Assembly: GCF_030408755.1 (NCBI RefSeq) | Contig: NZ_CP047209.1 | Location: 2,790,001 to 2,854,000, forward strand | DNA length: 64,000 nucleotides | DNA from: Corynebacterium felinum | GTDB lineage: Bacteria; Actinomycetota; Actinomycetes; Mycobacteriales; Mycobacteriaceae | Reading direction: 5' to 3' | Shown here: in pieces, positions 1 to 64,000 of the stretch | Numbering within the stretch: the first letter of the stretch is position 1 | How the letters are laid out: each line of letters starts with the position of its first letter | Notes under the pieces: model-generated | What the model was told of the DNA's origin: nothing | Databases searched by the model: none | What the model saw: the letters and a program-made list of their open reading frames with translations, nothing else | Made by a program: the position numbers and the translations under genes

Positions 1-384
1 AAACCCCCCAGCCTTCTTCGACGCAACCTTCGACAAACCAACCAAATCAAGCACCTCACGCACCCGAGACGTCGGAATCCCATTAGCCTGCGCAATCCAC
101 TTCAAATGATTCGCCGCACTCCGATTCGGATGCAACGCCTTCGCATCCAACAAAGCCCCCACTTTCCCTAATGGGTTCTTCAGACTCGAATACGGCGCAC
201 CATCAATCAACGCCGACCCCGCCGTGGGCGTATCCAAACCCAAAATCATGCGCATAGTCGTCGACTTACCCGCCCCATTAGGGCCCAAAAAACCCGTAAT
301 GATCCCAGGCTGAACGGTGAAAGTTAAATCATCAACCGCCCGAACATTTCCATACTGCTTGGTCAAACCTCGCACTTCAATCAT
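1..384 (-). CDS. ABC transporter ATP-binding subunit, N-terminal part (runs off the window)
   Basis: The reverse strand encodes the first ~128 residues of an ABC ATPase. The start ATG is at 382-384 and reading continues past base 1. An N-terminal MIEVRGLTKQYG-type segment is followed by the Walker A motif GPNGAGKS and a TTMRMILGL-type continuation. This layout is typical of drug- or lipid-export ATPases of the DrrA/CcmA kind that pair with a separate permease, which would lie to the left of the window. The start codon overlaps the stop of the upstream Nudix gene in an ATGA arrangement, so the two are translationally coupled. Signature and Walker B motifs lie outside the window, so the substrate cannot be inferred. 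Confidence 0.85.
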   Translation of the reverse strand, partial: MIEVRGLTKQYGNVRAVDDLTFTVQPGIITGFLGPNGAGKSTTMRMILGLDTPTAGSALIDGAPYSSLKNPLGKVGALLDAKALHPNRSAANHLKWIAQANGIPTSRVREVLDLVGLSKVASKKAGGF

Positions 385-848
385 GCTGTTAATTCTGCCA
401 CATGAACTTTCAATGCCGCCCAACTAGCCCTAAACGCGGGCAACAAATCATACTCAGGTACCAGATCCACCGGCACCCACCGCAACTCATGCGACTCCCC
501 ATTAGGGACCACATCAAGCCTATCGACGCACGTCGCCACCACCGTCGTATAGCTCCAGCCCGGCGCGCGAAACGTCGTCACCTCCTTGTGCGCGCGCACC
601 TTCGCCACATCAATGCCGCACTCCTCCTGCGCCTCACGCAACGCCGCCTGCGTACACGTCTCATGAGAATCCCTAGCACCCCCAGGCAGCGCCCACGTAT
701 CACCCTGCACCACCCACGACGCACGATGCTGTAATAAAACGGACATCGTGGCGACGTCGATAAGCAGCAAACCCGCCGCCCCAAAACGACCCCAATGCTG
801 GCCAACCCAACCATCACCATCCCCCAACACCTGTCCAACCTCCCGCAC
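381..848 (-). CDS. Nudix (MutT-like) hydrolase
   Basis: The protein has up to 155 residues and a complete Nudix box at residues 57-79: G57, E63, R71-E72, E75-E76 and G78-I79 fit GX5EX7REUXEEXGU. Family members hydrolyse nucleoside diphosphates linked to another moiety using metal ions held by the box glutamates; the substrate here cannot be read from sequence. The first possible start is GTG at 848, but a GTG at 830 has a better-placed GGGAGG about 8 nt upstream and may be the real start (149 aa). A TATAGT -10-like hexamer lies at 849-854. Its 3' end overlaps the ABC ATPase start by 4 bp. It is divergent from glnX. Confidence 0.85.
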   Translation of the reverse strand: MREVGQVLGDGDGWVGQHWGRFGAAGLLLIDVATMSVLLQHRASWVVQGDTWALPGGARDSHETCTQAALREAQEECGIDVAKVRAHKEVTTFRAPGWSYTTVVATCVDRLDVVPNGESHELRWVPVDLVPEYDLLPAFRASWAALKVHVAELTA

Positions 849-895
849 ACTATATACTTACCAACAAACCACAACGCCAGAAAACGTGAACGCAC

Positions 896-2251
896 ATGGA
901 AACACCAACAATCCTGCCAGATGACATCCAGGACCGCTGGCTCGACCACCGCACACACACCCGCAGCGCAGCCCGCAAACTCTGGCACAGCTACATCAAC
1001 TTCCCCCGCGAATGGGCCCGCCAATTCATCCGCTTCGCCAAAACCACCCCCGGCACCATCACCGCCGTGATCATGCTGCTGTCAATCCTCACCCTGTCTG
1101 CAGGCATATCCATGAGCCAAATCGCAGCCGACCGCCGCAAAGACTTCGACACCCTCATCAACAACACCGAACCCGTGTCCTACATGGCACACGACATCTA
1201 CTCCTCCCTCAGCTACGCCAACACCGCAGCCAGCTCCGGCTTCGTCCTCGCAGGCATCGAATCACACTCCTCCCGCAACAACTACACCGACGCCTACCAA
1301 CGCGCCGCCCGCGCCATCGCCACCACCGCTAACGGAATCAACAACCCCGACAGCGAAGAAATGCGGCTCATCCAACAACTCTCCCAACAACTACCCATCT
1401 ACACCGGACTCGTCGAAACCGCCTGGGCCAACAACCGCCAACAAAACCCCGTCGGAGTCGCCTACATGTCCGAAGCATCCACCCTCATGCGCGAACACAT
1501 GCTGCCCGCCGCCTCCCGCCTCTACCAACTCACCAGCCACGACGTCGAAGAACAACAACAAGCACTCACCCAACCCCTCTGGCAACCCATCTCCGGACTC
1601 ATCGCCGCCCTCACCGCCCTAATAGTGGCACAATTTTGGCTCGCCACCCTCACCAACCGACGCCTCAACAAAGGCATGCTCACCGCCTTCCTCCTCATGC
1701 TGCTCGCCACCAGCTGGGTCGTCACCACAGGGGTCATCACCTGGCACGCCGGATCTAAAGCCTACAACCAAGCATCCGCCCCCATCGAAGCCCTCATCAA
1801 AGCACGCATCGACGCCCAACAAACCCGCACCAACGAAATGCTCGCACTCGTCTGGCGGCAATCATTGGAAAACTCAAACAAAAACTTCGAAACCACCGCC
1901 GACTCTATTAGGGAATCACTGCAAGGTTTTTCCAATCAAACCGCACAGGATGCCGAACAAGCACTAGACACCTGGGCCAGCGCCCACGCTGCGCTCGTCG
2001 ACAAGCTCAACGCTGGCGACTACGAACAAGCACAAGCACTCGCACTCGAAACAACCAACGCCCAGTCCTACACCCAACTCGACACCAACCTCGCACAACT
2101 CATCGACGACACCCGCACCACCATGCGCTCCTACATCAACCAAGGAATCGCCGCATCCACCCTCGTGTCCACCATCGTGCTCATGCTCTCGATCATCTCC
2201 GTACTTTCCCTCTGGATCGGAATCCGCCCCCGACTACAGGAGTACCTCTAA
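896..2251 (+). CDS. glnX: GlnX-like membrane signal transducer
   Basis: This 451-residue protein precedes a GlnH lipoprotein and PknG in one operon, the arrangement known from C. glutamicum (glnX-glnH-pknG) and M. tuberculosis. Hydrophobic segments are at about residues 53-75, 228-250, 261-281 and 424-446. The topology is short cytoplasmic N-terminus, large external loop (75-228), two TMs, a second external loop and a final TM. In characterised homologues GlnX relays amino-acid binding by GlnH across the membrane to PknG. Its stop overlaps the glnH start (TAATG). No clear Shine-Dalgarno precedes ATG 896. Codons are almost uniformly C-ending except at CTATTAGGG-type motifs (for example 1904-1913). 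Confidence 0.85.
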   Translation: METPTILPDDIQDRWLDHRTHTRSAARKLWHSYINFPREWARQFIRFAKTTPGTITAVIMLLSILTLSAGISMSQIAADRRKDFDTLINNTEPVSYMAHDIYSSLSYANTAASSGFVLAGIESHSSRNNYTDAYQRAARAIATTANGINNPDSEEMRLIQQLSQQLPIYTGLVETAWANNRQQNPVGVAYMSEASTLMREHMLPAASRLYQLTSHDVEEQQQALTQPLWQPISGLIAALTALIVAQFWLATLTNRRLNKGMLTAFLLMLLATSWVVTTGVITWHAGSKAYNQASAPIEALIKARIDAQQTRTNEMLALVWRQSLENSNKNFETTADSIRESLQGFSNQTAQDAEQALDTWASAHAALVDKLNAGDYEQAQALALETTNAQSYTQLDTNLAQLIDDTRTTMRSYINQGIAASTLVSTIVLMLSIISVLSLWIGIRPRLQEYL

Positions 2252-3228
2252 TGCGACACCCCCTGAGCATCATCGCCACCGCACTCCTGCTCACCAGCTG
2301 CGCCACCCCCACCCCACAACCCGACACCCCACCCACACCCACCGTCTACCAACCCCTCCCCCAAGGCGCCACCATCGAAAAACCCGGGGACAAACCCGCA
2401 ACCGAGCCAAGCACCGCCCCCCTATTAGGGAGTTTGCGGCCCGATTCGCGCAGCCCCGCCGAACGCGTGCCACACATTGTTGAGCGCGGGCGGCTGATTG
2501 TTGGGGTGGACCAGTCGCAAAACCTGTTAAGTTTCCGCGACCCCACCAGCGGACAACTACACGGATTCGAAGTCGACATTGCGCGCGAAATCGCCCGCGA
2601 TGTTTTCGGTGACCCTAATAAGATCGAATTTCGCTACATCGACTCCAGCAACTGGGTGCTGGCATTAGAAAAAAACCACATCGATGTGGCGATGCGCACC
2701 ATTTCTATCACCCGCAACAGGCAAGACCAAGTATTTTTCTCCACCCCCTACTTCACCGGCAACACCCGCATGCTTGTGGACAAATCCTCCCACATCATAA
2801 CGCTTGACGACGTCGACGGGCACCCCATCTGCGTCACCGACACCTCCACCGGGGCCGCCCACGCCCGCGCCCGCGCCCCACACTCCGACCTTGTTGTAGT
2901 CAAATCCTCCGCCGACTGCCTGATCACCCTCCAACAAAACCAGGCAAAAGCCGTGATCACCGATGACACCATCCTCTCCGGCATGGCCGCCCAAGACCCC
3001 TCCACCACCATCGTCGGCGAATCGCTCAACAAAGAACACTACGGAATCGCCATCGCAAAATCCGGCCGCCGCCACCCCACCGACGGACTCATCCGCCAAA
3101 TCAACGCCACCCTCGAACGCATCTTCACAGACGGCACCTGGCAGCACAGCTTCGACACCTGGTTCGGCGACTACCTGCCCTACCAATCCCCACCTGCCCT
3201 CAACTACCGCAAGGAGACAGCCCAATGA
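2251..3228 (+). CDS. glnH: GlnH-like amino-acid-binding lipoprotein
   Basis: The protein has 325 residues with a lipoprotein signal (LLLTSC, lipidated Cys17), a Pro/Thr-rich linker to about residue 70, and a type 3 periplasmic-binding fold (SBP_bac_3) from about 75 to 310. The binding domain shows family-typical segments such as GFEVDIAREIA and the hinge region near AMRTIS. In related species GlnH binds glutamate/aspartate-type ligands and works as a sensor for PknG rather than as a transporter subunit, which fits the absence of any ABC permease here. A CAGGAG Shine-Dalgarno lies within the end of glnX. The stop overlaps the pknG start by 4 bp (ATGA). Confidence 0.88.
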   Translation: MRHPLSIIATALLLTSCATPTPQPDTPPTPTVYQPLPQGATIEKPGDKPATEPSTAPLLGSLRPDSRSPAERVPHIVERGRLIVGVDQSQNLLSFRDPTSGQLHGFEVDIAREIARDVFGDPNKIEFRYIDSSNWVLALEKNHIDVAMRTISITRNRQDQVFFSTPYFTGNTRMLVDKSSHIITLDDVDGHPICVTDTSTGAAHARARAPHSDLVVVKSSADCLITLQQNQAKAVITDDTILSGMAAQDPSTTIVGESLNKEHYGIAIAKSGRRHPTDGLIRQINATLERIFTDGTWQHSFDTWFGDYLPYQSPPALNYRKETAQ

Positions 3229-5492
3229 GCACACCCAATGAGCACACCCAAGCCGTCCCCTACAACCCCTTCGACGACGAAGACACCAGCGCACACACCA
3301 CCGCAACCACATTCAACCCCTTCGACGACGACACCGACGACACCTACATCCCCCACCCCACCCCCATCGACCCCTCCGAACGCTCCCGCAACGAAGCACT
3401 GACCACCTTCCGTCAACGCCGCGCCACCCAACGCGGCGACCGCGCCGTCGCTAATGGGATGGTGCACCTGCCCTTCGTCCCTATTAAGGAAACCGAATTC
3501 CTCAACCCCGACGACATCACCGGGGTCGTCGCCCCCGCCCTTAATAAGGGGGATGTTGTGGCCGACCAATACGAAATCCTCGGCATCATCGCCCACGGCG
3601 GCATGGGCTGGATCTACCTCGCCGAAGACCGCAACGTCTCCGGGCGCATCGTCGTGCTCAAAAGCATGATGAACACCAACCCGCGCGATCACAGTGCGGC
3701 CGCCGCCGAGCGCGAATTTTTAGCCGACATCACGCACCCCGTGATCGTCAAAGCCTACAACTTCATCGACGACGAGCGTGTCGACGGCGGGCTCATCGTC
3801 ATGGAGTACGCGCCCGGCCCGTCGCTACGCGAGTTGAAAAAAGAACAAGAAAACCAGCTGTTCACCATCGACATCGCCATCGGCTACATCCTCGAAATCC
3901 TCCCCGCCCTCGACTACCTGCACTCCCGCGGAGTCGTCTACAACGACCTCAAACCCGACAACATCATCGCCACCGAAGACCAAGTCAAACTCATCGACCT
4001 CGGCGCCGTCTCCGGCATCGGCGCATTCGGCTATATCTTCGGCACCAAAGGCTACCAAGCACCCGAAGTCGCAACCCACGGACCCAGCGTCGCCAGCGAC
4101 ATCTACACCATCGGACGCACCCTCGCCACACTCACCATCAACCTCCCCATCACCGACGGACACTACAACGACAGCCTCCCCGAACCCGACGACGAACCCC
4201 TCTTCGCCAACTACCTCAGCTACCACCGCCTATTAAAGCGCGCCTGCGACCCCACGCCGTCGAAACGCTTCTCCTCTATTAGGGAAATCGAAACCCAACT
4301 CTACGGCGTACTGCGCGAATACCTCGCCATCCACAACGGGCAACAATACCCCGCCCAACATTCACTGTTCTCCCCCCAACGCTCCACATTCGGCACCAAA
4401 CACATGGTGTTCAAAACCGACCAACTCATCGACGGCATCACACGCAACGCCTCCATCACACCCCCCGAAGTCGTCGCCGCCCTCCACATCCCACTGCTCG
4501 ACCGCAACGACCCCGGCGCAGCCATGATCGCCGGATCGAACTATACCGAGCCCTCCGAGGCGCTGGAGACGATGCGCGAAGCCCTCTTATTAGAGGAATT
4601 TGTTGGCAGCAAAGAAATCCCCCTCGGCATCGTGCGCAGCCTGCTTGACCTCGGCTTCACCAAAGAATCAGCACATTGGCTGGAAACCCTGCGCCCCGAC
4701 CTCGGCGACGAATGGCGCTTCCAATGGTACGAAGGCATCACCAGCCTGCTTCTCGACGACTACACCCACGCCCAAACCGCCTTCAACCAAGTCTTCAACA
4801 TCCTGCCCGGCGAAGCAGCCCCCAAACTTGCGCGCGCCGCAGTCAGCGAAATAATCCTTAATAAGCAAGGACTGGCCAACACCAGCCTGCTGACACCCGA
4901 AGTCGCCATTGAAGCCGCCACGCTTAAAGGCGACGTCGTCCACAACATGGCCGGGCTGTGGAACAACCTCACCCACGACCCCGTTGCCCTGCGCTACAAA
5001 GCCATCTACCTCTACGCCCTCGTGTGGGCAACCAACCCCACCACCGTCAGCTCCGCATTCGGACTCGCCCGACAGCTTGCTGCCGAAAACCAGGTAGACA
5101 TGGCAGTCACCGCTCTCGACCAAGTCCCCACCGCCTCCATGCACCATCGCATGGCGCAACTAACATCCATCCTGTATCTGATCGCCGGAACCCCTAATGA
5201 GCAACGCATCCGCCGCGCCGCCCGCCGATTAGAGCAGATCCCCACAAACGAGCCGCGTTTTCTGCAGTTGCAGATTGCGATCCTTAATGGGGCATTGGGG
5301 TGGCTGCGTCGTGAGGGTTTGCAGGCGGCGGCGAGTAAGAATGATGTGTTTGATTTTCCGTTTACTCAGGAGGGTTTGCGGGTGGGGTTGGAGCGGTGTT
5401 TGCGTTTGCAGGCGCGTAGTGCGCCGTCGGCGAGTCACCGGTATCAGCTGGTGGATATGGCTAATAAGGTTCGGCCGCGCACGTGGTTCTAA
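3225..5492 (+). CDS. pknG: Serine/threonine protein kinase G
   Basis: The protein has 755 residues. A disordered Thr/Asp-rich N-terminus (1-100) carries two NPFDD motifs (residues 14-18 and 31-35) with nearby threonines. The kinase domain spans about 115-380, with a Gly-rich loop near 125, catalytic Lys146, the PknG-type catalytic loop YNDLKPDN (Asp241, Lys243, Asn246) and a DLG metal motif at 258-260. A TPR-like helical C-terminus follows. No CxxC pair is present, so the rubredoxin domain of mycobacterial PknG is absent, as I recall for C. glutamicum PknG. In corynebacteria PknG phosphorylates OdhI, relieving inhibition of 2-oxoglutarate dehydrogenase. AAGGAG precedes ATG 3225. Codon usage changes sharply near base 5235 (residue ~670). 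Confidence 0.93.
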   Translation: MSTPNEHTQAVPYNPFDDEDTSAHTTATTFNPFDDDTDDTYIPHPTPIDPSERSRNEALTTFRQRRATQRGDRAVANGMVHLPFVPIKETEFLNPDDITGVVAPALNKGDVVADQYEILGIIAHGGMGWIYLAEDRNVSGRIVVLKSMMNTNPRDHSAAAAEREFLADITHPVIVKAYNFIDDERVDGGLIVMEYAPGPSLRELKKEQENQLFTIDIAIGYILEILPALDYLHSRGVVYNDLKPDNIIATEDQVKLIDLGAVSGIGAFGYIFGTKGYQAPEVATHGPSVASDIYTIGRTLATLTINLPITDGHYNDSLPEPDDEPLFANYLSYHRLLKRACDPTPSKRFSSIREIETQLYGVLREYLAIHNGQQYPAQHSLFSPQRSTFGTKHMVFKTDQLIDGITRNASITPPEVVAALHIPLLDRNDPGAAMIAGSNYTEPSEALETMREALLLEEFVGSKEIPLGIVRSLLDLGFTKESAHWLETLRPDLGDEWRFQWYEGITSLLLDDYTHAQTAFNQVFNILPGEAAPKLARAAVSEIILNKQGLANTSLLTPEVAIEAATLKGDVVHNMAGLWNNLTHDPVALRYKAIYLYALVWATNPTTVSSAFGLARQLAAENQVDMAVTALDQVPTASMHHRMAQLTSILYLIAGTPNEQRIRRAARRLEQIPTNEPRFLQLQIAILNGALGWLRREGLQAAASKNDVFDFPFTQEGLRVGLERCLRLQARSAPSASHRYQLVDMANKVRPRTWF

Positions 5493-5554
5493 TGCACGAC
5501 GTCTAGCCCCGGCGCCGTGTGGGGCGGGGGCGTGTGTGGGCGTCGTGAAGCTTG

Positions 5555-6721
5555 CTAGGTGGGTGGGCCGATGACGCGGTGTGCGTAGGCTTCGGCGTTG
5601 TATTGTTGTGCTTCGTGGCGGTTGCGTCTGATGTTGCCGCGGTAGTCGCGGTACCAGACTAGCCCGGTTGTGTGGTCGCGGAAGACGTAGCCGTGTGTGA
5701 GTTGGGTGGGGTTGTCGTCGTTGTGCAGGTTGTGGGTGTGGCACAGCGGGCAGAGGTTGTCGAGGGTGGTTGCCCCGCCGCGGGCGAAGGCTGTGATGTG
5801 GTGGATGTCGCAGCGTATGGCGTTGGTGTTGCAGTCTGCTTGTTGGCAGACGAGGTGGTTGATGATGCTGAGGAAGCGGTCGTCGGCGTCGGCGAGTCGT
5901 TTGATTTCGAAGGTTTGTTGGGCGCGGGCGACGCCGTCTTCGCCGCGGTAGCAGGCGACAGCGAAGCCGAGTTCGCGCACCCGTTCGTCGACCAATTCCC
6001 TAATGGAGAGGACGGTGCCGTCTGTGCTGACTACTTTGCCCGCTTCGAGTGCGTGGGCGTCGTCGAGGGGGACGAGGATGCAGGGGCGGTAGCGTAGGTC
6101 GCGTGGGTTGTTGGGGTTTTCCCAGTGTTCTGTGTGTTCGTGGGTTGGGGTGGGGTTGGTGATGGTGGTGTAGAGGGCGAGGGCGTGGCCTTCTTGTTCG
6201 CTGACTGCGTCGCCGTTGGCGGCGTGGGTGCGCGCGTGTGGAGTCAGTATGGCTTGGATGCGGTCGACGTGGGCTGCGGGGAGTTTGGCGATGATGTATT
6301 TCATGCCGTCGGCGTCGGGGTTGCCGGAGTAGCGCACGAACCAGGCGCGGTGTTTTTCGTAGCCTTCGTTGAGTTGTTTGATGTGGGCTCGAATGTAGGT
6401 TGCTGTGTCGTTGTGGCTGAAGTTTTTGCAGGTGTCGATGAGTTCGGCGCGCAGTTGCGCCGGGTCGATGTTGGGGTTGGTCAGTCGCTTGCCGACGCCG
6501 GCAATCTCACGCAACCTATCGATACTGTAGCCGTGGGTTGCGGCTGTTTCGAGTTCTGCGCGCCCGAGGGTGTCTGCAATGTTGAAAAGTTGGGAGGCGC
6601 GGCTTAATGCGATGTCGAGCTCCAGCGCGAGTTCGTGCTTGGTCCACTTGTTGTCTTGGATTTCAAGCACGAGCTGCGCCCCTAATGGGGCGAGTTGGGC
6701 GTGGCGTTCGACGAGGTTCAT
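5555..6721 (-). CDS. DUF222 / HNH endonuclease domain protein (13E12 type)
   Basis: This 388-residue protein has an N-terminal DUF222-like helical region and a C-terminal HNH module. The latter contains CDIHHITAFARGG, then DNLCPLCHTHN, providing the paired His and zinc-binding Cys residues of the fold. Such proteins are abundant and often multicopy in actinobacteria; nuclease activity is expected from the fold, but the biological role is unknown. It is convergent with pknG (62 bp gap) and sits between conserved genes, suggesting insertion into the pknG-ackA interval. A perfect 13-bp dyad, CCCCTATTAGGGG, is 17-29 bp upstream of its ATG. Confidence 0.8.
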   Translation of the reverse strand: MNLVERHAQLAPLGAQLVLEIQDNKWTKHELALELDIALSRASQLFNIADTLGRAELETAATHGYSIDRLREIAGVGKRLTNPNIDPAQLRAELIDTCKNFSHNDTATYIRAHIKQLNEGYEKHRAWFVRYSGNPDADGMKYIIAKLPAAHVDRIQAILTPHARTHAANGDAVSEQEGHALALYTTITNPTPTHEHTEHWENPNNPRDLRYRPCILVPLDDAHALEAGKVVSTDGTVLSIRELVDERVRELGFAVACYRGEDGVARAQQTFEIKRLADADDRFLSIINHLVCQQADCNTNAIRCDIHHITAFARGGATTLDNLCPLCHTHNLHNDDNPTQLTHGYVFRDHTTGLVWYRDYRGNIRRNRHEAQQYNAEAYAHRVIGPPT

Positions 6722-6737
6722 AGTTTTGATTTAAATC

Positions 6738-6750
6738 CCCCTATTAGGGG
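6738..6750. repeat. 13-bp dyad upstream of the HNH gene (CCCTAWTAGGG family)
   Basis: CCCCTATTAGGGG has six complementary positions on each side of a central T. It is the most symmetric copy of a motif family that recurs about two dozen times in the first 9 kb, mostly inside genes. Here it lies in the short upstream region of the HNH gene and could serve as an operator, but the intragenic copies argue for a broader role. Confidence 0.6.
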
Positions 6751-6826
6751 TTCTCAACTCGAAATGGCGTGAGAAGAAACACTGCTATTTTTGGGAACGT
6801 TTTGGGTGTTTTTTCAGTCTCATGGG

Positions 6827-6857
6827 AAAACCCCAACCGGGTGTGGTTGGGGTTTTT
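6827..6857 (-). terminator. Rho-independent terminator of pta-ackA
   Basis: A perfect 12-bp stem pairs 6827-6838 with 6845-6856 (AAAACCCCAACC against its complement) with a 6-nt loop. On the minus strand it ends in a T tract. It begins 2 bp after the ackA stop codon. Confidence 0.9.
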
Positions 6858-6858
6858 G

Positions 6859-8055
6859 TTAGCTGGCCAGCTGTTTTGCGTATCTGGCGATGGCGAGTTC
6901 TTCGTTTGTGGGGACGACCCAGACTTGGACGGTGGAGTCGTCGGTGGAGATGAGTCGGGGTTGGTCGGAGCGGATTTTGTTGCGCTCGGGGTCGATTATG
7001 ATGCCGTACATCTGGAGGTTGTCGAGGGCGTCGGCACGCACGAAGTCTGCGTTTTCGCCGACGCCTGCGGTGAAGGTGATGGCGTCGACGCGGCCGAGTG
7101 CGATCATGTAGCTGCCGATGTAGCGGCGGAGTTGGTGGATGTAGATGTTGTAGGCGAGCCAGGCGTCTTGGTTGCCTTCGTCGGTCATGCTGCGCAGTTC
7201 GCGGAAGTCGTTGACTCCTGCGATGCCTTTGACGCCGGATTTTTTATTGAGCAGGGTGTCGATTTCGTCGATGCTCATGCCGGCGGTGCGGTGGAGGTGG
7301 AAGACGATGCCTGGGTCGATGTCGCCGGAGCGGGTGCCCATGACGAGTCCTGCGAGTGGGGTCATGCCCATGGAGGTGTCGATGGGTTGTCCGCCTTGGA
7401 TGGCGGCGCAGGAGGAGCCGTTGCCGAGGTGCAGTGTGATTTGGTTGATGTCTTCGGCTGGTTTCCCTAATAGGGTGGCGACTTTCTGGGAGACGTATTC
7501 GTGGCTGGTGCCGTGGAAGCCGTAGCGTCTGACGCCGTGGTTGATGGCGGTTTGTGCGTCGATGGCGTAGAGGGCTGCGGCGGGTGGCATGCCGTTGAAG
7601 AAGCCGGTGTCGAAGACTGCGACGTGGGGGATGTTGGGCAGTAGGCTGCGGGCGACGTCGATGCCGTCGATGTTGGCGGGGTTGTGCAGGGGTGCCAGGG
7701 GGATGAGGTCGCGGATCATGTCGACGATTTCGTCGGTGATGATTTCGGGTTTGCTGAACAGGATGCCGCCGTGGACGACGCGGTGGCCGACGGCGACGAG
7801 GTCGACGTCGGTGGGTCCGCAGCCGACGTCGCTCATGAGGTTAAAGGCGAGGTCGAGGCCTGCGGAGTGGTCTTTGATGGGGGCTTCGAGGACGTGTTTG
7901 TCACCGTTGTGTTTTAGGGTGATGCGTCCGTGGGGTTCTCCGATTTGTTCGACGAGTCCGGAGGCGAAGGGGTCGTCGGTGGCGTGTTGGTCGGGGTCGA
8001 CGAGTTGGAATTTGATGGAGGATGATCCGGAGTTGAGGACGAGGACGAGTGCCAT
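6859..8055 (-). CDS. ackA: Acetate kinase
   Basis: The protein has 398 residues, normal for the family. The N-terminal phosphate-loop motif [10 protein letters not shown], the central [10 protein letters not shown] segment and the HLGNGSS motif are all present. It interconverts acetyl phosphate plus ADP with acetate plus ATP in the cytosol. It lies 3 bp downstream of pta, the standard corynebacterial pta-ackA operon, giving overflow acetate formation and acetate activation. In C. glutamicum this operon is controlled by RamA/RamB; I could not confidently place those sites here. Confidence 0.97.
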
Positions 8056-8058
8056 GGT

Positions 8059-9444
8059 TTAGGACTCCTTCATACCTGCTGCTTGGATGGCGGTGATGGC
8101 GACGGTGTTGACGATATCGGGTACGGTTGCGCCGCGCGAGAGGTCGTTGACGGGCTTGTTCAAACCTTGCAGGATGGGGCCAACTGCGAGTGCATGGCCG
8201 GTGCGCTGGGCGGTTTTGTAGCCGATGTTGCCTGCTTCGAGGTCTGGGAAGATGAAGACGTTTGCTTGGCCGGCAACGGCAGATTCGGGCATTTTTTTCT
8301 TTGCGACGCCGGGGTCGACGGCTGCGTCGAACTGCAGCGGGCCGTCGACAAGCACGGCTGGATCGAGGCTGCGGGCGTGGTTGACTGCGGCAACACAGCG
8401 GTCGACGTCGGGGCCGGTGCCGGAGGTGCCGGTGGAGTAGCTGAGCATGGCGACGCGGGGTTCGATGCCGAATTGGGCGGCGGTGCGTGCGGAGACCACG
8501 GCGATTTCGCCGAGTTGTTCGGCAGTCGGGTTGGGGTTGACCGCGCAGTCTCCGAAGGCCCAGAGGCGTCCGCGCATCACCATGAGGAAGATGGAGGAGA
8601 CAACGGAGGCGCCGGGTTGGGTTTTGATGATTTGGAAGGAAGGCTTAATGGTGTGGGCGGTGGTGTGGGCAGCACCAGAGACCATGCCGTCGGCAAGGCC
8701 TTTGTGGATCATCATGGTGGCGAAGTAGGAGATGTCGCCCATGGTTTCGTGGGCGGATTCTTCAGTCACACCTTTGTGTTTGCGCAGTTCGAAGAAGTCG
8801 GCGGCGAACTCTTCGCGCAGTGGGCTGTGATCGGGATCGAGCAGTTGTGCTTTGCTGAGATCCACCCCGAGTTCCTGACTGCGTTCCCTAATAGAGTCGG
8901 GGTTGCCAAGAATGGTCAGTTCGCAGACGTCTTCGGCCAGTAGTTGGCCAGCGGCGGTGAGGATGCGGTCGTCGTCGCCTTCGGGCAGGACGATGTGGGC
9001 GCGCTTCTCTTTGGCTTTGGCTAAAAGCCAGTGCTCGAAGACGTCGGCGTTCATGACGACCTCGACGTCGGTGGTGGCGACTGCTGCGGCGAGCGCGGCG
9101 TAATCAGGGGTTTCGGTGGCGACGTCGATAAGCACGGCGCCGAGTTCTTCAGCTTCGGTGCGGGCTAGTTTCACGCCGAGTTCGTCGGTGTCGGCGAGAA
9201 CGATGACACCGACGCCCAGTGCGGCGGCGGCGCGCAGGTCAAAGTTGTAGTTGCCGGTGCCGGTGTAGAGCACTGCTTCGTCGGTGGCGTGGGCGAGCGC
9301 GTTGGCGATGGTGGGTTCGCCGTCCACGAGTGGGCGGATGGTGACGTTGAGGTGCTGGGCGAGTTGTTCTACTTCTGACTCAACGAATGGTCGGCCAACG
9401 GTGGTGACAAGAACAGAGCGGCGGGTGTTTTGAGCCTGGGTCAC
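8059..9444 (-). CDS. pta: Phosphate acetyltransferase
   Basis: The protein has 461 residues, matching the corynebacterial form. An N-terminal P-loop-like/DRTGG-type region (1-130) is followed by the catalytic phosphotransacetylase domain (about 135-455), with segments such as LPEGDDDRI and YSTGTSGTGPDV. It transfers acetyl groups between CoA and phosphate and supplies acetyl phosphate to AckA. Translation starts at GTG 9444 with AAGGGA upstream. The 264-bp leader contains the presumed operon promoter, and the terminator of the adhesin gene next door separates the two transcripts. A CGACGTCGATAAGC motif lies inside the gene at 9120-9133. Confidence 0.96.
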   Translation of the reverse strand: MTQAQNTRRSVLVTTVGRPFVESEVEQLAQHLNVTIRPLVDGEPTIANALAHATDEAVLYTGTGNYNFDLRAAAALGVGVIVLADTDELGVKLARTEAEELGAVLIDVATETPDYAALAAAVATTDVEVVMNADVFEHWLLAKAKEKRAHIVLPEGDDDRILTAAGQLLAEDVCELTILGNPDSIRERSQELGVDLSKAQLLDPDHSPLREEFAADFFELRKHKGVTEESAHETMGDISYFATMMIHKGLADGMVSGAAHTTAHTIKPSFQIIKTQPGASVVSSIFLMVMRGRLWAFGDCAVNPNPTAEQLGEIAVVSARTAAQFGIEPRVAMLSYSTGTSGTGPDVDRCVAAVNHARSLDPAVLVDGPLQFDAAVDPGVAKKKMPESAVAGQANVFIFPDLEAGNIGYKTAQRTGHALAVGPILQGLNKPVNDLSRGATVPDIVNTVAITAIQAAGMKES

Positions 9445-9636
9445 GTGAAGATCCCTTCCGAAGTGTTATGGGCTGTGTTTTCAACAGTATTGTCACCCAG
9501 CAAAGAGTTTCGCGGGTGTGAATCAACCCATAAGTTTACAGGTTCGTCATCTACAACACATACACTCTCGCAACTTTTATCGATCCGTATTTTCAGCACC
9601 CAAACGCGCCTGAAGAAAACTGCTGCTTAACGCATA

Positions 9637-9678
9637 AAAAAACCCTTATGCTTTCTCGGTATGTGAAAGCATAAGGGT
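9637..9678 (-). terminator. Strong terminator of the large adhesin gene
   Basis: A perfect 14-bp inverted repeat pairs 9642-9655 with 9665-9678 around a 9-nt loop. On the minus strand it is followed by seven T residues, so it terminates the gene ending at 9709. The plus side is only moderately T-rich. Confidence 0.92.
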
Positions 9679-9708
9679 GTTTATTTGTGTCACAGGTTAC
9701 GCGCGCTA

Positions 9709-12700
9709 TTAGCGGTTGCGACGGCGCATGAGGAATGCTCCGGCACCAACGAGCAGCAACGCGACAAACAGTAGCCAGATCACGTTCGCGCCGGTTTCGG
9801 CGAGTTGTGGCTTGGCGGATTCAGGTTGTGGCTGATCCTTTGCCTGACCTTTCACTTTAGCCTTGCCCGCTTCTGGGGCAGACTGAGTTGCTGGCGCTAC
9901 CTGCACACCTTCAGCTGGTGGCTGTGGTTGTGCGTTTTCTGGCAGCTTTGGCAGCAGGGCGATGATGCCTGCACCGATGGGGATCAGGGCGAGAACACCC
10001 AGCAGTGGGATGAGGTTGGTGTACTTGTTTTCAAAATGCACCACGACCTTGCTGTCCTTAACTGCTACCTCCACGGTCTTGGGTGCTTCTGCCTTGAGCG
10101 AGTAGCCGTCGCGCTTGGCTTTGGCTTCGTCTTCGGCAACGGTGCACTTCACACCGGTGGGCACTGCGGCATTGAGGATGGTTTCGGTGCCGTCACCTGG
10201 CACTAGGACGCGTCCTTCAGCGACCACGTTGTTGTGTCCGTCGCGGCAGGTGTAGGTGAAGTCGAAGCTTTGCGACGCCCACTTCTGCTCACCTGTTACC
10301 GTCTTGACCACCGCAAGTGGGGCCACATCACGGGTGTAGCTGTTGGTGATGGTGATGCTGCGGGCGGCGTCGTCAAGCACAGCAGGGGCAACCTCGCCGA
10401 GTGTGTAACCTGCAAATTGCGCGGAATCGAGATTCTCTGTCACCTCGCAACGCGCGCCCTTGGCAAAGGACTTCGCGGTGGCAACTGGGGTGCCGTCACC
10501 TGGTACCAGCAGGGTTTCCGTGACCTCACCTGCAATCGGATCGGTGCAGCGCAGCTTAAACTCAAACTTCTGCTGCGCAGCATCAGCAGGAAGATCACCG
10601 GCAAGCTTCTTAGCAACCTGGAATGTCGCAAACTCCGTGCTGTACTTGTTCACCAACGCAACCTCAGCAGTAGCAGACGGTGCCGCGCTGATACGCACCA
10701 CACCATCAGCCGGGGTGGATGTTGCTTCCAGCACCGCAAATTGAGCCTGTGCCGCGGCAACATCTTCAGTGAAAGTACACTCACCCTCGGGCAGACGCTC
10801 AATCGACTGCTGGTAGTTATTGTCCTTGCTCAAGGTCAACGTACCCGTAGTTGGTGCAAAACCATCACCCAGCGGGCTGTTAACAACAGGGGTGCACTGG
10901 TAATTCACGGTGAATGCTTCAGGCGCAAGCGCGGCAGCATTACCAATCACCGACTTGGAGACCACAACCGAATCTTCCAGCACGGTGTAGTTATTTTCCA
11001 GACTAATCTCGTTAGCACCGGTACCAACCACAATTTCAGCACCAGCCTTATGTGCAAGGCTCATGCCGTTGACTTTCGCGGCCTCCATATCTTCAACCAC
11101 GTGGCAGCGGGCACCCAATGGGATACCTGCAACAGTCTGGCCAGCATCGCCTGCTGGGACCATGAGGTCACGGCTAAATTCTGCACCATTGTGGGTACAC
11201 ACCAGTTGCGCCTTGAAGGCGGTTGGGACGCTAGGCTGAGCAGTTTCAGGCTTGACGTTGACTGCCTTCTTCACCACGACGTCGGCTACTGCCCACTTGT
11301 AGGTATTAGTGAATTCAACAGTCTTTGCCCCATCCACCACAACGGTTTGTGCTGGGCTGACAGTAAGGAATTCGAAACCTGGAACTTCTGTCTTCGAAGG
11401 GTCCGCATCTTCGCTGATCTCGCAGCTGGTGCCGACACTGACCGTGCCAAGGGAAACAGTCTGGCCTGCAGCTACAGCCACAGTGCCTTCCTTAACACCT
11501 GCAACTGCATCCTCACAGCGGTAGTTGAAGTTAAACTTCTTGCCTTCCGCAGCCTTCTCAAGGTCAGCCTGGGTGCCACCGTTGACAGCATCAAGAACAA
11601 TGTTCTTCTTCACCGCAATCTCAGCAACATCCTTGTTATAGGTGTTAGTGAAAGTCACACCCAGTGTTTCCTTATCACCCACGGTGAATTCCTGGCTCGA
11701 TGCACCGTCAACCTTTGGCGAAGCAACATCACCACGCGTAAACACGGAGGACACTACAGCATCCACCCCTGCAATCTGCGCAGGATCAACCTCAGTGACG
11801 GTGCACTTACCAGCTGGAACATCGAATTTCGCTGGTGTACGCGGGGTCACTGTGTATTCAGCAGGTGCAAATGGTGCCCGCGACAGTGTTTCGCATTGGA
11901 CACGGAACTTGTATTCCTGATCAAGGTGACCTTCACCGCTAATACGATCAATCACTGTGCCGTTGACGACCTTGGACAGGTTCACGGTAGACTTCTGCGC
12001 CTCGTAGGTGTTGGTCACAGTGATCTTATTTTCGGCACCGGCGCCAATAGTGATGGTTTCACCATTGTCATGGGTGTGGGTGTAGCCAACAAAGCCTGCA
12101 GCCTTTTCCTCTACACGACAGGTCGCACCGACTGGAATACGCGGCACTGTAATTTCCTGATCAGCCCGAAGCTCAATTTCCTGATCAGCCAACGGCTGAC
12201 CTGCAAGTTCACACTTCAGAGTAGCGTCAAACAGTGTCGGCAATTGAGGCTTTTCAGTATCAGGAATCGCGTTAACAATCTTCGCTACCTTTAGTTCGGT
12301 AGGCGCTTGCTTGTATGTATTAGTGAACGTGTGGGTTTGGTCATTTTGACCCTTATTCACAGTCACAAATTCGTAGCCACTAATATCTCGCGTATTTTGC
12401 TGTTCATCAACCTTACAGGTAGTCCCAACACTGAAACGACCACCGGGGTACACGATTGGGACTGGATTGCCATCACCCTTCGCTGTGACCATACCAGTCT
12501 TATTCCCTGCAAGCGGATCCTCACAAGTCCACTGGAAATTGAAGTCATGCTGTTGAGCAGCAAGTGCTAAGTGCTCAGCTAGGCCACCATTCACATTGTC
12601 AAATTCTACGTTCTTCTGTACAAAAATCGTTGTGAATCGTGCGTCATAGGTGTTCGTGAAAGTGACTTTCTTTGCGTCACCAGTCTCGAATGTAATAGGA

Positions 12701-15700
12701 GTCGTAGCTACGCTCGTACCATTGTCACCGTCACTGCTAACCCACGAGGTATCAGGAAGGATGTCCTTGATTTCAACGACTTCTTCATCAACTGTACAAG
12801 TACCAACTGGAACCTTAACCGGTTGTGAATCCACGCCTCGTTTGAGGGTAACTCGCTCACGGAATTCCGCGCCCACTTCAGGAGTACACCTGATATCAAA
12901 GGTGAAATCAACATCAGCCTGGTTCGGCTTGGGGTTTTCCCTATCAATGATCTCGATAGCCGGACCAGCAACTACCTTGTGCAACACCAACGTTGCTTCA
13001 CGCTTGCTAAATGCGTTTGTCACATTTACTTCAAGCTTGGCGTTTTCGCGCACTTCAAAGTTGGTAGAACCATCAGCCGCATTGGTAATTGCAACACTGT
13101 TGAAGTTGTAACCTGCTGCCTTAGCGTCGTTGACCAATGCATCTTGATTAATTTCTTCAAAAGTACAGGCACCGACTGGAACTTCAATTTCCTGCGATGG
13201 AGTTCCCGGAACCACATTTACAACATCAGTTGTTTGACCACAGGTGTATCGAACTGGGTAGCTACGAGCCTTCAGCTCGGCGCTTTCAATGTCAGGATCA
13301 ACGATCTTATTGATCTGAATAACACCAGTCTTGCCCGACCACTTGTTGGTCAGCGTAACCACATTTTCAGCTGGAGCGCCAGTGACAACCACACGGTTTT
13401 CAGGAACAGAGAATTCATGCCCAACGTAGTTCGAAGTTGGAGTATTCCAAGCATCGCCTACTGGTTGGGTTTCTTGCAATGTACAAGACGAACCCAAAGG
13501 AATTCCTGATACCTCTAATGGGTTGTTTTCAGAGACATTTCGAGTGACATCTGCGTTCCCACAGTTGTAAGTCACTTCAAACTCTGTGGGGAAGCCTGCA
13601 CCTGCATCAGCTGGTCGTGGAAGAACCTTCTTGTTCAGTGTGAAACCACCGGTAGGCAGCTTGTATTTATTGGTGACCGTATGAGAAACAGGATCTTGAT
13701 CAGCTGCGCCGACGGTAACCTGCTCATCGTTGCCTTCTTGGGTCAAGATGTACAAGCCACGCTCGGAAGTGTCACGATCTTCAGTGATCGTACATTTTTG
13801 ACCTTCTTTAAGATTCGGAACCTCGATACCAGCAGCGTTATTAGCCGGAACCTTGATCGGGAATCGTTGGTCACCGCAGACTACTGTGACGTCAAATTCC
13901 TCGTTCGAGAATTTTTCAACTTCAGCATTATTGCCATCGAAGTGCTCAACGGAACGCTTCTTCACCACAATCTTGCTGAACTTCTTGTAATCATTACGAA
14001 TCTCAACTACTGAACCGCCAGCTTCAACCACAATATTCTGTGGTGTAGCAAGATTGACAAAGTATCCTGCAGGAGCATTCGGGGCTTGAGTTTCGGCCAC
14101 TACACAGGTTGCGCCAACCTCAACATCATTAAGTTCGACTTCCGAACCGTTGCCAGTAATATCCGCTGCCCCTTGAGTACCATCCGAACAGGCATAAGAA
14201 ACCTTAAAGGTCTCGGCATTTGCTGCCTCCAAGTTGCCATCTCGATAAACAACTTTCTTTGCTTTGAGCTTGGCAAGTTCTGTACGCGCTTGATTCTTCA
14301 CCTTCACGTTCACAAACTTATCCGTGTCTGGCATATCGGCTACCAGTGGACCTGCAGCAAAGTTACCCTGATCCTTGCTAAACGTCGGAGTACCCCAGAC
14401 GACGTTGCCAACGGCAGGAAGATTCGGTTCAGAGATCGTTACTTTGGTCCCGTATGGAAGATACAGTGGATTCTGTTTTACGCCAGCTTGAACCTCAACC
14501 TTAATTGTTCCGCCAGTTCGGTCCGCATTGTATTTAACCTTGGGGTACGTGGCGTCCTGCTCGGGATAGAGCTGTTCAAATGGCTGCATCCCATCAACAT
14601 TGGGATACGTGCCATTGTTATTGGTACCAGGGAACTTGTAGTCAATATGAACTTCAAACTTCTGCCCGTCTGAGACATGCTTAATTCCGCTACCTTCGAT
14701 TTCCTTGTCGATGGCTAATTTCGCATATCCTGGCTTAGTTTCCGCTTCTGCACCTGCGGCAATTGTTTGACTACGCGATGCAGTGGCATTTAAGGAAGTA
14801 CCTTCGATCGTGACGTTATTGCGGTAGACAAAACCCGGTGTTGGTTTACCACCCTCAAACTTCACGGGGATACTCACCGAGTAGTTAGCATCTGGACGGA
14901 AAGGTCCTGTTAAAACGATCTTTAATGCCGCGCCGTCCTTTTCAAGGCGCACTTTGAAAGTGCCATGACCTTCTTGAGTCGCTTGCGCAGTGTTATCTGT
15001 TCCTGTCACCCCAACAAGCTCTACTCGCTTCGCTGGAATATCAAACTTACTATTTTGGAAATACAAAAGATGCGACTCATTGAGCGAATAGTTCATCTTC
15101 GGCCCGAGATAGTCGACAAGAGTAACTGTATTCTCAGTTTTCCCATCAAAAGTTGTGGTGTCACCGCGCTTGCTCAAGTCTTCTTGAAGTCTACGAGTAT
15201 TAAACTGCACCGACCAAGCAGTGCCCGCGACAGGCTGGCCATTGCCTCCGACTGCACCAAAAGGACTAACAGACTTAGAAAGCGCCAATCTGTCATTGTA
15301 GGTAGCAGGGAGCTTGCCCTTAATCCCCTGGCCCTTAGGCAACGGAATTTGCTTAGTTTCTCCATTGATGACAAAAGGAAGGCTAGTTTCAGTACTCGAC
15401 TGATCCACACTTAACAAAGCAAAACCACGACCGGTCAGTGGCATAAAACGCTCAGCCCGAAGTTTCTCCGGCTCATCATTAAATACACACTGAAGCTTTG
15501 CCCCTTGCTCCACTCCCTTACATGTACCAATCGTCAGGGGCGAAGGTCCACCTGCCCTCGGATTCGACATCGTAATTGGGAAAGGCTGGAAGCTCTGCCC
15601 ACCATTCAATTTGAAATGTTCGGGTAGTTGAACTTCAAAATAGTCACCTTCAACAACCAAGGCATTCGAAGCGTCAAACTTAAACTTCATCTTTGCCAAG

Positions 15701-15939
15701 TTGGTTTGCTGAATTAATCCGGAATCCTGTTCCGTGCCACTGGCATCTGATGTCGCCAGATCAATATCAACCTTCACTTTTTCATTAAGCTGCTCAGCTT
15801 GCGCTTGCGGCGCTGAGAAAAACGTGGGCACAACCACCACTTGGGCGATCAGTGCCAACACTGCGCAGAGAAGAAGAACCAGCCTACCTTTCGTTAAAAA
15901 GGCGCGGTCTGCTCCTGCGGATCGCTTTTTATTCATCAC
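9709..15939 (-). CDS. Giant sortase-anchored surface protein with ~14 tandem two-Cys Ig-like domains
   Basis: The protein has 2,076 residues. The signal peptide covers 1-48 (AQA|EQ). Residues 50-400 form an adhesin-like N-terminal region. From about 405 to 1973 there are about 14 tandem domains of ~105-115 aa, each typically with one Cys in strand B, a C-x-V/I-x-E motif and an ending like FTNTY (DUF5979-like). The last nine form three A-B-C triplets (980-1311, 1314-1651, 1656-1973). The C-terminus has an extra hydrophobic segment (1975-1998), a Pro/Lys/Gln linker, the sorting motif LAETG (2046-2050), a TM and an MRRRNR tail. Domain Lys/Asn/Glu patterns suggest isopeptide bonds, but this is inference. 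Starts: GTG 15939 or ATG 15936, behind AGGAAG. Ligand unknown; it resembles SdrD-like adhesins of C. diphtheriae. Confidence 0.9.
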   Translation of the reverse strand: MMNKKRSAGADRAFLTKGRLVLLLCAVLALIAQVVVVPTFFSAPQAQAEQLNEKVKVDIDLATSDASGTEQDSGLIQQTNLAKMKFKFDASNALVVEGDYFEVQLPEHFKLNGGQSFQPFPITMSNPRAGGPSPLTIGTCKGVEQGAKLQCVFNDEPEKLRAERFMPLTGRGFALLSVDQSSTETSLPFVINGETKQIPLPKGQGIKGKLPATYNDRLALSKSVSPFGAVGGNGQPVAGTAWSVQFNTRRLQEDLSKRGDTTTFDGKTENTVTLVDYLGPKMNYSLNESHLLYFQNSKFDIPAKRVELVGVTGTDNTAQATQEGHGTFKVRLEKDGAALKIVLTGPFRPDANYSVSIPVKFEGGKPTPGFVYRNNVTIEGTSLNATASRSQTIAAGAEAETKPGYAKLAIDKEIEGSGIKHVSDGQKFEVHIDYKFPGTNNNGTYPNVDGMQPFEQLYPEQDATYPKVKYNADRTGGTIKVEVQAGVKQNPLYLPYGTKVTISEPNLPAVGNVVWGTPTFSKDQGNFAAGPLVADMPDTDKFVNVKVKNQARTELAKLKAKKVVYRDGNLEAANAETFKVSYACSDGTQGAADITGNGSEVELNDVEVGATCVVAETQAPNAPAGYFVNLATPQNIVVEAGGSVVEIRNDYKKFSKIVVKKRSVEHFDGNNAEVEKFSNEEFDVTVVCGDQRFPIKVPANNAAGIEVPNLKEGQKCTITEDRDTSERGLYILTQEGNDEQVTVGAADQDPVSHTVTNKYKLPTGGFTLNKKVLPRPADAGAGFPTEFEVTYNCGNADVTRNVSENNPLEVSGIPLGSSCTLQETQPVGDAWNTPTSNYVGHEFSVPENRVVVTGAPAENVVTLTNKWSGKTGVIQINKIVDPDIESAELKARSYPVRYTCGQTTDVVNVVPGTPSQEIEVPVGACTFEEINQDALVNDAKAAGYNFNSVAITNAADGSTNFEVRENAKLEVNVTNAFSKREATLVLHKVVAGPAIEIIDRENPKPNQADVDFTFDIRCTPEVGAEFRERVTLKRGVDSQPVKVPVGTCTVDEEVVEIKDILPDTSWVSSDGDNGTSVATTPITFETGDAKKVTFTNTYDARFTTIFVQKNVEFDNVNGGLAEHLALAAQQHDFNFQWTCEDPLAGNKTGMVTAKGDGNPVPIVYPGGRFSVGTTCKVDEQQNTRDISGYEFVTVNKGQNDQTHTFTNTYKQAPTELKVAKIVNAIPDTEKPQLPTLFDATLKCELAGQPLADQEIELRADQEITVPRIPVGATCRVEEKAAGFVGYTHTHDNGETITIGAGAENKITVTNTYEAQKSTVNLSKVVNGTVIDRISGEGHLDQEYKFRVQCETLSRAPFAPAEYTVTPRTPAKFDVPAGKCTVTEVDPAQIAGVDAVVSSVFTRGDVASPKVDGASSQEFTVGDKETLGVTFTNTYNKDVAEIAVKKNIVLDAVNGGTQADLEKAAEGKKFNFNYRCEDAVAGVKEGTVAVAAGQTVSLGTVSVGTSCEISEDADPSKTEVPGFEFLTVSPAQTVVVDGAKTVEFTNTYKWAVADVVVKKAVNVKPETAQPSVPTAFKAQLVCTHNGAEFSRDLMVPAGDAGQTVAGIPLGARCHVVEDMEAAKVNGMSLAHKAGAEIVVGTGANEISLENNYTVLEDSVVVSKSVIGNAAALAPEAFTVNYQCTPVVNSPLGDGFAPTTGTLTLSKDNNYQQSIERLPEGECTFTEDVAAAQAQFAVLEATSTPADGVVRISAAPSATAEVALVNKYSTEFATFQVAKKLAGDLPADAAQQKFEFKLRCTDPIAGEVTETLLVPGDGTPVATAKSFAKGARCEVTENLDSAQFAGYTLGEVAPAVLDDAARSITITNSYTRDVAPLAVVKTVTGEQKWASQSFDFTYTCRDGHNNVVAEGRVLVPGDGTETILNAAVPTGVKCTVAEDEAKAKRDGYSLKAEAPKTVEVAVKDSKVVVHFENKYTNLIPLLGVLALIPIGAGIIALLPKLPENAQPQPPAEGVQVAPATQSAPEAGKAKVKGQAKDQPQPESAKPQLAETGANVIWLLFVALLLVGAGAFLMRRRNR

Positions 15940-16556
15940 TACAAAGTCTTCCTATTAGCGTGTACTAATATGCGTTCGCACCAAGGCGCAGCTAAAAGCA
16001 CGCCTAAATGCTTATGAAAATTAGATTAACATTGGGCTAATTTTATGCAAGGCTAGTTATCAATTTTTCTAAGGTCGATTCTCAGCTTGGGCTTGAGAAC
16101 ATTGTTCTCGCGACAACTTTTTTCTAGGATGGCGTTTTAGTGTCAAATTTTCCAAAGCTGCACCACGGCCCATACCGACAACCTGCTTCAATAACGAAGG
16201 TTCTATTTGTTAACCAATCCCTTAAGCACTCAATGAGAGGGCATGGAGTACCTAATCTCTCAGCAAATCTTAACGTTTTCTAAGAAATAGTGAGTGTGGA
16301 CGCTTTTTATTCTTATGATTTTTTTATCTTGTTGGCGGCTTTCGCACCACATTCCCTACCCCCTTTTAAACCCCCATTGCCTAAAAACTGCTGGTGACAC
16401 TCAAAGTTGCGACAGCACCTGGGTACATACACCGCAGCCACGGCGTCGATAAGCGACATTCCCTCACCGAAAAGAAAAGAGTAAAGTATCACACCAGCAT
16501 GGCTACACTAAGCCCCACGCTTTCCACACACGAAACCAAAGGATGTAACACACACG
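15940..16556. other. 617-bp divergent promoter region, no gene
   Basis: This AT-rich interval separates the minus-strand adhesin from fprA. It has several TAAT-rich stretches near the adhesin side (around 15960-16060) that could hold its promoter. One dispersed CGGCGTCGATAAGC motif lies at 16441-16454. Reading frames here are short and lack ribosome-binding sites or recognisable products. Confidence 0.7.
16441..16454 (+). repeat. Intergenic copy of the dispersed CGRCGTCGATAMGC motif
   Basis: This is an exact match to a 14-mer found nine times in the window, here in the non-coding DNA upstream of fprA. Because other copies lie inside genes, it is unlikely to be an fprA operator. Confidence 0.65.
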
Positions 16557-17924
16557 ATGTCTGAATCACGCCCGTTGCGCGTTGCAATTGTCGGAGCCGG
16601 CCCCGCAGGAATTTACGCTTCCGACCTTTTGATGAAATCGGGGCAGGAAGTCCACATTGACCTTTTTGAGCGTATGCCAGCCCCCTTCGGCCTGATCCGC
16701 TACGGTGTCGCACCCGACCACCCACGCATCAAAGGCATCGTCAACTCCCTGCACAACGTCATGAGCAAACCCAACCTGCGCTTCCTCGGCAACGTCGACA
16801 TCGGCGGGGAAATTAGCGTTGGCGAACTCAAAAAATTCTACGATGCCATTATTTTCTCAACCGGGGCAGTCGCCGACCGCGACCTAACCATTCCCGGCCA
16901 AGACCTTGAAGGCTCCCACGGCGCCGCAGAATTCGTCGGATTCTACGACGGCAACCCAGAATTCGAACGCAACTGGGATCTCTCCGCCGAAAAAGTCGCA
17001 GTCATCGGCGTCGGTAACGTCGGCCTCGACGTCGCCCGCATCCTGGCCAAGACCGGCGACGAGTTGCTGGTCACCGAAATCCCCGACAACGTCTACGCCT
17101 CCTTGAAAGAAAACAAGGCTAAAGAAGTACACGTATTCGGTCGCCGCGGCCCAGCCCAAGCAAAATTCACCCCGCTTGAGCTCAAAGAACTCGACCACTC
17201 CCCCACCATCGAAGTAGTGGTCAACCCCGAAGACATCGACTACGATGCCGCATCCGAGCAAGCACGCCGCGACTCCAAATCCCAAGACCTCGTGTGCCAA
17301 ACCCTCGAACAATACGCCATGCGCGACCCCAAAGGCGCACCGCACAAACTATTTATCCACTTCTTCGAATCCCCCGTGGAAATCCTCGGCGAAAACGGCA
17401 AAGTTGTGGGGCTGAAAACCGAACGCATGCAACTCGACGGCGACGGCGGTGTGGTAGGCACCGGCGAATTCAACATCTGGGATGTGCAAGCCGTCTACCG
17501 TGCCGTGGGTTATCGCTCCGACGCCATTAAAGACGTGCCTTTCGACGCCAACAAGGCCGTGATCCCCAACGACGGCGGACACGTCATCAACCCCGACACC
17601 GGGGACAAAGTCCCAGGGCTTTACGCCACCGGCTGGATCAAACGCGGCCCAGTTGGTTTGATCGGCAACACCAAATCGGATGCGAAAGAAACCACCGAAA
17701 TGCTGCTCGCCGACTGGGCAGCAGGTGAACTTGAACCCACCGACACCCCGCAGCTAGAGGCAGTCATCGACTTCCTCAAGGCCAAGAACATTGCCTACAC
17801 CACCTGGGATGGTTGGCACCGACTCGATACTGCTGAGCGGGAACTCGGCGCACCAGAAGGCCGCGAGCGCAAAAAGATCGTCGAGTGGGACGACATGGTT
17901 TCCCACGCACGCCACGACGCATAA
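16557..17924 (+). CDS. fprA: Ferredoxin/adrenodoxin-type NADP reductase
   Basis: The protein has 455 residues. The N-terminal FAD-binding Rossmann motif is VGAGPAGIYASDLL. The NADP-binding segment GVGNVGLDVARIL is near 145-160, with a basic patch near FGRRGPAQAKF, and the C-terminal GWIKRGPVGLIGNTK segment is typical of the adrenodoxin-reductase/FprA family. It passes electrons from NADPH to ferredoxins in the cytosol. AAAGGATG lies about 11-18 bp upstream of ATG 16557. It is monocistronic: a large nested inverted repeat follows before the GNAT gene. Confidence 0.93.
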   Translation: MSESRPLRVAIVGAGPAGIYASDLLMKSGQEVHIDLFERMPAPFGLIRYGVAPDHPRIKGIVNSLHNVMSKPNLRFLGNVDIGGEISVGELKKFYDAIIFSTGAVADRDLTIPGQDLEGSHGAAEFVGFYDGNPEFERNWDLSAEKVAVIGVGNVGLDVARILAKTGDELLVTEIPDNVYASLKENKAKEVHVFGRRGPAQAKFTPLELKELDHSPTIEVVVNPEDIDYDAASEQARRDSKSQDLVCQTLEQYAMRDPKGAPHKLFIHFFESPVEILGENGKVVGLKTERMQLDGDGGVVGTGEFNIWDVQAVYRAVGYRSDAIKDVPFDANKAVIPNDGGHVINPDTGDKVPGLYATGWIKRGPVGLIGNTKSDAKETTEMLLADWAAGELEPTDTPQLEAVIDFLKAKNIAYTTWDGWHRLDTAERELGAPEGRERKKIVEWDDMVSHARHDA

Positions 17925-17945
17925 ACACTTTTCGCCCGCACACTT

Positions 17946-18008
17946 TATCGCCCCCTATGCTCCACAACACCGGCATCTGCGGTGTTCGTGGTGTTCAAGG
18001 GGGCGATA
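17946..18008. repeat. Nested inverted repeat downstream of fprA, possible terminator
   Basis: An 11-bp perfect inverted repeat (17946-17956 TATCGCCCCCT with 17998-18008) encloses a second 7-bp hairpin (17966-17972 AACACCG with 17980-17986). It begins 22 bp after the fprA stop. There is no clean T tract on either strand, so it may act as a terminator, transcript stabiliser or cruciform. Confidence 0.6.
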
Positions 18009-18162
18009 GTGCTATGTGCACCCCACATCTTTGGTAGGCAGACGGCACTAGATAATGTTGTGCTTAAACAAACACTCTAGTTAGTTAAATGAGACCTTAA
18101 CCTCGGCTTATTTGAAAAAATCACAGACCCTACCCCACCACTTGCAGGTAGTCTGGACTCTT

Positions 18163-18657
18163 ATGTCACCGTCTTTGTACTATGCCTTCGACCCTTTGCA
18201 CCGACTCAACCCCCGCGAAGTACACCAACTGTACAAGCTCAGAGTCGATGTCTTTGTCCACGAACAACAATGCCCCTACGCCGAAATCGACGACACCGAC
18301 GCGCTCGATAGCACCATGCACGTGCAAACCTACACCATTGCCGATAAAGAACTTATCGCCTGCGCGCGTATCTATCCCGAAAACGGGCGCTACCACCTCG
18401 GGCGTGTCGTGGTGCGCAAAAACCACCGCGGCCAAGGCTTGGGCAAAGAACTGATGCACCAAACCTTGCGTTATGCCTTCGAACAGCACCCCGATTGGGA
18501 TGTCTACTTGGAAGCGCAGGTAGCCCAAGAAAAGTTTTATGGCGACTTCGGTTTTGTCCGCTGCGGGCACAACTTCGACTGGGATGGGGTAGAGCATATT
18601 CCTATGCTGCTGAAAAGCGCTGATTTAGTGAAGTCATTTAGAAACACAGTAGAGTGA
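18163..18657 (+). CDS. GNAT-family acetyltransferase (ElaA-like)
   Basis: The protein has 164 residues from ATG 18163; an upstream in-frame TTG at 18112 would add 17 poorly conserved-looking residues and has no ribosome-binding site. An N-terminal LYKLRVDVFVHEQ segment, the LGRVVVRKNHRGQGLGKEL acetyl-CoA-binding motif (motif A, Q/RxxGxG/A) and EAQVAQEKFYGDFGF in the C-terminal half match ElaA-like GNAT enzymes. The acceptor substrate is unknown. It ends 4 bp before the next gene, so the two are probably co-transcribed. Confidence 0.85.
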   Translation: MSPSLYYAFDPLHRLNPREVHQLYKLRVDVFVHEQQCPYAEIDDTDALDSTMHVQTYTIADKELIACARIYPENGRYHLGRVVVRKNHRGQGLGKELMHQTLRYAFEQHPDWDVYLEAQVAQEKFYGDFGFVRCGHNFDWDGVEHIPMLLKSADLVKSFRNTVE

Positions 18658-18661
18658 TTCT

Positions 18662-19171
18662 ATGGCTTACCACGCAGACTCCGCTGAACTCATCCACAAA
18701 GAGGTCCTCACTTGGGAGGGCTTCGGCGATGCCAACCGCGAATTGGCACAAACTATCGCCGACTCCGGATTCGACCCTGAAATCATCATCGCCGTTGCCC
18801 GCGGTGGCCTCGTCCCCGCCGGCGCATTATCCTACTCGCTGGGTGTGAAACTCTCCGACGCCATGAACGTGGAATTCTACACCGACGTGCACCAAACCCT
18901 CCCCGATCCCATCCTGCTGGAGCCACTGCTCGACACCAACTCCATCAGGGGCAAGCGTCTACTGGTTGTTGACGATGTTGCCGACTCCGGTCGCACCCTC
19001 GCGCTCGTGATCGAGCTGCTCAAAGAACAAGGTGCTGAAGTGAAAACTGCCTGCATTTACGCAAAGTCGCGCACCATCGTGCAGCCGGACTTTGTGTGGA
19101 AGCACACCGACGAGTGGATTGTCTTCCCCTGGTCGGCACAACCCCCAGTCACCCCACGCAGTGAAAACTAA
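18662..19171 (+). CDS. Purine-type phosphoribosyltransferase (Gpt/Hpt-like)
   Basis: The protein has 169 residues with the type I phosphoribosyltransferase signature VVDDVADSGRTL at about 101-112 and an N-terminal IIAVARGGLVPAGAL segment. The hood region ends with DEWIVFPWSAQPP, characteristic of xanthine/guanine-type enzymes, so it probably salvages a purine base using PRPP. The overall length fits the Gpt family. It is co-oriented with the GNAT gene 4 bp upstream and followed by a strong bidirectional terminator shared with purT. Confidence 0.85.
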   Translation: MAYHADSAELIHKEVLTWEGFGDANRELAQTIADSGFDPEIIIAVARGGLVPAGALSYSLGVKLSDAMNVEFYTDVHQTLPDPILLEPLLDTNSIRGKRLLVVDDVADSGRTLALVIELLKEQGAEVKTACIYAKSRTIVQPDFVWKHTDEWIVFPWSAQPPVTPRSEN

Positions 19172-19187
19172 AGAACACAAACCCTTC

Positions 19188-19228
19188 CACGTCCTTATCC
19201 CGTTCTCACCCCCAGGGATAAGGACGTG
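19188..19228. terminator. Bidirectional terminator between the phosphoribosyltransferase and purT
   Basis: A 14-bp stem pairs 19188-19201 with 19215-19228 around a 13-nt loop, with complementary AAGAACA/TGTTCTT flanks giving T-rich tails on the plus strand. It lies between two convergent stop codons. Confidence 0.9.
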
Positions 19229-19236
19229 TTCTTTTC

Positions 19237-20472
19237 CTAGTGTTCCTTACACGCGTGCACTGTAATCGCGGCCGCTGCACTTCGCGCCCGCTCACGCGCC
19301 TGCGCCACATCCGGGGCAGTCGATAACGCCACCCCCATGCGCCTGCGCATATGCGCGTTCGGTTTACCAAACAAGCGCACATCCGTTTCCGGCACCGCCA
19401 GCGCCTGACTCAACCCACCAAAGCGCACCGCCGCTGACTCACACCCACCATAGATCACCGCTGAGGCACCCGGGGAGGTGAGGGTGACGTCGATAGGCAA
19501 GCCCAAAATAGCGCGCGCATGCAGCTCGAACTCGCTGAAGCGTTGCGACGCCATGGTCACCATTCCCGTATCGTGCGGGCGCGGCGACACCTCAGAGAAG
19601 TAAACATCATCGCCGGCCACAAACAGCTCCACACCAAACACACCCCGACCACCCAAAGCATTGGTGATCCGAGCAGCCACGCTGCGGGCATTTTCCAACG
19701 CCACCTGACTCATGCGGGCTGGCTGCCAGCTTTCCACATAATCGCCCTCGTGCTGCTTATGCCCAATCGGCTCACAGAACCAAGTCGCATCCTCACCAGT
19801 CACCGGATCAATGGAACGCACGGTCAGCAGCGTAATCTCATAATCAAAGGTGACATAGCGTTCCACAATCACCTTCTTCGAACCCGCACCCGGTGCCTGC
19901 ACTGTATGCCCACCTGTTTGCGCATAATCCCACGCCGCAGCCACATCATCTGGGCCGCGCAACACCGACTGCCCCTTACCGGAAGAACTCATCAACGGCT
20001 TGACCACACAAGGGAAACCCAACGCAGCAATCGCCTCCACATACTGATCAAAATTTGATGCAAAACGATACGCGCTAGTTGGAAGCCCCAACTGTTCGTT
20101 CGCGAGACGACGAATCCCCTCCCGATCCATGGTCAGTTGAGTTGCCCGCGCCGTGGGAATCACCGTGACCCCTGCCTGTTCAATCTCCCCCAAAATATCG
20201 GTGGCCAGTGCCTCAATCTCAGGCACAATGTAGTCAGGGCGCACATACGCTACCAATTCCCTTACCGCCTCGGCATCAGTCATATCAATGGTGTAACTAA
20301 AGTGAGCCACCTGCTGCGCGGGGGCATGCTCGTAGCGGTCAACCGCATGCACCTCCACGCCAAGGCGCTGAAATGCAATAACGACTTCTTTACCCAGCTC
20401 CCCGCTGCCAAAAATCATGACGCGGGTGGAGTCCGCCGCAAGCGGAGTGCCAATGGTATCGGGAGTATACAT
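19237..20472 (-). CDS. purT: Formate-dependent phosphoribosylglycinamide formyltransferase 2
   Basis: This ATP-grasp enzyme has about 411 residues from ATG 20472. The N-terminal [20 protein letters not shown] segment binds nucleotide, [15 protein letters not shown] is the ATP-grasp loop near 150, and FGVELFV with [10 protein letters not shown] forms the metal/ATP site. It makes formyl-GAR from GAR, formate and ATP in purine synthesis, independent of folate. A longer reading frame starts at 20529, but ATG 20472 agrees with homologues and has a TAATAT -10-like element about 8-13 bp upstream, suggesting leaderless transcription. Confidence 0.93.
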
Positions 20473-20741
20473 AGACGTAAATATTAGTCGAGCCAACCCC
20501 CACAGCGCAGGACACTTACGCACCAACACACCGGCAAAGTTTGGTACCCACCACCGACAGCCCGTGACCCAATAACAGCACTAAAGGCAAGGGCAAGCAA
20601 CGGCGTCGAAAAGCAAAGCCGACACAACAGGGTGAAATTTTGTCCCTCAAGCCTGAAAAACAGCGCTGTTATGGCGACAATAAAAAATGAGCCGAGACTA
20701 TAGTTTATACTATAATCCCAGCTCATCATATATTTTCAGAG

Positions 20742-20815
20742 TGGAGCTGGCGACGGGAATCGAACCCGCGCCGTCTGCTTGGGAAGCAGAAGTTCTGCCA
20801 TTGAACTACGCCAGC
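20742..20815 (-). tRNA. tRNA-Gly (anticodon CCC)
   Basis: The 74-nt minus-strand gene has a complete cloverleaf. The acceptor stem GCTGGCG pairs with the 3' CGCCAGC region; the D-arm contains TAGTTCAATGGCAGA; the anticodon stem TCTGC/GCAGA encloses loop TTCCCAA (anticodon CCC); and the T-arm has GGTTCGATTCC. The 3' CCA is encoded. Overall it matches E. coli glyU in arrangement. An adhesin gene lies just beyond it, and tRNA genes are common sites for acquired DNA, but I saw no duplicated 3' end nearby. Confidence 0.95.
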
Positions 20816-20877
20816 ATGTGCCCTAGGCACGATGAAGATATTAGCACTTATCACCGAAAATACCTAGCGCAACACCC

Positions 20878-20916
20878 CACAAGCGCTAAGGGTGGACATT
20901 CCCTTAGCACCTTGTG
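20878..20916 (-). terminator. Hairpin downstream of the second adhesin gene
   Basis: An 8-bp inner stem (GCTAAGGG 20885-20892 with 20901-20908) is extended by CACAAG/CTTGTG (20878-20883 with 20911-20916) across a small internal loop. It lies 14 bp after the adhesin stop. No T tract follows, so confidence is moderate. Confidence 0.5.
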
Positions 20917-20929
20917 AAGTTTTGAGAGT

Positions 20930-23900
20930 TTAGGACTTCTTCCGACGAACCAGCACAACACCGAGCACGATCAGCGCCACAGCTACCGCAAGCAGCCCCA
21001 GCACACTCGCACCAGTATTAGCCAGTCCAGCGCCCTTAGCAGCCTCCTGCTTCGGTGCAGCCTGAGAAGCAATGCCCTTCTTCGCCTCGCCCTTATCACC
21101 AGGCTTCACAGCCGCGCTTTCAGGGGTCTTGGACAAGACACGCTCCGTGCCCGCAGGGAACAGGTTCGGCAGTGCGCTCAACACGCCAGCCAAGAACGGA
21201 ACAACCACAGCAACCAGTGGGATCCACCCCATGATGGAGTAGTTGTTCACGAAGGTGACAGTCACAGCCTGATCCTTGGCAAGAATCTCCACCGTCTTTG
21301 GCTCCGGCAAGGTGAGGTTGAAGCCGACCACATCAGCACCCTCAGGCTTTTCCGTCACGGTACAGGTAGTGCCAAGTTTTGCGGTGATACCCGAAGCAAC
21401 AGCCACGCCATCACCCTTGACCTTCACCGACGCATTCTGGCCGTCATCGCAGCGAACATCGAAAACAAATTCCTTATTCGCGCCCAAACCTGGCAGCAAA
21501 CCAGCGGTGGTCTTCGCGATCGTGAAGCTACCTTCCTGCTTGCGGTAGGTATTGGTCAACACCTGAGAATGCACTGGGGAATTGACCACAAACTCCCACT
21601 TCGCCGCAGGGGTATCCAAAACGAAGTTGTCTGGATCGAAATCAAGCTGCTTCTTATCATCCGTTTCAGCAACCACACAGGCATAACCAAACGGAATCTC
21701 ATTGGCCAGCTCAACCTCAGTACCATTGCCTGGAACAGGCTTCTTCACCACAATCGCAGGGCCTAGGCCGGCAGGATCAGTACAACGCAGGTTCACATCG
21801 AAGGTCTTGTCGGTGCTTGTTGCATCGCCGCCAAGCTTCTTGGCTACCACAACCTTGCCCTTATTCAAACGGTAGTGATTGACAAAGGTGTGCTCATGCG
21901 CAGCCTTATCAACAGTGAACGTCCAATTCGCAGCAGGCGCATCGATGATGAAGTTCGGGTTGAAGTTCAACGCAGCCTTATCGTCAGTTTCCTCAACGGT
22001 ACAGCTATAGCCAAATGGGATACCCGTAGCCAGCTCCACCATTGCACCATTGCCCGCGACTGCCTTCGTGCCAGTCTTCGTCTCGCCCACATTCTGTGGA
22101 TCCACACAGGTGTAGCGGAAGTTGAAGGTGTGATCGGTGGTCTTCATCTCCGGGCCGACGTTCTTGGCAATCGAAATCTTGCCAGCGCGCTTTTCGTACA
22201 CGTTGACAAAATCACGCGCGTTATTTACTTCGGTGACCGTGAACTCCCAGTTCTGTGCACGGTTTTTCAGCACATAACCTGGGTTGAAGTTCAACTGAGC
22301 ATTATCTTCAGTTTCCTTCACCACACACTTATAGCCCATGGGAACACTGCCCACCAGCTCAACCTGCTTGCCATCAGCAAGCACCTTCTTGGTGCCGCTG
22401 ATCACCTTCGTCTGATCTGTTGGGTGCACACACCTGTAGTCGAAATCGAAGCTAGGCACAGGAGTAGCCACAATACCTTCAAGCTTCTTAGCTACCTTCA
22501 CCTGGCCGGTAAGGCCAAAATCGTTGGTGATAAGAACGTTGATCAGATCGCCACCCTCACCCTTAGCAATGGTCAGAGTATTGCCTTCGAGGGTGATTTT
22601 CGATGCTGGGTCCTTGCCGGATTCCTGAACAGCAGCCGGTGGCACGCTAAATACGCCGTCTTTCCACACCGCCCAATCGGAATCAGCAGGCTTTGGCTCC
22701 ACTAGTTTCAGGGATTGTCCGGCCTTGATCTTGATCTTGCAGTCATGAGCAACACTGAGCGTGGTGCAGGCATCGTCTTGCTTGACTCCATCAACAAACA
22801 CATCGACTGGGAACTTCTCGCGGGCAACCTTTTCCTTGAGCTCATCGCTTGAAATCTCAGCGCCACCTTGGAGAACCTTCTTAGAAATGATGACCTGAGT
22901 GGAATTTGGCTCACCAACCGAGCGACCCCAAGCGCGTTGATACAGCTTCGCACCTTGATCGGTATTGACTGCTACGCCATCGACTTCAGCGGTGTTGGTA
23001 GCGAAGGTGGTGGAAACAAGCTCATCCTTGGGCAGCTTCTCAGCTGGGATCCAGGTGTACATGGCAAAACGATAGTAGTGATCGTTCTTGGTGTTGCGAA
23101 CAGTAATGGTGAATTCGTTGTTCTGCTCATCGGTGGGCTGACCCAGCCCTTCGTCGATCACCACAACTTCCTCGACACCCTGCGGCTGATTGACTGCTTT
23201 TTCTTTGGTTACACGAACGTTAGCAATCAGTTCAGCACAACGTGCGTCTGGGAAATTCACCATGCTGCCATCGACACGGCATTCCGTATTATCTTTATCC
23301 GTCGGAATCAGACCCCAGTGACCCTTCACATTCTCTTTACGGCGCGCAATGGTGAACCCACCGCCCTTACCGCTAGGTGCGAAGAACTGTGGCACGGTGA
23401 TCGTACCTGCTACAGGATCGTTGATAGTGACATCGCCAAGCTTATCGTGCACTTTGACATCACCGCCGGTGCCTTTAAACACCAAGGACCACAAAACCTG
23501 CTGGTAGCGCACACCATCGGATGTGAACTCGCTGGAGAACCAGCCACGTTTCATATTCGGCTGATTTGGCCCACCTGGTTGCCAATCACGGGTACCAATT
23601 TCGGAATCTGGATTACCGGTTAGCAACTCCACCACATTGTGGGTGGACAAGCCCCACTGAATGGTCTCCGGCGTGTCTGTAGCCACAGCAGAAATTTCCA
23701 TGTGCACATCACCGTGCACATTGCGGTTATTCTCACCACGCACAGCATCAGTAAAGACACAGGTCAAAACCGCTGGGGTAATTTTACCGTTAACATTCTT
23801 GCGCGGATCATAGGAGCAATCTGTGTACGGGCCTGCACTAATGATGCCCCTGCCATAAGGCGACATCCACTCCGGGAAGGTCACCTGCATATAATCGCCA

Positions 23901-24184
23901 GGTTCCGGCAGTTCTTTTTCCCCTACTGCCCAATAAAAGTCGAGGTTAAAAATCGAACCGGCCTCAAGCGTCCCGGTTTCGCCCGGCTTTTTCCCCTTGT
24001 GCCGAACATCAATCTTCGTTGCAAAGTCTGCGGTGCGGTTAACGCCCGTTGGCGCTGACGATGCCTGTGCGCCTGCGTGTGCTGGGTTGAGCACCACAAG
24101 CAAGGACCCAACTAACGTGAGCGTGACCACAACTGCGCACAATCGGAGCATCTCACGCATACGTAGGGTTGACAGCTGCCCCAT
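20930..24184 (-). CDS. Sortase-anchored surface protein (adhesin) with five two-Cys Ig-like domains
   Basis: The protein has 1,084 residues. Residues 1-41 form an export signal, and 45-410 an N-terminal adhesin-like region whose opening resembles fibrinogen/collagen-binding MSCRAMM folds. Repeat domains are at about 430-555, 560-664, 668-771, 776-880 and 884-982. The middle three are close paralogues sharing FGYxCxVxETDD-like cores. A second hydrophobic stretch (986-1010), a charged linker, LANTG (1054-1058), a TM and RRKKS end the protein. It is likely attached to peptidoglycan by sortase. An exceptionally strong AAGGAGGTGG lies about 7 bp before ATG 24184. Architecture matches the 2,076-residue protein at 9.7-15.9 kb; the ligand is unknown. 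Confidence 0.9.
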   Translation of the reverse strand: MGQLSTLRMREMLRLCAVVVTLTLVGSLLVVLNPAHAGAQASSAPTGVNRTADFATKIDVRHKGKKPGETGTLEAGSIFNLDFYWAVGEKELPEPGDYMQVTFPEWMSPYGRGIISAGPYTDCSYDPRKNVNGKITPAVLTCVFTDAVRGENNRNVHGDVHMEISAVATDTPETIQWGLSTHNVVELLTGNPDSEIGTRDWQPGGPNQPNMKRGWFSSEFTSDGVRYQQVLWSLVFKGTGGDVKVHDKLGDVTINDPVAGTITVPQFFAPSGKGGGFTIARRKENVKGHWGLIPTDKDNTECRVDGSMVNFPDARCAELIANVRVTKEKAVNQPQGVEEVVVIDEGLGQPTDEQNNEFTITVRNTKNDHYYRFAMYTWIPAEKLPKDELVSTTFATNTAEVDGVAVNTDQGAKLYQRAWGRSVGEPNSTQVIISKKVLQGGAEISSDELKEKVAREKFPVDVFVDGVKQDDACTTLSVAHDCKIKIKAGQSLKLVEPKPADSDWAVWKDGVFSVPPAAVQESGKDPASKITLEGNTLTIAKGEGGDLINVLITNDFGLTGQVKVAKKLEGIVATPVPSFDFDYRCVHPTDQTKVISGTKKVLADGKQVELVGSVPMGYKCVVKETEDNAQLNFNPGYVLKNRAQNWEFTVTEVNNARDFVNVYEKRAGKISIAKNVGPEMKTTDHTFNFRYTCVDPQNVGETKTGTKAVAGNGAMVELATGIPFGYSCTVEETDDKAALNFNPNFIIDAPAANWTFTVDKAAHEHTFVNHYRLNKGKVVVAKKLGGDATSTDKTFDVNLRCTDPAGLGPAIVVKKPVPGNGTEVELANEIPFGYACVVAETDDKKQLDFDPDNFVLDTPAAKWEFVVNSPVHSQVLTNTYRKQEGSFTIAKTTAGLLPGLGANKEFVFDVRCDDGQNASVKVKGDGVAVASGITAKLGTTCTVTEKPEGADVVGFNLTLPEPKTVEILAKDQAVTVTFVNNYSIMGWIPLVAVVVPFLAGVLSALPNLFPAGTERVLSKTPESAAVKPGDKGEAKKGIASQAAPKQEAAKGAGLANTGASVLGLLAVAVALIVLGVVLVRRKKS

Positions 24185-25095
24185 TGGCAGCCACCTCCTT
24201 CATTTTAAGATTTCTACTGATTTTGTGAACAAATAAAAAACACACTCTATGCGCAAACTAATATTCCGCCCATGAGCTGCCACTACACCCAAAGATTAAG
24301 TTCAGCAATAGGTAATTTTCAAGAAGATTTATCCGCCCAACTACCCCAGACATTCCAGTATTTTTTTACACTCACGCACCCCACAACACCCCGAACATAA
24401 GCAATAGTTAAGATTGTTCACCAGCAGTAGCCCGTGTTCTTTTATTCACCCCACAAACACCTGCAGAGCATCCCTCAGAACCTAAAACCCCAGCTTATTG
24501 AGCATAACCCCAGCACGGCAGCACCACTCTCCACCCCCACACCATATGTTGATACCTACTCAAGTTTGACCAAAGCCCACCCACATTTGTCTGATATCAG
24601 CTGTCTCTTTTGACTCCACCACACAGTTCAACTTAAGAAGTTATGAAAACGTGATTTGATATAGCGTTCTGTTACTTAGATAAATAACGGTGTACTTAAA
24701 ATCTTAACTTTGGCAACAATTTAAGAAACTTGTCCCGGCTGCGCCTCGATTTCACCCCCGCCCACACTGAATTCCACCCCCGACCCAACCCTTACAACTC
24801 CACAGTCCAGCTACCGCTATTGCTACGACTATAGGAATAAAATGCAACGTAAGGATATACTTCCCAACCCGTGACTACCATCGCCGCAAGCACTTTTCCC
24901 TCCCGCATCCTCTCGATTCTTCCCCACCTCGCAGCGCACCAGCACCAGCGCACCGCAGCAGGGATTCTTCCTTCAGCAAAACACAGTTTTCCCCTCCCCT
25001 GACACACAGCTCCGATCTTCAATGCGCACAGACTTATGCATCTTTCCCACAGCAACCCCACAGCATACCGCAGGAATACGGGTGGGGGTGTGTGG
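24185..25095. other. ~0.9-kb AT-rich intergenic region, no gene
   Basis: Non-coding DNA between the second adhesin and purA. The AT-rich part next to the adhesin (24210-24450 and 24590-24730) is the likely site of its promoter and of regulatory input. Frames through it are short and lack recognisable products. Confidence 0.65.
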
Positions 25096-25109
25096 CGGCG
25101 TCGATACGC
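25096..25109 (+). repeat. Intergenic copy of the dispersed CGRCGTCGATAMGC motif
   Basis: The sequence CGGCGTCGATACGC is an exact match to the window-wide 14-mer. It lies 13 bp before the hairpin that ends purA, a position like the copy next to the gltS terminator. Confidence 0.65.
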
Positions 25110-25121
25110 TCAGCAATGCAC

Positions 25122-25157
25122 AAAACCCTGCATATTCACGCGAACACACAGGGCTTT
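25122..25157 (-). terminator. Probable purA terminator
   Basis: A 9-bp stem with one mismatch pairs 25122-25130 (AAAACCCTG) with 25149-25157 (CAGGGCTTT). On the minus strand it reads CAGGGTTTTG at the 3' end, 13 bp beyond the purA stop. The loop of 18 nt is long. Confidence 0.55.
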
Positions 25158-25169
25158 GATGAACTATTT

Positions 25170-26459
25170 TTAGCTGTCCATCACATCGTGCAGCACGATC
25201 GTCTGGTCGCGACCAGGACCAACGCCGATATAAGAGATGCGGCAGCCGGACAGCTCCTCAAGGCGGCGCACATACGCCTGCGCCTTCTCAGGAAGCTCGT
25301 CGAAAGTCTTGCAGTCAGTAATATCCTCATCCCACGCAGGCATCGTCTCATAAATAGGCGTTGCGTGGTGGAACTCCGACTGGGTGAGCGGCATCTCATC
25401 GTGACGCACACCGTCAACATCATAAGCCACACAGATCGGGATCTCACCGATACCAGTGAGCACGTCCAGCTTGGTCAGGAACAGATCCGTGAAACCATTC
25501 ACGCGCGAGGCGTAGCGAGCAATCACCGAATCGTACCAGCCACAACGACGCTTACGGCCAGTGTTCACACCAACCTCACCACCTGTGGTTTGCAGGAACT
25601 CGCCCCACTTATCAAACAACTCGGTGGGGAACGGGCCAGCACCGACACGCGTGGTGTATGCCTTAATAATGCCCAAAGAGCTGGTGATACGGGTTGGGCC
25701 AACACCTGAGCCCACGCACGCGCCGCCCGCAGTCGGGTTGGAGGAGGTCACGAATGGGTAGGTGCCATGATCAACATCGAGCATGGTGGCCTGGCCACCC
25801 TCCATGAGCACATGCTTGCCCTCATCGAGTGCACGGTTGAGGACGAGCTCAGCGTCGATCATCATGGGGCGCAGGCGCTCAGCGTAGCTCAGGAAGTACT
25901 GCACAATTTCCTCGGCAACAATTGCCTGGCGGTTGTACATCTTTACCAAGATTTGGTTTTTCACATCGAGTGCGGATTCGATCTTTTGGCGCAGAATGGA
26001 CTCGTCGAAGATGTCTTGCACTCGGATGCCCACGCGCGACACTTTGTCGGCATAGGTGGGGCCAATGCCGCGGCCGGTGGTGCCGATTGCTCGCTTGCCC
26101 AAGAAGCGCTCCTGTACCCGGTCGAGAACCTGGTGGTAGGGGGCTACGAGGTGCGCGTTGGCAGAAATGCGTAGGCGGGAGGCGTCAGCGCCGCGGGCTT
26201 CGAGGCCGTCGATTTCTTCAAACAGGGCTTCGAGGTTGATCACCACACCGTTGCCCAGAATTGGGGTTGCATTTTCCGAAAGCACACCCGCGGGGAGCAG
26301 CTTCAGTTCGTATTTTTCGCCACCCACGACCACTGTGTGGCCTGCGTTGTTGCCGCCGTTTGGCTTGACTACGTAGTCAACCAAACCGCCAAGAATATCG
26401 GTGGCTTTGCCTTTGCCTTCATCGCCCCACTGGGCGCCGACAATCACGATTGCTGCCAT
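25170..26459 (-). CDS. purA: Adenylosuccinate synthetase
   Basis: The protein has 429 residues with the P-loop-like GDEGKGK near 12-18, the [15 protein letters not shown] site near 35-43, [10 protein letters not shown] near 125-135 and the GxxxGTPR-like/[10 protein letters not shown] region at the C-terminal third. It condenses IMP and aspartate using GTP, the first committed step to AMP. AAGGACG lies about 7-13 bp before ATG 26459. It is monocistronic here, with a hairpin after the stop. Together with purT and the phosphoribosyltransferase it forms a loose purine neighbourhood. Confidence 0.97.
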
Positions 26460-26686
26460 TTTGCACGTCCTTAAAGACTTATACTTTTGCTTTACGCGCC
26501 CACCTCATCTACCGAGGTGAACACAGACGTTTCACCATTGTACATGCAGGGTACGGGTTTTCTCCTAATCTTGAATGCAATCATGGTCGCGCTTTCCCGC
26601 CCCGGGCTTAAGCTTTTCGACGTCGCCAGCAACCTAGCCGGTGAGAAGAAACAATGGCAACTGCGAATAGCTCCGCTGAATCTCAC

Positions 26687-27370
26687 TCACCTAGCGACAA
26701 TTTCACTCATCCAACGACCAATGAACCTCACCAGATGTTCTAGCCCAATGATCCGAAGGATTGCCATGATCACTGTGCGCCAGTATGCAAAAGAATGAGA
26801 ACCATCCGAAGAGTCTGGGAAGAATTCCGCGGAACTCGTGGTGGGTGCTGGGATCAGCGTTGGGCTTGGGGTTGGGGCAATCGTGGGAATCAGTGATGGC
26901 TCAGGAGGCGGAATAATAGGGACTTTCTTGGTATACGCCACCCTGACCCGCAGGGGTTCAACCACCTGATCCAGCGCCGCGGAGAAAAGAGCAGGCGTTA
27001 TCGTTTGGTTTACAGTCCATTCACCCGCCAGCACTGCAGGCAGCGGTTCCACCACACCTGTGGTGGAACATTCCGTGCCACCGATAAAGGCATAGTTAGT
27101 GCGAGTTAGTCCTGCCGGAATCCTGACTTTGTACACAGCTTCAGCAATCCAGGGCTCAAGCCCTGGCTGGTTGTACACGGATGCAGTAGTGCAGGTTACT
27201 GGGATTTCAAAAAGATGTCCGGCAGGCAGTGGCGGGTTTCCTTCAATCTGAATTTCAATGCTTAAGCGCTCCAATTTGCGCCCCGTGGCATTTTCGCTCG
27301 CCCCACTAGGAACAGACACCACCCCAAGTGCCAGCCCAGAAGCCACTATGAGTGCCCAGATGCGTCGCAT
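26687..27370 (-). CDS. Secreted protein of unknown function
   Basis: The protein has about 227 residues from ATG 27370, which has GGGAAAGGTG just upstream; an in-frame start at 27415 would add 15 residues before the signal peptide. A signal peptide (RRIWALIVASGLALGVVSVPSGAS) is followed by a beta-rich region with two cysteines in CTTASVY and GGTECSTT contexts, which probably form a disulfide. A Pro/Thr-rich spacer (IPTIAPTPSPTLIP type) and a C-terminal amphipathic segment of about 30 residues follow. The spacer suggests wall spanning, but no sorting motif is present. I do not recognise a family. Confidence 0.75.
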   Translation of the reverse strand: MRRIWALIVASGLALGVVSVPSGASENATGRKLERLSIEIQIEGNPPLPAGHLFEIPVTCTTASVYNQPGLEPWIAEAVYKVRIPAGLTRTNYAFIGGTECSTTGVVEPLPAVLAGEWTVNQTITPALFSAALDQVVEPLRVRVAYTKKVPIIPPPEPSLIPTIAPTPSPTLIPAPTTSSAEFFPDSSDGSHSFAYWRTVIMAILRIIGLEHLVRFIGRWMSEIVAR

Positions 27371-27753
27371 AGTTTTCACCTTTCCCTTTAATCCCCACCA
27401 ATCCAGCAGCCCCAAACAACCACTAGGTGAGCGCGGTCACAACGCTTGTGAAATAGCATAGCAGCTACACGCTCGTGTCAACTAAGGGTGTGTCCACACT
27501 CCCCCATCACACCAACCCACACCCCGCCCCGCGCCTAGTACACACCCCCACCCACTTTTGATCCCCACAGCACACTCGCGCGCATAAGTAAAACTCACAT
27601 GCACACCTTCGCACAATGAGCCCACCATAGGGGCTAACGATGGTATCAAGCTTGTACAATAGGTGAGGTTAGTAAAAACTGTGCGGCCACCTGTGTGTAT
27701 TGCCACGAGCAAAATTTTTGTTGAGTGGCCGCCGTTGACAGAAAGAACAAGCA
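27371..27753. other. Divergent intergenic region with structured leader
   Basis: The left part is a C/A-rich low-complexity stretch around 27480-27570. A TACAAT -10-like element is near 27654-27659 for the rightward gene. The presumed 5' leader then holds an 8-bp inverted repeat (27683-27690 GCGGCCAC with 27725-27732), inside which lies CAAAATTTTTG. No gene is seen. Confidence 0.5.
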
Positions 27754-28239
27754 GTGTCTGAACTTTCCCCTTTTAATATCGAACGCGTCGCCGAGTACTT
27801 AAAAAGCCAAGGCTATAACTTCACCACCGATGATGATGGCGACATCTACACCGGATTTGAAGAAAACAGCTTCATGCTTCTCGCCACCGGCGCAAAGCGC
27901 GAAATCTTCGCTATTCGTGGTGCATGGAAAATTACCAGCCCGATCGAAGGTCGCGCACCACTGATCGAATTCTGCAACGAATGGAACCGCACCAAGCTGT
28001 GGCCAAAGACTTACGTCACTGTCAACGATGACGGTGTAGTAGGTGTTCAGGCGGAGCTCAACACCGATCTTGAGCACGGCGCAACCGACGCCCAAATCCA
28101 GCAGTTCTTCCACTGCGGTATCGCCACCACCTTGCAGTTCTTCAACGAACTGACCAACCAGTTCGTTGTGCCCACCGATTCCGAGTCCGAGGTTGAACTG
28201 CACTTCGATATCCCACGCGACGAAACGGACAAAAACTAA
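27754..28239 (+). CDS. YbjN-domain protein
   Basis: The protein has 161 residues starting at GTG 27754 with AGAAAG upstream. It is acidic and soluble, with no signal peptide. The alpha/beta pattern, with LIEFCNEWNRTKLWPKTYV and a C-terminal helix FHCGIATTLQFFNEL, matches YbjN (type III chaperone-like) proteins common in actinobacteria. Their molecular role is not established; a chaperone-like or protein-binding function is inferred from the fold. The following gene begins 12 bp downstream, so the two are likely a transcription unit. Confidence 0.75.
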   Translation: MSELSPFNIERVAEYLKSQGYNFTTDDDGDIYTGFEENSFMLLATGAKREIFAIRGAWKITSPIEGRAPLIEFCNEWNRTKLWPKTYVTVNDDGVVGVQAELNTDLEHGATDAQIQQFFHCGIATTLQFFNELTNQFVVPTDSESEVELHFDIPRDETDKN

Positions 28240-28251
28240 ACTGCCGACCGT

Positions 28252-29106
28252 ATGCGTTATGTTGTCCTTTGCTGCGGCGTCGACACGCCTGACAGCCTGC
28301 CGGTTCGCGGCGAAAATATCGATGTGTTTCAGCTTGGCGCCATCCCCAGTCGCGCTGAGCTGAAACAACTCGACACCATCACCCGCGCCATCCTGCCCGA
28401 AGACCCCACACCCAGCTTGGACGATATTGCCAAGCAGCCGGATGTGGCGCATCTGGGCGCACCCCAACCTGCACCCCAAGCACAGTTTTTGCCCACACCG
28501 CTTCGGGTCATCGTCATCGGTAGTGACGCCGCCTTATCCGCCGTCGTCACGCGACTGATGCGTGCGGATACACTCTGGGCGGAAGTTGCCTACATCCCCA
28601 CCGACACAACAAGCCCCGTCGCCCGCAGCTGGGGGCTCGACGACGACGCCGCAACCTTCGCCTTCACCGCCCCCGCACAACCCACCCCGCTCATACGTGA
28701 CGACGCCGCCATCGCCGTTGTCGGCCAAGCATCAGTCACCGACAAAGACAACAAAGAAATCACCGCCGAAATCATCGTCGACGACCACGTCCTGCTGCGC
28801 CACCAATCCGGCAAACGCAACCCCGTGATCGGCATCTTCGGCGCACGACTCGTCGCCATGCTCGACCAGCCCGGCATCGCCGCAGTCATCCTCAACACCC
28901 CGCGCGAACCCGTTGCCCGCGGCTTTTTCCGCCGCAACTTAAGCCACGGCACCGCCGACCCGCACAGCCTCGCCACCGGGCGCGCGCTGCAAGCCGGTGG
29001 GGAAAACCTCACCATCACCATCGACGGTGTGTCGCGCCCACGGCCTGTCACCCGCGTGACCTTCTACCGGCACCTGCGTGACCTCCAAGCTGTACGCCGC
29101 ATCTAA
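28252..29106 (+). CDS. Conserved protein of unknown function
   Basis: The protein has 284 residues, with no signal peptide or TM. After an acidic Pro-rich first third, the core (about 80-280) contains VIVIGSDAALSAVVTRLM, a VARSWGL helix and a C-terminal LTITIDGVSRPRPVTRVTF strand pair. The order of these elements recalls the diacylglycerol-kinase/NAD-kinase fold, but the canonical GGDGT motif is degenerate (GSDAA), so any catalytic claim would be speculative. It follows the YbjN gene by 12 bp. Codon usage is strongly C-ending, and a strong bidirectional terminator follows. Confidence 0.6.
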   Translation: MRYVVLCCGVDTPDSLPVRGENIDVFQLGAIPSRAELKQLDTITRAILPEDPTPSLDDIAKQPDVAHLGAPQPAPQAQFLPTPLRVIVIGSDAALSAVVTRLMRADTLWAEVAYIPTDTTSPVARSWGLDDDAATFAFTAPAQPTPLIRDDAAIAVVGQASVTDKDNKEITAEIIVDDHVLLRHQSGKRNPVIGIFGARLVAMLDQPGIAAVILNTPREPVARGFFRRNLSHGTADPHSLATGRALQAGGENLTITIDGVSRPRPVTRVTFYRHLRDLQAVRRI

Positions 29107-29147
29107 AAAGCGTGCGGGAAGATCACACATCCTCCCGCACGCTTTTT
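29105..29147. terminator. Bidirectional terminator
   Basis: A perfect 15-bp stem pairs 29105-29119 with 29133-29147 around a 13-nt loop. It is flanked by five A and five T residues, so it works in both directions between the convergent 28252 gene and the FUSC gene. Confidence 0.95.
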
Positions 29148-29154
29148 ACTGTGA

Positions 29155-30327
29155 TTACACAGTATCGTCGGTGTCATCCTCATCGAGCCACAACTCCGGC
29201 GGCTGGCCTGGCGTTTGCGAAGTTGGACGCAAAATCGCAATCCCGCTGCGGCGACTCAACCCACAAATCTGCAGTAAATCCACAATAATCGAGCGCGACT
29301 GCCCCAAAATCATTTGCGCACTCAACACCCGGCCCTCAGCCACGTCCAGCCCCGCCTGGCCACCCAAAACCCGCAAGCGGCGCACCAGCTCAGGAATCTG
29401 CGTGTGCGAAGAATCAGTGCCCTGGAACAACACATGCAACTCATGAGCCACCTGCGACAACTCCTCGATAATCAGGATCTGCTCAGCTGATACCTCATCC
29501 TTATCCTCAGCTAAAACCAGAGCACGACGCGCCAACACGCGCGTATTGCGAATCGCATTATCCACCGGATTCAAAATCCGCTTCAACGAGCGAATCTTAT
29601 GACGCTGACGCCACATCAACGGCGAAAACGTCAAATTCTCCTCACCCGCACGCGCCGCAGCAATCATATTGTTAATCACGCCCTGAGTACCGCGGGCATT
29701 CTGCAAGGCGCGACGAATCGCACGCTCATCATTATCCTTCAGCGCCTGCGCCACCTCATGCAGCACAGTCGAAGTAATACCCAGCAGACGCGACACCTCT
29801 TTACGCCCCTGCTTCAACGGCGACTCCGGCAACAGTGCAATCACGATCAAACCAACCATACCGCCAATGAACGCATCCACCATGCGATCAGTTCCACCCG
29901 AGGTCGACGGCGGCAGAATCGTTGCCACCAATATGGCGGCAAAAGCCGCCTGGTTAGCCACCAGCACACCCTTATCCAAGAAAGTGCCCACGGTAATTGC
30001 CAAGGTCACACCGATAGCGATCTGCCACACGCCCGTGCCAAAGCCGGCGATCATCAGATCACCCAAGCCAACGCCCACGCTCACGCCAACAACCAATTCC
30101 ACGGCGCGGCGGAAACGCTCACCACCTGTCGTTGAGAGCACAATAACCGTGGCCATCGGCGCGAAGAATGGATGCTGGTGACCAAACAGGTGCAAACCAA
30201 CCCAATAAGACAAACCGGCAGCAATACCGGCCTGCACAATATAAAACCAGTGGACTTGAAGGCGCTGCATACCCTCACGAACCCTATTAAGGGCGCGGGT
30301 AGTAGCTGCGGAAGGTGAAGGATTCAT
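29155..30327 (-). CDS. FUSC-family (aromatic acid exporter-like) membrane protein
   Basis: The protein has 390 residues. The N-terminal half has about six hydrophobic segments (residues ~28-175) with the FUSC-typical FFAPMATVIVLSTTGGERFRRAVE region. The C-terminal half is a helical cytoplasmic domain. The family includes exporters such as AaeB-like proteins and YgaH-type channels; the substrate cannot be assigned. It is common upstream or downstream of purA/fba in corynebacteria. It is separated from fba by a terminator, so probably transcribed separately. Confidence 0.8.
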   Translation of the reverse strand: MNPSPSAATTRALNRVREGMQRLQVHWFYIVQAGIAAGLSYWVGLHLFGHQHPFFAPMATVIVLSTTGGERFRRAVELVVGVSVGVGLGDLMIAGFGTGVWQIAIGVTLAITVGTFLDKGVLVANQAAFAAILVATILPPSTSGGTDRMVDAFIGGMVGLIVIALLPESPLKQGRKEVSRLLGITSTVLHEVAQALKDNDERAIRRALQNARGTQGVINNMIAAARAGEENLTFSPLMWRQRHKIRSLKRILNPVDNAIRNTRVLARRALVLAEDKDEVSAEQILIIEELSQVAHELHVLFQGTDSSHTQIPELVRRLRVLGGQAGLDVAEGRVLSAQMILGQSRSIIVDLLQICGLSRRSGIAILRPTSQTPGQPPELWLDEDDTDDTV

Positions 30328-30398
30328 AGGCTTACAGTTTTACTTCAATCTCAGGCTAAAGAGCTATATGGAAACCGTTACGCACTTCCTGCTATAGC

Positions 30399-30437
30399 AA
30401 AACCCCCGCAGCCACGCACGCGTGCTACGGGGAGTTT
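30399..30437 (-). terminator. fba terminator
   Basis: An imperfect 12-13-bp stem (AACCCCCGCAGC side against GCTACGGGGAGTTT, one bulge and one G-U-type pair) with a GC-rich loop. On the minus strand it is followed by GGTTTTGC. It lies 40 bp downstream of the fba stop. Confidence 0.8.
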
Positions 30438-30476
30438 CAACCTTTTCTCAAGCAAGGAATGTTACAAACGACGCAC

Positions 30477-31511
30477 TTACTTGCTCACAGTAGTGCCAAC
30501 AGAACGAAGATCCTGGCACGCCTCAACAACACGATCAGCCATGCCCTGCTCCGCCTTCTTCAGGTAGGAACGAGGATCGTAGGTCTTCTTATTACCAACC
30601 TCACCATCAATCTTGAGCACACCATCATAGTTGGTGAACATGTGGCCCACGATCGGACGGGTGAATGCGTACTGGGTGTCAGTGTCCACGTTCATCTTAA
30701 TAACGCCGTAACGCAGTGCTTCCTCAATCTTCTCCTTCTCGGAGCCGGAACCACCGTGGAACACGAAATCGAATGGGAGAGCATCGTCGCCCAAACCAAG
30801 CTTCTCACGAGCAACCTTCTGGCCCTCAAGCAGCACCTCTGGGCGCAGCTTCACGTTGCCTGGCTTGTACACACCATGCACGTTACCGAAGGTAGCAGCC
30901 AGCAGGTAGCGGCCATTCTCGCCGACGCCGAGAGCATCAATGGTCTTAGCAAAATCCTCAGGGGAGGTGTACAGGTTTGCGCCGGCCTTCGCCTCAACGC
31001 CATCCTCTTCACCGCCAACAACACCAATCTCAACCTCAAGAATGATGTTGGCCTTGCGTGCCTTCTCCAGCAACTCCTGAGCGATAACCAGGTTTTCGTC
31101 GATGTGGATAGCGGAACCATCCCACATGTGGGACTGGAACAGTGGCAGTTCGCCGCGGTCGACGCGCTCCTGCGAAATGGCGATCAGTGGGCGTACGTAC
31201 TCGTCCAGAACTTCCTTCTGGCAGTGATCGGTGTGCAGCGCAACGTTGATTCCGTAGTGCTTAGCAGCCTCGTGTGCGAAAGCAGCCAGTGCGCATGCGC
31301 CCGCAACTTTATTCTTGACAGACAGGCCGGAACCGAACTCCGCACCACCGGTAGAGAACTGAATGATACCGTCAGACTCCGCCTCAGCGAAACCACGCAG
31401 CGCCGCATTGATGGTCTCGGAAGAGGTGCAGTTAATCGCGGGGAAAGCAAAGCCACCTTCCTTCGCGCGATTGAGCATCTCGTTGTATACCTCAGGAGTT
31501 GCGATTGGCAT
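30477..31511 (-). CDS. fba: Class II fructose-bisphosphate aldolase
   Basis: The protein has 344 residues. Zinc-binding and catalytic segments are visible: ALHTDHC near 110, DGSAIH near 144, the EVEIG glutamate near 180, GNVHGVY near 225 and FHGGSGS near 260. It cleaves fructose 1,6-bisphosphate into DHAP and G3P using Zn2+. ATG 31511 follows GGAGGATG by a few bases. The upstream region holds an unusual inverted-plus-tandem repeat block. It marks the edge of the conserved backbone before the 31.8-50.8 kb accessory block. Confidence 0.97.
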   Translation of the reverse strand: MPIATPEVYNEMLNRAKEGGFAFPAINCTSSETINAALRGFAEAESDGIIQFSTGGAEFGSGLSVKNKVAGACALAAFAHEAAKHYGINVALHTDHCQKEVLDEYVRPLIAISQERVDRGELPLFQSHMWDGSAIHIDENLVIAQELLEKARKANIILEVEIGVVGGEEDGVEAKAGANLYTSPEDFAKTIDALGVGENGRYLLAATFGNVHGVYKPGNVKLRPEVLLEGQKVAREKLGLGDDALPFDFVFHGGSGSEKEKIEEALRYGVIKMNVDTDTQYAFTRPIVGHMFTNYDGVLKIDGEVGNKKTYDPRSYLKKAEQGMADRVVEACQDLRSVGTTVSK

Positions 31512-31546
31512 GTGTCATCCTCCAAGAAAATCGAAGTGAAAGAAAG

Positions 31547-31627
31547 TTCGTGACTTTCAGTGGTCTTTTTTCAGTGGTCTTTTTCAGCGACCATTCCAGA
31601 CACCTGATGGGCCTGAAAGTTCACGAA
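31547..31627. repeat. Inverted repeat enclosing tandem repeats upstream of fba
   Basis: The outer arms TTCGTGACTTTCAG (31547-31560) and CTGAAAGTTCACGAA (31613-31627) are complementary apart from one inserted T. Between them lies a duplicated CAGTGGTCTTTTT unit (31558-31571 and 31572-31584). It occupies the fba promoter/leader region. Confidence 0.75.
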
Positions 31628-31810
31628 AAAGGGTAACTCAACCCACTTCTCTCATTATGCCAGTTATGACCTGAAGACGCAGAGCCACCGTTCAGTGAAA
31701 AACCACACATTCGGACATAGTGACACATTTGGCGTTGTTTTCTGTGTTCTCGGGGGTAAAAGTTGCGTCTAGTCCCCACAATGTCAGCCCTGATCTTTAA
31801 GATATTTTTT

Positions 31811-33271
31811 ATGACGTTGAGCACGCTTGTACATAATCTTTCCCACACCGAGCCTGAAGTTCGTTCGTTGGCTGTGTACACACTGTTGAAAGAGCACAGC
31901 ACTCAACTTTCTCTCGAACAGCTCTTAAGCCTTCAGCCGCATGTTGTCGACGCCTATGACCACTATCTGCTCACCATGAAAACGGCGAAACAGGATGATA
32001 AGCGCAGCACTGCCCAAGAAATCGCGCGTGAACTCTCCCGCTTGAGTACCGCCCTCAGCTTGATCACCTGTGATTATCCGCAGTTTCTTCGCTCCCAAAA
32101 AATGCAGGTCATCACCGAGTGGTATGCAGGCGATACAGAATCCAGCACAAAGCGCAAGGAATTCCTCACAAGCCTTGACCCACATGCTTTTGATGCGGAC
32201 GATGATTTGCTCGGCACCCTCGATAGTGCTGATGCCGCTCAAGCGTCTGCATCCGCCGAAGCACCTGCAGTGAGCGACAAAGCAGAAGGAGCGCAAACAG
32301 CTACAGCAGAATTGGAACCATTAGCACCCGTGGTTGAGCCGATTGCCCCTGCTGCTGTGGTGTCAGAAACCTGTGCGAATGCTTTAGCCACGCACTTTGG
32401 TGCTGAGGCGTTTGCGCAAGGAAAGCGGATCGACAATTTTGCGGGCGATTTCTCCGCCTTCTTCGCACCCTTAGTCAATGCCCCTGCTGAGCAGGTACAG
32501 CGCTGGGTGCAACAGCTTAGTGCCCATCTTTCCTGCGAATTAGAGCGCAATGGGAGGGTGCTCAGCACAGAGATGATCGCGTTGGATAAGGTTTTGGCCG
32601 ACACGCTGTTTTTTGAATCTTCCCCCTCCCATGCCCGCAGCTACACCAATGCTTTAGATAGTTGGCACGGGGTGCTCGCAACCCTCGATGCGGATCAGAT
32701 CAGCCTGTTAAGCCTGCATAATAGCTATTATGCGCTGCGGAAGTTTGCTACCTTGCCGTTTCCGGGTGCGGTGCATTGGGCGTCGGCACGCGCAAAGCTG
32801 CGCCTTTTGGAGGAGCGTGCACGTTCACTGAAAGACATTCAGACAGCCTCACGCGCCGCAGTGATTGCGGTGAATTGGGCGAAAGTTGTCAGCCCCGCAG
32901 TGATGGAGGAGGAAGCGCAACGCACATGCGACTTCCTGCTTGATTTGCACACTCAAGGGCACCTGGAAGTGCAGACCGAAACGATCTGGGCAATTCGAAC
33001 TTACGCCGACCTGAAAAAGCGGGCAGGCAACAATGCCCTCGCGTGGGACTTGCTGTGGAGCATCCCTACCCGCTTCCACTTTGATGCGCTTTCCCAGGAG
33101 GGGAAGGTGGGCTTTATTTTCTCCCGCATCGAGCTCGCTGGCCTGGCTAATATCGCCCAGCAATACGGGATGCAAAATGAGCTGTTGCGCGAAGCTGCGC
33201 TGTATTATCGGAGCTGCGGTATGCACAAGGAGTCGGAGAATCTCGTTCAGCGCTACAATCTCAAGCTTTAA
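31811..33271 (+). CDS. Large alpha-helical protein of unknown function (HEAT-like N-terminus)
   Basis: The protein has about 486 residues from ATG 31811, preceded by a TAAGAT -10-like element at 31798-31803 that would give a leaderless message. Starts at 31763 or 31781 are also possible. The N-terminus reads like a HEAT-type helix pair (HTEPEVRSLAVYTLLKEH). An Ala/Pro/Glu-rich spacer lies at about 135-195. The remainder is helical, with a C-terminal stretch reminiscent of TPR repeats. There is no signal peptide or TM. It is convergent with, and immediately beside, the nine-gene minus-strand island, so it may be a component or regulator of it; this is inference. Confidence 0.6.
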   Translation: MTLSTLVHNLSHTEPEVRSLAVYTLLKEHSTQLSLEQLLSLQPHVVDAYDHYLLTMKTAKQDDKRSTAQEIARELSRLSTALSLITCDYPQFLRSQKMQVITEWYAGDTESSTKRKEFLTSLDPHAFDADDDLLGTLDSADAAQASASAEAPAVSDKAEGAQTATAELEPLAPVVEPIAPAAVVSETCANALATHFGAEAFAQGKRIDNFAGDFSAFFAPLVNAPAEQVQRWVQQLSAHLSCELERNGRVLSTEMIALDKVLADTLFFESSPSHARSYTNALDSWHGVLATLDADQISLLSLHNSYYALRKFATLPFPGAVHWASARAKLRLLEERARSLKDIQTASRAAVIAVNWAKVVSPAVMEEEAQRTCDFLLDLHTQGHLEVQTETIWAIRTYADLKKRAGNNALAWDLLWSIPTRFHFDALSQEGKVGFIFSRIELAGLANIAQQYGMQNELLREAALYYRSCGMHKESENLVQRYNLKL

Positions 33272-33312
33272 CGTTCTACCCCCCGCACTCACCACAGCAC
33301 CCCCTGCCATAT

Positions 33313-33375
33313 AACCCCCGCAACCTGTGACATCCACGCCCATAGTTATTCTGCAAGCGCCACCGCGCGGGGGTT
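33313..33375 (-). terminator. Possible terminator at the end of the island operon
   Basis: A 9-bp stem (AACCCCCGC 33313-33321 with 33367-33375) has a 45-nt loop and overlaps the stop codon of the last island gene. There is no T tract, so support is modest. Confidence 0.35.
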
Positions 33376-34085
33376 TAGTTCTGTGTGCGGTATCCGAACC
33401 ATGGGCGGTTTGATGGCAACCACACAAGAATAGCACCTGCGATACCAAGGGGTGCGAGGTACCACTGCCCCGGCAGAATAACTACAAGTATTCCCAGCAC
33501 AGTCATGCTTGCAAGAATCCACCGCGCCCAGGATTGTGCTTTGAGCACGCCAACCACACCAACGATGAGCGCCACAATGCAGATGCCAAGAATAAGCACC
33601 AGAATGTCGCGGGGGTTGCTTCGAGTACATTCATTAGCCAGCATCCATCCCACGTGGATGAGCCCAAGCCCATAGAGTGCTGCGGCAATCCACAACGCAT
33701 AGGGCGCATTCACAATGGAGGTGTGCCGAAGGCTGGGGTTTCGTTTGTCGGATAAGTCGTCAACGATTCCGGTGGAATAGCTCAAAGCCTGCGGCGTGGC
33801 TGCCGGTGGTATAGCCTCACCGAAAGCATGTGATGCTGGGGGTGGGGGTTGTTGCCCACCGAAAGGTGAGTTGTGCGGTGGCTGGTTGCTGCCAAACGGT
33901 GAGCCGGCGCTTGGTGGGGAGGTACCGAATGGGGAAGCACTCGGGGTGGGTGTGGGCCCGAATGGGGAATCGTTGCCCGCATTTCCAGGCCCGAATGGCG
34001 AGTTGGTGCCCTGCGGTTGCTGTGGTTGTGCCCTAAAAGGGTTGTGGGCACCGCCACTGGATGGGGTGTTGTGATGAGGATTCAT
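33375..34085 (-). CDS. Membrane protein with a repeated SPFG/NPF-rich tail
   Basis: The protein has 236 residues. Residues 1-90 are disordered and rich in Pro, Gln, Gly and Ser, with one NPFR and five SPFG motifs at nearly regular spacing. Residues ~125-230 contain about four TM helices (for example ALWIAAALYGLGLIHVGWML and ILVLILGICIVALIVGVV). The tail probably faces the cytoplasm and could display multiple copies of a short binding motif. AAGGAGA precedes the ATG. It is the last gene of the island, 12 bp downstream of the GTPase gene. I do not recognise a named family. Confidence 0.75.
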   Translation of the reverse strand: MNPHHNTPSSGGAHNPFRAQPQQPQGTNSPFGPGNAGNDSPFGPTPTPSASPFGTSPPSAGSPFGSNQPPHNSPFGGQQPPPPASHAFGEAIPPAATPQALSYSTGIVDDLSDKRNPSLRHTSIVNAPYALWIAAALYGLGLIHVGWMLANECTRSNPRDILVLILGICIVALIVGVVGVLKAQSWARWILASMTVLGILVVILPGQWYLAPLGIAGAILVWLPSNRPWFGYRTQN

Positions 34086-34096
34086 GACTGTCTCCT

Positions 34097-35095
34097 TTAT
34101 TCACTTCGGACAAAAACACCGTGGTTGCTTAAGTACCACAACAGGGGGTCCAAGCAGCGGTAGGGGGCGATGCCTTTGCGGCTGAGGTTTTCACCACGGG
34201 GTGCTTCGCCCAGTGCGGATACCGCAAAGTACTGGTAGGGGGCGTCGCGGTATTCAGATTCGACCATATTAATCAGGCTGCGGGCATCCATCAACCGCAA
34301 GAGGGAACCCACTTCGAGGTGGAGTACTTGCTGGCTGAGTGGATCGTAGTCAAACCCGTTGTCGCGCCGGAATGCGGCACCAAGGTTGCCCATGATGTGC
34401 TTCCAATTGCTGTCGCTGAGCCGGTCGAGGGTTTGGAGGGTATCAAATTTTGATACCGCCAACGCCAGTTGTGGGCGCTGCGATCCTAAAAGCCTCATCA
34501 GGTTCCGGAAAACATCCTCCGGGTTACCGCCAAGCCCACTTTGGATAGGAATTAATCCCGCCAAATAGGTAGCGATGGCAGGTACTTTGAGGGGATCAAA
34601 GAGCATGATGACCAGATCGGCGTGCTGAAAAAACTCCATGGAGGCTGGGTCAACAGTGGGGTTTTCGAGATCTTCGCCTGCTACGTCGCGGATCACAAGG
34701 TAGTTTTTCCGCATGACCCCATCGGGTGCTGGCCATTCCCCAAGGTTAAAAATGAAAGGCTCACGCTGGTAGGCGTCCACGTTCGCGCTGGTGGGCGTCG
34801 GTGGCATGTGTTTCATTTCTTGGTAGAGGGGTCGTTCGTATTTTTCGGAGTACCGCTGTTTGGTCGACGAATCAGCTGGGGTGACCACCACGTGTTGGAA
34901 GCGTTGGCGGGCAAGCAGTTCCAGTTGTTTGATGAGCACGGCCATGTACAGGCTTTTCCCTGAGGCGCGGGCGCCTGCCATGGCAACACAGTGGGTGACG
35001 GACTCGGTCCAGCCTGGGAGTAGTTCGCGTCCCGTGCGGGAGAGCGTATCGCCAGGGTTGAGTGTCTGGTAGGTGTCTGGGCAACGCGCAAACAT
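34097..35095 (-). CDS. P-loop GTPase of the TRAFAC / double-GTPase type
   Basis: The protein has 332 residues. The Walker A is GARASGKS (41-48), switch II is RDVAGED (136-142, Asp137 and Gly140 as DxxG), and the specificity motif is SKFD (215-218, an NKxD variant). This combination marks a small GTPase. Absence of translation or ribosome domains fits the 'double-GTPase' families that comparative work links to GAP1, vWA and tubulin-like partners; that link is from memory. No TM. Its start overlaps the upstream stop by one base (TAATG), with GGAGGT just upstream. Probably the switch component of the island. Confidence 0.75.
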   Translation of the reverse strand: MFARCPDTYQTLNPGDTLSRTGRELLPGWTESVTHCVAMAGARASGKSLYMAVLIKQLELLARQRFQHVVVTPADSSTKQRYSEKYERPLYQEMKHMPPTPTSANVDAYQREPFIFNLGEWPAPDGVMRKNYLVIRDVAGEDLENPTVDPASMEFFQHADLVIMLFDPLKVPAIATYLAGLIPIQSGLGGNPEDVFRNLMRLLGSQRPQLALAVSKFDTLQTLDRLSDSNWKHIMGNLGAAFRRDNGFDYDPLSQQVLHLEVGSLLRLMDARSLINMVESEYRDAPYQYFAVSALGEAPRGENLSRKGIAPYRCLDPLLWYLSNHGVFVRSE

Positions 35096-36336
35096 TAGTG
35101 CTGACCTCCGTTGGGGTCGTCGACAAGCGGGTTGGGTGCAAACGGTGACGGGGGCAGTGTGAAGCTGTCGCCGGTGTCGGGGAATGCAGGTGGTTGCTCA
35201 ACCTCAGGGCGCTGGAAGGGATTTACCCCAGGCAGCACAGGGTTTACTGGGGTGTTCGGGCTTTCCGGTATGAACCCCATGCTCCCACCCTCCGGCGCAG
35301 GCGTAGGCGTAGGCGCAGCGCTGCCGTCTTCGGGCATGCTCTGGCTGTGCGGTGCCGGTGCGGGATCAGCTGTGTTCGGCGTCGTCACGCCTGGTGCGGT
35401 TGCTGCTTGTTGCGCGGGGATGGCGAAGGCGAGCGCGCACGTCTGTGCCGCCTGGCGAAGACTTTGGTGATCGCCGGCGAGAAGTGCGCGTGCTTCCTTG
35501 TCCCCAAAAGCCACGAGATGCAGCGGGAATTGCGCCTGGTAGCTGCGCTGATACTGGGCGATTTCAGCATACGCATTCGCACCGACAACCAGCACCACGG
35601 TGCTATCGCCCAGTTGTGCCAACACTGGGCGCGGTTTCACGGTGACAACAGCCATCGCAGTATCAGGATCGGCGGGCACAATTTGCGCCCCAATAGTGGT
35701 GCTGGCGGCGGCATGCGTGTGTGTGAAGGTGCTCAAGCTGTGGCTGCGCGGGTGAATGTTTATGTCGAAGTAGTCGGCGACACCGACCAGCATTTCTTCC
35801 ACGCAACCGAGCAGCTCATCGGTGATGGTGTGATACATGGATGCGGAGGCGTCTGCCCAGATCAGCATCTGCTTCGCGCGGGCCTGGCTTGCGCCAACCA
35901 GCCGTTGCGCGGATACCGCTGTCATGGCGGCGCGCGAGAGGTCGTTGGCAACGTTGGTGCCAAAAGCGGTGATGAGCACCTGGTTGTCGCTGTGATGCAC
36001 CAGCTCCCCGAGGACGCGCTCAGCGGCACCGTCGAGGCGGGCTTGGGGAAACTCCACCCGCTCAGGGCGACCCGTGCCGAGTTGGGAGACTGCAATGTTG
36101 ATGGAATGATCAGGCGGGAATTCGCCGCCACCTTTGCGCCGAACCACAATATTTGCTTTGTCGGTGAAGGTGGTGAGGTAGATTTGTGCATCGTGTGCCC
36201 GGGTGAATGAAACATCGCCGGTGACATCAAGGACAATGTCTGCGGCGTTGCCTTGGGTGAGCCAACCGTCGATGCGCAAGAAGTCGCCGCGTGCGATGGG
36301 GTACGACTGACCATCGTGCAGTGTTGTTGTGTTCAC
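35095..36336 (-). CDS. Cytoplasmic vWA-domain protein with NPF-containing tail
   Basis: The protein has about 413 residues from GTG 36336, which has AGAGG about 8 bp upstream and starts 4 bp after the previous stop. A longer frame back to 36489 would overlap the neighbour and look non-native. A beta-rich N-terminal domain (1-135) is followed by a vWA-like domain whose MIDAS core is DASAS (ADASASM). The C-terminal ~110 residues are Pro/Ala-rich and contain NPFQ and SPFA. No signal peptide or TM is present. vWA domains bind partner proteins through a metal; here the partner may be the GTPase encoded next. One-base overlap with that gene implies coupled translation. Confidence 0.7.
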   Translation of the reverse strand: MNTTTLHDGQSYPIARGDFLRIDGWLTQGNAADIVLDVTGDVSFTRAHDAQIYLTTFTDKANIVVRRKGGGEFPPDHSINIAVSQLGTGRPERVEFPQARLDGAAERVLGELVHHSDNQVLITAFGTNVANDLSRAAMTAVSAQRLVGASQARAKQMLIWADASASMYHTITDELLGCVEEMLVGVADYFDINIHPRSHSLSTFTHTHAAASTTIGAQIVPADPDTAMAVVTVKPRPVLAQLGDSTVVLVVGANAYAEIAQYQRSYQAQFPLHLVAFGDKEARALLAGDHQSLRQAAQTCALAFAIPAQQAATAPGVTTPNTADPAPAPHSQSMPEDGSAAPTPTPAPEGGSMGFIPESPNTPVNPVLPGVNPFQRPEVEQPPAFPDTGDSFTLPPSPFAPNPLVDDPNGGQH

Positions 36337-36340
36337 TGTG

Positions 36341-38314
36341 TTACCTCTTTCCCTCAATGATTTGCGGTTGGCTTGCTGTATCGGCCCAGCGTTCTTTAAT
36401 CCGCCACGCCTCACCAGGCTCCGATGTGGTGGTCTGGGCACGGCGTGCGAAGAAGCTGTGTTGCGTGGCGCGCAGGCGTTCGATCCCATCCCGCACGAGT
36501 GGCACGAGCTGCGGGGATTGGGTATGGAGTGCGCGCAGGTTGCTTTCGGCGTAGTCGTAGAACCCTTCCCATTCGCTGGCTACTGGGTCGAGGAATGTTT
36601 GGGCTTGCTCAACGAATGCGTCGAGCACTGCGCCGCGTTGGATGGCGGTGAGAATGCCCAGCTCAGGCAGTGCGGTGACAAAGGCTGTGTCGTTCATGTC
36701 GGCTACGGTGAGGAGCATACGGGCACGAAATTCGACGAGCTCCGGGGTGTGCGGCGGGCAGGCAGCGAGTTGATTCAGGCGTGCGAGCATCCGCCAACTA
36801 TCGAGGCTTTTGTGGGTGTCTTGGCTGAAAATATGCTTGAGTGTTTCCACATTTTGGCCGATCAGCTGCAGATCTTCCGCGCTCAATTCCAGCACCGATT
36901 CATATCGCATTCCCGGCTGCATCTCCCCGCTATAGGCCGCATCGCGTATCGACGCCGCCTCATCACCCAGCAACGGATCAGTCTGCCCGTTACTAGGTTG
37001 CTGCAACTCTGGTGTTGCGCCTACAGGTGGAAGGGTGAAGGGGTTCTCCCCTGCCATGTCCACCGGGATTCCCAGACTCTCCATCGGGGCCTGCGGCACA
37101 AAGTGCGGTGTGTAAGCAACCTCAGGCTCACAGTGTGGTGTGTAAACAGTTTCAGGCGCAGAGTGCACAGGAGGTGCTGCCTGCTGTTCCACCGGCACCT
37201 GGAGTGGTTGTGATTGCTGTGCTTGTGGTGGTTGCTGTGTTTGTGCGGCTTGTGGTGGAGTGTGGAAAACGTCAGTCGGTGCCACGGGGTTGGTGTGCAC
37301 TGGTGCCACGGGGTTGGTGTATGACGGTGACTGTGCGTGTGGGTGTGGCGGATGGGCAGTTTCGGCGACGGTGCCCAATTCCACTGCTAGTGGTGGGGTT
37401 TGCTGGGGAAGATGAACGGGCTCCGGTGGTTCGGGAAGCACGAAACTCATCGGCTCAGCCTCGGGTGAGAATGGCAAAGGCTCGTCCACACTGACCACCA
37501 CTGCCCTCGTGCCAACGCGTTGCTTCGCGGCTTCAGCATCAGTTGTTTTCACCACTGCGAACTGGCAGAAATGATCAAACATTTCCATGAGCCGGTCTGG
37601 GGTCTCAAAAGTAGAAAAACTAAAATTCTTCCCCACCGCTCGACCCACCGCAGTGACCCACAACGCGGATTCTTTCAATGGGCATGCCAACACAACCAAA
37701 GAACCCGACTGCACCAACCCCACCAGCGTCGACAAAATTTGGCTGCGCTGCGGGCCTGGGTTCACAGGGGTTACCTGGGCAAAGTTTTCCGGTAGAGGTG
37801 AATCACCCTCCCAGCCGTGGATAAACGCATCCACCACGGCATTCGTCACAGGGCCAGGGGTTGAAGTACGATCCGGCAACTGAACCTTATCCACCTGACT
37901 CTTACCAAAAGGAACTGGGATTTCAGGTGAATACAGCATCCCTACCGGATCAATATCCTTCGTCCCGTTCGGGCAAACCTGAACAAAACTAAACACATTG
38001 CCCGGACGCCCCGTCGAATCTTGGCCCGCATGAGCAGAGGCATAAAACGCCCACCACTGCGACACCTGCCCGCTGTGGTCCAGGATTGGCAGCCATGCGA
38101 AACGACGGTTCAACTGCGCAATCTCCTCTCGGGAAGGATAGTTGCCGGGCGTTTCGCCATCATTGAGCGATGTGGGGATAAGTCGGCGTAAAGAATTAGC
38201 ATCATCCGCCGAAATAACACCTTTCACATCGCCCACGCTCCACCCGCCGGCGCGCTGCGGGCTTGGGGAGAAGGATGCGAAGCTGAATACTCCTACTGTG
38301 TGGTGTGTGTTCAT
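36341..38314 (-). CDS. GAP1-like (GTPase-associated) protein
   Basis: The protein has 657 residues without TM. The N-terminal ~280 residues (SFASFSPSPQRAGGWSVGDV, FAWLPIL and WWAFYASAHAGQD segments) resemble the N-terminal domain of GTPase-associated protein 1 (GAP1-N2-like). I judge this by eye with moderate certainty. A long Pro/Gln/Val-rich linker (about 280-440) includes ENPFTL, and a helical domain closes the protein. It overlaps the upstream gene by 4 bp (ATGA) and is followed by the vWA gene after 4 bp. In comparative-genomics models GAP1 acts with a double GTPase as a sensor or effector scaffold; function here is untested. Confidence 0.6.
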   Translation of the reverse strand: MNTHHTVGVFSFASFSPSPQRAGGWSVGDVKGVISADDANSLRRLIPTSLNDGETPGNYPSREEIAQLNRRFAWLPILDHSGQVSQWWAFYASAHAGQDSTGRPGNVFSFVQVCPNGTKDIDPVGMLYSPEIPVPFGKSQVDKVQLPDRTSTPGPVTNAVVDAFIHGWEGDSPLPENFAQVTPVNPGPQRSQILSTLVGLVQSGSLVVLACPLKESALWVTAVGRAVGKNFSFSTFETPDRLMEMFDHFCQFAVVKTTDAEAAKQRVGTRAVVVSVDEPLPFSPEAEPMSFVLPEPPEPVHLPQQTPPLAVELGTVAETAHPPHPHAQSPSYTNPVAPVHTNPVAPTDVFHTPPQAAQTQQPPQAQQSQPLQVPVEQQAAPPVHSAPETVYTPHCEPEVAYTPHFVPQAPMESLGIPVDMAGENPFTLPPVGATPELQQPSNGQTDPLLGDEAASIRDAAYSGEMQPGMRYESVLELSAEDLQLIGQNVETLKHIFSQDTHKSLDSWRMLARLNQLAACPPHTPELVEFRARMLLTVADMNDTAFVTALPELGILTAIQRGAVLDAFVEQAQTFLDPVASEWEGFYDYAESNLRALHTQSPQLVPLVRDGIERLRATQHSFFARRAQTTTSEPGEAWRIKERWADTASQPQIIEGKR

Positions 38315-40413
38315 CGTTGTTCCACCTGCATTCGGGAAGCGAGGTTAAGGCTTGCCACCGCGTAATCATCAAGGACTACTGGGGTGCCTAAGGAGTGGGC
38401 GCGGGCGAGGTCGTGTTGGATAAAGAGGCGAATGAAGCCGTGGGCGGTGTCTTTCAAATCGAGTGCCCAGTGCATGCCTCGCCCATGGTCGTAGGCTTCG
38501 TCGGGCCCGTTGGCTAGTTCGACTGGGACGATGAATCGTCCTGCTTGGCGGGCGTCATAGGTGCCATCGGATTGGTATGGGGCTGTGGTCACTGGGGTGC
38601 CATCGTTGATGTGCAGTGGGAGGCGTTCTTCGTTGTACACCATGACGAAGGTGGGGGGTTTGCGGTCTTGGGCGTCGTTACGCCAAATCCACAGTTTTGA
38701 TATGTCCTGCCCGTGTGGGTGCGAGTGGATCACACCGTAGGAGTAGGTTTTCAGTCCGTCGTAAGCAATTTCGGTGACTTCAGCTTCGGTGTAGATACCT
38801 GCGTACAGTGACTTCGGGGCGAGTGTGACGGTGTCGCCGAGATGGTGCAGCTTTAAGCGGATGCCGCCTTGGCGTCGATAGTCTTCTTCTACTAGCTCTT
38901 CGGAAATGTTGCTTTGCGAGGAATGCACTTGGACGAGTGCTGCGCCTTGTGGCCAGTCGAAGGTGATCAGCTGGCTGGAGACGCGCTCGTGCAGGCTGTA
39001 TTCCTTGATGGGGGAGACACGGTTGACTACTTTGAAGGTTCCAACCATGGATTTGTCGCCGACAACGTTGACGGGCACGCAGTACACTTGCGACCAGTCG
39101 CTTGGCCAGATCACTGTCTCATCCACTTGGGTGCCGGGTTCGCGCTCATAGGTGCTGACCCATTCTGTGGTGCCGAGTGCTTCATCGTCGGCGATATAGC
39201 TGGAGTCGATGGAAAGCCCGATCATATCCGGCTTCGGTTCGGTACAGGTGAGGTAGATTTTGACTTCGCCGGTGGGTGGGGCGATCCAGCTTAAGTGAAT
39301 TTGGTCGTGTTCCACCCCGGGGATGCGAAACGCGGTTGTGATTTCTACTTGTTGAATGTTTGCACTGATCGTGCGGGTGATGATCGCGCTGCCGTGGCCG
39401 CGTCGGCGTACGCCGCGGAACGTGTAGCCGGGAAAAACTTGGAAGTCGTAGGTTTTACCCCGGGTAGGTACGGTGTAGGTGAAGTTGCGGCCGGTGACCC
39501 CTTCCCGGATTTCGCACTGGGGAATATCCAGCGGTGTGTTGTGTCCGTGTTCGCGGACAAAAACTTGCGCATCTTCGTGCCCGATGAGTGGGGTCCAGGT
39601 GCCGGATACGGTGCCGTTGGTTTCCACTAGGCTGAAGTCGCGTGGCGGTAGTGCGAGTGCGGTTTCGCCAACAAAGATGGGCTGGGTTTTTATCGCTTCT
39701 TTTGCGTTCGGTCCCACATAAGCCCACACCATGTAGTGGCGCATCCCTACGTGCGGTGGGATGGTATCGCGAAACGCCCGACCCTTGGTGTGGACAAGGA
39801 TGTCGCCGGATTCGGGGGAGCATTGTTCTTCCTTGTTGGAGCCCACGAGGCGGTAGAACACGATGTTGTCGCCCGCGTCGATATGCTCCCAGTACACCAG
39901 GACGGAGGTGGGGTTGGTGCTGGTGTCGGGGGTGTCCTCGTCGCTTGTGGCTGGGGTGGCTGGTGTTTCTGCTTTGGCGGTGACTGTGTCTTTCGCTCTG
40001 GTGTCGCTTGACCAGTTAAAGGGGGCGAAGGCATGCAGTGGTGGTTGCAGGAAGTCGTTTTCGTCCACGCAGGGTTCGCTGCTTTCGCCGTCCCAGGCGT
40101 CGGTGCCGAAGTCCCAGCGGTCATCCGCGTCGGCCGTATCCGGTGCTGGTGTGGCTGCGTGCTGCGCCGCGGTGTTAGGTTCACCTTCTTGCGTATCGAC
40201 GTCGGAATCATTGGGCTGTGCACTGTCATGTTTCTGCGCCAGCGGCGTGAACGCCTGCGGATCACCGTGAAGAAGCTGCGCAAGATACTGTGCTTGCTGG
40301 GGCGACAGCTCCGGTGCGAGCGCACGAATATCCTCGACTTCCGGACGAATCAGTGCCGAGATTTGGGCAAGGATGGGCATGGGCAGATCCGCGAGCCAGG
40401 AGTTCATCGTCAT
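38311..40413 (-). CDS. Protein with serial Fn3/Ig-like beta domains
   Basis: The protein has about 700 residues from ATG 40413; a TTG at 40440 would extend it by nine residues. After an acidic, low-complexity first ~165 residues, several beta-sandwich domains follow. Fibronectin type III-like cues include VLVYWEHID, GRAFRDTIPPHVGMRHYMVWAYV and HLSWIAPPTGEVKIYL. There is no signal peptide, sorting motif or TM, which is unusual for Fn3 arrays. Neighbouring overlaps place it inside the island operon, so it is probably an intracellular scaffold. I do not recognise a named family. Confidence 0.65.
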   Translation of the reverse strand: MTMNSWLADLPMPILAQISALIRPEVEDIRALAPELSPQQAQYLAQLLHGDPQAFTPLAQKHDSAQPNDSDVDTQEGEPNTAAQHAATPAPDTADADDRWDFGTDAWDGESSEPCVDENDFLQPPLHAFAPFNWSSDTRAKDTVTAKAETPATPATSDEDTPDTSTNPTSVLVYWEHIDAGDNIVFYRLVGSNKEEQCSPESGDILVHTKGRAFRDTIPPHVGMRHYMVWAYVGPNAKEAIKTQPIFVGETALALPPRDFSLVETNGTVSGTWTPLIGHEDAQVFVREHGHNTPLDIPQCEIREGVTGRNFTYTVPTRGKTYDFQVFPGYTFRGVRRRGHGSAIITRTISANIQQVEITTAFRIPGVEHDQIHLSWIAPPTGEVKIYLTCTEPKPDMIGLSIDSSYIADDEALGTTEWVSTYEREPGTQVDETVIWPSDWSQVYCVPVNVVGDKSMVGTFKVVNRVSPIKEYSLHERVSSQLITFDWPQGAALVQVHSSQSNISEELVEEDYRRQGGIRLKLHHLGDTVTLAPKSLYAGIYTEAEVTEIAYDGLKTYSYGVIHSHPHGQDISKLWIWRNDAQDRKPPTFVMVYNEERLPLHINDGTPVTTAPYQSDGTYDARQAGRFIVPVELANGPDEAYDHGRGMHWALDLKDTAHGFIRLFIQHDLARAHSLGTPVVLDDYAVASLNLASRMQVEQR

Positions 40414-40451
40414 TGTGTTGTTATTTTCTCCCACAATCAATCACCGTGTTC

Positions 40452-43232
40452 CTAGATCAACCCGTGCGTGCCAAAATCTGGGGTCTGGTTATCCGTCTGA
40501 AACATCGGCTGCTGCGCGTGGTGCTGATCAAAGCTAAACTCACGGACCTCAGTGCCCGAATTTTGCTGGGCAGCTACGATATCGTCGAGCGGAACCACAC
40601 GCCCAAACTGGGCTAAGGTAATGCAATGAGTCAGCTGTGCTTCGGCTTGTTCCCGCAAATCAAGGCAGGTTAAATCTTCCGCCACCTGGGTGGCCCCGTG
40701 ATTCACACCGGCCGGATTCACCGCACTATTTGCAAACGTATGCGTGGTTTGCTGCGTGGTCTTAAGCGCCGACAAGAACTGCTCGCGTGAGGTTGTATGC
40801 ACCACGCCGTTTTCAACAAACTCCACGGTGCCTAAGCTCAGCTCCACCCGCTTGGCCAGCGCCGGATCAGAAATCACCATCGCCCAGCGGTTGTGGATTC
40901 GATCCCAGTCGGCCAGTGCCTCACTGACACTCATATGTGCCAGCTCATCCAATGTGGAACCGGAATCATACCCAGGTAAACCAAACATATCCATCAGCTT
41001 CGGCGTATTCGCCCCCGTGCGATCGTGCAATGCCTGAGAAGCATCAGCTACAAATTCACTCCACGCGTTTCCGGCCCAGCTTTCTTCAAACATTCCGCCC
41101 CGCACTTCATGGGAAAGAGTATGCAGCGCCTCAGGGCTTAACACCGTGCGCCCCAGCTGGGTCGAACGGGGCAAACCAGAAGTCGGGATCATCATCTCCG
41201 TCCGTTCCCGGCGCGCCTGCCCAAAGGGGTAGGCCAACACGCGTCCCAGCAGCATGCTCCAGGACAAGAACTGGGTGTAGGCATTTGCCACGCGGTGAAT
41301 ATCAGCCACAGATTGGTTGTAGTTATTCAGCGTGATTTCGAGGTTTTGTTCTAAGAGTTTCTTGCGTTGGACCTCATCAATAATGCCGCGCCGGCCTTTG
41401 GCAAACATGCTCATCTGGATGGCTAAACACACCACGGTCACAAGGAAGGTGCCAAGCAGGCACCACCGCCAATCAATGCCAGGCCACTGCACTATAACCT
41501 GCCAGTCCTGCTTGTAGTAGCGGATCGTGGAATAGCCAATGAGGACCATCAGCAGCAGCCACAGGGCAGTAATACTGTGCAAGCGGCGACTCAAACGGCG
41601 GTTTTCCGCCTCAAAATCTCGCTGGTTGAGCGACTCTAGCCCCTTGCGCATCGCTTCGATATTCACATAGGCATCTTTCGCCCGGTTTTGCGCCAGATGC
41701 GAACGAGCAACAAGACCTTGACCCACATTCCACGCGAAACTGGTTGATGCTTTCTGCTTCCACTCGTGGAATTCTTCACGCATCGCCATCACCGTACTAT
41801 CGGCGGTCTGGGATGCGGCATACTGCAATTCCTGCTCAAACAAACCACTGCGGTGCACGTCGAAAGGCATCACCTTGGTGCGTTTCTCGTCAAGATTGAC
41901 GATGTCGCGCAAGATGTGGTTATCGGCGTTGAAAGAATCCTCCACATCCGGCACCGCATCCTGCGCACGGCGCACCACCATCGGATTCTTGTTGCTATCG
42001 ACCGGACCCGCAAGCTCACCGGGCAACCTGGATGCGCCGTCGACAAGCGTTAATGCAGCATCGGTGTAGTGGTTCCACAGCGTAGCCAAGCTCGGCGCAG
42101 GCCCCACCTGGAACCCATCCCGGCTCATCGAATGAATAATCTTTTCCGAGGAATCCTTCAGCTCAGCCATCGTCGCACGGGATGCGCCCGCGCCCACAAC
42201 AACCTCCACCATGGTTTTCTCGCCATAGAGCGTGCGCTGCACAACACCTGCGATATCTTCAGAAATCTTGCTGCGTATCGACGCCGACCACGACGTGGGC
42301 GAACCGATCACCAGCTTGAAAAACTCCTTCACAAACGCCTTGATCGCCGCAAAACCCTCTTGCCGAATCGACTCCGGTGTTGCCAACGGCTGCGGCGTCG
42401 ACATCAACCCAGCCTCGTGATAAGCCAACAACTTCTCCGCATACTGCGCATTCACCTGCGCCGAATGCGACATATGCACCGTTTGACGGCCATCAACGAA
42501 ATCAGTCTGCGGCACCCGCTCTTTCACATCCAGCACCTCAGCAAGCAGCTGATTCTCAATCACACTCGCATCAAGGTTGCGGTGAAACGCCCGCGCCAAA
42601 CGCACATACTCACCGGTACTGGTCGAAATCGCACGACCCGTCTCATCTAGCACCGGAACCATAGTCGAGGTTGACCACAGCCCCGTCAGACTCATCATCA
42701 TCGGGGCAAACACCACCGCCGCACCATAAGGATCATTCTCTCGCCCCAATGCACGCGGGGTCGACAGCGGCGAATCCGCATCTTCCGGCGCCAACACCAG
42801 CGTGGACCAACCATCGCGTGGTGGCGGGGCTTGCTGCTGCAGCGGCAAACGGGGCAGCACCATGCGCACCCGCGCCACATGTCCCCTGATATACGTCTCC
42901 AAATGCCCCAACCAGCGATCCACATCAGCAGTAGCGAAAGCAACACCATCGGTGAGATCTTCCACATCCACCACCACAACCGTGGTATCAACCTGGCGCA
43001 GCACCGTCGAAATCAGCTCAAGGTACTCATGTGGACGAGCTTGCTGCTTCGAAGAGTCAGAACCTGAACCAATCACGCGCACGCAGGGATCAGAAAAATC
43101 CGAAGTGCAATCAATCCAGTAGCAGGTGCGGATCTGGCGCAGCGCAGCAAGATCCGACACATGGGAACGCAGTTCCTCAAAGAGTTCCCCGTGCCCTAAG
43201 AAAAACACGTGGGCGTGCCCTACAAAACTCAT
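40452..43232 (-). CDS. Large two-TM membrane protein of the island
   Basis: The protein has 926 residues. An N-terminal alpha/beta domain (1-130; FFLGHGELFEEL, then VDTTVVVVDVEDLTD) looks like a Rossmann-type fold without a clear P-loop. A long helical region (200-550) precedes two TMs at about 552-572 and 589-610, and a helical C-terminal ~300 residues. Both large domains would then be on the same, probably cytoplasmic, side. Its ATG overlaps the tubulin-like stop by 4 bp. It could anchor the tubulin-like polymer at the membrane; that is inference. Family not recognised. Confidence 0.65.
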   Translation of the reverse strand: MSFVGHAHVFFLGHGELFEELRSHVSDLAALRQIRTCYWIDCTSDFSDPCVRVIGSGSDSSKQQARPHEYLELISTVLRQVDTTVVVVDVEDLTDGVAFATADVDRWLGHLETYIRGHVARVRMVLPRLPLQQQAPPPRDGWSTLVLAPEDADSPLSTPRALGRENDPYGAAVVFAPMMMSLTGLWSTSTMVPVLDETGRAISTSTGEYVRLARAFHRNLDASVIENQLLAEVLDVKERVPQTDFVDGRQTVHMSHSAQVNAQYAEKLLAYHEAGLMSTPQPLATPESIRQEGFAAIKAFVKEFFKLVIGSPTSWSASIRSKISEDIAGVVQRTLYGEKTMVEVVVGAGASRATMAELKDSSEKIIHSMSRDGFQVGPAPSLATLWNHYTDAALTLVDGASRLPGELAGPVDSNKNPMVVRRAQDAVPDVEDSFNADNHILRDIVNLDEKRTKVMPFDVHRSGLFEQELQYAASQTADSTVMAMREEFHEWKQKASTSFAWNVGQGLVARSHLAQNRAKDAYVNIEAMRKGLESLNQRDFEAENRRLSRRLHSITALWLLLMVLIGYSTIRYYKQDWQVIVQWPGIDWRWCLLGTFLVTVVCLAIQMSMFAKGRRGIIDEVQRKKLLEQNLEITLNNYNQSVADIHRVANAYTQFLSWSMLLGRVLAYPFGQARRERTEMMIPTSGLPRSTQLGRTVLSPEALHTLSHEVRGGMFEESWAGNAWSEFVADASQALHDRTGANTPKLMDMFGLPGYDSGSTLDELAHMSVSEALADWDRIHNRWAMVISDPALAKRVELSLGTVEFVENGVVHTTSREQFLSALKTTQQTTHTFANSAVNPAGVNHGATQVAEDLTCLDLREQAEAQLTHCITLAQFGRVVPLDDIVAAQQNSGTEVREFSFDQHHAQQPMFQTDNQTPDFGTHGLI

Positions 43233-46200
43233 ACCAGTCCACCCCCAAAGCCCTTGAACTCCACGTTCGAATCCCCAGCATTAAAGCTTGGGCCCTGCGC
43301 AGTGCTGTCAAAACCAATATCAAAAGCTGGGCTTTGCACCACCTGCGTTGCCACCTGCTTCGCCTGCGGCAACAACGAATAAATCAGGTTCGTCATCTCC
43401 ACCACATCCTGGGCAAAATCCCGATAGAACGGCATCTTCGCCGCATGCATACGAGTTGGCGGCATAGCCCACTCCTTCGTGGCCGAAGCAGCACCGGGGA
43501 AACCATGAGAAGTCGAAGGCACGAAATTATCAGCCAACTTCAACGTCTCCTTCAAATGATTCTCCAGCATCGCAGCGCGATCCTCCACACCAGTACCCAC
43601 AACGCCCTGCTCCGCAGGCTTTTCACCGGTGCGCAAGAAGTGCGCAATAGTATCCACCGCAGGGTGACGCACACCGCCACCGGCATTAATTGGCGACTCC
43701 ACAGAATTATCAAAAATGCCACGAAGTGCCCAGTATGGGCGCAGCGACTGCGCCAACTGCCCACCGTTATCCTTATTGTGGCTTTCGGCATAAGCCAACA
43801 AAATCGACTCCAGCACAACAGGCATCCAGTCAATACGATTACGCATCTGGCTGGGACCAGTCAGCATCGGCGCGGGGAACGCCAACCACTGGGAACCATC
43901 GTAAATATAGGCTTGAGCATTCTCCTGCTCCTGGTTGTGGATATAGATCCGGCCAGTAGCCACACCCAAAATCCAGCCCGCCACCATAGCCTTACGCTCA
44001 TCAACACTCAACGGCAATGCCGCAGCCAAGCTCCGTGTGCGGCGCATCTGCCAGAAATTAGCCTTATTAATGCGCGAAGCCCAGTCGTTAGCAATGTGCG
44101 GCAACAAGGAGCTAAACACAATCGGCGAGTAGTTCGGATAGGAACCGAAAATATCAATCCGCTGAATCTTCTTCGCATCCGTCAACGAATTCTCAAACAC
44201 ACTCAAAGTATTCGGATCAATATCGGCCATGCCCTTGATCTCATTGAGCAATTCCTCCGAGGCATCCAAATACTGGAATGGGATTTCGGAGAAGGTGTAG
44301 CGATTAGTCACCGACGTGTTGTGCACAAGCTGAACCATGGCCGAATTCACCGCCGCCAAGGGTCGAGCAAGGAACAATGCCTTGTGGAAAGCAGAGCGCA
44401 GACGCTGAATGCGGGCGTTGTACTCCGAATCCGCAATATTCTCATCGCGGGTCATGTAGCTGCGCAGGTCAGCGGCAATGAAACGCTCAAAGTGGTAACC
44501 CGGGCGGTTAATCCACATCCGTGCGCGCTCCAGCAAATCATCGGGGCGAATAAGAGCCGCGAACACAGCGGTGGACGATTCCCGCATCTCCGAAAAATCA
44601 TGCGGGGACACCTGCAGATGCTTGCTCACCCAACCTGCACGATTCACGCGCGTGTTTTCCCGCTTCTTCGCCGCCAGTGTATTTTCCGGAGCCTTGATCG
44701 CATCGGTCGTTTCCCACCTGCCCGCGATCACAGCGCGGGCTGCAACACGCGATGCCTGGGCAAGATCTTGAATGTGCTCGTCTTGGACGCGCACCGCCTC
44801 TATGAGCTGCTGCTCATAGTCGGCTGGGAAATTATCCACCTCAGTGATGAGGATTTCGTTGGAGGAGCCACGGAATCGGTCAGAGATCTTCTCATCCCGA
44901 TCAGTTGGCCACGCCACCGGATCGGTGGTTGATACATCGGCCAAGTTCAGCTGCGCATCCTTCTTGCGGCTCGCTTCTGCCAAGTCCATGTGGGCTTTTT
45001 CTACTTCTCTTTGAAGTCGCGCCAACACACCAACACGGAAATCATCTAATACCGGCAGCAGCACCTTAGCAAGAGCAATGGTCATGTAGTTGTTGAGCTG
45101 TTCGCGATAAGCCACCTTCAGCTGGTCCACAATGGCCTCACCGTTATGGATACGCTTATTGCCGGTCAGTGGCTGCAAAATCATATCGGCTGAGGATGGC
45201 TTAGCCGACGGGCTCATCATGGAATAAGAGCCGAGCAACAGGTTCATGCCGTTGGAGAGTTTTTGCTGAATGATCACGCTGAGCTGCGCCACAATCGCCT
45301 CAAGATACGGCACGCCCACCTGTGAAAGCTCACTTTCTGCCTGTGCGATCACGGCATCGGTGAACCAGTCGGCGAACTCGTAGACGGCTGCATACGCTTT
45401 GCGATCGAGTATGTCGCGCAGGCGACGATCAAACTCAGGGTTAGCCATGCGGTTTTCAATTTCGCTGGCCCACTCGTTCGTCTTTTGACCATCAACTGGG
45501 CGTGGGAGTGCAGAACCAATCCAAGTTTCGGCCTCAGCCACACCGGAGTACAGCTGCTGGCTGAAGGTATTGTGGAGCCAACCAGCAATGGAGGCATTGG
45601 TGACTTCCTGGTAGCGGAACTCAGGGTTGATCAGTAGTTTTTCCAAGACCCGTGGGAAGCGCTCGTCGATACGTGCTTTGAGCTGCTCCTCCGCCGTCGC
45701 CAAGTTCGTGGGGTCGACGTGGCCTTTCAGCAGCCGATCAAAAGCCGCGCGGGCAAGACGTTGCGCCGAATATTCAGCGTATTTATCCCGACCCATGCTC
45801 AGCTGGGCGTAACCCAACGAACCCCATGGCAAACCATCCCACTTCAGCGTGGATGTGTGTGCCCACCCAAGGTATTGGCGCAGCGCATCGGGCGAACCAG
45901 TATTGGCCAGCGAGTAGGTGACGAAACTGTCGGATGCCTTGTCGGAGTACATCAATGCTGACAGTGCACGGCCCAGGCCCCGGTACACAGCGGTGCTGGA
46001 TCCATCGCCGAATCGTGCTTTGTAGCTGCCCATGCGGTTGCCGATGGGGAAAAGGCGGGCGAAAGTGGAATGACGGTTTCCGCCATGAACACCCAAGGCC
46101 TCATACAAGGCGGCGTCGTTGGCGGTGGCAGCACCGGTTTGGGTGGCGAACACCTCACCAAACATCGCCAGCGAGTTCGGCCATGCGCCCACCATTTGCT

Positions 46201-46876
46201 CACGTGGGAGTTGTTCGAAGACTTCCGGGGTCATCATGAACACGCCAGTGTGTTCCGGTTTGGCGTTCGGCAGTGTGGACAAAACACGGCACACGTCAAG
46301 GAACATAGATGCGCCCGCGCCACCAGCCATGGAGGAAATCACCAGAATGGCAGGTGCGGTATTGTGTGCGTTGGAGCTTTTACCAGTGATTTTATAGTTG
46401 AGTTCATTAAGCTCGTTGACTGCTTCGGCAGTATTCATCTGATCCAACGCACGACTCAGACCCTCCTGAATCCGCTTCAGGCTCGGGATTGTGAGCATAC
46501 GCCCAAGGCAGCGGTATTGGCCCGCGCCGTCGGAGACTGGGGTGTGGATACTCGCAGGTGAGCTTGGCGCCCACGTCGCAACCTCTTTCAACCCACCATT
46601 GCTTGCAAGCTCACTGGTGACAGCAGAATCGAAGGTGGAATACGGCTGGGTGCTACCAATACCGATGTAGTGGCCGCCTGCTTGTTGCACATTAGGCAAA
46701 CCTGATGGCCCAGGTTCGGGTTGGATTGGCACGTCGATGGAGACAAATTGCCATGCTTTGGGCAGTTCAGTGCGGCTCGGATCGAGAGTGCGTATAAGCG
46801 CTTTGAGCTGATCCATCATGTACGCCTGTGTTTTTGCGCCGGAACCGCCGCATCCTACGATGAGAAACTTACGCAT
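43229..46876 (-). CDS. Tubulin-like NTPase
   Basis: The protein has 1,215 residues. It opens with a nucleotide-binding Gly loop GCGGSGAKT (8-16) and has the tubulin/FtsZ-type signature AGGAGAS (184-190) after ILVISSM. This pattern fits the bacterial Tubulin_2 family: large tubulin-related proteins found in conflict and uncharacterised assemblies, distinct from FtsZ. The C-terminal ~800 residues are helical and end in a Phe/Gly tail (FKGFGGGLV). No TM. It probably binds GTP and may polymerise or act as a switch. The next gene downstream overlaps by 4 bp; the exported vWA gene lies 115 bp upstream. Confidence 0.75.
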   Translation of the reverse strand: MRKFLIVGCGGSGAKTQAYMMDQLKALIRTLDPSRTELPKAWQFVSIDVPIQPEPGPSGLPNVQQAGGHYIGIGSTQPYSTFDSAVTSELASNGGLKEVATWAPSSPASIHTPVSDGAGQYRCLGRMLTIPSLKRIQEGLSRALDQMNTAEAVNELNELNYKITGKSSNAHNTAPAILVISSMAGGAGASMFLDVCRVLSTLPNAKPEHTGVFMMTPEVFEQLPREQMVGAWPNSLAMFGEVFATQTGAATANDAALYEALGVHGGNRHSTFARLFPIGNRMGSYKARFGDGSSTAVYRGLGRALSALMYSDKASDSFVTYSLANTGSPDALRQYLGWAHTSTLKWDGLPWGSLGYAQLSMGRDKYAEYSAQRLARAAFDRLLKGHVDPTNLATAEEQLKARIDERFPRVLEKLLINPEFRYQEVTNASIAGWLHNTFSQQLYSGVAEAETWIGSALPRPVDGQKTNEWASEIENRMANPEFDRRLRDILDRKAYAAVYEFADWFTDAVIAQAESELSQVGVPYLEAIVAQLSVIIQQKLSNGMNLLLGSYSMMSPSAKPSSADMILQPLTGNKRIHNGEAIVDQLKVAYREQLNNYMTIALAKVLLPVLDDFRVGVLARLQREVEKAHMDLAEASRKKDAQLNLADVSTTDPVAWPTDRDEKISDRFRGSSNEILITEVDNFPADYEQQLIEAVRVQDEHIQDLAQASRVAARAVIAGRWETTDAIKAPENTLAAKKRENTRVNRAGWVSKHLQVSPHDFSEMRESSTAVFAALIRPDDLLERARMWINRPGYHFERFIAADLRSYMTRDENIADSEYNARIQRLRSAFHKALFLARPLAAVNSAMVQLVHNTSVTNRYTFSEIPFQYLDASEELLNEIKGMADIDPNTLSVFENSLTDAKKIQRIDIFGSYPNYSPIVFSSLLPHIANDWASRINKANFWQMRRTRSLAAALPLSVDERKAMVAGWILGVATGRIYIHNQEQENAQAYIYDGSQWLAFPAPMLTGPSQMRNRIDWMPVVLESILLAYAESHNKDNGGQLAQSLRPYWALRGIFDNSVESPINAGGGVRHPAVDTIAHFLRTGEKPAEQGVVGTGVEDRAAMLENHLKETLKLADNFVPSTSHGFPGAASATKEWAMPPTRMHAAKMPFYRDFAQDVVEMTNLIYSLLPQAKQVATQVVQSPAFDIGFDSTAQGPSFNAGDSNVEFKGFGGGLV

Positions 46877-46991
46877 CTGTGTCTCCTTTTGAAAAGGCCA
46901 ATCCCCGCATCAGTGGTGTGTGGGTAGGGCAGGTGTGTCAGTGTGTTGTTCTGTTGAAGCCACCCCCACCTTGCGGTGGGGGGATATCGCT

Positions 46992-49712
46992 CTAGTGCTT
47001 TGGGCCGAAGGGATTATTCGGCGGGTTTTGAGGGTGAAGTTGCCCAAATGGATGAGAAGGTGGCTGCGGTTGCTGAGAGCGTGTATCGGGGCCACCGAAT
47101 CCCGAATTAGGTTCTGGTTGCGGTGCAGTTCCCGCCCCAAAAGTTGGGTGTGGTGTTGCACCAGAACTCGGCCAGCTTTGTTCTTGCGGCTGCGCAGTCG
47201 GGAAATCTTCAGGTACATCCTGCGGTTGTGGGAATGAGGAGGCATCCTCAGCACTTGGAGGATTCTGCGGGGCGTTGTGCGCGAGCGTGTCCAGCAGGTC
47301 TTTCGCGCCGCGCTTAATTTCGGAGGAAAGTGCGTCGAGAGAATCTTGCTGCACATGTTCATCCACAAGCACAAGCACTTGTCCCGTGCCAGACTCAGCA
47401 TGAAGCGCGTACACAATCCAGTGGCCGGCAATGCTCAGTGGGAGTTTCGCCCGCTGCTTTTCATGATTTCCCTTGCCGAAAATAGATGGTGCAGAATCCG
47501 CCAGCACATAGGCGGAAGCGAAAGGATTCCAGCCCATTGTGACCGACAGCTTCTTGCCCGCCACAACAATGCTGCGCGGCTGCGGCATCACACCAGTGTT
47601 GTTAAACACCATATCCTGGGTATTCAACGCGATCGCGCGATCCCCATCGGTGCGGATCACCTCATCATTATCCACAGCAATGGGGAAGCTGTAGCCGTAA
47701 ATCTTCTTCCGTGGGATAACCCCAGTGATGTACTTGAAGGTGTACAAAATCGCCAGCGGGATGAGCAAACCCAATAAGAGCGCGAGAATCATAGCCACGG
47801 AAAATACCGCTGTGTTCACAGGCACGCGCATGGTGCCGGTGACCGGAAGCTCAACGGCGGCATTCGTTGCCTGATCTTCACTGACAAGCTGAACGGGAAG
47901 GGACAACGCGATGGGGCCGTCGGCAAGCTTCTCAACCGACAAAGTGACAGGCAGTTGTGCCTTCTCACCCTTAGCTAAGGTCAGCGCCGTCTCCTTCGAG
48001 TTATTCGGGGAGCTCACCGCAAGCCCAGCAACACCTTCAGGCAGGGTTGCTTTCACCCCACCAGTATCGCCCAACCAGACACTTCCCGGGCCTTCAACTG
48101 GCAGGTTAAAGGTTATTTCTTTGCTTTCAACCGCAATATCGACACCCGCGGAGATCTTCGGCATATTCACCGGGGTGATCGTCACTGGGAACTGCGCGGT
48201 CAACGGCGAAAGCTGTGTGCCCGGCACCTCTCCCTTCCCCTTCGTGGTGATGTGGGCGGTGAGCACAATGTCACCGGTGGCAACATTGTCGATTTCCTGC
48301 AGCGGGATGGTCACAGTGTTCCCGTCCTTGATTGGCTGCGGGCTGGTCAACGCCTCCCCATGCTCCGCACCGGTGGGCACGAAGGTTGCGGTCAGCATGG
48401 CGTCGCCGTCGAGCCTGCGTGCAGTGCCGTTCTTATCAAGAAGGGTGACAGTCAGCATGTCTTGATTAGACAAGCCCGCGTTTTCTTTCTCGCGAAGCTC
48501 ATCGACAGAAATGTGCAAACCGGGGAAAATCTGCATCTTCGCACGGTAAGTAGTGTGATTACCCTCGGTGGCGCGGTAACCGAACGACCACTGCCCCGAC
48601 CAGTCCACCTCTTCCGGCTTCGTGATGCTCACATCCACCATGCCCGGCAGCGTCTCACCGCGCTGAACCTGGAACTTCACACCCTGAACATCTAGGCTCG
48701 GCTGGTTAAGCTCCAGCACCTGCCCCGTGGGAGTTTTCAGCACCGGGATCAGGTCTTTCTCCCCCTTCGCTTCCTCCGGCTGCGCTTCGAGTCGCACATC
48801 CGTGATGGAGTTGTCGAGGGTGAAGTTGAAGAAATCTTCCGTGCTTCCCTTAAACGACGCCGAACCAGAATCCGGCAAAATCTGGCGGAACGCACCAAAC
48901 AGTGCTGCCGGGTTATCCTTCGCATTAAAGAATGCGCCGTTCGCAGGCAGGTTCGGTCCGCACTCGTTCGTCTCCGCCATATCCCGCAGCAACTTTTCCG
49001 GGCTGCCTTCACCCTGCGGGATCAAACCCACGATGAACAGCTGAATCTGGGAATGGCGCAGGCTTTCGACCACACCGTGGGCGGCGCAAATACGCTCCTG
49101 CGCGGCTTGATCTGCGGCTTTGTCGCCGGGGACGGTGAGCTGACCGTCGGTGAAAAACAGGATGGAGCGACAAGAATGAGCCTGCGAGTGGGCAGAAATA
49201 TCGCGCAGTGCGCCGTTAAGCGCGACTGAGTAGTTGGTGTACATTTCGTTGTTGCGCTCCGCGAAACCTGCCACCGACCTCGTCAGCTTATCGACGTCGG
49301 TGCGCACGTTCGTCCACTCCCCATACACTGCGGGGTCGGAGCTGTATTTTTCACCGAAACCAGCGAGCTTAACGTTGATATCAGCATTGGAGTTATTCGC
49401 GACCTTCCCTAACTGCTGGATTAAGTCTTGGGCGGCGGCAACGCGCACATTTTCAGGGTCGGTTGCCGGACCATTATGCCCGCGCAACGACGCCGACTCG
49501 TCAATCACAAACAGCAGGTCAGCCTGTTTCTTGTTGGAAATACACGAGCTAAGTCGGCTCAGGTTTTGTTCCGCAATGGGCGAAAGGTCGGTTTCTTGGG
49601 CCAACACTAAGGCTGCGGAGTTAACAGCCGCCACAGAAGCGAATGCCGCTGCCGCCGCAACGCCACGGTGAAACAGTTTTGTCACAGTAGTCCTTCTTGT
49701 CGATCGATACAT
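46992..49712 (-). CDS. Exported, membrane-anchored vWA protein with cytoplasmic NPF tail
   Basis: The protein has 906 residues. The N-terminal export signal ends near AQETDL; GTG 49685 with AAGAAGGA just upstream is an alternative start giving a more typical signal peptide. The extracytoplasmic vWA domain (about 60-275) has an intact MIDAS (DESAS 71-75) and two pairs of cysteines. Beta-sandwich domains run to ~620. One TM (637-659) leads to a cytoplasmic folded region (~665-810) and a Pro/Gln-rich tail ending HPFGQ...NPFGPKH. It can therefore link an outside ligand to the cytoplasmic NPF-binding machinery. Family beyond vWA not recognised. Confidence 0.8.
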   Translation of the reverse strand: MYRSTRRTTVTKLFHRGVAAAAAFASVAAVNSAALVLAQETDLSPIAEQNLSRLSSCISNKKQADLLFVIDESASLRGHNGPATDPENVRVAAAQDLIQQLGKVANNSNADINVKLAGFGEKYSSDPAVYGEWTNVRTDVDKLTRSVAGFAERNNEMYTNYSVALNGALRDISAHSQAHSCRSILFFTDGQLTVPGDKAADQAAQERICAAHGVVESLRHSQIQLFIVGLIPQGEGSPEKLLRDMAETNECGPNLPANGAFFNAKDNPAALFGAFRQILPDSGSASFKGSTEDFFNFTLDNSITDVRLEAQPEEAKGEKDLIPVLKTPTGQVLELNQPSLDVQGVKFQVQRGETLPGMVDVSITKPEEVDWSGQWSFGYRATEGNHTTYRAKMQIFPGLHISVDELREKENAGLSNQDMLTVTLLDKNGTARRLDGDAMLTATFVPTGAEHGEALTSPQPIKDGNTVTIPLQEIDNVATGDIVLTAHITTKGKGEVPGTQLSPLTAQFPVTITPVNMPKISAGVDIAVESKEITFNLPVEGPGSVWLGDTGGVKATLPEGVAGLAVSSPNNSKETALTLAKGEKAQLPVTLSVEKLADGPIALSLPVQLVSEDQATNAAVELPVTGTMRVPVNTAVFSVAMILALLLGLLIPLAILYTFKYITGVIPRKKIYGYSFPIAVDNDEVIRTDGDRAIALNTQDMVFNNTGVMPQPRSIVVAGKKLSVTMGWNPFASAYVLADSAPSIFGKGNHEKQRAKLPLSIAGHWIVYALHAESGTGQVLVLVDEHVQQDSLDALSSEIKRGAKDLLDTLAHNAPQNPPSAEDASSFPQPQDVPEDFPTAQPQEQSWPSSGATPHPTFGAGTAPQPEPNSGFGGPDTRSQQPQPPSHPFGQLHPQNPPNNPFGPKH

Positions 49713-49729
49713 GGCGGTACCCCTTCGTG

Positions 49730-50308
49730 TTAAAACACCTTAGAAACCCACAAGGAGATTTCAATCGCAGTAATCACAACCCCTATCGCCCCCACCGCGA
49801 GGGCCAGACGAGTCAGGGCAACGTGAGTCGAATTTTCCAAGTAACAAGCTGCCGACTTGCGCTTATTGTCCACCACTTTATGCACCCCCACCAGCACAAA
49901 AGCAATAATTCCGGACAAGACCCACCCCGCGATGGCAAACATGCGGAAACCACTATCGGTGGCACTGCCACCGATAACGGGCGCAAGCACACCACAGATC
50001 AACCCAACAAACGCGGCCACGGTCGCAGCGCTGACAAAACCCCACGGGCCGGTCGCTGGGGCAGCAAGCGCTGGTGGGGTATCACGCTCAAAGGAGGTAT
50101 CGGGAGTTGATGCGCCAAAAGGCGAGCTCGAACCACCAGCCGGTGCAGGTTGCTGGCCGAATGCGCTCGGTGCAGTCTCAAAACCTTGCTGGCTAGGCTG
50201 CTGGCCAAACCCACCGCCGAAGCTTGGGGGTGATTGTGTGCCAGAGTTGGGTTGGGATTGGCCAAAGCTGTTAGTGCCGGAATTACCAAATGGGGACGAC
50301 ATGAGCAT
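49730..50308 (-). CDS. Small membrane protein with SPFG-rich tail
   Basis: The protein has 192 residues (190 if the second Met, 50302, is used). The first 95 residues are disordered and rich in Gly, Gln and Ser, with two SPFG motifs and related NSFG/SAFG variants. Three to four TM segments follow (for example GFVSAATVAAFVGLICGVLAPVI and IAGWVLSGIIAFVLVGVH). Layout is the same as the 33375-34085 protein at the other end of the island, so the two may be distant paralogues or convergent in design. It is 17 bp upstream of the exported vWA gene in the same direction. Confidence 0.7.
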   Translation of the reverse strand: MLMSSPFGNSGTNSFGQSQPNSGTQSPPSFGGGFGQQPSQQGFETAPSAFGQQPAPAGGSSSPFGASTPDTSFERDTPPALAAPATGPWGFVSAATVAAFVGLICGVLAPVIGGSATDSGFRMFAIAGWVLSGIIAFVLVGVHKVVDNKRKSAACYLENSTHVALTRLALAVGAIGVVITAIEISLWVSKVF

Positions 50309-50352
50309 TCTTGCTTTCGTTCAATGGTCTATGTGTGTTTTCCACAGATACT

Positions 50353-50781
50353 TTAGAAATTCTCGCTATACCGGCCAGCGGCACGCAGAATATTTAAGAA
50401 ATTGGCCACAAGCCACAGCACGAAAATTACCCGCACTGTATCCAATACGCCTGCTACTTCGGAGTGAAATAAAAACAGGCCGCATAAAAGTTGGAAAACC
50501 GCCACCTTGTAGTGTTTCAAGTAGAAATTGTGCGCCCCGAAAATACCGAGGAAAACCAGGAGCACAAGGGCAAGCACTTTGCTTTTTGGCCCTTTGGGAA
50601 GCGGGTTGGTTGGGGGCGCAACTGGTGTCCACGCCTGTGGTGCTTGCTGCAAAGGGTGTGGGGTGGCGCCGTTGGGTGCTCGGGGCGGGAGGGTGACGTC
50701 GCCGACGAGATCAACTGTGGGTAGTGTGTTGTCGTCCTGCCCGTTGGGGCGCTTACGAAAAGGGTTAACCGGCTGATCCAT
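50353..50781 (-). CDS. TM2-domain protein with N-terminal NPF motif
   Basis: The protein has about 142 residues from ATG 50781, preceded by GGAAGGTGAC; ATG 50805 is a weaker alternative. The N-terminal ~70 residues are disordered and carry VNPFRKR. The C-terminal half fits the TM2 domain: KSKVLALVLLVFLGIFGAHNFYL, a polar turn, then VAVFQLLCGLFLF, plus a further hydrophobic helix. TM2 proteins are small membrane adaptors of mostly unknown function. It is the first gene of the island operon in transcription order. Confidence 0.8.
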   Translation of the reverse strand: MDQPVNPFRKRPNGQDDNTLPTVDLVGDVTLPPRAPNGATPHPLQQAPQAWTPVAPPTNPLPKGPKSKVLALVLLVFLGIFGAHNFYLKHYKVAVFQLLCGLFLFHSEVAGVLDTVRVIFVLWLVANFLNILRAAGRYSENF

Positions 50782-51688
50782 GTCACCTTCCACGCTTTCT
50801 GTCATGCTGTGAATTGCTCACAGGGGCGCAACCGCACGGTCACACGCGAGTGGCAGGCAGTGACTGCGCGCTTTGTCGTTCTGCTTCCCACGGCATAGAC
50901 ATCGCTTTTACTGAACTGAGTTAAACTTCAATATACTCACTATCCTTTATTTTCGATAGGTGTTTTCTCCCATTATGCGGGCAATACACCGCAACCACGT
51001 TCTGCCCCATTGCCAGTATTTTTGGCCGACTGGCACGGCTTTGTACAGCTGCGCTACCACTTGGGCACAAGTGCTCAACCTGCTACCCCCTACCCCCGCC
51101 ACACGGCACAGTCTCACCGGATTGCTCCACACCCCGTTTTTTCTTCCTAGGTTTCTACCCCCGGAACACTCCCCTGCTGCCGCTATCGCCCTGCCTATAT
51201 TGGCGAAGTGTTCAATTGCGGGGCATGATTTCACAACCGGCATGCACGGCGTGGGCTCGTCACCTCAAGGCCCAGCGCTGTTTGTTAGGTTGTTCGTCCG
51301 ATGATCTCTGGGTTTCACGCAGGTAATTGCAGTTCACCTAAGAATTAGAATATGCGTATATGTGCACGCGTTGGCGCAGGTGAATGCCTGCATTTATATG
51401 CGCAAGAGACATTCAACGAGCTGGTTCAAACAATGGTTTCGCCCATGTTTTTGCCTCCTGGCAAAACACACAGCACAACTCTTTTTGACACGACACCACT
51501 GTGGCAAATGTATCTATTCCGCCACCGCGCGCTGCTTCAAGCAGAAGCAGTGCCATGATGACAACTGCGCGGCATATTTACTCATCAGCTCACACACATT
51601 GGTTTATTGGAGAAATTGAGCTTTTAGCACTACGGGAAACCCCTGAGGAGACAACAAAACGCTTCAAGCGCCCAACGCTTTTACTCTG
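50782..51688. other. ~0.9-kb intergenic region upstream of the island, no gene
   Basis: The island promoter should lie near 50920-50960: on the minus strand there is a GTATATTG element around 50929-50936, and CTATC/GATAG arms at 50940-50944 and 50955-50959 form a small dyad. The rest has only short frames without ribosome-binding sites. Composition differs from flanking genes (more AT on the island side). Confidence 0.5.
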
Positions 51689-52834
51689 TTACTTCTCGTT
51701 CGCGGCGATCCTTGCGGCGGCTTCCAGCAGCATCCAGCCGGAGAGCTGCACAGACAAATCGCGCTCATCGATGCGGACGATGCGCACAAAATCGGACAAG
51801 CTATTGGTGGTTAAACCATAGTTGTGTGGCAATTTCGCATCCGCCAGCCAGTCGGTGGCAAATACAGGTAACCCATCGACTTCCAGGCGGTGATTCCACA
51901 GCGACTCCGCGGAAGCCATGACAAGGCGCTTAGCAATCTTCTTCGTTGCGCTATTGGCCTCATTATCGTCCGGCAAGCGCACGGCCACTTCGGCAAGGTA
52001 GCGCACGAGGATTCCCTTGAACAAACCACCATCGCCGTCGCCAGTTTTCCAATCAATAACACCCTGTGGGGTGGCCATCTCCTTTTCCACCGCATGCACA
52101 ACAGCGCGTAGGTGGGCGAGGTAGATGACCGCATCCTCACGAGCATCGGGGCGGTTCTTGAGCCGCAGGGCAAGCTCTAGGCAGGCACCAATGACCACAC
52201 CCTGGCAGTACGGGTGGGTGGGTTTGACAATTTCAGGGCCGTTCATCGACATCCTGATCCCATCCATCACCAGGCCGTTGTCGTCAATGAGGTTGTCAAA
52301 AATCCAGTCGATAATAAACCGCGCCTGGCCCAAATTTCCGCGCCGCGCCAGCATGATCGCTGCCGGACCATTGGTGGGCACATTAAAAAACGTCTCCCCA
52401 ACCCGCCACGGGAATACGGAGGTCACGGGGTCGACACCAGCGAGGATATTATTTTCCAGCACCTTTAAATACTTGGGTCGGCGCAAACCAAACAAGTTAT
52501 GCGCCCTGCCTAAAGCAAGGGCCAGCCACAGTTTGTCGTCGTAATAGTTGTTGCGGGTGAAGCTGCCGAAATTGCGCACCTTAATGCCGCGAATGGTTTC
52601 CTTGATCCGCTGCTTGCGACTGCGGGTGGGGCGGCGGGTGGCGGCGTCGATAAGGCAATCAAGATAGTGTGCCTGCCACCAGTAATGCCAGCGGTAAAAC
52701 AGCTTTTCCTTCGTGTGTGGTGGCCAGGCGGCGACCGCGAGATTCGTGCGGGGGATGGACCACACGGCCTGGGCGTGGCGTTCGTTGATCGCGGATTCGG
52801 CGAGGTCCGCGCGGTGAAGCCACATCTCGTTCAC
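51689..52834 (-). CDS. GH76-like glycoside hydrolase, cytoplasmic
   Basis: The protein has about 381 residues from GTG 52834 (AGGA 8 bp upstream); GTG 52852 and ATG 52825 are alternatives. The RNNYYDDKLWLALA segment provides the paired Asp typical of family 76 alpha-1,6-mannan hydrolases, and TNGPAAIML, YCQGVVIGACLELALR and GLTTNSLS follow in the family order of an (alpha/alpha)6 barrel. There is no signal peptide, so it probably acts on intracellular mannan-type or glycolipid intermediates rather than secreted polysaccharide. It lies between the island and the SpoU gene, both sides of which are conserved backbone. Confidence 0.75.
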   Translation of the reverse strand: MNEMWLHRADLAESAINERHAQAVWSIPRTNLAVAAWPPHTKEKLFYRWHYWWQAHYLDCLIDAATRRPTRSRKQRIKETIRGIKVRNFGSFTRNNYYDDKLWLALALGRAHNLFGLRRPKYLKVLENNILAGVDPVTSVFPWRVGETFFNVPTNGPAAIMLARRGNLGQARFIIDWIFDNLIDDNGLVMDGIRMSMNGPEIVKPTHPYCQGVVIGACLELALRLKNRPDAREDAVIYLAHLRAVVHAVEKEMATPQGVIDWKTGDGDGGLFKGILVRYLAEVAVRLPDDNEANSATKKIAKRLVMASAESLWNHRLEVDGLPVFATDWLADAKLPHNYGLTTNSLSDFVRIVRIDERDLSVQLSGWMLLEAAARIAANEK

Positions 52835-53049
52835 AGTGAAAATCCTAACCACTTAACAAAAGACTAGAAATTTAAATGCAACAGGTCGCTGCTGTAATCC
52901 CCATTTGTGCCAGATGCCGACACCGGAAACAGCAGTGTCAGCGAAGCAACAAAGATGAACAGAGTTAATTATATCAATTTTTACTCCACAGCTTTCGCTC
53001 CACAATACACGTGAGCAGGGATTTAGGGAGCACTTTGCAGTCTTAGTTT

Positions 53050-53742
53050 CTACCAAGAATTGCTTAAGTCAGCATGTTGGCGCACCCACGTGTGCATCGC
53101 AATGCCCGCAGCAACACCCGCATTAATACTGCGCGTCGACCCGAACTGGGCAATCGAGCAGGTCATCATCGCACTTTGCTGCGCCGTATCCGTCACACCT
53201 GGGCCCTCTTGCCCAAACAGCAGCAAACACTTTTCGGGCAGCTGGGCGGTCTCAATGGGCACGCAGCCTGGGGTGTTGTCGATAGCGACCACGGTCAACC
53301 CGTGCTCAGCTGCCCATGCGACAAGCTGCTCGGTGCTTTCGTGGTGCATCAAGTGCTGGTAGCGGTCGGTGACCATCGCCCCGCGCCGATTCCAGCGCTT
53401 GCGCCCCACAATATGCACCGTGTCCACGGCAAAGGCGTTGGCGGTGCGAACGACGGTGCCGATGTTGGCGTCGTTTTCAAAGTTTTCGATCGCAATATGC
53501 AATGCGTGACGACGCCGATCAATGTCTGCCACAATCGCTTCGCGTGTCCAGTAGCGGTAGGCATCCACCACATTGCGGCGGTCGCCTTCCGCCAACAGCA
53601 CTGGGTCGTACTGTTTAGCCTGCGGAAGGGGCTGGCCGGGGTGTTCTTCAGCCCACGGGCCCACCCCGTGCCGCCCTTGACCCCACTCGGTAGGGCCGGG
53701 CGGGTAGGGGGAATTGTCCACGCGCGGAATGGGATGTGGCAT
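53050..53742 (-). CDS. SpoU/TrmH-family RNA 2'-O-methyltransferase
   Basis: The protein has 230 residues. After a Pro-rich N-terminus (~1-60), the SPOUT catalytic domain shows its three motifs in order: NIGTVVRTANAF (motif 1), LLFGQEGPGVT (motif 2) and SIAQFGSTRSINAGVAAGIA (motif 3), which form the knotted SAM site. The RNA target (tRNA or rRNA) cannot be read from sequence. Its start overlaps the pyrE stop by one base (TAATG), so translation is coupled to pyrimidine gene pyrE. Confidence 0.9.
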   Translation of the reverse strand: MPHPIPRVDNSPYPPGPTEWGQGRHGVGPWAEEHPGQPLPQAKQYDPVLLAEGDRRNVVDAYRYWTREAIVADIDRRRHALHIAIENFENDANIGTVVRTANAFAVDTVHIVGRKRWNRRGAMVTDRYQHLMHHESTEQLVAWAAEHGLTVVAIDNTPGCVPIETAQLPEKCLLLFGQEGPGVTDTAQQSAMMTCSIAQFGSTRSINAGVAAGIAMHTWVRQHADLSNSW

Positions 53743-54281
53743 TAGAGACCGAGATCCTCCAAGCCCAGAAGGTAGCGGTATTCCACACCTTCAGCGGCAA
53801 TCACATCGCCGGCACCGGTAGCGCGATCCACCACGGTGGCTACGCCAACAACCTCAGCGCCGATATCGCGCAGCGCTGCAACAGCAGTGAGTGGGGAGTT
53901 GCCGGTGGTGGTGGTGTCTTCGACAACCAGAACCTTCTTACCCACAACATCGGGGCCCTCGATGCGGCGCTGCATACCGTGCTTCTTGGCTTCCTTACGC
54001 ACCACGAACGCATCGATATCGCGACCATCGGCGTGCATGATGGCGGTTGCTACAGGGTCAGCACCCAATGTCAGGCCACCCACTGCCACGAAATCCCAGT
54101 CCTGGGTCAGTTCGCGCAGCAGCTCACCAATCAGGCGGGAGGCACGGTGGTGCAAGGTGGCGCGGCGCAGGTCAACGTAGTAGTCGGCTTCCTTGCCGGA
54201 GGATAGGGTGACTTTGCCGTGGACAACAGCGAGTTCTTTTACCAGTTCGGCCAGCTCGGCCTTTTTTGCAGAATCAATCAT
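53742..54281 (-). CDS. pyrE: Orotate phosphoribosyltransferase
   Basis: The protein has 179 residues. The PRPP-binding motif VVEDTTTTGNS is near 114-124, with KVTLSSGKEADYYVDLR near the N-terminus and a VVRKEAKKHG flexible-loop segment. It adds the ribose phosphate group to orotate, the fifth step of UMP synthesis. It is followed with one-base overlap by the SpoU methylase and preceded, 183 bp upstream, by a membrane-anchored protein gene. The same neighbourhood occurs, as I recall, in C. glutamicum. Confidence 0.96.
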   Translation of the reverse strand: MIDSAKKAELAELVKELAVVHGKVTLSSGKEADYYVDLRRATLHHRASRLIGELLRELTQDWDFVAVGGLTLGADPVATAIMHADGRDIDAFVVRKEAKKHGMQRRIEGPDVVGKKVLVVEDTTTTGNSPLTAVAALRDIGAEVVGVATVVDRATGAGDVIAAEGVEYRYLLGLEDLGL

Positions 54282-54464
54282 GATGAAAGGTCAAAGTCTC
54301 CTTGAATAATTGCCCAGCGCTCATTCGGCTCGGCACAACGATGTGTGGGTGAAATTCTGGTGAGAAATTTTCGCAAATATTGTAACTCACCTTCGGCTGC
54401 TCACTGCTGTTCTTGCTGCCCTTGCCACCATACCAACCAGCACTTGCCCAAAGGCAAGGAAAGG

Positions 54465-55895
54465 CTATGATCCCAGATTGCCCTTGGGTGTGGTGTTTGT
54501 TTCCCCCTGAGCGTTGGGGTTGTGGGCTTGCTTATCACTGTCGGTGGTGCAAGTAGTATTCTCCCCGCAGATTTGTGCGCCTGTTTCTGCATGCCCGTCG
54601 ATGAAAATGCTGGAGCCTTGTGAGGTATCGCGCAGCACGCGGGTTCCGTGGAAGTCGGAATGCTGTGGTGCGCGGTGGTTCGGGTCGGCGATCGCCTCCA
54701 CATCATCCGCACCAATATCGTGCGGGGTCACCACTCCCCGCGATTGCGCCTTTGCGCGGCTGGGCAGGATCACGGGGTCATCCTCACGCACAAGGTGCGG
54801 GCTGATTTTCGGCAGCACTGGGGGCTGTTCATCCTCGTCAAGCACTTCCCCGCGGGGTGGTTGGGCGACGCGGTGCGCCATGGGGCGGGTGGGGTCGGAG
54901 TCATAAAAGTCGATGGGGAGCACAGCGTGGGGTCGTGGGGGGAGTGTGCAGGCGGCGTCGGCAAGCAATGCGAGCGGTTCGAGGGTGTCTTCCCACAGTT
55001 CGTAGCTGGGTGTTTTCGGCAGTTGCGCAAGAACCCACTCCCCTTCCACCCAGATTGCCTGCACTTCTTTCGGCAGCGTGCGTGTCACGGCGTGCACGCG
55101 GGAGTCGATCATGCGGGCTACTGCTTGGGGGTCGGTGCCGTAGAAGGTGAAGTCGCCGACTGTGCTCACTTCGGCCAGATCCTCGGCGGGCGGGGTGTCC
55201 TGGGGGTGGTCGCGGTAGGCTTCTGCCACGATGTCGGAGCTGAAGTTTCGCCGCATCGCCACCACCGTGGCCGGCCCGAGGTCGCACAAGTGCATTTCGT
55301 AGCCTGCGGCTTTGCCGGAGACGACGTCTTTCGCCGCCACGCCTGTCGACGCCGCCACCCTCGACCATTCATCAGCAAGGTAGGCGTCAGTTTTGGTGTA
55401 GCTAAATTCCCGATATTCCGCCCATGCACGACGCACTCGGCGCGCATGGCCGGGCAGGTTAGGCAGGAGGCCTGATTTTAAGGCATCCAGTGCTTCTTGG
55501 GGGCTGCGGTCTTCTTCGGATGCGTGGGCGCGTTCGAGGGTGTCGAAGTCATCGGCGGATTCAGCGACCACAGTCTCGTCGGCGCTATCGTCTATCGCCT
55601 GGGCTTCAATGGTTTCGTCGAGTTCGTTGAGTTCCGATTCCGTGGCGATCTCCCCAGGATCGACTTCTTCGAGCTCGACCGTATCCACGGTGTCTGTGGC
55701 GTGTTCAACCACCCCTAGGTGCGGGTTGTGGGGTTCTTCTTCGGCCGTGGCAACGGGTGTGCGGGTTTCAGCAACCTGCTTTTTCACTGGTGTTTGCGCA
55801 GGTAGGGTAGGGTGTTCTGGCCGCTTGCGCTGGTAGTCGAGGTAGAACAATGCAGCAGCAGCGGCACCGATGAGAGCGGCCAGAACGAAAATCAT
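54465..55895 (-). CDS. Conserved membrane-anchored protein of unknown function
   Basis: The protein has 476 residues. The N-terminal TM is at about 2-20 (FVLAALIGAAAAALFYL), followed by a long acidic, disordered linker to about 150. A folded core (~150-380) contains a SYTKTDAYLADEWSRVA helix and FTFYGTDPQAVARMIDSR. The C-terminus is disordered and Asn/Thr-rich. It has no recognisable catalytic motif. Position upstream of pyrE and downstream of the sulfurtransferase (20 bp gap) is conserved in corynebacteria in my recollection. Probably cytoplasmic side up, tethered by its N-terminus. Confidence 0.75.
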   Translation of the reverse strand: MIFVLAALIGAAAAALFYLDYQRKRPEHPTLPAQTPVKKQVAETRTPVATAEEEPHNPHLGVVEHATDTVDTVELEEVDPGEIATESELNELDETIEAQAIDDSADETVVAESADDFDTLERAHASEEDRSPQEALDALKSGLLPNLPGHARRVRRAWAEYREFSYTKTDAYLADEWSRVAASTGVAAKDVVSGKAAGYEMHLCDLGPATVVAMRRNFSSDIVAEAYRDHPQDTPPAEDLAEVSTVGDFTFYGTDPQAVARMIDSRVHAVTRTLPKEVQAIWVEGEWVLAQLPKTPSYELWEDTLEPLALLADAACTLPPRPHAVLPIDFYDSDPTRPMAHRVAQPPRGEVLDEDEQPPVLPKISPHLVREDDPVILPSRAKAQSRGVVTPHDIGADDVEAIADPNHRAPQHSDFHGTRVLRDTSQGSSIFIDGHAETGAQICGENTTCTTDSDKQAHNPNAQGETNTTPKGNLGS

Positions 55896-55915
55896 GCCCT
55901 TAAGTGTATAGGTGT

Positions 55916-56752
55916 CTAGTCGCTGCGTTCTACTGGATTGCGTGGATTAGCGCACCATTGGCTCCATCCGCCGACGAAATGTCGGGGCACAGACAAGCCA
56001 GAAATCACCATTGCTGCAATGACTTGGGCGGAGTGGTTGCCGGAACCGGAATAGACGATCACATCGTCAATCGTGTCTGCGGTAATGCCGTGTTCTGCGA
56101 AGATACGCTGCAATTCTTCTGGTTTTTTAAAGGTGTAGTCCTCGTTGAGTACCGCGCGGGTGGGAAGATTGATCGCACCGGGGATGTGGCCTGCTTTTAA
56201 GTCCAAGAATTCTTTTTTCCCGGCATACCTATTAGGTTCGCGACAATCGACCAAAATGCCGGTGTGTTGCTTGACTTCATCGATGGTGGCGGTGGGCAGT
56301 TGCCCTAGGGTTGCTTGGCCGCCATCGTAGATACGGGGGTTTCCGGGCCCGCCCATAACTTCATAGCCTGCGGCTTCCCAGGCGGGTTGACCGCCGTCGA
56401 GGATTTTCACGTTCTTCATCCCTGCCCATGTCAGCACCCACCAGGCGCGGGCGGCGAACAGGCCTCGGAATTTGTCGTAGACCACCACTTCCCGCTCAGG
56501 TGTCAGTCCCCATTTCAGCAACCATTTATCCACGTTTGCTTTGGTGGGAAGTGGGTTGCGCCCTGTGGTAGAGGATGGGGTGGAGGCAAGGGCGAGGGCG
56601 GTATCGCAGAACAGTGCGGTGGGGATGTGTTCGCTGTTGTATTGTCCGTATCCGCCGCCTTCTTCGGCGGACCAGAGGCTTGCCAAAACGAGTGGTGGGC
56701 GGCCTTTGTCAATACGTTCGTGAAGTTCATGGGGTGTCATGGTGATGGTCAT
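55916..56752 (-). CDS. sseA: Two-domain rhodanese-type sulfurtransferase, catalytic Cys apparently replaced
   Basis: The protein has 278 residues with the tandem rhodanese layout: an inactive N-terminal domain (1-145) and a catalytic-type C-terminal domain (160-275; LVDCREPNRYAG, then GHIPGAINLP). In the active loop VIVYSGSGNHSAQV (231-244), Ser235 stands where thiosulfate/mercaptopyruvate sulfurtransferases have Cys (CGSG or CQxG). The codon is TCC. Remaining cysteines are at 49, 170 and 267. The protein may be inactive, act as a binding module, or use another Cys. It lies 20 bp upstream of the 54465 gene. Confidence 0.85.
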   Translation of the reverse strand: MTITMTPHELHERIDKGRPPLVLASLWSAEEGGGYGQYNSEHIPTALFCDTALALASTPSSTTGRNPLPTKANVDKWLLKWGLTPEREVVVYDKFRGLFAARAWWVLTWAGMKNVKILDGGQPAWEAAGYEVMGGPGNPRIYDGGQATLGQLPTATIDEVKQHTGILVDCREPNRYAGKKEFLDLKAGHIPGAINLPTRAVLNEDYTFKKPEELQRIFAEHGITADTIDDVIVYSGSGNHSAQVIAAMVISGLSVPRHFVGGWSQWCANPRNPVERSD

Positions 56753-56974
56753 AATCCCCGATTGTAGAAGCTGGCGATCTTTTTCGCCTTTCTGCCGTAC
56801 CTCCCTCCACGTTCCTCACTTTTTCACGTGTGTGGTTTTGCGCCTGTACTCCTTCGCCCCGATAACTATTGACACCTTTATTCACCAGTGGTTAGGCTAT
56901 GAAAAATAGAGCGTTTGCGCAGTTCACAGCGCCTAAATATGGCGAGTGCCTTATATTAGCTTCAAGGAGTTTTC

Positions 56975-57271
56975 GTGCCTCTTTTTCCCCTTTTCTCCGC
57001 TAACAGTAGCCTCATCCCGCTGGAATACGACATCGCGTGGTCGGTGGGCTTACTCATCCTTTTGTGCTTAGCCATGGCAGTGACCATTCTCAAAGTGGTG
57101 CTGGTTGCACGAATTTCCGCCGGCATTCATCTTGACGATCCCCATCAGTGGGCGCTGTGCTATGTGTTTGCCCCTGGTGGCACTTTGCTGTGGTTGTGGC
57201 ATGTATCAAAGCATCTTGCTGCCCAACCCTTGGTTAGCACTTCTGCCCAGTCGTGGGAATATACTCACTAG
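56975..57271 (+). CDS. Small membrane protein of unknown function
   Basis: The protein has 98 residues starting at GTG 56975 with AAGGAG 7 bp upstream. Two hydrophobic segments (IAWSVGLLILLCLAMAVTILKVVLVA near 20-45 and WALCYVFAPGGTLLWLWHV near 59-77) suggest two TMs. The last 38 bp overlap the 3' end of the convergent lysoplasmalogenase-type gene, so the two transcripts are complementary at their ends. I do not recognise a family. Confidence 0.65.
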   Translation: MPLFPLFSANSSLIPLEYDIAWSVGLLILLCLAMAVTILKVVLVARISAGIHLDDPHQWALCYVFAPGGTLLWLWHVSKHLAAQPLVSTSAQSWEYTH

Positions 57272-57803
57272 CTTCCGCTCGAAACATCGCCCATTGCGCC
57301 AGACCATAGGTGCTGATGATCCCAAAGTCGAGCCACTTGTTTCGCCTCGTGCGATTAAGCGCGATCATTGAGTCGCTTGCAATAAATAATGCACCTCCGA
57401 GCGGTGAGGCCAGGGTGGAATAGGTGGCCAGGATGCAGCCATAGCCGATCAGTTTGGGGTCTTTAACAATCAGTGCCCCACACAGCAAGGCAACAAGGTG
57501 GGCTGTAATGTTTGCGGGGCGGTGCCCAGCCTTGAGGTGTCGAATGATAAAGGCGAGGTGCCCTAATCCAAACCAGGCCGCACCCCGGTAAAGCTGCCCA
57601 TGTTCGCGCATTAGCTCAATATCGCCCAGAAGGTGTGCTACGCCGCCGAGAACAAAGAGCGGCTCTTTGAGGTTCTGTGGTTGGCTACACATCAGCGCGG
57701 GCACGATCAGTGGCTTGCAGATTTTCTCCACATGCGCCGTTGGGCGCAGTTTGGTCAGCGCTGTAGCTGCGGTTGCCATGAGCGAAAGAGCCTGAAAGAA
57801 CAT
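57234..57803 (-). CDS. Lysoplasmalogenase-type (YhhN/TMEM86) membrane protein
   Basis: The protein has 189 residues with about seven to eight hydrophobic segments. CKPLIVPALM, LFVLGGVAHLLGDIELM, WFGLGHLAFII and GGALFIASDSMIAL match the YhhN family in order, including the conserved Asp residues thought to be catalytic in TMEM86B, which cleaves the vinyl-ether bond of lysoplasmalogens. Bacterial substrates are unclear. Its 3' end overlaps the convergent small membrane protein gene by 38 bp. Confidence 0.8.
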   Translation of the reverse strand: MFFQALSLMATAATALTKLRPTAHVEKICKPLIVPALMCSQPQNLKEPLFVLGGVAHLLGDIELMREHGQLYRGAAWFGLGHLAFIIRHLKAGHRPANITAHLVALLCGALIVKDPKLIGYGCILATYSTLASPLGGALFIASDSMIALNRTRRNKWLDFGIISTYGLAQWAMFRAEASEYIPTTGQKC

Positions 57804-58147
57804 GCCACCTCAGTGTAGTCACAGCCCTACACCCTTGTGCACTAGGGGGGGATCATCTACTACACCCAAAACTCGACCTTTCTGTCCCTGGTACGCATGA
57901 GGCCGAGCAAGAAAGTACCCAAAGCTCTCACCCTATTAATACTCGAGGATTGATTGAAAATTAATAGTTAGAGTTTCAGCACAGTAGGGAAAATTTGACC
58001 TGCGGTTTTATCGGTAGCACTTGCTCTATCTCTAAATGATATTTTGCCAAGAACCATGCTCAGGCTCGTCACAGATCTTGATCCGCAGGCAGCAACAGCC
58101 CACACAACCCCAGCACAGCAGGAACTATGCGTCCATTTACAGCAAAA
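57804..58147. other. ~340-bp intergenic region, no gene
   Basis: This AT-rich stretch lies between the start of the lysoplasmalogenase-type gene and the clpB terminator. Probable promoter DNA for the former lies at the left end. I see no other features. Confidence 0.55.
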
Positions 58148-58195
58148 CTCCCCGTGAGTGCGTGCCTGATTTCTCAGGCCCACACTCACGGGGAG
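58148..58195 (-). terminator. clpB terminator
   Basis: A perfect 13-bp outer stem (58148-58160 with 58183-58195, CTCCCCGTGAGTG) encloses an inner CCTGA/TCAGG hairpin (58165-58177). On the minus strand it continues into TTTTGCT. It starts 26 bp after the clpB stop. Confidence 0.88.
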
Positions 58196-58221
58196 CAGTA
58201 CAACTTCTTACAGGGTGCGTG

Positions 58222-60780
58222 TTACATGCTTGCGGTTTCAGCCTCGATGCTCAAACCACCCATCTCATTGGTGCGCACCACCACTGTGTCACCGTCGCGC
58301 ACCTCACCGGCAAGAAGCTTCTTAGCCAGCGAGTCGCCGATCTCCTTCTGAATCAAACGGCGCAGCGGACGGGCACCATAGGCGGGATCGTAGCCACGCT
58401 CGGCAAGCCAAGCCTTGGCGGGTTCATCCACATCCAAATGGAGGCGGCGGGTCGCAAGCCGGGCGGCCAGCTGCTTAATCTGGATCTCCACGATACTGGT
58501 CAGCTGCTCAGGGCTGAGCGGATCGAAGATCACCACATCATCGAGTCGGTTAACGAACTCAGGCTTGAAGGCACGCTTGACGGCATCCATCATTTCCTCA
58601 CGGGTGCCACCGGCACCGAGGTTGGAGGTCAAGATCAGCACCGTGTTGCGGAAATCCACCGTGCGGCCCTGGCCGTCGGTCAACCGGCCTTCATCGAGTA
58701 CCTGCAGGAGAATGTCGAAGACATCCGGGTGCGCCTTTTCCACCTCGTCGAAAAGCACCACCGTGTAGGGGCGACGGCGCACCGCCTCAGTCAGTTGACC
58801 GCCCTGGTCGTAGCCCACATATCCGGGAGGGGCACCGACAAGACGGGCCACAGAGTGCTTCTCACCGAACTCCGACATATCGATGCGGACCATGGCGCGA
58901 TCGTCGTCGAACATGAACTCCGCCAGCGCCTTGGCCAGCTCCGTCTTACCCACGCCGGTGGGGCCGAGGAAGAGGAAGGAGCCGGTGGGGCGGTTCGGGT
59001 CGGCGACCCCGGCTCGTGCGCAGCGCACAGCATCGGAGACGGCGCTGACAGCTTCCATCTGCCCGACCACGCGCTTGCCCAGTTCGGATTCCATGTGCAG
59101 GAGTTTTTCGGTTTCCCCTTGGAGCATTTTGCCTGCGGGGATGCCGGTCCATGCGGACACAACTTCTGCGATGGTATCGGGGGTGACTTCCTCCGACAGC
59201 ATGGTGGGTTCAGCGCTGGTTGCCTCGGCTTGGCTGAGTTGCTTTTCCAGCTCAGGGATGCGGCCGTAGCGCAATTCTGCAACCTTGCCGTAGTCGCCAT
59301 CACGTTCGGCGATTTCGGATTCTTGGCGCAGCTTCTCAAGCTCTTCCTTGGCTTCGCGCACCTTATCAATCGCGGTTTTTTCGTTCATCCACCGTGCGGT
59401 GAGTTCGCCGAGTCGTTCGCGCTCGTCGGCGAGTTCTTGGCGCAGCTTTTCTAGCCGTTCCTTCGAGGCGGCGTCGGTTTCCTTTTCCAAGGCTACTTCT
59501 TCGATTTCGAGGCGGCGGACGATGCGTTCCAGTTCGTCGATTTCCTGTGGGGAGGAGTCGATTTCCATGCGCAGTCGGGAGGCTGCTTCATCAACGAGGT
59601 CAATGGCCTTATCCGGAAGGAAACGGGAGGTGATGTAGCGATCCGACAAGGTGGCGGCAGCAACGAGGGCGGAGTCTTGGATGCGCACACCGTGGTGGAC
59701 TTCGTATCGTTCCTTCAGCCCGCGCAGGATGCCGATGGCATCTTCCACGGAGGGTTCGGCGGCGAAGACTTGCTGGAAGCGGCGCTCCAGGGCGGCGTCT
59801 TTTTCGATGTACTTGCGGTACTCATCCAGCGTGGTTGCACCCACGAGTCGCAGTTCGCCGCGGGCGAGCATGGGCTTGATCATGTTGCCGGCATCCATAG
59901 CGGATTCACCGGTGGCGCCTGCGCCGACGATGGTGTGCAGCTCGTCGATGAAGGTGATAATCTGCCCGTTCGAGCTTTTAATTTCATCGAGTACTGCCTT
60001 GAGGCGCTCCTCGAATTCGCCACGATATTTCGCACCCGCGACCATCGATCCGAGGTCGAGGCTGATTAAGGTTTTGCCCTTGAGTGATTCTGGGACGTCA
60101 CCTGCGACGATGCGTCGCGCTAAGCCTTCGACGATGGCGGTTTTACCCACGCCTGGTTCGCCGATGAGAACAGGGTTGTTCTTCGTGCGGCGTGACAGCA
60201 CCTGCACCACGCGGCGAATTTCCGCGTCGCGGCCGATCACGGGGTCGATCTTGCCTTCCCGTGCTCGCTGGGTGAGGTCGGTGGAGTACTTTTCCAAAGC
60301 TTGGAACTGCCCCTCGGGTTCTTGGTTGGTTACCTTTTTGTCGCCGCGCACATTCACGAATGCGCCTTTGATGACCTCGTAGGTGGCTCCCCGCTTGGTC
60401 AGCAGGTCGGCGGCATCGTTCTTTCCGCGTGCCAAGGCTGCGAGTAGCACTTCGGTGGAGACGTATTCATCGCCTAATTCGCCGGCTAATTCTTGGGCGG
60501 CGGTCAAGGCGTTCAGTGCGTCGCGGTTAAAGGTGGGGTTTGCCATACCCTGGCCCTCTGCCTTGGGGTATCCGGCAACTAATGCTTCAGCTTCTCGCTT
60601 GACGACGTCGGGGTCAACGCCCGTTGCACGTAAGACGGGGATGGCGATGCCATCTTCCTGACCTAAGATCGCGGCCAGCAGGTGCGCTGGGCGAATATCA
60701 GGGTTTCCGTTGGCGGAAGCCTTTTGTAAAGCAACCTGGAGTGCTTCTTGAGTTTTGGTCGTGGGGTTAAAAGCGTTCAT
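58222..60780 (-). CDS. clpB: ClpB protein disaggregase
   Basis: The protein has 852 residues. The Clp N-terminal domain covers 1-145, the first AAA+ domain has GEPGVGKT near 206, a coiled-coil middle domain at about 405-525 is rich in Glu, Lys and Arg, and the second AAA+ domain has GPTGVGKT near 605. It pulls polypeptides out of aggregates with DnaK. Length and domain order are normal. Upstream, a HAIR operator and -10/-35 promoter are recognisable, so HspR-type heat-shock repression is expected. A strong terminator follows. Confidence 0.97.
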
Positions 60781-60832
60781 TGTGTTCCTTCTTTAGTCTT
60801 TTCTTGTGTCTTCGTACAGAAAAATCCAGATA

Positions 60833-60853
60833 GTTGAGCTTATTACACTCAAC
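60833..60853 (-). promoter_or_regulatory. HAIR element (HspR binding site) for clpB
   Basis: The sequence GTTGAGC-N7-ACTCAAC fits the HAIR consensus CTTGAGT-N7-ACTCAAG with the central TTGAG/CTCAA halves intact. It lies 53-73 bp upstream of the clpB ATG, just downstream of the predicted promoter, a position suited to repression. A further half site (ACTCAAC) is near 60900. Confidence 0.8.
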
Positions 60854-60861
60854 TTGTGACC

Positions 60862-60890
60862 ATAGTACACCAGCCCCCACAAAAAGTTAA
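60862..60890 (-). promoter_or_regulatory. Predicted clpB promoter
   Basis: On the minus strand, TTAACT (60885-60890) and TACTAT (60862-60867) are spaced by 17 bp, giving transcription start near 60855, at the edge of the HAIR element. SigA-type assignment is from sequence only; a SigH promoter could also exist. Confidence 0.6.
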
Positions 60891-60965
60891 GCCCCCAAGA
60901 CTCAACTTTCTATTTTTTCTTCAACACCCCCTCCCCCTAACACGAGCGCGCAACACCGCAATCCC

Positions 60966-60979
60966 CGACGTCGATACGC
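60966..60979 (+). repeat. Intergenic copy of the dispersed CGRCGTCGATAMGC motif
   Basis: CGACGTCGATACGC matches the 14-mer exactly and directly abuts the gltS terminator hairpin. Confidence 0.65.
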
Positions 60980-61008
60980 AAAAGCCCTCCCGCACCAGAC
61001 GGAAGGGC
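60980..61008 (-). terminator. gltS terminator
   Basis: A 9-bp stem with one mismatch pairs 60984-60992 (GCCCTCCCG) with 61000-61008 (CGGAAGGGC) around a 7-nt loop. Four T residues follow on the minus strand. Confidence 0.7.
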
Positions 61009-61023
61009 CACGCTCTACACACG

Positions 61024-62346
61024 CTACTGTTCAGCACGCGCCTTGGCGGCGTGATACAAACTCACCGCCAAAATCACCGCAGCAATTGCCGTAGCAGCCC
61101 ACCCCAAACCAAGAGTAAAACCACCCAACACCGCAATCGGTGCCAGAATCGTCATACCAATCTCAAACGGCGCGAAACCCACATACGCCACACCATACTC
61201 ATTCAACGTGCCCGACTTCAGCTTCGGATCCACAATCTTTAACAACGCAATACCCGTTGCCACCGCCGCAGTAGCCCAACCCCAACCAAACAGCGCACGC
61301 TCCAACCAGCCAGTAGCAAAGAAACGCTCAGCCAGCAAAAACCACACAAAGCAATACACCACGCCAAGCACAAACATCACCACAAGCGGCACAAAATAGC
61401 TCGCAACAGCACTCGGCACGATCGACGCAATGCCGAAAGCAATCAGATAATCGGTACTCCCACCCGAAATCGAGGCAACAGTCTCCTTATCCAAATAGCG
61501 CGGCTTACCAATCGCCGACAAAAACAGCTTGCCGCAAATACCCACCAAAAAAGACAACGCGAACAGCGGAATCGAAATCATCGAAAACTGCTTCGAAATC
61601 AACTGCTGCAACAAATACGCCACCGCAACAGTGACCATAATGACACCACAGTGCAAAGACAGCGCCTCGATCGACGAAGGATTCGTCGTCGCCTTACCAA
61701 TCGACGGACGCGCATCTTCATCATCAATCTGCCCCGAACGCAACTCCCACGGAAGCTCCTTCGGCAACGACGCCGTCTTATTATGACGAATACCCCACTG
61801 GGCGAAAATAATACCGCCCACAATCGCCGCCAACGTCCCCACCGTCGCAGAAGTAAAACCCAAACTCAACGCAGCCTCAGCACCCACCCCATGCAACGCC
61901 CCGCCAACAGCAGCGGCAGTACCAAAACCACCCACAAAACCAACAGGCAGCATCATACCAAACCACTCCTGCGTGCCCCACACAGGAGCAAAGAAGAACA
62001 AGCCCAGCAAAATAAACAGCCCCCACTGGCCCATAAACATCGACGTTGAATACGCCCACATCGTACGAGCACCCTTAATATTGCGGGCATTAAACGCCAT
62101 CGCATACGGCATGGCGGCGAACACAATCGCAATCAGAATCGACGAATAGGTGCCCAACAACTCCGAAAAATGCAACACCCCCAGCGCATGATCGCCCAAC
62201 AACAGGCCCAACAGGCCAGCGGTAATAGGGGCGGGAATCAAAAGGGAACGGAACACCGGGATGAGACGGCGCAATGCGACACCAACCAGCATGAGAATAG
62301 AAATGTAGCCGACGTCGAGCACCAAGGTGTACGGAGTGTAACTCAC
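61024..62346 (-). CDS. gltS: Sodium/glutamate symporter
   Basis: The protein has 440 residues with about 12 hydrophobic segments. The paired re-entrant-loop segments rich in Gly (PVGFVGGFGTAAAVGGALHG and AFGIASIVPSAVASYF regions) fit GltS of the ESS family, which imports glutamate with Na+. It starts at GTG 62346 with AGGAGG about 13 bp upstream. In this strain glutamate uptake may supply the signal sensed by GlnH-GlnX-PknG at the other end of the window; that connection is inference. Confidence 0.92.
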   Translation of the reverse strand: MSYTPYTLVLDVGYISILMLVGVALRRLIPVFRSLLIPAPITAGLLGLLLGDHALGVLHFSELLGTYSSILIAIVFAAMPYAMAFNARNIKGARTMWAYSTSMFMGQWGLFILLGLFFFAPVWGTQEWFGMMLPVGFVGGFGTAAAVGGALHGVGAEAALSLGFTSATVGTLAAIVGGIIFAQWGIRHNKTASLPKELPWELRSGQIDDEDARPSIGKATTNPSSIEALSLHCGVIMVTVAVAYLLQQLISKQFSMISIPLFALSFLVGICGKLFLSAIGKPRYLDKETVASISGGSTDYLIAFGIASIVPSAVASYFVPLVVMFVLGVVYCFVWFLLAERFFATGWLERALFGWGWATAAVATGIALLKIVDPKLKSGTLNEYGVAYVGFAPFEIGMTILAPIAVLGGFTLGLGWAATAIAAVILAVSLYHAAKARAEQ

Positions 62347-63103
62347 CTGTTAAATTCGCCTCCTAAAATAAGAATCCTTCGTATTCACGAGAAACTGTGT
62401 CCACAGCGTGTAGGACGATGACCTCGCAAGCCCCTACGCCACACGCTGAAGGCGAAAAGAACCAGCCAGTACCCGGGAAAACTTGTCTGCGCTGCCTTTG
62501 ACCCAAAGACAGCGCCACACAATGCCCAACCCGCGCCCAGCAACGCGCAAGACATTACGTTCACGCGCCACCACCAACGCCTTTTCCCACAACCGCGTAA
62601 GCACCAAAAAATCCAAGCCGTGCGCTACGGGAGCACCAGGCTCATGCGTGGCATCCGCATGCTGCTTATTGCACCACTGCCACGGTCGCCATGAAAGAAA
62701 ACTTTGGGTGCCCGCCCTGCTCATTCGAGGGCGTCAAGCACGGGGGTGTGGGTAACTGACAAAGACTGTGAAGCGTGAAGTAATCCCTCGCGAGGAGGAT
62801 GTGTGCTTGGCCAAAAGTTGTGATTGCTTGGTGGTTTCCCAGCCACCACCACAGTTGGAAAGCGTTTTTGTTTATGTGGGATTTGGTTGGTTTTCTACCC
62901 AAGCTCCCGCTTGCGCCCACTACCCCCTGCTTGGGGGATATATGCGCCATTGGGAAGCCTAATGAAAACCAAAACCGCAGCTAGTAGAACCAGTGCTCCA
63001 AAAACCTCAGAAATTACTTGGTATATTCTAATACCTTCTTTGGTGAAACTTAAAAATGTGGCAGAAGATCTACCTATAAAACAATGCCCGATTGTGTGAA
63101 CCC
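62347..63103. other. ~760-bp intergenic region, no convincing gene
   Basis: Frames of about 90 codons exist on both strands (62434-62724 minus; 62483-62755 plus) but lack ribosome-binding sites or recognisable products, and they overlap each other. The Arg/Val-rich minus frame could be a decayed gene. A TGGTGG/CCACCA hairpin is near 62829-62851. Confidence 0.45.
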
Positions 63104-63133
63104 TTGACCAGTAGGTGACATGTCACATACCAT
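63104..63133 (+). promoter_or_regulatory. Predicted leaderless promoter of the luciferase-like monooxygenase
   Basis: TTGACC (63104-63109) and TACCAT (63128-63133) are separated by 18 bp and point to transcription starting at about 63140-63141, which is the ATG chosen for the gene. A perfect 12-bp palindrome sits in the spacer. Confidence 0.65.
63115..63126. promoter_or_regulatory. Palindromic operator GTGACATGTCAC
   Basis: This perfect 12-bp dyad lies between the -35 and -10 elements, the classic place for a repressor of the TetR or MarR type. No regulator gene is in view; it may be encoded beyond the right edge or elsewhere. Confidence 0.65.
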
Positions 63134-63140
63134 GGTGGAC

Positions 63141-64000
63141 ATGAAGAAATTTGGATTCTTAAGCTTCGGCCATTACAACCACGCATACCCCGTTCAGCGC
63201 AGTCTTCACGACGCCATCGAACTCGCCCATATCGCCGATTCCCTCGGCATAAACGGCGCTTATTTCCGCGTGCACCACTTCGCTCCCCAAGGTGCCGCAC
63301 CCATCCCCCTCTTAAGCGCCATAGCAGCACGCACCTCCCATATCGAAGTGGGCACAGGGGTGATCGACATGCGTTATGAAAACCCGCTGTATCTCGCCGA
63401 GGAATTAGCCGCCTTGTCCTATATCGCCGACGGACGTCTTGCTATCGGCATTTCCCGCGGCTCACCTGAACCAGCCCTCAAAGGTTGGGAAGCATTCGGC
63501 TACCACGCAGCAGATAGTGAGGATAGTAAAGGTGCCGGATTGGCGCGGGAGAAATTCCTCACCTTCTTAAGCGCCATTCGGGGCACCCCCATGGCGCAGG
63601 CGGCACCTGCCGACCAGCAGTATCCCCGCATTTACGCACCAGGGCGCCCAATTCCCGTGCTCCCCCAAGCACCGGATCTTGATCGCACAATCTGGTGGGG
63701 TGCGGCCACCCATGCCTCAGCGGAGCAAGCTGCCCGCGATGGCGTGAATTTGATGAGCTCCACTCTTGTGTTTGAAACCGACGGCCCCAGCCTAGGTGAA
63801 GTGCAGGCCCGCCAAATTGAGCGCTACCGCGCCGAGTGGGATCGCGCCGGTTGGGGGCATGAGCCACGCGTGTCAGTTTCGCGAAGCGTTTTCCCCATTG
63901 TCTCCGATGCGGATACCGCGATGTTTGGCAAGCCAGGCTCGGGTGGTTCGGAATCGCGCAGCATGCTCGATGATCAGCAGGGTATTTTCGGCCGCACCTT
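63141..64000 (+). CDS. Luciferase-like (LLM class) flavin-dependent monooxygenase, N-terminal part
   Basis: An open frame of 286 codons runs off the right edge, too long at its 3' side to be seen whole. It begins MKKFGFLSFGHY and continues with RVHHFAPQGAAPIPLLSAIAART, EVGTGVIDMRYENPLYLAEELA and YIADGRLAIGISRGS, the standard TIM-barrel order of the bacterial luciferase family, which uses reduced FMN (or F420). The substrate is unknown. ATG 63141 is chosen because the promoter start coincides with it; ATG 63132 is in frame upstream. Confidence 0.85.
   Translation, partial: MKKFGFLSFGHYNHAYPVQRSLHDAIELAHIADSLGINGAYFRVHHFAPQGAAPIPLLSAIAARTSHIEVGTGVIDMRYENPLYLAEELAALSYIADGRLAIGISRGSPEPALKGWEAFGYHAADSEDSKGAGLAREKFLTFLSAIRGTPMAQAAPADQQYPRIYAPGRPIPVLPQAPDLDRTIWWGAATHASAEQAARDGVNLMSSTLVFETDGPSLGEVQARQIERYRAEWDRAGWGHEPRVSVSRSVFPIVSDADTAMFGKPGSGGSESRSMLDDQQGIFGRT

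Follow-up and report, generated by a model that had tools for sequence, protein, structure and literature searches.

The window, a stretch of 64,000 nucleotides of Corynebacterium felinum DNA, carries ten genes between positions 33375 and 50805 on the minus strand (one strand throughout; start codons checked), which raise the question of what kind of machine they encode and how its tubulin-like component might meet the membrane. Neighbouring genes overlap by 1-4 bp at the g7/g6, g5/g4 and g3/g2 junctions; the other junctions are short gaps, the largest of 115 bp (g8-g7). An earlier note on this DNA had counted nine genes: all the features that it named are present in the sequence, but its own list sums to ten. 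The features are as follows.

50353..50805, minus strand: g10, TM2-domain small membrane protein, Pro-rich N-tail with an NPF motif (Pfam TM2, E 7.8e-12)
50781, minus strand: second ATG, an alternative start of g10 and the block end given in the earlier note
49730..50308, minus strand: g9, small membrane protein whose N-terminal tail is rich in FG/PFG; belongs to the conserved core order
46992..49712, minus strand: g8, vWA protein (DESAS; VWA, E 2e-8)
46995..47204, minus strand: C-terminal 70 residues of g8, an FG/[ND]PF-repeat tail
43229..46876, minus strand: g7, tubulin-like NTPase (Tubulin_2 / FtsZl1; Tubulin_2, E 5.8e-44), extended by a long C-terminal region
43232..43255, minus strand: C-terminal peptide of g7, last 8 residues KGFGGGLV
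40452..43232, minus strand: g6, unannotated, 926 aa: two TM segments (by inspection), an N-terminal alpha/beta domain and a C-terminal tail
42573..43232, minus strand: N-terminal alpha/beta domain of g6 (residues 1-220, approximately), without a visible Walker A motif
40455..40478, minus strand: C-terminal peptide of g6, last 8 residues DFGTHGLI, matched to the g7 peptide
38311..40413, minus strand: g5, Fn3-like protein, N-terminus HRDC-like (weak)
36341..38314, minus strand: g4, GAP1-like protein (GAP1-N2, E 1.6e-14, over cut-off)
35095..36336, minus strand: g3, second vWA-like protein (DASAS), probably cytoplasmic, carrying NPF and SPF in its C-tail; GTG start, picked by comparison with homologues
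34097..35095, minus strand: g2, TRAFAC-type GTPase (GARASGKS, DVAGED, SKFD; motifs conserved; DO-GTPase2, E 1.1e-4)
33375..34085, minus strand: g1, small membrane protein with an N-tail of SPFG repeats

Profile searches, which the earlier note had proposed, recovered the expected domains. Tubulin_2 spans residues 5-379 of the 1215 in g7, which has one copy in the genome, and residues G8-G13 of its GCGGSG loop are invariant in 50 aligned sequences, indicating that the GTP-binding loop of the FtsZ-like domain is present. DO-GTPase2 reached 22.3 bits on the window's g2, under its cut-off of 27, and was found in 16 of the 20 g2 members at E 0.1 (best 2.5e-11). GAP1-N2 was found at the same threshold in all 32 g4 members, as was GAP1-M in 30 of them; the window's own g4 lacks GAP1-M, and GAP1-C gave no match in the Pfam scan of g4 members. 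In the window itself, neither g3 nor g5 matches a Pfam family. Relatives of g3 conserve the DxSxS motif across the alignment and weakly match vWA-TerF-like (9/31 members, best E 0.0036), and those of g5 weakly match fn3 (2/35, best E 0.017) and HRDC (1/35, best E 0.045). In g8, Pfam detects no Fn3; the protein comprises an N-terminal hydrophobic segment, one later TM segment (by inspection), a cytoplasmic domain and a PFG-rich C-tail. The class of GAP1, DO-GTPase, vWA and tubulin proteins that the earlier note had named fits these profiles and, in the text available, the actinobacterial "GAP1-N2, tubulin theme", a predicted conflict system (Kaur 2020, PMC7159879). Judged by its domains, the ten-gene block is another instance of that theme.

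The component that stands apart is g6. It has no Pfam match above cut-off, and its 53 relatives share no consistent Pfam family; eleven proteins were found for it, and the four that bear a name are all hypothetical or uncharacterized. Its AlphaFold2 model has a pLDDT of 84.4 and a pTM of 0.75, and fold searches with the N-terminal domain returned no significant match: the matches listed are mostly small GTPases, and none is a tubulin or FtsZ. The N-terminal pattern looks tubulin-like, yet profile comparison found nothing to make g6 a second tubulin, no homology to g7 was detected, and no profile relation emerged that would make it a paralogue of the g2 GTPase.

The genes travel together. The order g9-g8-g7-g6-g5-g4-g3-g2 is kept in 61/61 Corynebacterium regions (the window included) and in 80/80 named loci, two overlapping sets in which order was read from the 3' ends of whichever components gave a score. 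The full complement of eight core genes scores in 26 regions and 68 loci; contig ends cut the rest, or genes are too diverged, g3 above all. The outer genes score less often: g10 in 6/61 regions and 2/80 loci, g1 in 20/61 and 12/80. The protein g6 accompanies the tubulin g7 in every region or locus read. The genes are not scattered, and the view of the block as a single co-inherited system, already put forward in the earlier note, is borne out.

Within Corynebacterium, the block is patchy and relocating. It is held by 64 of the 201 genomes of the genus, its presence is scattered on the ClpB tree (24 changes versus a shuffled mean of 27.4), and two lineages are interleaved there. A control genome of C. 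glutamicum gives a Tubulin_2 match. The site beside fba is used in 6 of the 61 regions only. In the window the block is inserted at this site, as the earlier note had supposed: its two flanking genes, fba and one encoding 387 aa, adjoin each other in four of eight stretches from other genomes (G193, G156, G043 and G019), the remaining four having no fba match. Across genera, the g7 tree tracks the genera closely (19 changes for 19 genus labels, minimum 18; 28 of the 84 rows carry no genus label). Carriage by mobile elements was considered and rejected: of 72,556 plasmid records two matched, both Rhodococcus megaplasmids, and of 50,697 phage records none did. Insertion borne by tRNA genes was likewise rejected, ARAGORN tRNAs occurring in 10/61 regions and, except for one call within the operon span of G128, keeping a distance of at least some 3 kb from the operon.

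What the system does has been predicted before. The earlier note had called its function unknown, which needs qualifying in that the available text of two papers already predicts conflict (Kaur 2020) and membrane-remodelling (Makarova and Koonin 2010) roles. Its suggestion of a defence role found no support. PADLOC-DB 2.0.0 gave 0 matches for the 10 proteins at E 0.1, and the sampled flanks (136 of 141 listed ORFs from 30 loci; 473 flanking ORFs were found in 80 loci) contain no clear defence island: 20 PADLOC families match at E 1e-5, every one of them through a single member, and the top matches are to PDC-S01 (1.9e-70), HEAT-ARM_XIII (6.5e-45), Cas12-type models (best 4e-38), Csx1 (7e-22) and mad3 (2e-19), a tally compatible with a modest enrichment. 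TerD genes occur in 13 of the 80 named loci, always in the upstream flank and never inside the core; the 61 Corynebacterium regions, among them that of the window, yielded no TerD homologue.

The extreme C-termini of g6 and g7, which match and, as their sequences suggest, change together, hint at how the machine might be tethered to the membrane. The tail score of g7 and g6 from the same genome is 9.13, against -0.18 +/- 0.88 for permuted pairs (z 10.6; 84 clusters at 90% g7 identity), and z remains 9.9, 8.3 and 4.3 with 54, 35 and 8 clusters. Twelve other gene pairs at the 90% level gave z values from -2.3 to 2.9, the highest being g6-g3 (2.9), followed by g7-g8 (2.2). The two proteins share their last residue in 62/84 rows and its class in 68/84; the class is mismatched in the other 16, and L159, L168 and L169 have no matching g6 tail, nor one in the three frames just downstream. 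Codons are identical at 117 of the 229 identical tail positions, where codon use predicts 118.7, so copying of DNA between the tails is unlikely, and codon choice weighs against gene conversion as their origin. Correlated-evolution (Pagel) tests on the g7 tree gave likelihood ratios of 24.0 for an aromatic end (p 8e-5) and 26.2 for an aliphatic end (p 3e-5); for the PxxG pattern p was 0.09. A strict path-disjoint swap test of the tails did not reach significance (of 35 pairs, 17 favoured covariation, 9 went against it and 9 tied; p 0.17; 14/10 and 13/10 at larger tail differences), and the control pair g7-g8 performed about as well (17/8/10). A moderate number of switches at the level of clades therefore carries the tail signal. 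A coevolution scan, which handles phylogeny poorly, pointed to no reader of the tails: g3, a candidate for that role, contributed none of the top 100 columns although 288 of its columns were informative, and g4, g7 and g5 were slightly enriched.

A different set of motifs marks the membrane components. [ND]PF occurs 83 times versus 4.9 expected in 84 g8 tails, and 57 times versus 4.8 expected in 76 g9 tails. The repeat type covaries among the g8, g9 and g1 tails and does not covary with g7.

From the gene content and order, the co-inheritance, the covarying tails and the repeats, we infer how the parts could work together. The outward-facing vWA protein g8 would sense a ligand or damage; its cytoplasmic FG/[ND]PF tail, together with the g9 and g1 tails of similar type, would keep the membrane parts clustered. 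The switch would consist of the GTPase g2, the GAP1 protein g4 that partners it, the Fn3-like g5 and the vWA protein g3 in the cytoplasm. Once licensed, the tubulin-like g7 would assemble upon the membrane protein g6, the two meeting at one site where a putative pocket reads their like C-terminal peptides. We tentatively regard the actinobacterial GAP1-N2/tubulin system as an accessory membrane-attached switch, most likely answering envelope damage or invasion, a possibility that we place somewhat short of even. A stress or conflict role is suggested by the upstream TerD genes, the patchy presence and the two lineages interleaved on the ClpB tree. It is equally possible, rather than probable, that the tubulin shares a docking peptide with a membrane protein, one pocket reading both, such that a tail code, kept lineage-specific by coevolution, recruits assembly to its anchor while a separate FG/[ND]PF code clusters the sensor and the small membrane proteins.

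A housekeeping machine for membrane remodelling or vesicles, as in Makarova and Koonin's FtsZl1 proposal, and uninvolved in conflict or defence, would also account for the combination of Tubulin_2/FtsZl1, vWA, GTPase and membrane proteins, which fits the available description in PMC2875224. The g7 tree, close to the genera, and the lack of PADLOC profile matches or of a clear defence island are consistent with it. Steadier presence would be expected of such a machine, however, than a minority of genomes, scattered on the ClpB tree and seldom at the fba site, and we consider this reading rather unlikely.

Other readings concern the tails. They could be a shared degradation or processing signal through which a single protease or adaptor would clear g6 and g7 jointly. 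Known C-terminal degrons bear a hydrophobic C-terminal residue, and so do most of these tails (F/I/L/V/M/Y in 80/84 g7; F/I/L/V/M in 76/84 g6). Host proteases are conserved, whereas the peptide varies widely by clade (PGEGEF, DLDDTF, DFGGGLI, IPEGGTF); nor does any second protein carry the exact pattern in six mycobacterial genomes, P[DE]GGTF-stop being encoded once, at the place of g7, in 6 of 7 such genomes and absent from the seventh. A common degradation signal is improbable. More doubtful still is that the tails covary merely through shared ancestry and composition, the match being a weak by-product. The outcome of the swap test and its control pair, the correlation of 0.67 between tail distance and g7 body distance, and the two control pairs with z above 2 are in its favour. 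Yet those control pairs lie far under z 10, codon choice is independent between the tails, the correlated-evolution tests reject independence, and the match sits at the very ends of two proteins without detected homology. Our tentative reading of a shared docking peptide would bring a bacterial tubulin to the membrane through peptide sharing, and upstream TerD would connect this class with Ter stress responses. As far as we are aware, a bacterial machine that uses two orthogonal codes of short motifs would be without precedent. The class seems to be known as a prediction only, no experimental work on it having been recognised in the literature searched, outside of which most subscription journals fall, and the matched tails open a concrete, inexpensive way to test how its parts come together.

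Among known systems, the "GAP1-N2, tubulin theme" is the closest. In the text available, it has in common with the block one tubulin gene whose product has a long C-terminal region (in the theme described as helical), a GAP1-N2 protein (in the theme with GAP1 middle and C-terminal domains), a DO-GTPase, an HRDC/Fn3-like protein resembling g5 (in the theme an HRDC fusion), and a membrane vWA protein, there with Fn3 (PMC7159879). The theme's GTPase usually carries two N-terminal zinc ribbons, whereas the window's g2 keeps little of one (only CPDT near its N-terminus); the CxxC pairs are retained in aligned Mycobacterium and Rhodococcus relatives. Absent from the available theme section are the constant two-TM g6, its tubulin-matched tail, the FG/[ND]PF tails and the upstream TerD, and the main text mentions TerD once, in a different context. 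As far as the accessible text goes, these same four features are unmentioned in the rest of the literature searched. The FtsZl1 operons, with their predicted role in membrane remodelling, likewise combine FtsZl1/Tubulin_2, vWA and GTPase genes with membrane proteins; they differ, in the text available, in the extended coiled coil of most members and in the OmpA-like partners found in several genomes (Makarova and Koonin 2010, PMC2875224). Ter systems (TerD, TerC, TelA and TerF-type vWA) resemble the block in the weakly vWA-TerF-like relatives of g3 and in the TerD genes near some loci, and differ in that TerD is absent from the Corynebacterium regions and from every core. Finally, the C-terminal tails of FtsZ and tubulin dock partner proteins and, like those of g6 and g7, end in a short conserved peptide; here, in contrast, a second, membrane-bound protein bears the matching peptide.

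The block comprises ten genes, all on the minus strand (33375-50805 of the window sequence) and numbered here from the downstream end. The earlier note had counted nine genes on one strand; the single strand stands, the number does not. Its proposed tubulin, GAP1 and vWA families are recovered by Pfam, while the DO-GTPase2 match falls below its cut-off.

Genes of the block with Pfam matches; TM segments and sidedness were assigned by inspection
g1, minus strand: small membrane protein
g2, minus strand: GTPase (DO-GTPase2, E 1.1e-4, below cut-off)
g3, minus strand: vWA-like protein
g4, minus strand: GAP1-like protein (GAP1-N2, E 1.6e-14)
g5, minus strand: Fn3-like protein
g6, minus strand: two-TM protein
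g7, minus strand: tubulin-like protein (Tubulin_2, E 5.8e-44)
g8, minus strand: vWA protein with an outward part (VWA, E 2e-8)
g9, minus strand: small membrane protein
g10, minus strand: TM2 protein (TM2, E 7.8e-12)

For these ten proteins, NCBIfam gave a single match, to g10 and far under the cut-off, PHROGs gave matches for g10 only, all to families without known function, and a PADLOC search gave none.

The window corresponds to 2790001-2854000 of the genome (3.24 Mb, one contig), which has one Tubulin_2 match in a genome-wide profile search. The block is flanked by fba (30477-31511) on one side and, on the other, by a 387-aa gene, beyond which lies an RlmB/TrmH-type methyltransferase. Because fba and the 387-aa gene adjoin in four of eight stretches read from other genomes (G193, G156, G043 and G019; the other four gave no fba match), the block has been inserted at the fba site, as the earlier note had suspected. 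A plus-strand 502-aa gene (31763-33271) without an NCBIfam family adjoins the block here and at the five other regions with this site (G124, G165, G136, G189 and G026); in the stretches where fba and the 387-aa gene are neighbours, no copy was found between them. A match near the site to a TtfA-like protein (trehalose monomycolate transport factor; 54465-55895, minus strand; E 3.7e-22, 79 bits against a cut-off of 450) suggests that a gene close by may be concerned with mycomembrane lipid transport. The window also holds a 2076-aa ORF (9709-15939, minus strand) in a stretch with GC down to 0.47-0.55, against 0.54-0.60 around it (2-kb steps).

Tubulin_2 occurs in 64 of 201 Corynebacterium genomes (60 of the 195 good ones), always in one copy, and in 28 of 394 genomes of a class-wide sample that includes C. 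felinum. The genes are inherited together and in fixed order. Across 60 further Corynebacterium regions and 80 relatives from named records (the best of 149; the two samples share members), the components that score follow the order g9-g8-g7-g6-g5-g4-g3-g2 in 61/61 Corynebacterium regions, window included, and in 80/80 of these best named loci; g6 scores in all of both sets (a fragment only in L223), and g3 in just 27/61 and 74/80. Genera are well separated on the g7 tree. Within the genus, presence on a ClpB tree needs 24 changes against a shuffled mean of 27.4, which is near random, in a hand-chosen, non-random sample of 39 genomes with and 42 without the system. On ClpB, g7 sequences from two deep lineages (19 and 20 rows) are intermixed, with 6 changes, at least 5 of them forced by well-supported branches. 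We read this as a system of long standing that has often been lost and has at times been exchanged within the genus; two ancient copies with differential loss are an alternative reading. Of the Corynebacterium g7 entries, 60 pass the length filter and split 27 to 33 between the two lineages, which are ~35% identical. Each of the 64 positive genomes has exactly one match despite the interleaving, and the lineages may exclude each other. Tubulin gene copies also lie on the Rhodococcus megaplasmids NZ_CP113952.1 (1.39 Mb) and NZ_CP110470.1 (1.10 Mb).

Within each genome, g7 and g6 end in similar residues, and these switch jointly between clades, the g7/g6 pairs being FGGLV/FDGLV, DFGGGLI/DWDSLI, NDLDDTF/SDLDETF, PGEGEF/PGTGEF, PGEDLF/PGEDLF and IPDGGTF/PGEDMVF. 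Scoring the last eight residues in own against permuted pairs (5000 permutations) gave z 10.6 for 84 clusters at 90% g7 identity, 9.9 at 70% (54 clusters), 8.3 at 60% (35) and 4.3 at 50% (8), with the smallest possible p at all four levels; twelve control gene pairs (57-84 rows each) spanned z -2.3 to 2.9 at the 90% level, led by g6-g3 (2.9) and g7-g8 (2.2). The last residue is identical in 62/84 pairs and its class in 68/84. Codons at agreeing residues are the same in 117/229 cases, against 118.7 expected from codon use, so the resemblance is maintained in the proteins rather than in the DNA. The matching tail is missing from g6 of L168, L169 and L159; g7 ends in NPFGGPF in L168 and L169. In six of seven genomes searched, g7 is the one place where a sequence for the mycobacterial g7 peptide is found; the seventh genome has no such sequence.

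Shared ancestry and composition could also make tails covary, and tests allowing for the tree bear on this rival. Pagel-type tests (chi-square, 4 df) gave p 8e-5 when run on the aromatic end and 3e-5 on the aliphatic end; p was 0.02-0.03 at the neighbouring residue, and a PxxG pattern reached 0.09. Such tests may overstate support where a trait has changed rarely; parsimony counts 13 and 11 changes of the aromatic end. Among treekit's independent pairs for that end, 7.0 agreed and 1.8 were opposite (median p 0.18) or, in the reverse direction, 7.6 and 1.0 (median p 0.04). The path-disjoint swap test of g7-g6 tails was not significant (17/9/9, p 0.17), also at larger tail differences (14/10/7 and 13/10/3), and the control pair g7-g8 was about equal (17/8/10). 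This equality makes ancestry and composition slightly more probable, and our preferred explanation and the reading with two motif codes, given below, slightly less so. We read the g7/g6 pairing as real and produced by a moderate number of clade-level co-switches, the level at which the data resolve it; ancestry and composition are an unlikely account of it.

The g8 C-tail and the g9 and g1 N-tails are low-complexity, with FG, WG and [ND]PF repeats. [ND]PF occurs 83 times in 84 g8 tails (4.9 expected) and 57 times in 76 g9 tails (4.8 expected); it is present in 40 tails of each, and these row counts weigh more than the totals because shuffling ignores self-copying of repeats. Repeat type covaries for g8-g9 (z 5.3, 34 clusters), g8-g1 and g9-g1, shows no covariation of g8 or g9 with g7, and covaries weakly with g6 (z up to 2.4). 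g8 and g9 also covary in plain composition (z 6.9), so part of the signal may be composition. The pattern suggests that repeat stickers would make the membrane parts cohere. Two motif codes, a g7/g6 tail peptide read by one pocket and a separate FG/[ND]PF code, are conceivable, if somewhat more apt to fail than to hold.

In the preferred explanation, g8 would sense, g2 and g4 would form a membrane-attached GTPase-GAP1 switch, and g7 would assemble on g6 as its anchor through a shared tail pocket, in a conflict or stress role. We advance the whole tentatively, giving it rather less than an even chance.

TerD is the commonest Pfam family among 136 flanking ORFs (7). Searched with L231 queries (phmmer, E 1e-6), 13 of the 80 named loci (the best of 149) have TerD homologues in their upstream flank, a raw count from a set in which at least 9 loci lack usable upstream sequence: Williamsia 3, Rhodococcus 4, Gordonia 2, Nocardia 2, Arthrobacter 1 and Pseudarthrobacter 1. 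TerD lies directly upstream of g9, co-directional with the operon, in six (L170-L172, L183, L207 and L209); phmmer found none among the 61 Corynebacterium regions. The upstream flanks of L219 and L231 hold opposite-strand four-TerD clusters with TelA and DUF475-type neighbours.

In literature searches, with subscription journals mostly outside their coverage, we recognised neither an experiment on these systems nor a tubulin-TerD link. A related paper (PMC10907252) reportedly treats hypermutated conflict systems. A term search of the main text of PMC7159879 found a single mention of TerD, in another context, and no use of 'C-terminal tail' or 'low complexity'. Membrane remodelling is proposed by Makarova and Koonin 2010 (PMC2875224), and the main text of Kaur et al. 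2020 (PMC7159879) places the class among predicted conflict systems, with an actinobacterial tubulin form.
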